Of a DNA stretch of 35,686 nt, positions 1 through 35,686 are shown piece by piece. The notes beneath the pieces are model-generated. The model searched no databases and was not told the DNA's origin. It saw nothing but the letters and a program-made list of their open reading frames with translations. The position numbers and the translations under genes are program-made. Every line of letters starts with the position of its first letter. Position 1 is the stretch's first letter. This DNA is from Planobispora longispora. Lineage in GTDB: Bacteria > Actinomycetota > Actinomycetes > Streptosporangiales > Streptosporangiaceae. The stretch spans positions 1-35,686 of the forward strand of contig NZ_BOOH01000078.1 of assembly GCF_016863135.1 (NCBI RefSeq), given 5' to 3'.

Positions 1-156
1 AGTGTGAAAGCCAAGGCCAGTCGCCTTCCGACTCCCACGTTGCGCAGGCTGTGCATAAGGTTCCTCAAGATCGGTGAAGCCGCCTTCGAACGGCGTCAGA
101 ACAGGTCGGCGGGATCGGGTCGGCGGGATGGGGTGAGTCTCCGGAGGTGCGGCGGT

Positions 157-645
157 TCAGATTCCGGCGCGGCGGGCCGCCGCCGGGCCGTCGCAGGGCA
201 GCTCGAACCAGACGACCCGGCCCGACGAGCCGTCGCCGGACTGGCCCCAGCGCGTGGCGCACAGCTCGACGATCGCCAGGCCCCGGCCGCCGGGAAGCTG
301 CTCGGTGTCCAGGTCGATCAGGTGCACCACCGGGGTCTCCAGGGAGGTGCCCTCGTCGCTTATCTCCACCCGCAGGACGGAGGCGCCGAGATACACGCTC
401 ACCTCGAAGAAGCCGCCGTTGCCGCTGTCGGTGTGCAGGACGGCGTTGCTGGCGAGCTCGGAGGTCAGCAGGACCGCGTCGTCGGCCGCGGCGCACTCGC
501 CCACGGCGAGCGCGACGAAGCTGCGGGCGTGCTGCACCTGCTCGGGGATGCCCGCGAAACGACGGCGGGTCAGCAGGGCCATGGCCCCGTCACGGGAGCC
601 CGGAGCCGCAGGCGCGACCCGGGTGCGGTGGGTTTCGTCAGGCAT
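157..645 (-). CDS. RsbW-like ATP-binding protein (anti-sigma / regulatory kinase family)
   Basis: 162 residues, a single HATPase_c_2 domain of the RsbW/SpoIIAB type that is abundant in actinomycetes. Visible ATP-site motifs are the N-box region LLTSELASNAVLHT, the G1-like RVEISDEG and the G2-like GRGLAIVELCATRWG. Such proteins phosphorylate anti-anti-sigma factors or bind sigma factors in the cytoplasm, but many actinomycete copies have no known partner and none is encoded next to this one. The start is the ATG 14 bases after the stop of the 64-residue gene at 660-854, so the two are probably co-transcribed. The family is clear; the partner and signal are not. Confidence 0.85.
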   Translation of the reverse strand: MPDETHRTRVAPAAPGSRDGAMALLTRRRFAGIPEQVQHARSFVALAVGECAAADDAVLLTSELASNAVLHTDSGNGGFFEVSVYLGASVLRVEISDEGTSLETPVVHLIDLDTEQLPGGRGLAIVELCATRWGQSGDGSSGRVVWFELPCDGPAAARRAGI

Positions 646-659
646 GGGTCGTCACGCAT

Positions 660-854
660 TCAGATGAGCGCGATGTCCTGCTCGACGGCGGTGGCCATCA
701 AGTAGAGCTCGAACCACGTCTCGTCATCCACCGAGTCGGGGATCCAGGAGGAGCGGACTTTATGGCGCTCCTCTTCATATTGCAAAGCGAACATGCGCAA
801 TTCGCGCACCCAGCGGGGATCAACCCCCTGGACGATCGCGTCGAAACCCAGCAT
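660..854 (-). CDS. Small conserved-looking hypothetical protein, 64 aa
   Basis: An acidic 64-residue protein with no signal peptide or membrane segment, probably cytoplasmic and helical. It contains the Trp-rich stretch SSWIPDSVDDETWFELYLMA. It starts with ATG preceded by a GAGGAGA ribosome site and lies 14 bases upstream of the RsbW-like gene on the same strand. That placement suggests a co-expressed partner, but I do not recognise the family. Less GC-biased codons than its neighbours (for example TTT, TAT, CAA) suggest it may be under weaker codon selection. Confidence 0.6.
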   Translation of the reverse strand: MLGFDAIVQGVDPRWVRELRMFALQYEEERHKVRSSWIPDSVDDETWFELYLMATAVEQDIALI

Positions 855-1149
855 CGCTCGGTCTCCTCAATCCGTTGAGAAATCTGGTTGTCAGTCCCTT
901 GACGTCAGCGATCCCCGCACGGTCCGGACGTCGCCGGACCCGAGCGATGAGTCGCCACTCCGACATTCGGCAGCGGGAGGACCTACTGAAGTTGCCGAGG
1001 AGGTGCTTTTCAGGAGCGATCTTCCGCGCGCGCCTGGCCGTCACTCAATGGATTCGGTTGGTAACATGCCGAAATGGGATATCCGGCTGGGGGTCCGGTT
1101 CCCGCACCGGGGGCGGTCCCGGCCGGGGGCGGAGATCGGATGGTGGGCG

Positions 1150-1506
1150 ATGACGCATCCTCGCGTGCTCGTGATCGACGATGAGCAGGATGTCCTCGAT
1201 CTCCTGACGCGGCACCTCGGCGGACTCGGGTGCCAGGTGCGGACCGCCAACACCGGCGAACTCGGGCTGAGCCTCGCCGTCAGGGACCCGCCGGACCTGG
1301 TCGTCCTCGACGTCAGGCTTCCCGGAGTCGACGGCCGGGAGGTGACGCGGGCCCTGCGGGCCGATCCGCGTACCCGCGACTGCCGGATCATCATCACATC
1401 CGTACTGGATATGGAGGATCTCGTCGATATTCACGCCGACGCCGTTCTTCCCAAGCCGTTCCGCCGCGCGGACGTAAAGAAAGCCGTGGACTCACTGTGG
1501 GGGTAG
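1150..1506 (+). CDS. Stand-alone receiver-domain response regulator
   Basis: 118 residues, one CheY-like receiver and no output domain. The acidic pair is in VIDDEQD, the phospho-acceptor is Asp54 (VVLDVRLPG), the switch Thr/Ser is in IITS and the conserved Lys is in LPKPF. The region between Thr and Lys is shorter than usual. It is the first gene of a five-gene operon: only 4 bases separate its stop from the next start. The ATG at 1150 is chosen because the receiver fold begins directly after it; an upstream in-frame extension has no receiver homology. It is likely phosphorylated by the kinase at 4583-6613 (inference from the operon). Confidence 0.85.
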   Translation: MTHPRVLVIDDEQDVLDLLTRHLGGLGCQVRTANTGELGLSLAVRDPPDLVVLDVRLPGVDGREVTRALRADPRTRDCRIIITSVLDMEDLVDIHADAVLPKPFRRADVKKAVDSLWG

Positions 1507-1510
1507 CACG

Positions 1511-1885
1511 ATGGCCACCGTCCTCGTCGCGGAAGATGATTCCGACATCAGGGATCTCATCGTCTTCAAACTCGAGCAGACCGGGCACACCGTCATCGCG
1601 GTGGGCGACGGGTCGGCGGCACTGCGGCTGGCCCGCGAGCGAACCCCCGACATCGTGCTGCTCGACGTCATGATGCCCGGCATGTCGGGTATCGACGTCT
1701 GCCGGGAGCTGCGGCAGCACGCGGAGACCGCCGGCCTGCCGATCGTCCTGCTCACGGCCCGGGCCCAGGAGAGCGACGTCGCCAAGGGCCTGACCGCCGG
1801 GGCCGACGACTACATCGTCAAGCCCTTCAGCCCCAGGGTGCTGGCCGACCGCGTGCACTCCGTACTGGCCAGGGCGCGGGCTTGA
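1511..1885 (+). CDS. Second stand-alone receiver-domain response regulator
   Basis: 124 residues, a complete CheY-like receiver: AEDDSD acidic pocket, phospho-acceptor Asp52 (LLDVMMPG), Thr82 (LLTAR) and Lys104 (YIVKPF). There is no DNA-binding domain, so it must act by protein contact. The start ATG lies 4 bases after the previous receiver's stop. Its stop TGA overlaps the TTG start of the HEAT-repeat gene, which points to translational coupling. In operon context it may relay phosphorylation to the HEAT-repeat or glycosyltransferase proteins; this is inference. Confidence 0.88.
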   Translation: MATVLVAEDDSDIRDLIVFKLEQTGHTVIAVGDGSAALRLARERTPDIVLLDVMMPGMSGIDVCRELRQHAETAGLPIVLLTARAQESDVAKGLTAGADDYIVKPFSPRVLADRVHSVLARARA

Positions 1886-2982
1886 GCGCCGCCCAGCTCG
1901 TCTCCCTCACGCTGGCCCTGCTGGCCGGCTCGGTGACGCTGCTCGGGCTGGTGATCGTCACTGGGCGGGCGCTGCACCGCCACCGTGACCGCCGCAACGC
2001 CCGGCTGTCGGCGGGCGTCCGGCCCTGGCTGCTGGAGCTCATCGGCGGCGACAGCGAGGAGGTCAACGAGCCGCTGCTCCAGCTGGCCGCGCTCGACCGG
2101 CGGGTCTGGCGGGCGGTCGAACCCGGCGCGATCTCGCTGCTCGGCAAGGTCAGCGGGAACGCCAGGACCGCGATGGTCCGCCTGCTGGAGCAGCGCGGAC
2201 TCGCCCGCGACGCCCTGCGCAACCTGTCGAGCCTCAGCTCGGTACGGCGGGCCTCCGCAGCCCACGTGCTGGGGCTGCTGAGCCACGCCGAGGCCGCCTT
2301 CCCCCTGGTCCGCCTGCTGTCGGACCGCAACGCCGAGGTCCGGGCCACGGCCGTGCGGGCCCTGGGGCAGATCGGCACGGCCGGCGCCGCCGCCCCGATC
2401 ATCGCCTCTCTGGCCCGCGGCGGGGTCCCCTTCCAGCTGGTGGCCCAGGCGCTGATCCGGCTCGGCCCGGGCGCCCGTCCCGCACTGGTGGAGGCGCTGT
2501 CCCACGACAATCCCGCGGAACGGGCCGTCGCCGTCGAGGTGCTCGGGCTCACCGGCGCCGTGGAGACCGCCCGAGCCCTGGTCGGGGTGCTGGCCGGGGA
2601 CTCCTCGGACGACGTCCGGGTGCGCGCCGTCCGCGCGCTCGGCAGGCTGGGCACGCCCGTGTGCCTGGACGCGCTCATCCACGCCACCGGGCCCGCCCAT
2701 CCGCAGGCCGTGCGGGTCGAGGCCGCGACCGCGCTGGGCGACCTCGGCTCTCCCCGGGCCGTGCCGGCGCTGCGCGAGCTCCTGGCCGACGCCCACTACC
2801 ACGTCGCGCACAACGCCGCCCGCTCCCTGGCCCGCCTGGGCAGGCCCGCGGCGGCGGCCCTGACCGAGACGGTCGCCGAGCGGGCGGGCACGCCCGCCGC
2901 CGGCCACGCGTGGGAGGCCCTCGCCATCCAAGACCTCCAGGCCGGCCATCCGCCGAGGCTGCCGGCGCCCGTGCCGCGGTGA
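1882..2982 (+). CDS. Membrane-anchored HEAT-repeat protein
   Basis: 366 residues. A hydrophobic helix at about residues 4-26 is followed by a cytoplasmic helical domain with at least six HEAT/PBS-lyase-type repeats. Typical repeat cores are VRRASAAHVLGLL, EVRATAVRALGQIG, DVRVRAVRALGRLG and HVAHNAARSLARLG. HEAT solenoids are protein-docking scaffolds. The TTG start overlaps the preceding receiver's stop (TTGA), and its own stop overlaps the GTG start of the glycosyltransferase (GTGA). The likely role is a scaffold linking the receivers to the membrane glycosyltransferase; that is inference from topology and gene order. A lyase function of the phycobilin type is very unlikely in this organism. 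Confidence 0.8.
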   Translation: MSAAQLVSLTLALLAGSVTLLGLVIVTGRALHRHRDRRNARLSAGVRPWLLELIGGDSEEVNEPLLQLAALDRRVWRAVEPGAISLLGKVSGNARTAMVRLLEQRGLARDALRNLSSLSSVRRASAAHVLGLLSHAEAAFPLVRLLSDRNAEVRATAVRALGQIGTAGAAAPIIASLARGGVPFQLVAQALIRLGPGARPALVEALSHDNPAERAVAVEVLGLTGAVETARALVGVLAGDSSDDVRVRAVRALGRLGTPVCLDALIHATGPAHPQAVRVEAATALGDLGSPRAVPALRELLADAHYHVAHNAARSLARLGRPAAAALTETVAERAGTPAAGHAWEALAIQDLQAGHPPRLPAPVPR

Positions 2983-4586
2983 GCGCGGCCGCGGCCGTCG
3001 CGGACCTCCTCGCCGGTCTCGGAGCGCTGGACGTCCCGGGCGTCCTGGACGGGGCCGCGGGAACGGGGTGGAGCGCAGGCGGGACCCCGGCCGGGGCGGC
3101 GAGGGCCGGACAGAGCGCCGGCGGAGTCCTGGAGGTGATCCGGGAAGGCGTGCGATGGACGCTGATGCTGATCAGCGCCCTCGTCCTGGTCTACTCGGTG
3201 GCGATCAACACCAGCTACCTGCTGCTCATCTTCCTGGCGACCTGGGACGCCGTCCACAACCACCGGCGGCTGCCCTTCTTCAGCCAGGAGGACGTCTACG
3301 CCAACCCGCTGACCCCGCCGGTCAGCGTGATCATGCCCGCCTACAACGAGGAGGCGGGCATCGCCGAGGCCGTGCGCTCGATGTTGTCGATGCGCTATCC
3401 GACCTTCGAGGTCATCGTCGTCGACGACGGCTCCAAGGACGGGACGTTCGAGCGGCTGCGCGAGGAGCACAACCTGGTGGAGCTCCCCCGCGTGGTCCCC
3501 GACGACATCCCGATGCGCGGCACGGTGCTCTCGACGCACGTGCCCGCCAACGGCTCCACGCCGCTGCTGGTGATCCGCAAGACCAACAGCGGCCGCGCCG
3601 ACGCGCTGAACGTGGGCATCAACTTCGCCCGGCACCCGCTGGTGTGCATGGTGGACGCCGACTCCCTGCTCGACCCCTCGGCCCTGCTGCTGGTGGCCAA
3701 GCCGTTCGCCGACGACCCGCTGAACGTGGTGGCCACCGGCGGGGTGGTGCGGATCGTCAACGACTGCGACGTCGTCGGCGGGCGGGTCACGCGGGTGCGC
3801 ATGCCGCGCCGCTGGCTGGTGCGCATCCAGGTGATGGAGTACCTGCGGGCCTTCCTGCTGGGCCGCACCGGATGGTCGCGCATCGGCGGCCTGCTCATCA
3901 TCTCCGGCGCGTTCGGGCTGTTCCGGCGGGAGGTGCTCGTCGAGGTCGGCGGCCTCGACCCCGACTCCATCGGCGAGGACGCCGAGCTGGTCACCCGCCT
4001 GCACCGGTACCTGCGCGAGTGCCGTCGCGCCTACCGGATCGTGTTCGTCTCCGAACCGGTCTCCTGGACCGAGGCGCCGTCCTCGACGGCCGTGCTGGCC
4101 CGGCAGCGGCGGCGCTGGTCGCGCGGGCTGGCCGAGCTGCTGTGGAAACACCGGTCGATGATCGCCAATCCCCGGTACGGGCGGATCGGGGTGCTGACCC
4201 TGCCGTACTTCGTCCTGTTCGAGCTGCTCGCGCCGGTGGTGAACCTGGGCGGGGTGGCCCTGGTCCCGATCGCGCTGTGGGCGGGCGCCATCAACGTGGA
4301 CTTCGCCCTGGCGCTGCTGCTGGCCTCCTACGGCTACGCGGTCCTCGTCGGGTTCGTGGCGCTGGCCGTGGAGGAGTACGCCTTCCGCCGCTACAGCAGC
4401 TGGCGGGATCTGGGCGTCGCCGCGGCGGCGTCGATTGCCGAAAATTTCGGGTATCGCCAGTTCAACGCCTGGTGGGGACTACAGGGGATCTTTGCGGCGC
4501 TCCGCCGTACAAAGCAGGTCTGGGGGGTAATGACGCGAGAGGGGTTCTCCACCCCGGGCCGGCCCGCGGGAGGAAAAAAGGGATGA
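2979..4586 (+). CDS. Processive family 2 membrane glycosyltransferase
   Basis: 535 residues. The N-terminal membrane helix (about 55-85) precedes a GT-A catalytic domain with VDDGS (Asp149/Asp150), VDAD (225-228), the GED base motif (Asp334) and the QRRRW product-binding motif (376-380). At least two or three further membrane helices follow. This motif set is that of processive polysaccharide synthases such as PgaC/IcaA, NodC and hyaluronan synthase. The enzyme would polymerise a nucleotide-sugar at the cytoplasmic face and extrude an exopolysaccharide; the sugar cannot be told from sequence. The GTG start overlaps the HEAT gene stop, and its stop overlaps the kinase ATG (ATGA). Confidence 0.88.
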   Translation: MSAAAAVADLLAGLGALDVPGVLDGAAGTGWSAGGTPAGAARAGQSAGGVLEVIREGVRWTLMLISALVLVYSVAINTSYLLLIFLATWDAVHNHRRLPFFSQEDVYANPLTPPVSVIMPAYNEEAGIAEAVRSMLSMRYPTFEVIVVDDGSKDGTFERLREEHNLVELPRVVPDDIPMRGTVLSTHVPANGSTPLLVIRKTNSGRADALNVGINFARHPLVCMVDADSLLDPSALLLVAKPFADDPLNVVATGGVVRIVNDCDVVGGRVTRVRMPRRWLVRIQVMEYLRAFLLGRTGWSRIGGLLIISGAFGLFRREVLVEVGGLDPDSIGEDAELVTRLHRYLRECRRAYRIVFVSEPVSWTEAPSSTAVLARQRRRWSRGLAELLWKHRSMIANPRYGRIGVLTLPYFVLFELLAPVVNLGGVALVPIALWAGAINVDFALALLLASYGYAVLVGFVALAVEEYAFRRYSSWRDLGVAAAASIAENFGYRQFNAWWGLQGIFAALRRTKQVWGVMTREGFSTPGRPAGGKKG

Positions 4587-6613
4587 AGTGGTTGAACCGC
4601 AGCGTGGGAAGAGCCCTGCGGGGCACTTTCGTGCTGCTCGTCTCCCTCGTCCTGCTCTCGGGTGTCGTCGCCACAGTCGAGTCGGTACGGCAGGGCGACG
4701 CACTCGACCGCCTCATCGACCACAACCTGCCCCTCCGGCTGAACAACCTCAAGCTCCGCTCGACCATGGGGGACGCCACCCGGGGACTGCGCAACTACCT
4801 GCTCTACCAGAACCCCAAGACCACCTACCAGCAGGCCCGCGCCGCCTATCCGCCCTTCATGGAGGATCTGGACAGGCGCGCGGAGACCCCCGAGGAGCTC
4901 AAGCTGATCGGCGACCTGCGCACCAGGGTCTTCGACTGGTTCGGCTACGCCGCCCAGGCCGAGCAGGTGAGCCAGGGGGACCCGAAGGTCATGCAGTACG
5001 CCGAGGGCAGCCGCCTGCGCTACGAGGAAATCCTGCGCTCCAGCGACGCGCTGGAGGCCCACCTGGCCGCCAAGACCGCCGAGCTCGACCAGCAGGCCGC
5101 GCGCAACCGGTTCTGGGGACGGGTCATAGTGATCGCCTTCGCCGTGATCGCCGGGGCCATGGCGCTGCTCACCGCGATCCGCACCTACCGGGTGCTGGTG
5201 CCGCCGCTGGCCGCCATGGGCGACACCCTCGCGCGGCTGACGGCCGGAGAGCACGACGCGCGTTTCCCCGCGACGGGACCGACCGAGATCCAGCGGCTGG
5301 GCAACGCCATCAACACGCTGGCCGACGAGAGCGACCGGCTGCGCGCGACCGAGCGGGAGCGTTCCCGCCTGTCCAAGGTGGCGCACCAGACCGCGGCGCG
5401 CATCCGCCAGACCCTGGAGGCCGACGAGGTCATCCGCGAGGCGGTGACCGCCCTGGGCTCCAAGCTCCCCGCCGAGCGGGTGTTCGTCCAGCTCGTCCGC
5501 GAAGGCACCATCGGCCCGCCGGAGATGGAGTGGGTGGACGGCCGGGTGACCAAGGACGGCACCTCGTTCCCGCCGGTGCCCGCCGAGGAGCTGGAGCGGC
5601 TCTACCTGCAGGGCCTGACCCCGGTCGGATCGACCGGGGACCCTCCGCAGGACGTTCCCGAGGCCGCCGCCCGAGCGCTGCGGCAGCTCGGGGACATGCA
5701 GTTCCTCGTGGTCCCCTTCGGGGCGGGGCAGAAGGCGCTCGGCAGCATCCTGCTCGCCCGGGGCTCCGCCCGCGGGCCGTGGAACACCGACGAGATCGAG
5801 GCCGTCAAGGTCGTCGGCACCGACCTGGGGCGCGGGCTGGACCAGGCGAGCCTCTACCGCCGCGAGCGGGATCTGGTCAAAGAACTGCGGGCCCTGGACT
5901 CTGCCAAGACGGACTTCATGTCCACCGTCTCCCACGAGCTGCGCTCGCCGCTGACCAGCATCGCCGGCTACCTGGAGATCCTGCGCGACGAGGAGGCGGG
6001 TGACATCAACCCCGCCCAGGACCGCATGCTCGACGCCATCGACCGCAACACCACCCGGCTGCGGCTGCTCATCGAGGACCTGCTGACGCTGTCGCGCATC
6101 GAGGCGGGCGCCTTCCGCAGCCTCAAGCAGCGCACCGACGTGTGCGCGGTCATCGAGAACTCCGTCGAGTCCATGCGGCCGACCGCGGCCAAGGCCCAGG
6201 TCGAGCTGACCGTCGAGCACCCCGGCTGCCCGGTCCCCGTCGACGGGGATCCCAACCAGCTCGACCGCGCCATGGCCAACCTGCTGTCCAACGCCGTGAA
6301 GTTCACCCCCGCCGGGGGCAAGGTGCACGTCGGCGTCTCGGTGGAGGACGGCGACGCCGTGGTCGTCGTCTCCGACACCGGGATCGGCATCCCCGCCGAG
6401 GAGATGACCCGGCTGTCCACCCGGTTCTTCCGGGCCTCCAACGCCACCGAGCGGTCGATCCCGGGGACCGGGCTGGGGCTGTCCATCGTGCGCAGCATCG
6501 TCGCCAACCACTCGGGCACCTTCGACCTGCGTTCAGAGGAGAACAAGGGGACGACGGTGACCATGCGCATCAAGACGTCCGCGGACGCGCCCGAGGAGCC
6601 TCGCACGGGCTGA
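4583..6613 (+). CDS. Membrane sensor histidine kinase (HAMP-GAF-HisKA-HATPase)
   Basis: 676 residues. Membrane helix 1 lies at about 12-32 and helix 2 near 175-197, enclosing an extracytoplasmic four-helix-type sensor of about 140 residues. A HAMP domain, a GAF-like region (about 270-430), HisKA with phospho-acceptor His451 (STVSHELRSPL) and a complete HATPase domain follow: N-box NLLSNAVKFTP, G1 SDTGIGIP, G2 GTGLGLSIV. The kinase therefore looks catalytically competent. It has no attached receiver, so the two free receivers at the start of the operon are its natural substrates. The ATG has a strong AGGAAAAAAGGG site and overlaps the previous stop. Confidence 0.9.
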   Translation: MKWLNRSVGRALRGTFVLLVSLVLLSGVVATVESVRQGDALDRLIDHNLPLRLNNLKLRSTMGDATRGLRNYLLYQNPKTTYQQARAAYPPFMEDLDRRAETPEELKLIGDLRTRVFDWFGYAAQAEQVSQGDPKVMQYAEGSRLRYEEILRSSDALEAHLAAKTAELDQQAARNRFWGRVIVIAFAVIAGAMALLTAIRTYRVLVPPLAAMGDTLARLTAGEHDARFPATGPTEIQRLGNAINTLADESDRLRATERERSRLSKVAHQTAARIRQTLEADEVIREAVTALGSKLPAERVFVQLVREGTIGPPEMEWVDGRVTKDGTSFPPVPAEELERLYLQGLTPVGSTGDPPQDVPEAAARALRQLGDMQFLVVPFGAGQKALGSILLARGSARGPWNTDEIEAVKVVGTDLGRGLDQASLYRRERDLVKELRALDSAKTDFMSTVSHELRSPLTSIAGYLEILRDEEAGDINPAQDRMLDAIDRNTTRLRLLIEDLLTLSRIEAGAFRSLKQRTDVCAVIENSVESMRPTAAKAQVELTVEHPGCPVPVDGDPNQLDRAMANLLSNAVKFTPAGGKVHVGVSVEDGDAVVVVSDTGIGIPAEEMTRLSTRFFRASNATERSIPGTGLGLSIVRSIVANHSGTFDLRSEENKGTTVTMRIKTSADAPEEPRTG

Positions 6614-6662
6614 GCGGGCCGCTCGGCGCACGTCGTGCAAGTCCAGCGCACCCTGTACGGGC

Positions 6663-7583
6663 TCAGCGCACTCCGTACAGCTTCCGCATGGCGGCGTGGT
6701 CGCCCGCGCCCAGGGTGCGGACGACGGCGCAGGCCGGGATGGTGGAGGCCATGACCTGGCTGCCGTGCCGCGTCGGGGAGACGTGGTTGAGCCCGTAGGC
6801 GTGACCCCACTCGTGGACGAGCACCGAGCGCAGGTCGAAGGAGGAGGAGCAGCGGCTCGGCCGCTTGGTGAACCAGGCGTAGCGGGTGTTGATCGCGATG
6901 TCGGCGGAGACGACCTGCCCCGCGCGCGTCCACCAGGTGCACGTGACGGCGAGGGCGGTCGAGCTCATCCGCTTCCAGCCGACGACGCTGGCGCCGTCCT
7001 CCTTGCCGCAGCTGGTGCTCCGGGAGGTGGCGACGACGGCGGGCGCGCGCTTGGTGGTGCTCTGGTAGGCCTGGGTCACCTTGAACGGGCCGGGCAGGCG
7101 GCAGACGTTCTGCCCCGCGACCAGGGCCTGGGCCGAGGCCTTGATCTCGGTGAGCGCCGAGCGGCCGACCGCGGCGGGGGCCGCGGAGGGGTTGTAGGTC
7201 CAGCTGAGGCGTCCCTTGACGCGCCAGGTGGCCAGGGCGTAGGCGCGGTCGCGGCACTGGGCGGCCGCCGCGGTGGCGGCGGAGGCGCGGGAGCCCGCGG
7301 GGATGGCGGTCCTCTCACGCGTGGAGGCGCCCGATTCGATCCAGGAGGCCGTCCGCCCGCCGGGGTAGACCGCGTCCACGCTCACCATCAGGTCGGTTCC
7401 GGGGACCGCGACCGTCTCGTCCCCGTGGTCGGGGTCGGCGGCGGGAGCGGGTTCCGGGGCGGGGGCCGCGCCGGTGCGGGGAAGGGCCTCGTCCACGGTG
7501 GACGCCACCGACACCATGAGGGTGATGAAGGCGGCGAACAACGCCAACGCCACCGGCAGTATCCGGCCGATGTGACCCCTCAC
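6663..7583 (-). CDS. Secreted or membrane-anchored matrixin-like zinc metalloprotease
   Basis: 306 residues. An N-terminal hydrophobic helix (about 8-27) acts as signal or anchor and is followed by a Pro/Ala-rich linker. Near the C-terminus is the extended zinc motif HEWGHAYGLNH (about 257-267), with a downstream Met (SQVMAS) in the position of the metzincin Met-turn. This is the HExxHxxGxxH signature of matrixins and related metzincins. Several cysteines suggest disulfides outside the cell. The GTG at 7583 is chosen because GAGGGAG lies 7 bases upstream and the signal helix follows at once; an ATG at 7670 would add 29 Arg/Pro-rich residues. It is convergent with the kinase gene. Confidence 0.82.
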   Translation of the reverse strand: MRGHIGRILPVALALFAAFITLMVSVASTVDEALPRTGAAPAPEPAPAADPDHGDETVAVPGTDLMVSVDAVYPGGRTASWIESGASTRERTAIPAGSRASAATAAAAQCRDRAYALATWRVKGRLSWTYNPSAAPAAVGRSALTEIKASAQALVAGQNVCRLPGPFKVTQAYQSTTKRAPAVVATSRSTSCGKEDGASVVGWKRMSSTALAVTCTWWTRAGQVVSADIAINTRYAWFTKRPSRCSSSFDLRSVLVHEWGHAYGLNHVSPTRHGSQVMASTIPACAVVRTLGAGDHAAMRKLYGVR

Positions 7584-7715
7584 GCTGGAACTCCCTCGCC
7601 TGGCCCGCCAGGCGAAGGAGGTCGCCGGTCCGGGAAGGGGCCGCCCGGGCGGCGCTCCTCTCACGGACAATCGGCATAAAACGCGTAGAACTGAGGGAAA
7701 TCGGGCTTACTGCGG

Positions 7716-9413
7716 TTAAGCGGAGGGGGTGAGTCCCGGCCCTGCGGGGTCCGCCGAGCCCGCGGGGGCGGCGTACGGCGGGCACTCGGCGGGCCGCTCG
7801 CGCTGCGGGGGGACGATCGGCGGGCCGGGGGGCGTCCCGGGCCGCGCGGAGAGGGGCTGCCGGGCCCCCGGCACGCGCTCCGGGCCCTCCCGGCGTTCCT
7901 GGCGGGCCCGCATGATGGCCCGGTCACGGCCCTCCCGCCTGGCGGCGGCCTCCTCCAGGGCCTGCCTCAGGGCCGCCTGCCGGGCCTCGGCCTCCTGGGC
8001 GCGGAGCCGCTGGACGTGCTCCGACCGGCGCCTCTCGGCCTCCCGCGCCTGGCGCATGGCGTCGGCGGCGGCCTGCTCGGCGCGCCGGTGCCGCTCGGTG
8101 TCGGGACGGGCCGTCAGCCGGTCCCGGACCTGACGTGCGATGTCCTTGGCCGCCTGCCGTCCCTCCGGGGTCGACTGGGCCCGCCGGGCGGCCAGTTCCT
8201 CCTGCATCCGGCGGTATCCGGCGCCGTCCTCGTCGACGGGGACGCTCATCCGGCGCCGCAGGGATCGCAGCCACGAGCCGATGCGGTAGCGGACCACTCC
8301 CGCGACGTCTCTGACGGAGGCGACCTGTTCGGTCAGGAGCTCAACCGCCTCTCCGGGAGGGATATATCTCAACAAAAGCCCCACTAGATGCTCGAGTGAG
8401 GCCAGCGCCCGGACGTTCGGGATCTCCGTACCCGGCGGGACCAGGCCCGTCCGCTGCATCCGCCATCTCGGCAGACACTCTGCCAGCACATTCCGGGCCT
8501 CCTGGATGTCGCTATAGCGCGCTTTCTTCCACCAGGTGCCCTGCTGGAGCGCGCCCCGGCCTCCTCTCCGGACCGATCGTGGCGGGGGAGGGGTAGGGCC
8601 CTCCCTATAGAAGGGGGACGTGTGAACTCTGCCTGAGCCGGAGCAAGTGATCTTCTCCGGATCGAGTGCTCCGCCGTACTGCACGACGACGCACTGCGCG
8701 AGCGCGGCGTGCAGCCGGCCCAGGCCCGCCTCGGCCGACCCGGGCTTCCTGTCCTGCCGCCGGGGAATGCGGCCCGGCGGCGCGTCCACGACGTCGGCGA
8801 CGGCCCGGGCGAGGTTCCTGGGCAGGTCGTCGGGGAGCCCCACGATGTCCATGCACAGCTGGTAGAGGGCCGGGCGGCCGGGCGCGGCGCCGTACACCCG
8901 GCGCACCCAGCCGATGTCCATCAGGCGGCCCAGGTCCTTCCACCCGGTCCGCGCGCTCAGCCCGTAGTAGGAGGTGTAGGCGCGCATGACGCGCGGCATG
9001 TCTTTGATCTTCCCGTTCTCGTCCGCGTGGTAGGCGAGGTGGCGCGCCATCCGCCACGCGCACGGGTCGGCGATCTCGCCGCGCCACCGGAGCAGGGAGC
9101 AGACGCGGAACCAGGTGCGGGTGGGAACGGCCGGCAGTCGATGGGGGGCCTCGTAGCAGGGGGTGCGGCCGTGACGGACGGCGGCGCGGGAAGGCTCGCG
9201 GCGGGGTCGGCGGCGCTCGGCGCGGTCCACGCGCTCGACGGGTGCGCGGCGCTCGGGCCGGGGCCCGCCGCTGGGGGGAAGCGTGTCTATGGAGTTGTCA
9301 CCGTTTACACGGGCTGTGCCGTTCGCGCCCAATTGCGACACGCCAGTTTTGGGCATTGCTGGCAGAGCCCGGGAGTCATCGTTTATCCTGGCTCCAGGCA
9401 TGTAGACATGCAT
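7716..9413 (-). CDS. Winged-helix-like hypothetical protein, 565 aa
   Basis: 565 residues with no membrane segment. Residues about 100-180 (starting RVCSLLRWRGEIADPCAWRM) look like a winged-helix DNA-binding fold with a helix-rich recognition part, similar in style to plasmid or integrative-element replication and regulatory proteins. The C-terminal 200 residues form a long Ala/Arg/Glu-rich helix, probably coiled coil, ending in a Pro-rich tail. The start is uncertain: ATGs at 9413 and 9401 both lie within a repeat cluster, and the ATG at 9356 is also possible. No good ribosome site is visible for any of them. Function is unknown; a transcription or replication regulator of an accessory element is a guess. 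Confidence 0.6.
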   Translation of the reverse strand: MHVYMPGARINDDSRALPAMPKTGVSQLGANGTARVNGDNSIDTLPPSGGPRPERRAPVERVDRAERRRPRREPSRAAVRHGRTPCYEAPHRLPAVPTRTWFRVCSLLRWRGEIADPCAWRMARHLAYHADENGKIKDMPRVMRAYTSYYGLSARTGWKDLGRLMDIGWVRRVYGAAPGRPALYQLCMDIVGLPDDLPRNLARAVADVVDAPPGRIPRRQDRKPGSAEAGLGRLHAALAQCVVVQYGGALDPEKITCSGSGRVHTSPFYREGPTPPPPRSVRRGGRGALQQGTWWKKARYSDIQEARNVLAECLPRWRMQRTGLVPPGTEIPNVRALASLEHLVGLLLRYIPPGEAVELLTEQVASVRDVAGVVRYRIGSWLRSLRRRMSVPVDEDGAGYRRMQEELAARRAQSTPEGRQAAKDIARQVRDRLTARPDTERHRRAEQAAADAMRQAREAERRRSEHVQRLRAQEAEARQAALRQALEEAAARREGRDRAIMRARQERREGPERVPGARQPLSARPGTPPGPPIVPPQRERPAECPPYAAPAGSADPAGPGLTPSA

Positions 9414-9426
9414 GTAGGCATGTGGT
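9398..9426. repeat. Short direct-repeat cluster (GCATGTAG-type) at the start of the 565-aa gene
   Basis: Three close copies of GCATGT (at 9398-9404, 9410-9415 and 9418-9423 approximately), two of them extended to GCATGTAG, are packed into 29 bases around the palindrome ACATGCATGT. They overlap the proposed start codons of the minus-strand gene. Such clusters are often operator or iteron sites bound by the product of the adjacent gene. Confidence 0.5.
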
Positions 9427-9640
9427 TAAGGGGACACGCGGCACGGTGTAGGAGGTGGAGACTCCGTAGCACCGAGCTAAATGTCCGGGTTTGAAGGTCC
9501 TCGCGCACTGCTTGGCGGCTTACGGCGCGGGGGCCTTGCTTTTTTATCGTTCAGCAACGCGCTGTGATCAGCCGGTCACATTGTTCTCCCTCTGAGGGTC
9601 TAGGGGAAGCCAAATCCAGGTTTTCGCCCAGGCCAATGTG

Positions 9641-9862
9641 CTACGCCGCCTCCGTTTTGTCGGGAAGCGGAAGCTTCTCCTTCCGGTACGCCTGCGGCAC
9701 CGGCAGCGGCTGACCGCTATGTGCTGCTTCGAGCAGATCGACCAAATAGTCGTTCAGATGGCGATAACCGGCGGCGGCGGCCGCCGCCTCCAGGGTGAGC
9801 CGCAGGGGTCTGGGCGGCCGGACCATCGTCGGCACCCGATCACCCTTGTGTGGCTGTGGCAA
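9641..9862 (-). CDS. Small ribbon-helix-helix-like DNA-binding protein, 73 aa
   Basis: 73 residues beginning with a polar PHKGDRV segment, then a basic PRPLRLTLEAAAAAAG strand-helix and a second helix YRHLNDYLVDLLEAAHSG. The pattern matches small actinomycete CopG/Arc-like proteins that accompany mobile elements. The TTG at 9862 is preferred because AGGAGGAGG lies 8 bases upstream; a GTG at 9895 would put that site inside the gene. It lies upstream of the 565-residue gene on the same strand, separated by about 230 bases. Confidence 0.6.
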   Translation of the reverse strand: MPQPHKGDRVPTMVRPPRPLRLTLEAAAAAAGYRHLNDYLVDLLEAAHSGQPLPVPQAYRKEKLPLPDKTEAA

Positions 9863-9891
9863 TCCGAACCCCTCCTCCTGCACCACATGTG

Positions 9892-9990
9892 TCACGCCAG
9901 TTCTAGCGGAAACTGATACTGCGGGCGAGCACCTTCCGCGAATTCCTTCTGGCGTGTCGCGGCGGAGAACCGGACGCGGGCGGGGTCCAT
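9892..9990 (-). CDS. Possible very small protein, 32 aa
   Basis: A short reading frame starting at ATG (MDPARVRFSAATRQ...) and ending 30 bases before the start of the ribbon-helix-helix-like gene. Its third codon positions are mostly G/C, as in real genes here, and the frame stays open upstream to 10101. No clear ribosome site is visible, and I do not recognise the product. It could be a fragment of a longer decayed gene. Confidence 0.3.
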   Translation of the reverse strand: MDPARVRFSAATRQKEFAEGARPQYQFPLELA

Positions 9991-10027
9991 CGGCCGGCCC
10001 GGCAGGTCGGCGAGGCGTGCGAGGAGG

Positions 10028-10753
10028 TCAGCGGCGCCGGGAGGACACGGCCTCACGTCCGTCCTGGCGCTGGACCGGGGGGCGGTAGCGGTATCCCACA
10101 CCGCGCACCGCTTCGATGGGCGAGTTGGCCAGGTCGCCGCCGATGCGGCGGCGCAGGCGCAGGATCGCGAACTTCACCCGCTCCGGGCTCAGGCCGGTCG
10201 GATCGTCCCAGACCAGGGAGAGCAGCTGGGTGGAGCTCAGGACGTTCCCGGCGTGCCGGACGAGCGTGTTGAGCAGCCGGAACTCGGTGGGCGTCAGGTG
10301 GACGTCCTGGCCCTCGACGAAGACGGTCCTGGTCGCCGGCTCCACCCGCACGACCCCGTCGTCGTAGACGTCCTCGGCCCACGACGCCGCGCCGGCGCGG
10401 CGCAGCAGCGCCTCCACCCGGGCGGTGAGCTCGGCCCGGGAGAAGGGCTTGACGAGGTAGTCGTCGGCCCCGGCCCGCAGGCCCCGCACCTTCTCGCGCT
10501 CCTGACCCCGGCCGGTGAGGATGAGGATCGGCAGGTCGCTGATGTCGCGGACGCGTTCCAGCACCTGCCAGCCGTCCATGACGGGCAGGCCGATGTCGAG
10601 GATCAGCACGTCCGGCTTGTGCTCGTGCAGCAGCCGCAGGCCGCTGCGGCCGTCCGTCGCCGGGACCACCTCGTGTCCGCCGTGGCTGAGAAGCACTTGG
10701 ATGACCGCGAGTGTGTCGGCGTCGTCCTCGATGACCAGCAGCTTGCTCATCAT
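10028..10753 (-). CDS. OmpR/PhoB-family response regulator
   Basis: 241 residues. The receiver carries EDD at 10-12, phospho-acceptor Asp53 (LILDIGLPVMDGW), Thr80 and Lys102 (YLVKPF). A C-terminal OmpR-type winged helix follows (TPTEFRLLNTLVRHAG, then the LRRRIG and VRGVGYRYRPP wing). It should bind DNA as a dimer when phosphorylated. ATG-ATG starts at 10753 and 10750; the first overlaps the kinase stop (ATGA), so the two genes are translationally coupled. Targets are unknown. The partner kinase has an unusual ATP domain, so this regulator may be controlled otherwise. Confidence 0.9.
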   Translation of the reverse strand: MMSKLLVIEDDADTLAVIQVLLSHGGHEVVPATDGRSGLRLLHEHKPDVLILDIGLPVMDGWQVLERVRDISDLPILILTGRGQEREKVRGLRAGADDYLVKPFSRAELTARVEALLRRAGAASWAEDVYDDGVVRVEPATRTVFVEGQDVHLTPTEFRLLNTLVRHAGNVLSSTQLLSLVWDDPTGLSPERVKFAILRLRRRIGGDLANSPIEAVRGVGYRYRPPVQRQDGREAVSSRRR

Positions 10754-11925
10754 CCGTCCTCTCCGCGGTCGCGGGCCGGCTCCCAGGGCAGTTCCACTCT
10801 GATCACCGACCCGCCCGTCCCCTCGTCGGTGATGTGGAGCGTGCCGTCGTGCATGCCGGCGATGGCGCGGGCCATGCCGATCCTCGGCCAGGAGTCCTCC
10901 CTGGTCACGGGTTCGCGGCGACCGGCCGTCAAGGGAGGTGGCGGCTCCCCGCCCCGGTCGGCCGCCTCTCCGCCCTGAGCGGCCGGCGCCCCGTCCTGAC
11001 CGGCAGGAGCGCCCGCGCCCTCGCCCGCGCCCTCGCTGGCCAGGCAGGCGATCTCGATCTGCCAGCCGTCGACCGTGGGGCGCGCCTCGACGTCGACGGT
11101 GTCCCCCGGGGCGGACCGGGTGATCGCCGTCGTCAGCAGGATGTCGAGCATGCGGCGGATGCGGATCGAGTTGCAGGCCAGCGCCGGGCCGGGGCGGGCG
11201 TGGAACCGCATGGTGATCCCGGCGTGGACGGCTCCGGGCCGGAACTGGCCGACGATGTCGCGCACCAGCTCCATCGGGTCCACCCGTTCCCGCCGCAGCT
11301 CCAGCTCGGGCGAGGAGGGGTCGACCAGCAGCGGCAGGTCGTTGAGGAGCTCGGACAGGCGCATGGCGTTGCGCTCGATGACCTTGACGAACTCGCGCTG
11401 GTCGGTGGTGAGCGGCCCGGTGTCCGGATCCGCCAGCAGGCCCGCGTAGGCGAGGATCGGTGTGATCGGCGTGGCCAGGTCGTGGATGACGGTGGCGATG
11501 AACTCCGTCTTCGCGGTGGCCAGCGCGGTGTCGCGGGAGAGCGGGCCGGTGTGCGCCTCGGCGTCCCGGCGCCAGGTCACGTCCAGAGTGGCCGCCAGGC
11601 AGGCCAGAGCCTCGGGGACGCCGTGGCTGTTGTATCCGTCCCGCAGGGTCACCGCGAGCAGCCGGCCAGGCCCGGCCGGCCACAGCAGCTCCCCGCCGGA
11701 GGGCGGAGTGGAGTCGGCCGGGCGCAGTTCGGCCTGGAGCACGCCAGGAACGCTGCGCAGCCCGGCGACCAGTGTCGACTCGGTGCGCGCGCCGTCGGAG
11801 TCGCTGCCGCCGCGCAGCCGTTCACTGAGAAGGCCGAGGATCGCCTGCGTCGTGTTCGCCGGGTCAGGCAGGTACGAGGCGGTCTGATCAAGGCGATCAC
11901 CGCTATTCAGCATGCTGCCCCCCAT
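10750..11925 (-). CDS. Soluble histidine kinase homologue with degenerate ATP-binding domain
   Basis: 391 residues with no membrane segment. The dimerisation helix carries His148 in VIHDLATPITPILAYAG, an acceptable H-box. The catalytic domain departs from the family: the N-box Asn positions in LDILLTTAITRS are Thr, the DxGxG G1 motif is absent and replaced by an Ala/Gly/Pro-rich stretch (about 296-345), and the GxGLG lid motif reads WPRIGMARAIAG. The C-terminal strand GTGGSVIRVELP is retained. It may be an inactive pseudokinase that acts as a phosphatase, adaptor or phosphate acceptor. The start is ATG at 11925, or 11913, which has GGGGGG just upstream. Confidence 0.8.
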   Translation of the reverse strand: MGGSMLNSGDRLDQTASYLPDPANTTQAILGLLSERLRGGSDSDGARTESTLVAGLRSVPGVLQAELRPADSTPPSGGELLWPAGPGRLLAVTLRDGYNSHGVPEALACLAATLDVTWRRDAEAHTGPLSRDTALATAKTEFIATVIHDLATPITPILAYAGLLADPDTGPLTTDQREFVKVIERNAMRLSELLNDLPLLVDPSSPELELRRERVDPMELVRDIVGQFRPGAVHAGITMRFHARPGPALACNSIRIRRMLDILLTTAITRSAPGDTVDVEARPTVDGWQIEIACLASEGAGEGAGAPAGQDGAPAAQGGEAADRGGEPPPPLTAGRREPVTREDSWPRIGMARAIAGMHDGTLHITDEGTGGSVIRVELPWEPARDRGEDG

Positions 11926-12120
11926 ATATCCCCCCGTGCGCGAGGCCCTCCCCAGAACCCCCGAGGATCGTCACATATAGCGATTCACCCCAAACTGAAC
12001 GTTATCAACCCTGTTCATGTGGTTGTGACTGAGGCTTTCATTTGCCATTGCGTCCGGGGCAACGGTTCTGCACCCGGGAAGCAACCGGTAGTGCATCTTT
12101 CATCACTCAGCGTTCATCCT

Positions 12121-12765
12121 GTGCCCGTGCTGACCCCGCGGCGTGCGCTGACCTCCCTGATCATCATCGGCGCCGCGATCTCCTCCTGCCCGCCCGCGGT
12201 CGCCGGACCGCTCGGCGGTACCGCGCATGCGGTGACAGGGGCCGGGTCGGCGCCTTCCACGACATCCCTCGCCGCGGGATCCGCCTCCTCCGCGGTGGCG
12301 GCGGCGTTCCTCCGGCAGGCCGGGCTCGCCGCCCGCCGCAGCCAGCGCGCGACGAGAGTGCCCGCATCGGTGACCCTCGCCCAGGCGATCCTGGAGTCGG
12401 GGTGGGGCCAGAGCAGACTGGCCGTCATCGACCGCAACTACTTCGGCATCAAGTGCTCCCCCACGGGGGACTACGGCCCCTACGCGACGGGCTGCCACCG
12501 CCACCCGACCACGGAGTGCGACTCCCGCCGCTGCCGCCGGACCACCGCGCTGTTCCGGGCCTACCGCTCCCCCGTCGACTCCTTCAAGGACCACGGCCGC
12601 TTCCTGGCCTCCAGCGCCCGTTACCGCGCGGCGTTCGCGCACACCGCCGACCCCGACCGGTTCGCCCGGAAGATCGCCAAGGCCGGGTACGCCACCGATC
12701 CCGGCTACCCCGCCAAACTCATCAAGCTGATGCGCACCTACGACCTGTACCGGTACGACCGATGA
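12121..12765 (+). CDS. Secreted peptidoglycan hydrolase, GH73 (FlgJ-like glucosaminidase)
   Basis: 214 residues. The signal peptide is about 1-28 (Arg-Arg, hydrophobic core, then PPAVA before the likely cleavage). The mature protein has a GH73/lysozyme-like N-acetylglucosaminidase domain: TLAQAILESGWGQS with catalytic Glu92, then NYFGIKC and a Cys-rich insertion. It would cleave peptidoglycan glycan strands outside the membrane. The GTG start at 12121 is chosen because it begins directly before the signal peptide; a GTG at 12127 is possible and the ribosome site is weak. Its stop overlaps the ATG of the GGDEF-EAL gene (ATGA), so the two are coupled. FlgJ-type domains in motile bacteria clear a path for the flagellar rod, a possible role here. 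Confidence 0.82.
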   Translation: MPVLTPRRALTSLIIIGAAISSCPPAVAGPLGGTAHAVTGAGSAPSTTSLAAGSASSAVAAAFLRQAGLAARRSQRATRVPASVTLAQAILESGWGQSRLAVIDRNYFGIKCSPTGDYGPYATGCHRHPTTECDSRRCRRTTALFRAYRSPVDSFKDHGRFLASSARYRAAFAHTADPDRFARKIAKAGYATDPGYPAKLIKLMRTYDLYRYDR

Positions 12766-15248
12766 TCCGCGCCGACCGGGAGAAGACGGCGCAGCCGGCC
12801 GCCTCGCGCCCTCCGCGCGGCAGGCGGCGCCGACAGGGGCGGGAGCCCGCCCGGCACCGTCTCTGGCTCTGGTTCCTGCTGTCCGGCCTGCTGGTGAGCG
12901 TCGCCGGGCTGTTCGCGCCGGGCGACACCGGCGTGATCTCCCGGACGGCCGTGGAGGTCGTCGCGGTGATCGTGATGATCGTCGGCATCCGCGTGAACCG
13001 GCCGGCCGTGCCGGGGGCGTGGCGGCTGCTGGCCGCGGGCGTGGGCGCCTGGGTGGCCGCCGACCTGGTCTGGGCCGTCTGGTACTTCACCGCCGACGGC
13101 GGGCAGGTCCCGCCGTGGGTCGACCTGACCTACCTGGTGGCGTACCCGCCGCTGATCGCCGGTCTGGCGAAGCTGCCCGGCAACTCGATCCGCGCCAGGA
13201 ACGTCGCCGTGATGGCGGACGCGATGGTCGTCGTGCTGGGCGTGGCCTTCGTGTACTGGACGATGACGTTCAACCCCTACGGCGGCTTCCGGACGCTGTC
13301 GGGCCGGGAGATGCTCCTGGCCTCGACCTACCCCATCGCCGACGTGACCGTGCAGTTCATGGCGCTGCGGCTGTGGTTCGCCCACGGCCTGCGCAACCGC
13401 TCCTACGCCCTGCTCAGCCTCGGCTTCGCGGGCATGGCCTTCGGCGACATGACCTACGCCATGATGATCCAGCGCGATGAGGCGTGGAACTACGGCCTGC
13501 TGGGCAACGCGGGCTGGCTGGTGTGGCTCGTCCTGGCCGGGGCCGCGGCGCTGCACCCCTCGGCGGCCCGGGCCGTGAGGATCCCCGCGCTCCGCCTGAC
13601 CACCACGCGGAGCCTGGTCTTCCTGGTGATGGCCTGCGCGGGACCGTTCTCCATGGCGATCAACCTGGAGCCGGGCGCGGCGGTGCAGCCCTCGGACCTC
13701 GTGGTGCCGCTGGCCATCTTCGCCGCCCTGATGACGTTCCTGGTCATCCGGCTGATCACCAACACCAACGTGGCCCACCGCCGCGCCCGGCTCCTGAACG
13801 AGCAGGCCGCCGACCTCTCCCGCGCCCTGGACGAGCAGCAGGCGCTGCAGCAGATGCTCAGCTACCGGGCCATGCACGACCACCTGACCGGGCTGGCGAA
13901 CCGGGCGCTCTTCCAGGACCGCCTGGAGCAGGCGACGGCCCGGCGCGCCGGCCAGGCCAGGCACGCCCTCCTCCTGCTCGACCTCGACGGCTTCAAGATC
14001 GTCAACGACTCCTACGGCCACCCGGCCGGCGACCAGCTGCTCATCCAGGCCGGCCAGCGGCTGCGGGGAATCCTCCGCGAGGCCGACACCCTGGCCCGGC
14101 TCGGCGGCGACGAGTTCGCCATCCTCCTGGAGGAGGTGAGCGCCGACGAGGCGGCCGAGGTGTCCGAGCGGGTGGTCGAGGTGATGGGCCAGCCCTTCGT
14201 CGTGGGCGACAACTCCTTCCACGTCACCGCCAGCGTGGGCCTGTACATGATCGCCGAGGCGGTCGAGGCGCAGGACGTCCTGCGTGACGCCGATCTGGCC
14301 CTGTACGCGGCCAAGGCGGCGGGCAAGAACCAGATCAGCGTGTTCCACCCGGGGCTGCGCGTGGAGCAGCTCGACCAGGCCAGGATCACCGAGGGCCTGC
14401 GCCGCGCCCTGGCGCGCGAGGAGTTCGTCCTGAACTACCAGCCGGTCGTGGACCTGGCCACCGGCCGGATCCAGGCCGTCGAGGCGCTGCTGCGCTGGTG
14501 GTCGCCCGAGGGGATCATGCCGCCGGACAGGTTCATCCCCGCGGCCGAGGAGAGCGGGCTGATCGTGCCGATCGGCGTGTACGCGCTCCGCCGCGCCTGC
14601 GCCGACGCGGCCCGCTGGTACGAGCGGTACGGCATCGCCGTCACCGTCAACGTCTCCGGCCGCCAGGTGCACCGGCCCGAGTTCGTCTCCACGGTGCTGG
14701 ACGCGATGCGGGAGAGCGGGCTGCCGGGCGAGGCGCTCATCCTGGAGATCACCGAGACCGCGCTGCTGGCCCCCGGCAAGGACGACATGGCCCGGGTCAT
14801 CGGATACCTGTCGGAACTGCGCGGGCACGGCGTGCGGGTCGCCATCGACGACTTCGGCACGGGCTACTCCTCCCTGGCCTATCTGCAGCACCTGCCGGTG
14901 GACGTGGTCAAGATCGACGGAGCCTTCACCACGCTCGGCTCCGGGACCGACACCGCCTCCCGTCAGCGGCACGCCTTCACCCAGGCGATCCTGAACCTCT
15001 GCGAGGTCCTGAACCTGCCCGCCATCGCGGAGAAGGTGGAGACCAGCGAGCAGAAGGGGTTCCTGCGGGACATGCAGTGCCCGCTGGGCCAGGGATATCT
15101 CTTCAGCAAGCCGGTGCCGGCCGGCGACCTGGACCTCCTCCTGGCCGACGCCGCCGCCGAGGCCGGGTCGGACGCCCTCGCGGGCCCCGCCGGGACCGGT
15201 CTGTACCCGCACCCGGCGCCCGTGGAGGGCGAGAAGCTCGCCGGCTGA
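12762..15248 (+). CDS. Membrane GGDEF-EAL protein (cyclic-di-GMP synthesis/breakdown)
   Basis: 828 residues. About eight membrane helices fill residues 30-340, an MHYT/MASE-like sensor region I cannot name. A short coiled linker leads to GGDEF (448-452, RLGGDEFAIL) preceded by an RxxD inhibitory site (READ) exactly five residues upstream. The EAL domain starts with EALLRW (574) and keeps the catalytic set: NVSGRQ, EITETAL, DDFGTGYSS, VVKID and GQGYLFSKP. One usual position reads EKVE instead of EGVE. Both activities look possible, with product inhibition of the cyclase. It is coupled to the upstream peptidoglycan hydrolase. The PilZ protein at 33649 is a plausible effector. Confidence 0.9.
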   Translation: MIRADREKTAQPAASRPPRGRRRRQGREPARHRLWLWFLLSGLLVSVAGLFAPGDTGVISRTAVEVVAVIVMIVGIRVNRPAVPGAWRLLAAGVGAWVAADLVWAVWYFTADGGQVPPWVDLTYLVAYPPLIAGLAKLPGNSIRARNVAVMADAMVVVLGVAFVYWTMTFNPYGGFRTLSGREMLLASTYPIADVTVQFMALRLWFAHGLRNRSYALLSLGFAGMAFGDMTYAMMIQRDEAWNYGLLGNAGWLVWLVLAGAAALHPSAARAVRIPALRLTTTRSLVFLVMACAGPFSMAINLEPGAAVQPSDLVVPLAIFAALMTFLVIRLITNTNVAHRRARLLNEQAADLSRALDEQQALQQMLSYRAMHDHLTGLANRALFQDRLEQATARRAGQARHALLLLDLDGFKIVNDSYGHPAGDQLLIQAGQRLRGILREADTLARLGGDEFAILLEEVSADEAAEVSERVVEVMGQPFVVGDNSFHVTASVGLYMIAEAVEAQDVLRDADLALYAAKAAGKNQISVFHPGLRVEQLDQARITEGLRRALAREEFVLNYQPVVDLATGRIQAVEALLRWWSPEGIMPPDRFIPAAEESGLIVPIGVYALRRACADAARWYERYGIAVTVNVSGRQVHRPEFVSTVLDAMRESGLPGEALILEITETALLAPGKDDMARVIGYLSELRGHGVRVAIDDFGTGYSSLAYLQHLPVDVVKIDGAFTTLGSGTDTASRQRHAFTQAILNLCEVLNLPAIAEKVETSEQKGFLRDMQCPLGQGYLFSKPVPAGDLDLLLADAAAEAGSDALAGPAGTGLYPHPAPVEGEKLAG

Positions 15249-15309
15249 CGGGGCCGTGAGACCGTCCGGAAAAAACATGTAAAACCAGCCTGTTAACCAT
15301 GATTTTCCT

Positions 15310-15337
15310 CTCAGTTTCCCGGAACCCCCGCCGATGA
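15310..15337 (+). promoter_or_regulatory. Sigma-28-like promoter for chemoreceptor 1
   Basis: CTCAGTTT, 12 bases, then GCCGATGA. This resembles the FliA/WhiG consensus (TAAA-N15/16-GCCGATAA). The -10 element ends 56 bases before the GTG start. Confidence 0.75.
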
Positions 15338-15393
15338 ACATGGTGATCACGTGTACCGAAAAGGTCGGTCCGGTGGCGGTCTGAGGAGTAGCG

Positions 15394-16980
15394 GTGGAAG
15401 TCAACGGGGCCTGGCGGCTGCTTGCCGACCGCGGCATCATGACGAAGGTCTTCATTCCGGTGACGGTGCTGGGGCTGACCGCGGTGGTCACCGGCTCCGT
15501 GGCGCTGTCGAAGATGGACACGTTGCAGGAGGAGCACAACCTGCAGCTGGAGCACTCCGTCCCGTTCATCACCGGCCTGCAGGACGCGGCGGTGGCGGCC
15601 AAGGCGGCCGCCAACGACGAGCGCGGGTTCCTGCTGACCGGTGACGCCGCGTTCAGCGACGAGGTCTCCAAGCGGTTCACCGTGATCGACGACGCGCTGG
15701 AGCAGGCACGCGGCGCCGCCGTCTCCCCGGAGCAGAACACCCAGGTGGACGAGATCGCCGACGGCATCGACGCCTGGCAGGACGCCCTGTCGGCCGAGTT
15801 CACCCTCTACGCCACCGACAAGGCCACCGCGACCGAGAACGCCCTGGGCCCCAACCGCGACCTGCGCAAGGCCTACGAGGAGAAGCTGGACGCGGCCATG
15901 GAGGAGGCGACCGGCGCGCTCGCCGCCAGCGCCTCCTTCAACGAGACCGTCAGCTCCGCCCGCTTCGTCGTCACCCTCATCCTGATCCTCGGCATGCTCT
16001 GGGGCGTCCTCAGCGCGCTGATCGTCGCCAAGGTGATCACCGGCCCGCTCCGCTCGGTGGTCGGCGTGCTCAAGCAGGTCGCCAGGGGCGACCTGACCGG
16101 CCGGGCGCAGGTGCGCTGCAGGGACGAGATCGGCGAGATGGCCGGGGCGCTGAACGAGGCGATCGACGCCATGCGCGGAGCGCTGCGCACCATCGACAGC
16201 TCGTCGGACTCCCTGGCCAGCGCCTCGGAGGAACTGACCGCCACCAGCACCCAGATCGCCGCCAGCGCCGAGGAGACGAGCGTGCAGGCCGGTGTGGTCA
16301 CCGCCGCCGCCGACGAGGTCTCCCGCAACGTGGAGACGGTCGCCGCCGGCGCCGAGGAGATGGGCGCGGCGATCCGGGAGATCGCGCACAGCGCCAGCGA
16401 GGCGGCCAAGGTGGCCGCTCAGGCGGTGGCGGCGGCGCAGTCGACCAACGAGATCGTCGGCAAGCTGGGCACCTCCAGCGCCGAGATCGGCTCGGTGATC
16501 AAGACCATCACCTCGATCGCCGAGCAGACCAACCTGCTGGCCCTCAACGCCACCATCGAGGCCGCCCGCGCCGGCGACGCCGGCAAGGGCTTCGCGGTGG
16601 TCGCCGGCGAGGTCAAGGACCTGGCCCAGGAGACCGCCAAGGCCACCGAGGACATCGCCCGCCGGGTGGAGGCCATCCAGAACGACACCGGGGGCGCGGT
16701 GGAGGCCATCGCGGAGATCAGCCAGATCATCGCGCGGATCAACGACTACCAGCTGACCATCGCCTCGGCGGTGGAGGAGCAGACCGCCACCACCAACGAG
16801 ATGAACCGCAGCGTCGCGGAGGCGGCGGCGGGCTCCGGCCAGATCGCCGGCAACATCTCCTCGGTGGCCCACGCCGCCCAGACGACCAGCGGGAGCGTCG
16901 TCGACACCCAGCGCGCGGCCGAGGAACTCGCCCGCATGTCCACCGAGCTGCGGGCCGTGGTCGGACGCTTCTCCGTCTGA
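15394..16980 (+). CDS. Methyl-accepting chemotaxis protein 1 (four-helix ligand domain)
   Basis: 528 residues. Membrane helix 1 is about 18-37, an extracellular helical sensor (4HB/CHASE3-like, containing [11 protein letters not shown]) follows, and helix 2 is about 191-213. HAMP and a long cytoplasmic coiled coil come next, with the signalling tip [18 protein letters not shown] near residues 377-394. The protein ends [11 protein letters not shown], a tail shared with the other transmembrane receptors here. It would control a CheA/CheW complex not encoded in this window. The GTG start has GAGGAG 9 bases upstream. A 150-base part of the tip region is identical to chemoreceptor 2. Confidence 0.93.
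16507..16656 (+). repeat. 150-bp perfect inverted repeat, copy A (in chemoreceptor 1)
   Basis: Identical, base for base, to the reverse complement of 24527-24676 in chemoreceptor 2, including all synonymous positions. It encodes the receptor tip. Confidence 0.9.
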
Positions 16981-17305
16981 TCCGCCCAGGCTCTCCTCCA
17001 GACCGCCGGACCCCCTCCCCGGCGGTCCGCGAGCCGCCCAGGACCCCGTCCCGGGCGGCTCGTGTCGTTCCCGGCCGGGCCCGGCCGCGGGGGGCGGTAG
17101 CGGTTCGGTTGCCGTACGCCCCCGGCTCCCGGAGGAGGGCCCCCGGCTGCCGATCCTCCTGCCGAGGACGACCGCCGGACCCCCGACGATCCGTACGAGC
17201 CCTACGGCCGTCCCGGACCTGACACGCGCCGGCCCGGCGCGGAACCGGCGGAGCCCGACACGACGCGACCTCTCGTCTGTGCGGACCAAGAGAGGAAGCA
17301 TCACC
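16981..17305. other. Intergenic region between chemoreceptor 1 and the MFS gene
   Basis: 325 bases without a convincing gene. The first 80 bases hold two tandem terminator hairpins. The rest is very GC-rich, and I see no promoter of the CTCA-N16-GCCGAT type. A GAGAGGAAG ribosome site precedes the MFS GTG. Confidence 0.6.
17001..17062 (+). terminator. Two tandem hairpins after chemoreceptor 1
   Basis: GACCGCCGG (17001-17009) pairs with CCGGCGGTC (17019-17027), and CGAGCCGCCC (17030-17039) pairs with GGGCGGCTCG (17053-17062). Both stems are perfect, 9 and 10 bp. There is no U-tract, as is common in actinomycete terminators. Confidence 0.7.
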
Positions 17306-18739
17306 GTGTCCCGAACCCCCGACATGCTGCGGGCCCTGCGGCACCGTAACTACCGCCTGTGGGCGGGCGCGGACTTCCTGTCGGTGGCCGGAACCTGGAT
17401 GCAGGTCCTGGGCGTCAACTGGCTCCTGCTGTCGATCTCCCACTCGGCCACCAGCCTGGGCTTCGGCCTGTTCCTGCAGTCGCTCCCCACCCTGCTGCTG
17501 GCTTTCGCCGGCGGCTCCCTCGCCGACCGGCTGCCCGCCCGCCCGCTGGTGCTGACCGGGCAGGCCCTGCACGGGCTGCTCGCCCTGGCGCTCGCCGTCA
17601 TCGCCTTCGCCGGCGTGCAGAACGTCTGGCCGATCTACGCCGTCGCCCTGCTCGGCGGAATGGTGTCCGCCCTGGACGGCCCCGCCCTGGGGCGTTTCGG
17701 CGCGGAGGTCGTCGGCCCCGAGGACCTGTCCAACGGCCTGGCCCTCGGCTCGGTGATCAGCTCCGGCGGGCGCATCATCGGCATGGCGCTGGCCGGGGCG
17801 CTCATCCCGCTGACCGGCACCGGGACGCTCTTCCTGCTCAACGGGCTGAGCTTCGCGGGCGTCATCGCCGCGGTGCTGTGCATGCGCGCCGGCGAGATGC
17901 ACCCCCTGCCGCGCGCCCGGGCCGCGGAGGTCGGGATCACCGCGGGTCTGCGCTACATCTCCCGCACCCGCTGGCTGCTCGTCCTGCTCGGCATGGCCTT
18001 CGTCCTGGGCGCCCTGGGCCGCAACTACCAGGTCACCATGGCCGCGATGAGCGAGGGACCGCTGGCCGCCGGCGCGACCGGCTACGGCGTCCTGTCCGTC
18101 GTCTTCGCCGTCGGCGCCGTCCTGGGCGGCCTGTACGCGGCCTCCCGGCCCCGCCTGACGTTCCGGATCCTGTTCGCCGCCGCCCTGATCACCAGCGTGG
18201 GCCAGGCGATCAGCGGAATCGTGCCCGGCCTGCTCGGCTTCGCCGTCATGTTGCTGCCGATCGCCGCCGCGGCGGTGGTCCTCGACACGACCGTGAGCAC
18301 GCGCGCCCAGCTCGACACGGAGCCGACCATGCGGGGCCGCGTACTGGCCGCGCAGACGATGGTGGGAGCGGCCTCGGGCGCGGTCGGCGGCCCGGTGCTC
18401 GGGATGCTCTGCGACACCCTGGGGCCCCGCGAGGCCCTCGTCCTGGCCGGAGTGATCACCACCGTGGTGGCCTTCACCGCCGCCGTGCTGCTGGCGCGCT
18501 CGCTCGGGCGCACCTCCCCGGTCGCCGCCGCGATCGTCGCGCTGCGCGGTCCCGAGGGCATCCGAGGAATCCGGGGCCTGCGGGGCGTCCGGCGGCCGTC
18601 CCCGGCCGGCCCCGCCCGCCGTCCGGCGGTCTCCCGGAGTGTCCGGCCCGGAGACGCCCCGCGGGCCTCCAGGGCGCTCCCCCGTCCCGCCGTGCGCCGT
18701 TCCGCGCGCCGCATCCGACCGGAGAGGGCGCTGTTCTAG
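17306..18739 (+). CDS. MFS transporter (EntS-like drug or siderophore exporter family)
   Basis: 477 residues. Ten to twelve membrane helices fill residues 15-410, starting ALRHRNYRLWAGADFLSVAGTW, a typical opening of the DHA3/EntS-type MFS exporters. The first cytoplasmic loop carries GGSLADRLPAR, the family's motif A. The last 65 residues are an Arg/Pro-rich cytoplasmic tail with no recognisable domain, longer than usual. The GTG at 17306 is preferred over one at 17279, since GAGAGGAAG lies properly upstream. Substrate is unknown. It has no visible link to its motility neighbours and lacks their promoter motif. Confidence 0.85.
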   Translation: MSRTPDMLRALRHRNYRLWAGADFLSVAGTWMQVLGVNWLLLSISHSATSLGFGLFLQSLPTLLLAFAGGSLADRLPARPLVLTGQALHGLLALALAVIAFAGVQNVWPIYAVALLGGMVSALDGPALGRFGAEVVGPEDLSNGLALGSVISSGGRIIGMALAGALIPLTGTGTLFLLNGLSFAGVIAAVLCMRAGEMHPLPRARAAEVGITAGLRYISRTRWLLVLLGMAFVLGALGRNYQVTMAAMSEGPLAAGATGYGVLSVVFAVGAVLGGLYAASRPRLTFRILFAAALITSVGQAISGIVPGLLGFAVMLLPIAAAAVVLDTTVSTRAQLDTEPTMRGRVLAAQTMVGAASGAVGGPVLGMLCDTLGPREALVLAGVITTVVAFTAAVLLARSLGRTSPVAAAIVALRGPEGIRGIRGLRGVRRPSPAGPARRPAVSRSVRPGDAPRASRALPRPAVRRSARRIRPERALF

Positions 18740-18907
18740 GGCCGGGACAGGCCTTCGCGCGCGCCGTACCCGACCGGTGAGACCGGAGAGAGAACCGTAG
18801 AGCGACGATAGCTTTGTGAAGTTTTCTCATCACTCTGGGTATTCATGCTCCAAGTTCGGATGTTCCCAGATGGGCGGGCGCAGAAGTCCTTATAAGTCCG
18901 ATGAATC

Positions 18908-18935
18908 CTCATCCTTCCGCCCGATCTGTCGATAA
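18908..18935 (+). promoter_or_regulatory. Sigma-28-like promoter for the cheB operon
   Basis: CTCATCCT, 12 bases, then GTCGATAA. Same spacing as the other motility promoters, with one mismatch (GTC for GCC) in the -10. It ends 57 bases before cheB. Confidence 0.68.
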
Positions 18936-18992
18936 GGAGCGCGATGGACGGGCGGTGACAAAAGTCCCGCTTCTGGCACAGGAGGCACTCGC

Positions 18993-20072
18993 GTGGTATC
19001 AGTTCTGGTGGTCGACGACTCGGTCGTCGTCCGGCGTCTGATTGTCGACGCGCTGAGTGAGGATCCTGGCATCCAGGTGGTCGGCACCGCGCCCAACGGC
19101 AAGGTGGCCCTTTCCAAGATCGACATGTTGAAGCCGGACATCGTCACGCTCGACATCGAGATGCCGGTCATGGACGGTCTGACCACCATCAAGGAGATTC
19201 GGAAGGTCCACCCTCGCCTCCCGGTCATCATGTTCAGCACGCTGACCTCGGTCGGCGCGTCGGCCACCCTGGAGGCCCTGGCCTCGGGCGCCAGCGACTA
19301 CGTGACCAAGCCGGCCAACGTCGGCAGCGTCGCGGAGTCGATCAAGAGCGTGCGGGAGCAGATCATCCCCCGCATCTACGCGCTGTGCAAGGTCGGCGCT
19401 CCGGCACGCGGGGCCGTCAGGCCCGCCCCCTCCGCCCCGGTCTCGCTGGCCCGCACGCCCGCCGGCGGGGCCGGCGCGCCCCAGATCGTGGCCGTGGGAT
19501 GCTCCACCGGCGGTCCGGACGCCCTGTCCAAGGTGGTCAGCGCGCTCCCTGCGACGTTCCCGCTGCCGATCGTGGTGGTGCAGCACATGCCGCAGGTGTT
19601 CACCAAGATGTTCGCCGAGCGGCTCGACCGCGCCGCGCGGCTGAAGGTCGTCGAGGCCCAGGCCGGCATGCCGGTGCAGGCCGGAACGGTGTACATCGCG
19701 CCCGGCGACTACCACATGGAGGTCGTACGGCGCGGCGGCGGCGTCTCCACCAACCTGCAGCAGGGACCGCCCGAGAACTTCTGCCGCCCCGCCGTGGACG
19801 TGCTGTTCCGCTCGGTCGCCGCGGTGTACGGCGGAGCGACCCTGGCCGTGATCCTGACCGGGATGGGCCAGGACGGCAAGCGCGGCAGCGAAGGGCTGGT
19901 GGCGAAGGGGGCCGAGGTCGTCGCCCAGGACGAGGCCACCTCGGTGGTCTGGGGCATGCCCGGAGCCGTCGCCACCGCGGGACTGGCCCACTCCGTTCTC
20001 CCGCTGAACGAGATTTCCAACCATCTAATCAACCGTGTGGCCGGCGGCCGCACGGCCAGGTCCCGAGGATGA
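18993..20072 (+). CDS. cheB: Chemotaxis response regulator / protein-glutamate methylesterase CheB
   Basis: 359 residues. The receiver has VVDDS, phospho-acceptor Asp54 (TLDIEMPVMDG) and Lys107 (YVTKPAN). A Pro/Ala linker leads to the methylesterase domain with the catalytic triad Ser171 (VGCSTGGP), His198 (VVQHMP) and Asp294 (GMGQDG). It removes methyl esters from receptor glutamates, and may deamidate glutamines, when phosphorylated by CheA, giving adaptation. The start is GTG after GGAGG. It is the first gene of a six-gene operon and lies 4 bases before cheR. Confidence 0.96.
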   Translation: MVSVLVVDDSVVVRRLIVDALSEDPGIQVVGTAPNGKVALSKIDMLKPDIVTLDIEMPVMDGLTTIKEIRKVHPRLPVIMFSTLTSVGASATLEALASGASDYVTKPANVGSVAESIKSVREQIIPRIYALCKVGAPARGAVRPAPSAPVSLARTPAGGAGAPQIVAVGCSTGGPDALSKVVSALPATFPLPIVVVQHMPQVFTKMFAERLDRAARLKVVEAQAGMPVQAGTVYIAPGDYHMEVVRRGGGVSTNLQQGPPENFCRPAVDVLFRSVAAVYGGATLAVILTGMGQDGKRGSEGLVAKGAEVVAQDEATSVVWGMPGAVATAGLAHSVLPLNEISNHLINRVAGGRTARSRG

Positions 20073-20076
20073 CCCG

Positions 20077-20922
20077 ATGGCTCTAACCCAACAGGAGTTC
20101 GCCTTCGTAAGCGGGCTCGTCCGGCGCGAGGCGGCGATCGTCCTCGAACCAGGCAAGGAATATCTGGTAGAGGCGCGGCTGCTGCCTCTGGCCCGGCGGA
20201 CCGGCACCGTCTCGGTGTCGGAGTTCGTCGCGCGGGCCCAGCGGGAGCGCGCGCTCGCCGACCAGATCGTCGACGCTCTGACCACCAACGAGACGTCGTG
20301 GCTGCGCGACCGTGAACCGTTCAGCGCGTTCACCGACGTCGTGCTGCCCGACCTGATGGAGCGCCGCTCCCCGACGCAGAAGCTGCGCGTCTGGTCGGCG
20401 GCGTGCTCCAGCGGGCAGGAACCGTACGGCCTGGCCATGCTGCTCGAGGAGAACCTCAGGAACAGCATGCAGTACGAGATCATGGCGACCGACATCTCCA
20501 CCGAGATGCTGGAGCGCGCCAAGACCGGCCGCTACAGCCAGCTGGAGGTGAACCGGGGACTGCCCGTCCCCATGCTGGTGAAGTACTTCCAGCGGGCGGG
20601 CACGGAATGGCAGGCGAGCGACTCCCTGCGCCGCAACGTCTCCTTCCAGAAGGTGAACCTGGCGGCGCCCCTGCCGCCGGTCCAGCCCTTCGACGTGGTG
20701 TTCCTGCGCAACGTCCTGATCTATTTCGACCTTGAGACCAAGCGCTCCGTGCTGCGGCGCATCCGCAGCCTGATGCGCCCTGACGGCTGGCTCTTCCTCG
20801 GTGCAGCCGAGACCACCATCGGCATCGACGACGGCTACGAGCGAGTCGTCGCCGGACGCGCGTCGGCATACAGGCCGCGCGCCGCGACCACTGCGCCCAT
20901 CAGCGCGACAAGGAAGGGGTGA
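20077..20922 (+). CDS. cheR: Chemotaxis protein methyltransferase CheR
   Basis: 281 residues. The N-terminal helical domain contains the family motif NETSWLRD (71-78). The SAM-binding fold begins VWSAACSSGQEPYGLAM, and the later FDVVFLRNVLIYFD motif completes the MTase core. It methylates receptor glutamates using S-adenosylmethionine, opposing CheB. The ATG at 20077 is four bases beyond the cheB stop, though its ribosome site is weak; coupling through cheB is likely. A C-terminal tail of about 20 residues is basic and low complexity. Confidence 0.95.
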   Translation: MALTQQEFAFVSGLVRREAAIVLEPGKEYLVEARLLPLARRTGTVSVSEFVARAQRERALADQIVDALTTNETSWLRDREPFSAFTDVVLPDLMERRSPTQKLRVWSAACSSGQEPYGLAMLLEENLRNSMQYEIMATDISTEMLERAKTGRYSQLEVNRGLPVPMLVKYFQRAGTEWQASDSLRRNVSFQKVNLAAPLPPVQPFDVVFLRNVLIYFDLETKRSVLRRIRSLMRPDGWLFLGAAETTIGIDDGYERVVAGRASAYRPRAATTAPISATRKG

Positions 20923-20927
20923 CCACC

Positions 20928-21317
20928 ATGCCTACAGCTATGGTGATCGATGACAGCCGGGCGATGCGCCTCATTCTGCGTCGCATTGTCACGCAGCTGG
21001 GCTTCGAGGTGCAGGAAGCCGGCAACGGCAAGGAAGCTCTGGATCTGCTGGAAACACTGGATCCAGTGCCTCAGGTGGCGCTTATCGACTGGAACATGCC
21101 GGAGATGAACGGACTGGAGTTCGTCTCGGCGGTCCGCTCCCAGGAGCGGTTCCGGCAGATGACCCTGATGATGGTGACCACGGAGAGCGAGCACGGGCAG
21201 ATCGTCCGCGCCCTCGCCGCCGGGGCGCACGAGTACGTCATCAAGCCCTTCACGCCTGAGGCCATCGCAGAGAAGCTGGCCCTCCTGGGCCTCGTACCGA
21301 GCGGAACCATGTCATGA
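20928..21317 (+). CDS. cheY: CheY-type response regulator 1
   Basis: 129 residues, a single receiver with VIDDS, phospho-acceptor Asp54 (LIDWNMPEMNG), Thr84/Thr85 and Lys106 (YVIKPF). CheY-P would bind the flagellar switch. The ATG at 20928 is preferred, with AAGGAAGGGG eight bases upstream; a GTG at 20919 overlapping the cheR stop would add three residues. Its stop overlaps the next gene (ATGTCATGA). The following gene encodes a CheC/CheX-type phosphatase. Confidence 0.92.
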   Translation: MPTAMVIDDSRAMRLILRRIVTQLGFEVQEAGNGKEALDLLETLDPVPQVALIDWNMPEMNGLEFVSAVRSQERFRQMTLMMVTTESEHGQIVRALAAGAHEYVIKPFTPEAIAEKLALLGLVPSGTMS

Positions 21318-21775
21318 CCTCACCCACGATCGACGATCTCCAGGCCATCACCGAGCAGGTCTGGCTGTCCTACCTCGACCCCGAGGGGGTCACGCCCTTC
21401 CTCCCGTCGGAGCAGGGCCCCGGCATGCCCTGCGTGATCGCGACGGTCTCCGTGACGGGCGCCTGGGACGGGCACGTCGTCATGTCCTTCTCCCAGAAGG
21501 CCTCGCGGCTGTCGGCCTCGGCCCTGCTGGGCATGGAGGAGGAGGAGGTCTCCGTCGACGACGTCGCCGACGCGGTCGGCGAGCTCGTCAACGTGATCGG
21601 GGGGAACGTCAAGAGCCTTTTGCCTGACGGTTCCCTGCTCTCCCTCCCCCACGTGGCCACAATCGACGAGGGCGTCAACAAGTGGCCCGCCGCGGTCGAG
21701 GTTTGCCGTCTGCAGGGCAGCTGGCAGAACGAGCCGATTGCGATCACCGTGTTGACCAGCAAGAGCTCTGGGTAA
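21314..21775 (+). CDS. cheX: CheC/CheX-family CheY-P phosphatase 1
   Basis: 153 residues. Central helix DAVGELVNVIGGN contains the phosphatase pattern ExxN...N (Glu90, Asn93, Asn98), the residues that act on phospho-Asp in CheC/CheX/FliY proteins. There is one such helix, as in CheX, not two as in CheC. The likely role is to dephosphorylate a CheY, terminating the signal. It overlaps cheY-1 by four bases, pairing it with that regulator. Confidence 0.82.
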   Translation: MTSPTIDDLQAITEQVWLSYLDPEGVTPFLPSEQGPGMPCVIATVSVTGAWDGHVVMSFSQKASRLSASALLGMEEEEVSVDDVADAVGELVNVIGGNVKSLLPDGSLLSLPHVATIDEGVNKWPAAVEVCRLQGSWQNEPIAITVLTSKSSG

Positions 21776-21789
21776 GGAGACCTCACATC

Positions 21790-22152
21790 ATGAAGATTCT
21801 CATCGCAGACGACAGCCGGGTCATGCGTCAGATCGTCACACGCACCCTGCGGCAGGCCGGTTTCAGCGGGCACGAGCTCATCGAGGCGGCCGACGGCCGT
21901 GAGGCGCATGATCTCGTCATCGCCCAGAAGCCCGACCTGGTGCTCTCAGACTGGAACATGCCCGAAATGACCGGCATTGAGGTTCTGCGGGCGCTGCGAG
22001 CCGGCGGGGTGGACGTGCCGTTCGGGTTCGTCACCTCCGAGGGCACCGACGAGATGCGGAAGATGGCTGAGGAGGCCGGTGCGCTCTTCCTGATCACCAA
22101 GCCGTTCACCGCGGACAACTTCACCGACGTCCTCGGTCCGATCCTGGGGTAA
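21790..22152 (+). CDS. CheY-type response regulator 2
   Basis: 120 residues, a single receiver with IADDS, phospho-acceptor Asp54 (LSDWNMPEMTG), Thr82 and Lys104 (LITKPF). The DWNMPEM loop matches cheY-1, so the two are close relatives. The start ATG has AAGGAGA upstream. It lies between two CheX-like genes. Either regulator could be the switch-binding CheY, with the other acting as a phosphate sink; the sequence does not decide this. Confidence 0.9.
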   Translation: MKILIADDSRVMRQIVTRTLRQAGFSGHELIEAADGREAHDLVIAQKPDLVLSDWNMPEMTGIEVLRALRAGGVDVPFGFVTSEGTDEMRKMAEEAGALFLITKPFTADNFTDVLGPILG

Positions 22153-22161
22153 AGGCCTGCC

Positions 22162-22641
22162 ATGTCGACACTTCCGGTCCCGAAGGACGTCAAGGACCTG
22201 TTCGAGGATATGCTCGGCCGCCCCGTCACGGTGGGCGTGACCGACCCCGCGGTCGCCGCCGACCTGAACAAGGCGGTGGTCGCCCTCTACGTCGACAACG
22301 CACGCAAGCTGACAGCTGTGGTGGGCATGGACCTGAAACTGTCCTCCTTCGCGGGGGCGGCCATCGGCCTGATCCCGCAGGGCGGCGCCGAGGCGTCCAT
22401 CGAAGACGGTGAGCTGACCCCGATGCTGGCGGACAACGTCAGAGAGGTCTGCAACATCATCACCGGCCTGCTCAACCAGCTCGACCTGCCCCACCTGAAG
22501 CTCTACGAGGCGTACATGCCGGGACAGGCCGCCCCCACGGACGCCACGGCCCGCCTGCTGGCCCTCGGCGCCCGCCTCGACCTGGTGGTCGAGATCGGCG
22601 GGTACGGCAAGGGCAAGTTCTGGCTCTCCCTGGCCGGCTGA
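22162..22641 (+). CDS. CheC/CheX-family CheY-P phosphatase 2
   Basis: 159 residues, diverged from the first CheX-like protein but with the same type of helix: NVREVCNIITGLLN, giving Glu95, Asn98 and Asn105. Family membership in the CheX-type phosphatases is supported by this pattern, the size and the operon position. It starts ten bases after cheY-2 and is the last gene before a strong terminator. Confidence 0.78.
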   Translation: MSTLPVPKDVKDLFEDMLGRPVTVGVTDPAVAADLNKAVVALYVDNARKLTAVVGMDLKLSSFAGAAIGLIPQGGAEASIEDGELTPMLADNVREVCNIITGLLNQLDLPHLKLYEAYMPGQAAPTDATARLLALGARLDLVVEIGGYGKGKFWLSLAG

Positions 22642-22682
22642 TCGGCCCGCAGCCCGGCCGGACAGGGAGTCTCAACTCCAAG

Positions 22683-22712
22683 GCGCCGTCCCCTCCCGCG
22701 AGGGGGCGGCGC
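22683..22712 (+). terminator. Terminator hairpin at the end of the cheB operon
   Basis: GCGCCGTCCCCTC pairs with GAGGGGGCGGCGC: a 13-bp stem (one G-T pair) and a CCGC loop. No U-tract follows. Confidence 0.8.
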
Positions 22713-22756
22713 TTCGGCGTGTCCCGGCTCCCGCCGTGCCGTACGGCTCGCGACGG

Positions 22757-23587
22757 CTAGGACGGACTCGCCGAGCCGGCGGACTGGTGGGCGGTGGCCA
22801 GGCGGGCGGTGCGGGTCAGGAGAGCGCGCAGCGGGTGGCCGCCGGGCAGGGCCGTGACGGCCGGAGCTGCGGCGAGGTCGGCCAGGAGCAGGCGGAGCCG
22901 GGCGGCCAGGTGGCGGGTCCGGGTGAGATAGGCGGGGTCGCGGGGACCGGCGGGGACGCGGGCGAGGGACTCGGCCAGCTCGTCGAAGGATTCGGCCAGC
23001 TCGGGATCCGGGACGGAGCTCGCGTCCGGGGCCGCGTGACCGGAGGCGGGAGCAGGGGCGGCGGTGAGCGGATCGCGGTGCGCCAGCAGCCGCGCGGTGC
23101 ACTCCAGCAGGGCGGCGGCGTTGCGGTCCAGCCAGGCCCGCTCCCGCGACTCGGCGCGCCGGGCGGCCCGCTCGGCGACCTCGCTGCGCGGCGCGCCCCG
23201 CTCGGCGGCGGCGTGGCGGAGCAGGCGGTGCTGTACGGCCTGGCGCGAGCGGAGCCCCAGGGCGGCCGCCATCTCCCCCAGGCTCAGCCCGGACTCGACC
23301 CCCAGGGACAGCAGCCGGTGTTCGATCCGGTCCAGGCGGCCGGGCAGGGCCGGGACCGCGCGGCGGCCGTACTCCAGCAGGACGAGGGCGTCCAGTACGT
23401 CGCGCCGGAGCACCTCGGCGGGGACGCGCCGGTGGGCGGCGACGTAGGCGGCCACCTCCAGCGGCCCGTCGGGCAGCGTCTCCAGGTCGGGGTCGTCGCA
23501 GCGGGCGCGGCGGGCGATGATCTCCTCGACGCGGCGCAGCGCCTCGGACTCCGGAACGGCGCGGGAGGTTCTCGTGGGCACCGTCAA
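22757..23587 (-). CDS. Helix-turn-helix protein of unknown function, 276 aa
   Basis: 276 residues, helical and Ala/Arg-rich. Residues about 95-125 form a helix-turn-helix of the type LSLGEMAAALGLRSRQAVQHRL, resembling the sigma-like HTH of actinomycete regulators. No membrane segment. The start is TTG at 23587 or GTG at 23581, without a ribosome site, so translation may be leaderless. A perfect palindrome lies over the start and is a likely site for this protein. The last 20 residues are low complexity. The family is not one I can name. Confidence 0.7.
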   Translation of the reverse strand: MTVPTRTSRAVPESEALRRVEEIIARRARCDDPDLETLPDGPLEVAAYVAAHRRVPAEVLRRDVLDALVLLEYGRRAVPALPGRLDRIEHRLLSLGVESGLSLGEMAAALGLRSRQAVQHRLLRHAAAERGAPRSEVAERAARRAESRERAWLDRNAAALLECTARLLAHRDPLTAAPAPASGHAAPDASSVPDPELAESFDELAESLARVPAGPRDPAYLTRTRHLAARLRLLLADLAAAPAVTALPGGHPLRALLTRTARLATAHQSAGSASPS

Positions 23588-23601
23588 TACTGTATTGACG
23601 G
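23581..23601. promoter_or_regulatory. Perfect 21-bp palindrome over the start of the HTH gene
   Basis: CCGTCAATAC, one T, then GTATTGACGG: 10-bp arms and a single central base. It covers both candidate start codons of the minus-strand HTH gene, a position suited to autorepression. It is AT-rich relative to its surroundings. Confidence 0.7.
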
Positions 23602-23737
23602 CAGGGTTCCGGCGCCACGGCGAGGCCGTCGTGTCGCCGCGATCATCGGGTCGCCGGGTCTCGGCCGCGGCTGCCGTGTCTCAGGGAATTCGCTGCTTTC
23701 CTCCCTGAATGTCGCTCCTGTCGATCATCATGGCCGG

Positions 23738-24160
23738 GTGGACCTGAACTACTACGACACCCTCATCGCCGTCGCGGACGACTGCCCGGTCGATCACGCC
23801 GTGGAGCCGCCGCTGCGGGGCGCGAAGAAGACGGTCGCGCTGCTGCAGTTCGAGATGATCGACGCCGACCCGGGCGCTCTGACGCAGGAGGACGTGCTCT
23901 TCGAGAGCTGGCTGCGGCGGCAGGAACCGGCGGAACGGTCGCAGGCCGAGCGTGAGGAGCTGCGCGCGCAGTTCTTCGCCAAGCCGCAGGCGTGCCTGCG
24001 GGCCTCGCCCCTGCCCAAGCAGTACGGCTGGGGCCTGCTCTTCGACCAGATGGGCCGGGTACGGCTGTGCCCGATGGAGTCGGAGGAGTACCGGCGCATC
24101 GTCGCGGGGGAGGCGGGAGAGGTGAAGGTCCTCAAGGCGATGCGGTCCCGGCGGGCCTAG
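23738..24160 (+). CDS. DUF6157-like protein, 140 aa
   Basis: 140 residues, soluble. The opening LNYYDTLIAVADDCPV, the middle KTVALLQFEM and TQEDVLFESWLRRQ, and the segment KPQACLRASPLPKQYGWGLL match my memory of the DUF6157 family, small proteins of unknown function widespread in bacteria. The GTG start is chosen because family homologues begin at this point (MDLNYYDT). It is transcribed away from the HTH gene and ends convergently with chemoreceptor 2. No role in chemotaxis is suggested by the sequence. Confidence 0.75.
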   Translation: MDLNYYDTLIAVADDCPVDHAVEPPLRGAKKTVALLQFEMIDADPGALTQEDVLFESWLRRQEPAERSQAEREELRAQFFAKPQACLRASPLPKQYGWGLLFDQMGRVRLCPMESEEYRRIVAGEAGEVKVLKAMRSRRA

Positions 24161-24162
24161 GC

Positions 24163-24200
24163 GGTCCCGCCGGACCCGGAACGTCAGGCGCGGCGGGACC
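24163..24200. terminator. Bidirectional terminator between convergent genes
   Basis: GGTCCCGCCG (24163-24172) pairs perfectly with CGGCGGGACC (24191-24200), 10 bp, loop 18. It lies between the 140-residue gene and the stop of chemoreceptor 2. Confidence 0.65.
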
Positions 24201-24202
24201 GG

Positions 24203-25786
24203 TCAGAAGCGGAAGCGGCCGACCAGACGGCGCAGCTCACCGCTCATCGTGGCGAGCGCGTCGGCCGACTGCTTCGACTGCTCGGCGCCGAGGCGGGTGC
24301 GCTCCACGACGGCGGAGACCCCGGAGATGCTGGTGGCGATCTGGGAGCTGCCGCCCGCGGCGCTGGAGACGCCGCGGTTCATCTCGCCGGTGGTGGCGGT
24401 CTGCTCCTCCACCGCGCTGGCGATGGTCTGCTGCGCCTCGCTGATCCTGCCGATCACCTCGGCGATCTGGGCGATCGCGGTCACCGCGTCGGCGGTGTCG
24501 TTCTGGATGGCCTCCACCCGCTTGGAGATGTCCTCGGTGGCCTTGGCGGTCTCCTGGGCCAGGTCCTTGACCTCGCCGGCGACCACCGCGAAGCCCTTGC
24601 CGGCGTCGCCGGCGCGGGCGGCCTCGATGGTGGCGTTGAGGGCCAGCAGGTTGGTCTGCTCGGCGATCGAGGTGATCAGCTTGACCACGTTGCTGATCTG
24701 CGCGGACGACTCCCCGAGGCGGGCGACGGTCTTGGTGGCCTCGCCGACCTTGGCGACCGTCGCGTCGGCGACGCCCGCGGCGGCGGAGGTGTTGCGGGAG
24801 ATCTCGGCGATCGACGCCCCCATCTCCTCCGAGCCCCCGGCCACGCTCTCCAGGTGGCGCGAGACGTCCTCGGCGGCGGAGGCGACCGACTGGACCTGGG
24901 CGGAGGCCTCGGCGGAGTCGCCGTTGAGGCTCTCGGCCAGCCCGTTCAGGCCGTCGGCGGCGCGGGCGACCTCGTCGGTGTTGCCGGCGATGCCGCGCAG
25001 GGTGCCGGCGATCCGCTCCAGCGCCTCGTCCAGCGCCGCGCTCATACGGCCGAGCTCGTCGCCGCGGTCGATGCCCAGGCGCGGGGTCAGGTCACCGGCG
25101 GCGACCTTCTCCAGGACGCTCACGACCCGCTCGGCGGGCTTGCGCACCGAGCGGGTGAGCAGGACGGCGCACGCCCCGCCGAGCAGGACGGCGATGCCGG
25201 CCAGCAGACCGGCGCGCCGGTCGGCCGCGTCGCGGCTGTCGGCCAGGGTGGCGAGGTGGGCGTTGCGCTCGCCCAGGACCGAGGCGTCGAAGGCCGCCGC
25301 GGCGTCCATGGCCTTGATGTAGGCGGGGGCCTCGACGACGTTGCTCAGCCGGACGGCCTCCTCGCGGTCACCGGACCGCATGGCCTCCCACACCTGGGCG
25401 TCGATCCGGTCGAACTCCTCGAACCCCTCGCGGATCGTGGCGGCGGCCGCACTCTGCTCCCCGGCCGCGGCCGTCGCCTCGGCCTGCTCGACCAGGTCGA
25501 CGACCTTGTCCCGGGCGCCGAGGAAGAACTCGCGCTTGGCGTCCCTGGAGGCCTCGGAGGCCGTGTAGGCGGTCTGCAGGCCGTACATGTCGGAGAAGCG
25601 GAACTGCAGCAGCGCCACCATCCGGGCCTTGGGGTCGATCTCCTCGGCCACCCGGCGCGCCTGCTCGTTGAGGTCGCTGCGGACCGTGAAACCGTCGGCG
25701 ACGACCACGATCATCAGTGCCAGGACAATGCCGAATCCGGCTCGAAGCTTCCAGCCGAGGGACAGATCACGGATGAACCGACGCAT
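24203..25786 (-). CDS. Methyl-accepting chemotaxis protein 2
   Basis: 527 residues. Membrane helix 1 is about 14-33 and helix 2 about 192-211, enclosing a 155-residue four-helix-type sensor. HAMP follows, then the long cytoplasmic domain with tip [18 protein letters not shown]. It ends [11 protein letters not shown]. The ATG has AAGGTG upstream and a motility-type promoter 40 bases before it. The sensor differs from chemoreceptor 1, but 150 bases of the tip are identical in DNA, which suggests gene conversion or shared recent ancestry of that part. Confidence 0.93.
24527..24676 (-). repeat. 150-bp perfect inverted repeat, copy B (in chemoreceptor 2)
   Basis: Reverse complement identical to 16507-16656. 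Immediately outside the block the sequences differ, then a further 28-base identity follows. Confidence 0.9.
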
Positions 25787-25824
25787 TGTGGCACCTTGCT
25801 ATGAGGCGAGAGATATTTCTCACT

Positions 25825-25852
25825 TCATCGGCACTCATCCTCGACAGTTGAG
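25825..25852 (-). promoter_or_regulatory. Sigma-28-like promoter for chemoreceptor 2
   Basis: On the minus strand: CTCAACTG, 12 bases, GCCGATGA. The whole promoter lies between the receptor start and the stop of the PAS receptor gene; its -35 overlaps a hairpin. Confidence 0.75.
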
Positions 25853-25860
25853 GATGAGTG
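25832..25860 (-). terminator. Hairpin after the PAS chemoreceptor, overlapping the next promoter
   Basis: CACTCATCCTC and GAGGATGAGTG form a perfect 11-bp stem with a 7-base loop, 12 bases beyond the PAS receptor stop. It spans the -35 and spacer of the promoter of chemoreceptor 2. Confidence 0.7.
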
Positions 25861-25871
25861 CCGGGTGCGGG

Positions 25872-26966
25872 TCAGTTTCGGCCGGTCACCGCGGCGTCGG
25901 CGACCTCGGTGAGCCGGGCGGACTGGTCCCTCAGCTTCTCGGCGGCGGTGAGCACGGTCTCGGCGGCCTGGGCCGCCGCCTGACCGGCGCCCGCGACCGT
26001 GGCCATCCCGCGTGACATCTCCGCGCTGGTGGCGCTCTGCTCCTCCACCGCCGCGGCGATCAGCGTCTGCTGCTCGGCGACGGCGTCGATCAGGCTGGCG
26101 ATGCCGGAGATCCCGGCGGCGGCCTGGGTGCTCTCCGCCTGGATGCCGTCGATCATGTCGGTGATCTGCGCGGTCGCCTCCGCCGTACGGGCGGCCAGGT
26201 CCTTGACCTCGCTGGCCACGACCGCGAAGCCCTTGCCCATCTCGCCGGCGCGGGCCGACTCGATGGTGGCGTTCAGGGCGAGCAGCTTGGTCTGCTCGGC
26301 GATCTCGGTGATCAGCTTGGTGATGCTGCCGATCTGCCGGCTGGACTCCTGCAGCTGCTCCATCCGGCGCGTGGCGTCGCGCGCGGACTCCACCGCCGTC
26401 GCGGTGCTGGCGGCGGCGCTGCTGACTCCCTGGGAGATCTCCTGGATGCTCCCGGTCAGCTCGGTGGAGCTGTGCGAGACGGTCTCCGCCTGGCTCGCGC
26501 TGTCGCCGGCGGTGCGCGCCAGCTCGTCGCCGGCCTCGGCCAGGAGGGCACTGGTCGCGACGAGCTCCTGGCTCAGGGTCCGCACGGCCTGGTCGCCGCG
26601 TACCCGCTCCGTGGCGTCCTCCCAGGTCACGATGTATCCGCCGGGAATCCGGTCGAAGCCCAGCGACCCGTAGGTCGTCGCGCCGTCGACCTCCAGGTTG
26701 GACAGCGCGGTGTACGGGAAGGAGGACGCCTTGCGCAGGTGGGTCTTGAGGCTCTCGGCCAGCATCATCAGCGCCTCGATCCCGTAGGCGGCGACCGTGT
26801 CCTGCATGAGCTTGTCGGCCGCCTGGTTGCGGTACAGGACGTCGCCGGTCTCGTTGACGATCAGCAACACCGCGGGGGCCTTGTCCAGCGCCGCCATCAG
26901 CGCCTCGCGGGACTGCAGCGCCGGATGGACGTCCGTGCCTGCCCGACGGGACCGCCACCATTTCAT
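25872..26966 (-). CDS. Soluble PAS-domain chemoreceptor
   Basis: 364 residues with no membrane segment, so cytoplasmic. A PAS-like domain at about 22-120 ([22 protein letters not shown] ... [13 protein letters not shown]) is joined to a short receptor signalling domain. The tip reads [18 protein letters not shown], with Lys227 where the other receptors have Asn (QTN). The C-terminal VxRF tail is missing. The ATG at 26966 is preferred: GAGGAG lies eight bases upstream and a promoter sits just before it, so in-frame extensions further upstream could not be transcribed. It may sense an intracellular redox, ligand or energy signal; no cofactor residue is evident. Confidence 0.88.
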
Positions 26967-26998
26967 GTCTTTAGCTCCTCTGATTAGTTCTTCTACAC

Positions 26999-27026
26999 GA
27001 ATCGGCGGCATCGGCCCGGAACTGAG
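26999..27026 (-). promoter_or_regulatory. Sigma-28-like promoter for the PAS chemoreceptor
   Basis: On the minus strand: CTCAGTTC, 12 bases, GCCGATTC. The -10 ends 32 bases before the start codon. A second GCCGAT lies within the spacer. Confidence 0.75.
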
Positions 27027-27049
27027 CGGCTTGCCCCCGCGGCGGCGGA

Positions 27050-28144
27050 TCAGCCGATGCCCGCCGCCGAGCACGCCTCGGCGTAGGCGCCGGCGCACAG
27101 CGCGCCGGGGGTGACGTAGCCGTCCCGGATCACGGTCTCCTCGATGTTGTCCTTGGTGACGGTGACCGGGTCGAGCAGCAGGGACGGCACGCCGCCGGCG
27201 CCGTTGTCCACGCTGCCGCCGACCTCCGGACGCCCGCCGCGGAGCAGTTCGAAGGCCAGCTCGGCGGTCTTCTCCGCCTCCAGGCGCACCGCCTTGTACA
27301 CGGTCATGTGCTGGCTGCCGGCGAGGATGCGCTGGAGCGCGGCGACCTCGGCGTCCTGCCCGGTGACCGGCACGGCGGGCAGCCCGGCGGCGCGCATCGC
27401 CTTGATCGCGCCGCCCGCCGTGCCGTCGTTGGCCGCGTAGACGCCGACCAGCTCACGCCCGCCCAGGGACTTCAGCGTGCGCGCGGTCCACGCCTCGGCG
27501 TTGGCGGGGTCCCACTCGGGGGTGTCGAACTCGGCGGCGACGCGGACCTCGCCGTCCAGGGTCTCGTGCGCGCCCTTCTTGAAGAGGGTGGCGTTGTTGT
27601 CGGTCGGCGAGCCGTTGATCCACAGGATCTCTCCGGTGCGGGCCCTGCCGCCCAGCGCGGACAGCAGCGCCTCGGCCTGCAAACGGCCGACCTTCGCGTT
27701 GTCGAAGGAGACGTAGTAGTCGACGGGCGTGCCGAGCACCAGGCGGTCGTAGGAGACGACCGGCACGTCGCGGTCGTGGGCCAGTTCGACGATCTTCGCG
27801 GCGGCGGTGCTGTCGACGGGCGTGAGCACCAGGACCTTGGCGCCCTCCGCCAGGGCGTCCTCGGCCTGGGAGAGCTGCTCGGCGGCGTCCTGGCCGGCGT
27901 TGCGGTAGTCGATCTCGCAGGCGGGGCAGAGCTGCTTGAGCCGCTGAGAGAAGTACGGCGCGTCCGCCGCGTCGTAGCGGCTCGCGGCCCGCTCGGGCAG
28001 CAGCAGCGCCACCCGGCCTGAGGGCTTGGCGGCGGCGGCCGCGTCGTCGCCGCCGGACCCCGGCAGGATGCCGCAGCCGGTCAGGACGGCGCCCGCGACC
28101 ACGGCGGCCGTCACCGCGGCCGCCACACGTCGGTATGTGCGCAT
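27050..28144 (-). CDS. Sugar-binding lipoprotein (XylF/ChvE-like periplasmic binding protein)
   Basis: 364 residues. A lipoprotein signal with lipobox LTGC (Cys24) is followed by a two-lobed Peripla_BP_4 domain: [63 protein letters not shown] and VTGQDAE. These are characteristic of xylose/glucose-type ABC binding proteins. No ABC permease or ATPase is nearby. It lies between two chemoreceptor genes, 72 bases downstream of chemoreceptor 3 without its own motility-type promoter, so it is probably co-transcribed with that receptor. A role as a docking co-receptor for sugar taxis is an inference; an orphan transport component is the alternative. Confidence 0.88.
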
Positions 28145-28216
28145 TGTCGTCTCCGTTCGGGGGCCGGCGGTCGGCCGGGCCGGTAGGTGAGGCCGGATAC
28201 GGCCGCCGGTGGGTGA

Positions 28217-29878
28217 TCAGTAGGTGAAGCGGGACACGAGCGTGCGCATCCGCGCGGCCATGCCCGCGAGCTCCCCGACGGCGTCGGTGGTGCTGTCCAC
28301 GCCCTGGCCGGTCAGGAGGGTGGCGGCGGCGACGCCGCCGATGTTGGCGGCGATGCCGCTGGAACCGGCGGCGGCCTCGGAGACGCTGTGGCTCATCGTC
28401 TGGGTGGTCGCCGCCTGCTCCTCGACGGCGGCGGAGACGGTCTCCTGGAACTGGCTGATCTGCGTGATCACCTCGGTGATCTCGCTGATCGCGCGGACCG
28501 CGGCGTCGGTGTCGGACTGGATGGCCTGCACCCGGCGGCCGATGTCCTCGGTGGCCTGCGCCGTCTCCTGGGCCAGTTCCTTGACCTCGGAGGCGACGAC
28601 CGCGAAGCCCTTGCCGAACTCGCCCGCCCGGGCGGCCTCGATGGTGGCGTTGAGGGCCAGCAGGTTGGTCTGCTGCGCGATGGAGGTGATGGTCTTGACG
28701 ACGTCGCCGATCTCGGCGCTGGAGGCGCCCAGCTGGCCGATGGTCTCGTTCGCCGAGGCCGCGATGTCCACCGCCCGGGCGGCGACCTGGGTCGCCTCGG
28801 TCGTGTTGCGGGCGATCTCCTGGATGGAGGCGCCCATCTCCTCGGCGCCGGCCGCGACCGCCGCCACGTGCGAGCTGACCAGGTCCGCGGCGTCGACGAC
28901 CCCGTCGGCGCGGCCGGAGGCGTCCTGCGCGCTGGACTTCATCTGGCTGCTGATCGCCGACAGCTCCTCGGCCGCGGCGGCCAGCGACTCGGAGTTCTCC
29001 CCGAGGGTGCGGACGGCGTCGCGGGTGCTGGCGGTCGCGACCGACAGCGCCATGGCCATCTCGCCCACCTCGTCGCGCTGCACGGACTCCACCTGCGCGG
29101 TGAGGTCGCCCGCGGCCACGGCCTGCAGGACGTCGTGCACGCGCCGGATCGGCCGGACGATCAGGCCGGAGATGTAGCGGCTGAGCGCGAGGGCGACGCC
29201 CAGCCCGGCCACCAGGGCCACGATCATGACGGTGCGCGCCGTGTCGTGCGCCGACCGCGCCTCGGCCGCCGCGGCGGCGCCGCTGGCCTGCTCGTACCGG
29301 AGCAGCTCGTCCAGGGCGGTCATCGCGTTGGCGCTGGTGATCTGCCCGTCACCGAGGTAGGCCTGCTGGAACGCGGCCCGGTCGCCGGACTCGGCCAGGG
29401 GCAGGAGCCGGTGCTCCAGGATGGCGTGGTAGGCCGACCACCAGATGTCGAACCGGTCGACCAGCTCCCGCTGGGCGGCCTCGTCCACCGAGGCGCGGTA
29501 GGTCTCCAGCGCCTTCCCGAGCTGCTCGCCGGCCGTGTCGATCTCGTCGCGGAAGGACGTCCTGGCGACCTCTCCGTCGGACAGGGCCACGTTCGCGATG
29601 CCGTTCTGGACGCGCAGCGCCGCCGAGTTGATCATCGTCAGCTGGGCGGACGGCTCCAGGTTGCCGCGGTGGATGTCCTCCACGCGCTGGTCGACGCTGC
29701 GGAGCCCGGACAGGCCGACCGCCGCCACGACCGCCGCCGCGGAGCAGCCCAGCGCCACCAGCAGCAGCAGCTTGCGCGAGATGGGCATGTTCGCCACGAT
29801 CCGCAGCTTCCCGCCACGGGCCTCGTCCTCCGGTGACCCAGCCGTCGGCGTGGTCACCTCGCCGGAGATGTCGCTCAT
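28217..29878 (-). CDS. Methyl-accepting chemotaxis protein 3 (four-helix sensor)
   Basis: 553 residues. A cytoplasmic N-terminal extension of 35 residues precedes membrane helix 1 (about 37-57), a 4HB_MCP-like sensor with a DLVDRF-style helical pattern, and helix 2 (about 214-234). HAMP follows, then the signalling domain with tip [18 protein letters not shown]. It ends [11 protein letters not shown]. The ATG at 29878 has AAAAGGGG upstream. It probably forms an operon with the downstream sugar-binding lipoprotein, a natural ligand carrier. Confidence 0.93.
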
Positions 29879-29930
29879 CGGCGCCGTACCCCTTTTCGAT
29901 CATCGCCGGCATCCGTGCGCGGCTGCTGTG

Positions 29931-29958
29931 CGATCGGGTGTCAGGGGCGCCGGCTGAG
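29931..29958 (-). promoter_or_regulatory. Sigma-28-like promoter for chemoreceptor 3
   Basis: On the minus strand: CTCAGCCG, 12 bases, CCCGATCG. The -10 is the weakest of the set, but spacing and position are the same. Confidence 0.6.
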
Positions 29959-30049
29959 AGTTTCCTCGTGTGGGATCGGCCACCCGGCGACCCGGCCAGG
30001 ACACGACTGGGCAACGGCGATCGGATCCGGCTAATCCTCACCCGGTTCC

Positions 30050-30153
30050 TGCCGATCGGGGGCACGAGATCGCCGGGGCCCGTACCGGCTGAGCCGCGCC
30101 GTGCCGATCGGGGCACGAAGATCGCCGGAGTCCCCACCGGCCGAGCCGCGCCG
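30050..30153. repeat. Tandem pair of imperfect 52-bp repeats
   Basis: 30050-30101 and 30102-30153 align end to end, each beginning TGCCGATCGGGG and ending GAGCCGCGCCG. They differ by a few substitutions and one offset indel pair. They sit between the divergent promoters of chemoreceptor 3 and flhA. Confidence 0.75.
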
Positions 30154-30212
30154 CGCCCGCTGGGTGCCGCGGCCCTTCGCCATGCCTTTTTTCTCGATTG
30201 CCGGTGAAAAAC

Positions 30213-30240
30213 CTTAAGAGGTTCCCGGGGCGGCCGATGG
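30213..30240 (+). promoter_or_regulatory. Sigma-28-like promoter for the flhA operon
   Basis: CTTAAGAG, 12 bases, GCCGATGG. The -35 deviates (CTTA for CTCA); spacing is the same. It ends 78 bases before the TTG start. Confidence 0.6.
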
Positions 30241-30318
30241 GAGAGGTCGCCAGGACGGCATGCGTGGTCACGGAGCAGACCTGCGGAATCGTTCCATGCC
30301 AGAAGCGGAGGGGGCATC

Positions 30319-32361
30319 TTGCCCAAGGGCCTGAGCCAGCTGGCCGTTCCGATCGGCGTCGTCATGATCGTCGTGATGATGGTCGTCCCGATGCCGACGG
30401 TCCTGCTCGACATGCTCATCGCCGCCAACATCACGATCGCCCTGATCGTGGTCGTGGTCAGCATGAACGTGAAGAGGCCGTTGGAGTTCTCCTCGTTCCC
30501 CGCACTCCTGCTCGTCCTGACCCTGTTCCGGCTGGCGCTGAACATCAGCGCGACCCGGCTCGTGCTGGTCGACGGCTACGCCGGGAAGGTCATCGAGGCC
30601 TTCGGCCACTTCGTCGTCGGCGGCTCCCTCATCGTCGGAATCGTGATCTTCACGATCCTGATCATCATTCAGTTCATCGTCATCACCAAGGGCGCCGAGC
30701 GCGTCGCCGAGGTCGGCGCGCGCTTCACCCTCGACGCCATGCCCGGCAAGCAGATGGCCATCGACGCCGACCTCAACGCCGGTCTCATCGACGAGGCCGA
30801 GGCGCGCAAGCGCCGCCACGAGGTCACCGCCGAGGCCGACTTCTACGGCTCGATGGACGGTGGTTCGAAGTTCGTCAAGGGCGACGCCATCGCCGCCATC
30901 ATCATCACCGTCATCAACCTCCTCGGCGGGTTCGCCGTCGGCGTGTTCCAGAAGGGCATGCCGGCCGGCGAGGCCATCCAGGCCTACAGCCTCATGAGCA
31001 TCGGTGACGGCCTGGTCTCCCAGATCCCCGCCCTGCTGCTGTCGGTCGCGACCGGCCTCATGGTCGCCCGGGCCAGCGGCGAGGGCGACATGGGCACCAC
31101 GGTGACCAGCCAGCTCGGCGCGCAGAAGCGCGCGCTGCAGGTCGGCGGCGGCGCCGCCCTGGCCCTGGTCCTGATCCCGGGCCTGCCCAAGCTCCCCTTC
31201 CTCGTCATCGGCGGCATCGTCCTGTTCCTCGCCCAGCGGGTGCCCTCCGCACCGGACCAGCAGGCCGAGGAGACCGAGACCGCGATCGCCGGCCCGGCGC
31301 CCGACTCGCCCGAGTCGCTCATGGGAGAGATCCGGGTCGACCCGCTGGAGCTGGCGCTCTCCCCCGACCTCGTCGACCTGGTCGAGGCCGCCGGCGGAGA
31401 CCTGCTCGACCGGGTGCGCGCGCTCCGCCGGAAGATCGCCATGGAGACCGGCGTCATCATGCCGCCGGTGCACACCCGCGACGACCTCGACCTGCCCCTG
31501 TCGACCTACGTGATCCGCGTCAACGGCGTGGAGGTCGCCCGCGGCCAGGCCCCGCCCGGCACCGCGCTGGCCATCGGCGAAGGGCTGGAGGGCCTGCCGG
31601 GCCGCGCCGGCCAGGAGCCGGTGTTCGGCCTGGAGGGCAAGTGGATCCCCGCCGAGCTGCGGCACCAGGCGGAGCTCCTCGGCGCGACGGTGGTCGACCG
31701 GGCATCGGTCATCATCACCCACCTGTCGGAGGCGGTGCGCTCCAACGCGGGTCGCCTGCTGGGCCGCGAGGACGTCCGCGCGCTGGTCGAGGCCGTACGG
31801 CGCACCCACCCGGTCGTGGTGGAGGAGCTCACCCCGGCGCTGATGGGCCTGGGACAGGTTCAGACGGTGCTGCAGGCCCTGCTCGACGAGGGCGTGTCCA
31901 TCCGGGACCTGGTGCGCATCTTCGAGGCCCTCTCGCTGGCCGGGAAGAACACCTCGGACCCCGACGCGCTCTGCGAGGCCGTCCGCAACGCGCTGGGACC
32001 GGCCATCGCCGCCCAGCACGCCGAGCCGGCCGGAAGCCTGCCGGTCCTGACGCTGGACCCGAGGCTGGAGAACGCGCTGCTGGAGTCGCTGCGCCCCACC
32101 GACCAGGGCGTGCAGATCCTCATCGACCCCGTCCGGGCCGAGAGCCTGATCACACAGGCGAGCAGGCTCGCCGACAACGCCGAGCAGCAGGGGGTCGCCC
32201 CCGTCCTGGTCTGCTCACCCCAGCTGCGGATGCCGCTGCGCCGGCTGCTGAAGCTGGCCGCCCCCCGACTGCCCCTGCTGTCCTACACCGAAATTGCGGA
32301 ATGCCCGTTCCGCGTGGAAACCCTGGGAGTTGTGACCGATGCCGAAGCGCTTGCTGCTTGA
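30319..32361 (+). CDS. flhA: Flagellar export apparatus protein FlhA
   Basis: 680 residues, normal length for the family. Seven to eight membrane helices fill residues 5-310. The cytoplasmic FHIPEP loop has the signature RRHEVTAEADFYGSMDGG and KFVKGDAIA. The C-terminal cytoplasmic half (about 330-680) is the export-gate domain that docks chaperone-substrate complexes. It is an inner-membrane component of the flagellar type III export gate. The TTG start has GGAGGGGG four bases upstream. Its end overlaps the flhF-like gene by 23 bases. No other export genes (flhB, fliP, fliQ, fliR) are in the window. Confidence 0.97.
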   Translation: MPKGLSQLAVPIGVVMIVVMMVVPMPTVLLDMLIAANITIALIVVVVSMNVKRPLEFSSFPALLLVLTLFRLALNISATRLVLVDGYAGKVIEAFGHFVVGGSLIVGIVIFTILIIIQFIVITKGAERVAEVGARFTLDAMPGKQMAIDADLNAGLIDEAEARKRRHEVTAEADFYGSMDGGSKFVKGDAIAAIIITVINLLGGFAVGVFQKGMPAGEAIQAYSLMSIGDGLVSQIPALLLSVATGLMVARASGEGDMGTTVTSQLGAQKRALQVGGGAALALVLIPGLPKLPFLVIGGIVLFLAQRVPSAPDQQAEETETAIAGPAPDSPESLMGEIRVDPLELALSPDLVDLVEAAGGDLLDRVRALRRKIAMETGVIMPPVHTRDDLDLPLSTYVIRVNGVEVARGQAPPGTALAIGEGLEGLPGRAGQEPVFGLEGKWIPAELRHQAELLGATVVDRASVIITHLSEAVRSNAGRLLGREDVRALVEAVRRTHPVVVEELTPALMGLGQVQTVLQALLDEGVSIRDLVRIFEALSLAGKNTSDPDALCEAVRNALGPAIAAQHAEPAGSLPVLTLDPRLENALLESLRPTDQGVQILIDPVRAESLITQASRLADNAEQQGVAPVLVCSPQLRMPLRRLLKLAAPRLPLLSYTEIAECPFRVETLGVVTDAEALAA

Positions 32362-33652
32362 GGGAACCGACATCGAGGAGCTGCTGACCCAGGTTCGCAA
32401 TGAGCATGGGCCGGACGTCTCCATCGTGTCGGCCGACCGGGTTCGCACCGGCGGATTCGCCGGGTTCTTCGCCCGCCAGCGTTACGAGCTGACCGTCGAG
32501 GTCAACGACGAGCCCGTCCGCCCGGCGCAGAGCTCCGCGCCCGCCCCGGCGCAGAGCCTCGCGGCGGCCCCGGCCGCCGAGCCGGTCTCCGCCGACCCGG
32601 TGGCCGCGCTCCTGGCCCGCGCCGAGGAGCAGGAGCGGCGGCTGGGCGCGTCCGTCGCCGGCCAGGACGCCGCCCGCCCGGTCGCCGTGGGCGCCCACAA
32701 GGGGCTCGTCCCCGCCGCCGCCGGCCTGGGCCAGACCGCCTCGCAGACCTTCCCCGCCCCCTCCGCCGTGGCGCAGGCCGTGCCCTTCCAGGCCCCCGCG
32801 GCCGCGTCCGAGAACTTCGTCGTCGAGTCCGGCGCGGAGAGCATGGCCTTCGCCGACATGCTGAAGGCGCTCCAGCGCGACGGCGCCGCCGCCCGCTCCA
32901 GCGCCCTGGTGGCGCGGACCTACCAGCCGCCGGCCGTCATCGAGGAGGAGCCCTCCGCCGGCGCGGTGCGCTCCTTCCAGGCGCCCGTCATCGAGCAGAA
33001 GCGGCCCTTCGTGCAGGGGCTGATCGAGCTCGGCATGCCCGAGGGCATGGCCCGCAAGGCCACCGAGTCCGACATGTACGGCGCGGTCAAGAACGCCCTG
33101 GCCGACCTGCCCGACGCCCCCGGCCTGCCGGGCAACCCCGGTGACGTGCTCGTCATCGTCGGCGAGGTCCACACCGCGCTCCGGCTGGCCAAGAAGGTCG
33201 CGCGCATCCTGAACGTGGGCGCCGGTCAGATCCTGCTGGCGGCCCGCTCCACCGCGGGCACCGACATCCACACCTCCCGCCGCCTGTCCGGCCCGCGGGC
33301 CGCCGCCCAGAAGGCGCGCAAGATCCACCGCGACGACGTGCCGTACGTGGTCGTCGTCGCCTCCACCCCCGAGGAGCGCAACGGCGAGTGGGCCGCCTCG
33401 GTCGCCGACTCGCTCGGCGCCACCGCCGTGTGGGCGGTCGTCGACGCGACCCGCAAGACCGCCGACACCGCGCGCCACCTGCGCTCGCTCGGCAAGGTGG
33501 ACGCCATCGCGGTCAACGCCGTCGAGGCCACCGGCGACCCGGCCAGCGTCCTCCACCTGGACCTGCCCGTCGCCTACCTGGAGGACCGCCCCGCCGGCCG
33601 CCAGGCGTGGACCGCGCTGCTGTGCGAGCGACTGGAGGGGATGGAGCTGTGA
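32339..33652 (+). CDS. flhF: FlhF-like protein with degenerate GTPase P-loop
   Basis: 437 residues. The first 55 residues match the FlhF B-domain (KRLLLEGTDIEELLTQVRNE, GPDVSIVSADRVRTGG). A Pro/Ala-rich linker and a helical N-domain lead to a C-terminal SRP-GTPase-like fold. In place of the P-loop GPTGVGKTT there is GEVHTALRLAKKVAR (275-289): the Lys and Gly residues needed for nucleotide phosphate binding are gone. I see no DTAGR and no TKxD motif, although secondary-structure-like blocks such as VPYVVVVAS and TAVWAVVDATRK remain. FlhF normally sets flagellar position and number through GTP-driven dimers. This copy is probably nucleotide-independent. Identity rests on the N-terminus and position after flhA. 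Confidence 0.75.
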   Translation: MPKRLLLEGTDIEELLTQVRNEHGPDVSIVSADRVRTGGFAGFFARQRYELTVEVNDEPVRPAQSSAPAPAQSLAAAPAAEPVSADPVAALLARAEEQERRLGASVAGQDAARPVAVGAHKGLVPAAAGLGQTASQTFPAPSAVAQAVPFQAPAAASENFVVESGAESMAFADMLKALQRDGAAARSSALVARTYQPPAVIEEEPSAGAVRSFQAPVIEQKRPFVQGLIELGMPEGMARKATESDMYGAVKNALADLPDAPGLPGNPGDVLVIVGEVHTALRLAKKVARILNVGAGQILLAARSTAGTDIHTSRRLSGPRAAAQKARKIHRDDVPYVVVVASTPEERNGEWAASVADSLGATAVWAVVDATRKTADTARHLRSLGKVDAIAVNAVEATGDPASVLHLDLPVAYLEDRPAGRQAWTALLCERLEGMEL

Positions 33653-34287
33653 GGTCCGTCCGCCTGCCCGATGTCAACGCGCTCGTGGAGCTCTCCCTGC
33701 CGGACGGCAGGTCCTATCCCACGCGCGTGGAGGACGCCGACGGGCTCGTGATCAAAGTGGCCGCACCGCGCGGCGTCGGCGACATCGACGTGCCGGTGCT
33801 GGGCAGCGCGGTGTCCCTGCACTGGACCGGCCCCCGCGGCCTCTACACCGCGCCCGGCACGCTCGCCGCGATCGAGCGCGACCGGGTCACCCTCTGGGCC
33901 GTCGAGGCCGACGGCAACGTGGACTACTACAGCCGGCGCACCGCCGTACGGGTGGCCGCCGGCGAACCGATCCGGCTGCTGGACCTCGCCGAGGGATCGG
34001 AGGTCTTCCACGGGCGGTTCGTGGACATCTCCGAGCGCGGCGTCCGCTGCCACGGGGCGGCGGCAGGGCTCTCCGTCGAGCAGCCCGTGCTGGTCAAGAT
34101 GGTGCTGGACAACAACCTCCTGGCCCTGGAGGGCAGCGTGCTCACCGTGAGCGATCCCGAAGGGGACGACGTCACCACGGTGGTCATCTACGACCCGCCG
34201 GACGCCCAGGCGCAGGTGATCCGGCGTTACGTGCTCAATGCGCAGATCCGAGCGAGGAAGGCGGCCGCCGACAGTGCTGCTGGTTAA
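33649..34287 (+). CDS. PilZ-domain protein (YcgR-like flagellar brake)
   Basis: 212 residues. An N-terminal YcgR-type beta domain (about 5-92) is followed by a PilZ domain with the c-di-GMP-binding pattern SRRTAVR (95-101) and VDISERG (125-131, DxSxxG). Both required motifs are intact. YcgR proteins slow or reverse flagellar rotation when bound to c-di-GMP. The GTG start overlaps the flhF-like stop (GTGA), placing it in the flhA operon. The GGDEF-EAL protein at 12762 is a potential source of the nucleotide. Confidence 0.87.
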   Translation: MRSVRLPDVNALVELSLPDGRSYPTRVEDADGLVIKVAAPRGVGDIDVPVLGSAVSLHWTGPRGLYTAPGTLAAIERDRVTLWAVEADGNVDYYSRRTAVRVAAGEPIRLLDLAEGSEVFHGRFVDISERGVRCHGAAAGLSVEQPVLVKMVLDNNLLALEGSVLTVSDPEGDDVTTVVIYDPPDAQAQVIRRYVLNAQIRARKAAADSAAG

Positions 34288-34648
34288 CCCACTCACCTTG
34301 CTGATCGCCCTGGTCCTCGACGCTCCGGCGCTGTGGCACGCGTTCGTGCTGGAGGACCTCGACATCGCCACCGCCCTGGTCCGGTACCTGCTGGCCGTCC
34401 TCGTGAGCGGTCTCATGCTCTCGGTGGTCCGCCGCGTCACGGCTCCGTACGTGCAGGCAGACGACGGGAAGGCCGTGGAAGGCACGGTCACGACCCTCTC
34501 GGTCGACCGGGTGCCGCCCGGTGGCAGGAGGATGACCGACGCCGCCGATCCGGAGGCCGGTCCGGAGCTCCTGGAGCTCGAACCGACGCAGATCCAGTCC
34601 CCGCGGGCCGAAGTCGCCGCGCTTCCCCCGGCGGTCGCCGCCGAGTGA
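34274..34648 (+). CDS. Small membrane protein of unknown function, 124 aa
   Basis: 124 residues. Two hydrophobic helices at about 4-20 and 34-54 (LVRYLLAVLVSGLMLSVV) are followed by a cytoplasmic acidic tail. The GTG start at 34274 overlaps the PilZ gene by 14 bases, so it is co-translated with it and is the fourth gene of the flhA operon. I do not recognise the family. By context it could be a flagellar assembly or PilZ-associated membrane factor, but nothing in the sequence shows this. Confidence 0.65.
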   Translation: MLLVNPLTLLIALVLDAPALWHAFVLEDLDIATALVRYLLAVLVSGLMLSVVRRVTAPYVQADDGKAVEGTVTTLSVDRVPPGGRRMTDAADPEAGPELLELEPTQIQSPRAEVAALPPAVAAE

Positions 34649-34713
34649 CCCGTTGAGGGATCGTTCACTGATCGGTTGATCAGGTGATCCGGCTATCGGT
34701 GTGCCGTGAACGC

Positions 34714-34741
34714 CTCACTTCGAGGTGTGGGGTGCCGATTG
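34714..34741 (+). promoter_or_regulatory. Sigma-28-like promoter for chemoreceptor 4
   Basis: CTCACTTC, 12 bases, GCCGATTG, ending 68 bases before the GTG start. Confidence 0.72.
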
Positions 34742-34809
34742 GCGGACGTAAGCCCTATTTGTTCACTGCTGCCCCAGCAGCCCGCCGGTCTCCCTGGAAA
34801 GGACCGATT

Positions 34810-35686
34810 GTGACCGACCCGTCCGTAAAAACCACGCTTCCCGATGGGGACGCACGTCGTAACCCGCTGCTGGGATGGTTCGCCGACCGCCGGATCAACA
34901 CCAAGATCCTGACCGCCGTGGCCGTCGTGGCCGTCATGGGCGGCGGCATCAGCGCGGTGGCGCTGAACCGCATGAGCGGGCTGAACGACGACATGAACCA
35001 GATCAAGGAAGCCAACGTCCAGCGGCTGACCCACCTGGTCGACACCCGCGGCCGGATGGCCGACATGTTCAACGTGAACATCGGCGTCGTCGCCATCCCC
35101 GACCCCGCGCTCAAGGCGCAGGCCGTGGAGAACCTGCGCAAGGCCACCGCCGATGTGACCGTGGCGTTCGAGCAGTACAAGACCCTGCCGTCCGCCTCGA
35201 AGGGCTGGCAGGAGAACGTCGCCGCCTTCGAGGAGAGCTGGGAGAAGTACCTGGTCCTGCGTGACGTCGTGCTGCTCGGCGGGAAGGCTCCGGCCGGGGT
35301 CGAGATCGCCACGGACACCGCGACGATCATCAAGCAGTTCAACGACGTGGCCGTCGAGATCAACACCGCCATGGACAACCTGGCGGCGGCCGAGCGGCAG
35401 GACGCCGCGGCGATGACCACCGCGGCCGCCGACGAGTACGAGAGCGCCCGCACCCAGATCCTGATGCTGCTGGCCGTGGGCCTGCTCCTGGCGCTGGGCC
35501 TGGCCCTGTTGGTGTCCCGGCTGATCGTGCGGCCGCTGGCCGACGTGTCCGGGATCCTGGGCGCGATGGCCAAGGGCGACCTGACCCAGAAGGTCAAGGT
35601 CACCTCCCGCGACGAGGTCGGCGAGATGGCGGTGGCGGTCAACCAGGCCACCGACTCGGTGCGTCAGGCGATCGAGGCCCTGGCCT
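34810..35686 (+). CDS. Methyl-accepting chemotaxis protein 4 (partial, runs off the window)
   Basis: 292 codons with no stop before the window end. Membrane helix 1 is about 32-52 and helix 2 about 217-240, with a four-helix-type sensor of about 165 residues between. A HAMP domain follows, ending in EVGEMAVAVNQATDSV. The signalling tip lies beyond the window. The GTG has GGAAAGGA eight bases upstream; a TTG at 34808 is out of frame. The RRINTKILTAV opening resembles the other transmembrane receptors, and the preceding promoter belongs to the same set. Confidence 0.92.
   Translation, partial: MTDPSVKTTLPDGDARRNPLLGWFADRRINTKILTAVAVVAVMGGGISAVALNRMSGLNDDMNQIKEANVQRLTHLVDTRGRMADMFNVNIGVVAIPDPALKAQAVENLRKATADVTVAFEQYKTLPSASKGWQENVAAFEESWEKYLVLRDVVLLGGKAPAGVEIATDTATIIKQFNDVAVEINTAMDNLAAAERQDAAAMTTAAADEYESARTQILMLLAVGLLLALGLALLVSRLIVRPLADVSGILGAMAKGDLTQKVKVTSRDEVGEMAVAVNQATDSVRQAIEALA

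Follow-up and report, generated by a model that had tools for sequence, protein, structure and literature searches.

The closest systems described to date are those of Actinoplanes missouriensis and of the WhiG sigma factors. In A. missouriensis, flagellar, pilus, and chemoreceptor genes rise with tcrA and fliA2 at spore-sac formation (PMC11960193), with three FliA proteins described (PMC13293333) and a consensus box given for TcrA (PMC12691653). WhiG-like flagellar sigma factors direct flagellar and pilus genes, with Actinoplanes also possessing WhiG, and the WhiG system described in the same paper comprises 12 mapped promoters, five of them before c-di-GMP enzyme genes (PMC8325347). The regulon proposed here for Planobispora longispora resembles the A. 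missouriensis zoospore regulon (FliA1-3 with TcrA) in carrying a TcrA box with an identical sequence (PMC12691653), but differs in having one FliA rather than three, in having no WhiG, and in belonging to a different order, the Streptosporangiales. As in the WhiG system of PMC8325347, a flagellar-clade sigma factor appears to act on genes for type IV pili and for c-di-GMP enzymes, although in that account the sigma factor is WhiG with a -35 of TAAA, whereas in Planobispora it would be FliA with a -35 of CTCA, together with flagella. Streptomyces WhiG shares the sigma clade at large and the -10 element, however it is described as dedicated to sporulation rather than motility (PMC8325347), and no WhiG orthologue was found in Planobispora. 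Among the titles listed, none dealt with Planobispora or Planomonospora FliA or TcrA, with most subscription literature lying outside the search.

The window, a 35,686-nucleotide stretch of P. longispora DNA, was initially annotated as carrying seven elements of identical spacing, with 12 bases between two octamers, before every chemoreceptor gene, the cheB operon, and the flhA operon. All seven are present with 16 bases between CTCA and GCCGAT, equivalent to the 12 between octamers, four being exact (15310+, 25852-, 27026-, and 34714+) and three carrying one mismatch (GTCGAT at 18908+, CCCGAT at 29958-, and CTTA at 30213+), and they do precede five of five chemoreceptor genes and both operons. 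The accompanying statement that no other operon of the window has such an element does not hold, with an eighth site, the fifth exact one, found at 7670-7695 (-), 86 nt 5′ of an M10-like gene. Across spacings of 8-26, exact window matches number five at N16, one each at N10 and N22, and zero at the other 16, the spacing lengths used with this count coming from 100 of the 126 genome matches (N14-N18), as listed. An extended CTCANTT form of the element is rare, with five occurrences in the genome, four of these in the window, and 0-3 per genome in five relatives.

The genes behind these putative FliA-type promoters were called with a home-made gene caller, and their start positions may be off. 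The exact site at 7670-7695 (-) precedes an M10-like (matrixin) protein gene (6663-7583, -; Pfam PF00413, E 4e-7), the product of which has an N-terminus that is hydrophobic by eye, and recurs in three of three relatives with the gene, once exactly and twice with one mismatch. The exact site at 15310-15335 (+), kept in five of five relatives, lies before a chemoreceptor gene with MCPsignal, HAMP, and CHASE3 domain matches (15394-16980, +). The GTCGAT variant at 18908-18933 (+) is found in three of five relatives, likewise as GTCGAT in all three, and fronts an operon of cheB, cheR, a receiver gene, cheX, a second receiver gene (by eye), and an unnamed gene (18993-22641, +), within which no site was found at ≤1 mismatch. 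On the opposite strand, exact sites at 25827-25852 (-; three of four relatives) and 27001-27026 (-; four of four) precede chemoreceptor genes identified by domain match at 24203-25786 (-) and 25872-26966 (-; MCPsignal, without a HAMP match), with the CCCGAT variant at 29933-29958 (-; three of three) preceding a third at 28217-29878 (-), behind which lies a Peripla_BP_4 binding-protein gene (27050-28144, -). The CTTA variant at 30213-30238 (+), present in six of six relatives and as CTCA in five of them, fronts flhA, an FlhF-like gene, a PilZ gene, and an unnamed gene (30319-34648, +), and the exact site at 34714-34739 (+; three of three) precedes a chemoreceptor gene truncated at the contig end (34810-35685, +).

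For the eight window promoters together, the site is kept in 30 of 33 orthologous upstream regions of relatives while the spacer drifts, with two of the three pairs lacking it belonging to cheB; some of these orthologues are reciprocal best hits at only 50-67% identity and possible paralogues. The flgN-flgK unit carries a site within one mismatch of CTCA-N16-GCCGA[TA] in P. longispora and in all eight relatives, exact in five of the eight, and an MFS gene has no site in P. longispora but has one in four relatives (three N16 and one N17). The same CTCA-N16 element occurs at Nocardioides fliA loci, with CTCA the commonest 4-mer 16 nt 5′ of GCCGA[TA], at 33 of 100 in Planobispora-type loci, where some stretches are present twice, and at 93 of 225 in Nocardioides-type loci. 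Spore formation is not known from Nocardioides, and the element by itself is therefore uninformative on sporulation. As the sigma factor is furthermore not of the WhiG type (see below), the promoter alone does not tie swimming to sporulation, and the link plausibly lies one step up, through a TcrA-box-like repeat 5′ of fliA.

This triple GCAACCG repeat sits ~100 nt upstream of fliA and matches the Actinoplanes TcrA box (PMC12691653), being exact in eight of eight distinct Planobispora and Planomonospora genomes and in none of 59 other fliA loci. The pattern GCA(A/C)CCG-n4-GCA(A/C)CCG upstream of a start is found at fliA in these eight genomes and at window positions 12070-12087. In Spirillospora albida, a box with one mismatch precedes each of the two partial fliA copies, and Actinomadura hibisca has a box with two, a match also given by 40 of 1400 shuffles. 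No FliA-type site was found before fliA itself.

The window box belongs to a triple 11-bp repeat (GCAACGG/GCACCCG/GCAACCG; 12059-12087, +), the last two units of which match the Actinoplanes TcrA box exactly (PMC12691653), and which is kept in P. longispora and in three of three relatives compared, the intergenic alignments for this box and that of fliA drawing on a small number of related genomes. It lies before a gsmA-like gene encoding a glucosaminidase domain (12121-12765, +; predicted start), with the equivalog model NF038016, run on 12295-12765, scoring 241.1 bits against a cut-off of 240 over model positions 165-316 of 316 only. A GGDEF-EAL gene (12762-15248, +) follows behind the same box, with no FliA-type site. 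Divergent from gsmA lie genes for a histidine kinase and a PhoB-type response regulator (10028-11925, -; kinase start called at 11742, with conservation suggesting 11925), and this pair may be the reader of the box.

We therefore consider it probable that a single FliA drives the swimming regulon, with a TcrA-like regulator probably switching on fliA through the GCAACCG repeat. This regulator, probably a response regulator acting in spore-sac development, would bind the repeat and activate fliA, and FliA would then directly drive the rod, C-ring, motor, export gate, hook-filament, and che genes and most chemoreceptor genes. Its further targets would be a type IV pilus operon and numerous GGDEF (c-di-GMP) genes. 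Were fliA switched on in this manner by a spore-sac regulator, motility would be built during spore formation without WhiG. The proposal draws on the motif, its fixed spacing, the gene set, conservation, the sigma clade, and the box, all read from the DNA, and from these we infer transcription from the sites, binding by FliA, and the identity and timing of the box-binding protein.

A simpler explanation, which we regard as unlikely, is that these are ordinary FliA motility promoters that receive no input from development, with fliA controlled as in unicellular motile actinobacteria and the GCAACCG repeat read by an unrelated regulator. The identical element of the Nocardioides-type loci is consistent with this, as are the putative status of the TcrA-like box binder and the rarity of the box in the genome (27 loose matches, five of these strict), which gives no sign of an extensive TcrA-type regulon. 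However, the box is identical with the published consensus of a spore-sac regulator (PMC12691653), among the fliA loci compared has its exact form in Planobispora and Planomonospora only, and is also present 5′ of a gsmA-like spore gene.

The resemblance of the elements to FliA/WhiG-class promoters common to motility genes is supported, and they are most likely promoters of the single FliA (sigma-28) of this genome, as judged from sigma-factor comparisons. The assembled genome shows one sigma factor near the FliA/WhiG-family model, which scores 186.6 bits on TIGR02479 (FliA), just under the cut-off of 189.6 and the best among the NCBIfam models listed, and 141.5 bits on the equivalog model for WhiG, far below its cut-off of 343. 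It shares 46-65% identity with FliA-like sequences outside its close kin (53-65% for full-length sequences, one excepted) and 33-38% with WhiG-like sequences, the group names being assigned from these identities, and in a quick tree the FliA-like group (21 sequences) and the WhiG-like group are separated by a branch with an SH-aLRT value of 100, the Planobispora protein falling in the FliA clade of Nocardioides. That these promoters are read by WhiG, with swimming thereby tied to sporulation, as initially suggested, is thus largely refuted and highly improbable: the FliA-like and WhiG-like groups adjoin in the tree, and one promoter class is described as common to WhiG and flagellar sigma factors (PMC8325347), but the lone sigma factor is of the FliA group, a Streptomyces WhiG query against 393 genomes of the class returned only FliA-level scores in the seven matching genomes of the family, and the Nocardioides fliA loci use the same element. 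The -35 given as canonical for the FliA class is TAAA (PMC8325347), with CTCA in its place both here and in the Nocardioides-type loci. A search for the anti-sigma partner FlgM found none, the best match having E 0.38 and 14.6 bits against a cut-off of 25.

A genome-wide motif search, as proposed in the initial annotation, bears out the spacing, with 67 exact N16 sites (41 + 26) compared with 59 in total at N14, N15, N17, and N18 (126 for N14-N18 together), and 28 of the 67 lying upstream of a gene compared with six of 40 wrong-spacing sites (one-sided p 0.003). The remainder, 29 within genes and 10 elsewhere, are probably chance matches. Reversed-pattern counts were dropped as a control, given the scarcity of TAG-containing patterns in DNA of this kind, with wrong spacings substituted. 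Sites with ≤1 mismatch stand ≤350 nt 5′ of 14 of 17 chemoreceptor genes and 14 of 21 GGDEF genes (10 of 21 at ≤130 nt), compared with 0 of 109 (≤130 nt) and one of 98 (≤350 nt) control genes, which were taken from loci around wrong-spacing sites and six sigma-gene loci rather than drawn at random, chemoreceptor and GGDEF genes being excluded. The element fronts flagellar and chemotaxis genes, including flgB-type rod, fliM, motA, cheA, and flgN units, and also the pilB unit. The GCCGAT-type -10 keeps a constant distance to the -35 save for a few forms, with two GGDEF genes having an N17 form and fliC at three loci having only an N15 TTCA form at ≤1 mismatch, so that the spacing is not absolute. 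The Actinoplanes FliA consensus is reportedly CTCA(N15-17)GCCGAA. Sites also occur before ilvB, alpha-amylase, CHAP, GH25, and protease-inhibitor-type S8-like genes, which are left out of the claimed regulon. That the motif arose by chance in GC-rich DNA, or has a role there other than as a promoter, for example as an operator, is very hard to credit, with the intragenic sites and the modest window excess at ≤2 mismatches (80 matches against a shuffle mean of 50.0, sd 7.1, largest 70, 100 shuffles) in its favour, but spacing specificity, gene-set enrichment, and footprints with drifting spacers against it.

In a wider form of the proposed cascade, which we offer tentatively and rate as somewhat short of probable, a TcrA-type regulator (perhaps the PhoB-like protein, 10028-10753) of sporing Streptosporangiaceae without WhiG would use triple 10-11-bp repeats to activate fliA, gsmA, and two GGDEF genes, with FliA then driving the flagellum, pili, most chemoreceptor genes, and most GGDEF genes, such that the motility sigma factor would reset c-di-GMP in the spore. 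The guess at WhiG gives way to a cascade that can be tested, in a lineage from an order that a 2023 survey described as lacking flagella (PMC10746217), and the boxes and eight window promoters provide exact bases for mutation. These data suggest that FliA in the Planobispora lineage drives early flagellar genes as well as late ones, with no recognisable FlgM, and that the 14 of 21 GGDEF genes lie under the same FliA-type promoter, which sets Planobispora apart from Actinoplanes. They further suggest that an order other than that of Actinoplanes has an equivalent to its developmental control of swimming spores.

All seven elements reported to precede motility transcription units in the initial annotation (15310+, 18908+, 25852-, 27026-, 29958-, 30213+, and 34714+) are present in the window, with CTCA and GCCGAT separated by 16 bases in each, four matching the FliA-type promoter CTCA-N16-GCCGAT exactly and three with one mismatch. 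Scanning of the window at spacings of 8 to 26 reveals five exact matches at N16, one each at N10 and N22, and none at the other 16 spacings. The fifth exact match, at 7670-7695 (-) upstream of an M10-like protein gene, had been overlooked, and the claim that no such element precedes other operons does not stand. The element shows a flank preference for CTCAGG and GCCGATGGG. The genome-wide search proposed earlier, covering 8.84 Mb in 120 contigs, bears out the N16 spacing, with 67 exact matches (41 with R and 26 with Y as the next base) among the 126 found at N14 to N18, compared with 59 for the wrong spacings N14, N15, N17, and N18 taken together, a mean of 14.75 per spacing (Poisson p ~3e-23 for the N16 excess). 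With upstream defined as outside genes and ≤250 nt before a called gene, 28 of the 67 lie upstream, 29 inside genes, and 10 elsewhere; for 40 wrong-spacing sites, drawn from 53 among the matches listed, the numbers are 6, 18, and 16 respectively, and none of these 6 upstream sites precedes a chemoreceptor or GGDEF gene, as judged by sequence signature.

The genes carrying the site fall into distinct sets. The genome holds 17 matches to the MCP signalling domain and 23 to GGDEF (one weak, with a gene callable for 21), and N16 sites with at most one mismatch lie ≤130 nt upstream of 14/17 chemoreceptor, 10/21 GGDEF, and 0/109 control genes, and ≤350 nt upstream of 14/17, 14/21, and 1/98 respectively. 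Two of the remaining chemoreceptor genes have two-mismatch sites and the third is a fragment, with the remaining GGDEF genes showing an N17 form in two and no site in five. In both N17 genes (L247 and L256) the element lies 41 nt before the start, in one case with one mismatch. Exact sites also precede three chemoreceptor genes truncated by contig ends, outside the set of 17, as well as cheA, fliM, and motA, the last at a distance of 343 nt. The rod operon has a one-mismatch site, flgN-flgK a site in the GCCGAA form, and a site is also carried by the type IV pilus operon, of which the first gene encodes a PilB-type ATPase and the following genes were assigned by eye.

The eight promoters of the window retain an N16 site with at most one mismatch in 30 of 33 orthologue-relative pairs, the distance to the gene being mostly near-constant and the spacer letters drifting. 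The cheB site is missing in two of five relatives, and one chemoreceptor gene lacks a site in one of four. The flgN site is found here and in all eight relatives (five exact to CTCA-N16-GCCGA[TA], three with one mismatch), and the site of fliC is exact at N16 in L073 and L080, has one mismatch at N16 in L074, and is of the N15 type with TTCA in L075, L076, and L079. Upstream of the MFS gene (17306-18739) the site is absent here (17050-17306 of the window) and present in four relatives, at 140-170 nt from the gene, three being exact N16 and one N17. For each of two further genes of the window, one relative shows a single match with one mismatch. The gene following flhA (32339-33652) matches FlhF over residues 8-102 only, with no GTPase domain by Pfam.

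WhiG had initially been considered as a sigma factor for these promoters. A FliA/WhiG model search of the genome gives one near scorer (187 bits), with the runner-up (118 bits) and a third sigma resembling SigB/SigF types by eye. The gene for the near scorer, FliA, which shares 93% identity with that of Planobispora rosea, faces flgN and flgK in a head-to-head arrangement; this sigma is present in 8/200 genomes of the family at E 1e-30, and a FlhA search restricted to those eight found FlhA in all. A Streptomyces WhiG query finds matches in 137 of 393 sampled genomes of the class (E 1e-28), and scores reach WhiG level in many families; seven genomes of the own family are among those matched, all at E 1e-32 to 1e-37, and the match is the fliA gene in the six with a listed position. 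Many Streptosporangiaceae sporulate, and no WhiG-level match occurs among the matches listed for the sampled Streptosporangiaceae genomes. Sigma loci split by identity into FliA-like and WhiG-like groups, lying on opposite sides of a branch with support of 100 in a quick tree, in which a FliA from the PDB was flagged as a long branch. Both types occur together in five of the sampled genomes. Given a single near-model sigma within the FliA-like group, FliA-level matches in the own family, and the split between the two groups, WhiG is therefore very unlikely to read the element. Nor is the CTCA-N16 element a marker of sporulation, with the same element occurring in the fliA loci of Nocardioides and kin, where CTCA precedes GCCGA[TA] at 16 nt more often than any other 4-mer (93/225); the count for Planobispora-type loci is 33/100, some stretches being counted twice. 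Several partial or divergent FliA-like genes occur in the single genome of Nocardioides sp. SR21 (L098, L131, L136, and L138).

FliA, as the sigma factor favoured here, appears to be under separate control, with no site within one mismatch before fliA itself in the loci scanned. The box bound by the Actinoplanes spore-sac regulator TcrA is given in PMC12691653 as nnGCA(A/C)CCG-n4-GCA(A/C)CCGn, and an exact box of this type lies 97-113 nt before fliA in each of the eight distinct genomes of Planobispora and Planomonospora (10 loci, including two duplicates). Alignment of nine flgN-fliA intergenic sequences reveals a near-invariant GCAACCG-n4-GCAACCG-n3-GCAACCG in eight, and Actinomadura hibisca has a degenerate triple repeat, its box having two mismatches. 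In Spirillospora albida, two incomplete fliA copies at contig ends (L135 and L137) each have a one-mismatch box; the entry for this species in the comparison of boxes across fliA loci covers only 30 nt of upstream sequence, too little to be informative. The exact box is found in 0/59 other fliA loci, mostly of Nocardioides, one of which has a two-mismatch box; shuffled controls gave two mismatches in 40/1400 and fewer in none.

The loose box pattern occurs 27 times in the genome, five of these being strict boxes, and a third repeat unit is present in three of the five: before fliA, before a GGDEF gene on another contig (C23) that is without a FliA site and has one change in the third unit, and at 12059-12087 (+) of the window, where the first unit has one change. 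The window box is kept in all three relatives compared, and is followed by a gsmA-like gene (12121-12765 +), scoring 241.1 against a cut-off of 240 over the second half only of the NCBIfam GsmA model, and a GGDEF-EAL gene (12762-15248 +). GsmA is a spore-maturation hydrolase. The gsmA-like gene is divergent from the genes for a kinase and for a response regulator of the PhoB type (10028-11925 -), the regulator being 87-99% identical in three relatives. As PhoB-type regulators bind 11-bp tandem repeats, this regulator is a candidate for binding the box. In the stretch from the kinase gene to the box, the block ATAGCGATTCACCCCAAACTGAACGTTATCAACCC (11977-12011) is almost invariant in four genomes and may be the promoter for the kinase and regulator genes.

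Planobispora is a spore-sac former with swimming spores. Planomonospora and Spirillospora are named as such genera in PMC12691653, and the term zoospore used in the initial annotation is fitting. The statement in PMC10746217 that Streptosporangiales are without flagella does not hold for Planobispora-type genera; its statement that later actinobacterial classes are without FlgM agrees with our search, in which no FlgM partner was found. In Actinoplanes, 136 genes are raised at least 100-fold during spore-sac formation, including 29 flagellar, 4 pilus, 9 chemoreceptor, and 2 chemoreceptor-like genes, together with tcrA, hhkA, and fliA2 (PMC11960193), and flagellar and pilus genes are directed by WhiG-like flagellar sigmas (PMC8325347). 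The Planobispora system is of the same kind; it has a single sigma, is without WhiG, and includes a wide c-di-GMP branch that recalls the set of pili and c-di-GMP enzymes described for Rubrobacter WhiG (PMC8325347). Most likely, a TcrA-like regulator would bind before fliA and switch it on during spore formation, and FliA would then transcribe the swimming kit, the pili, and many GGDEF genes.
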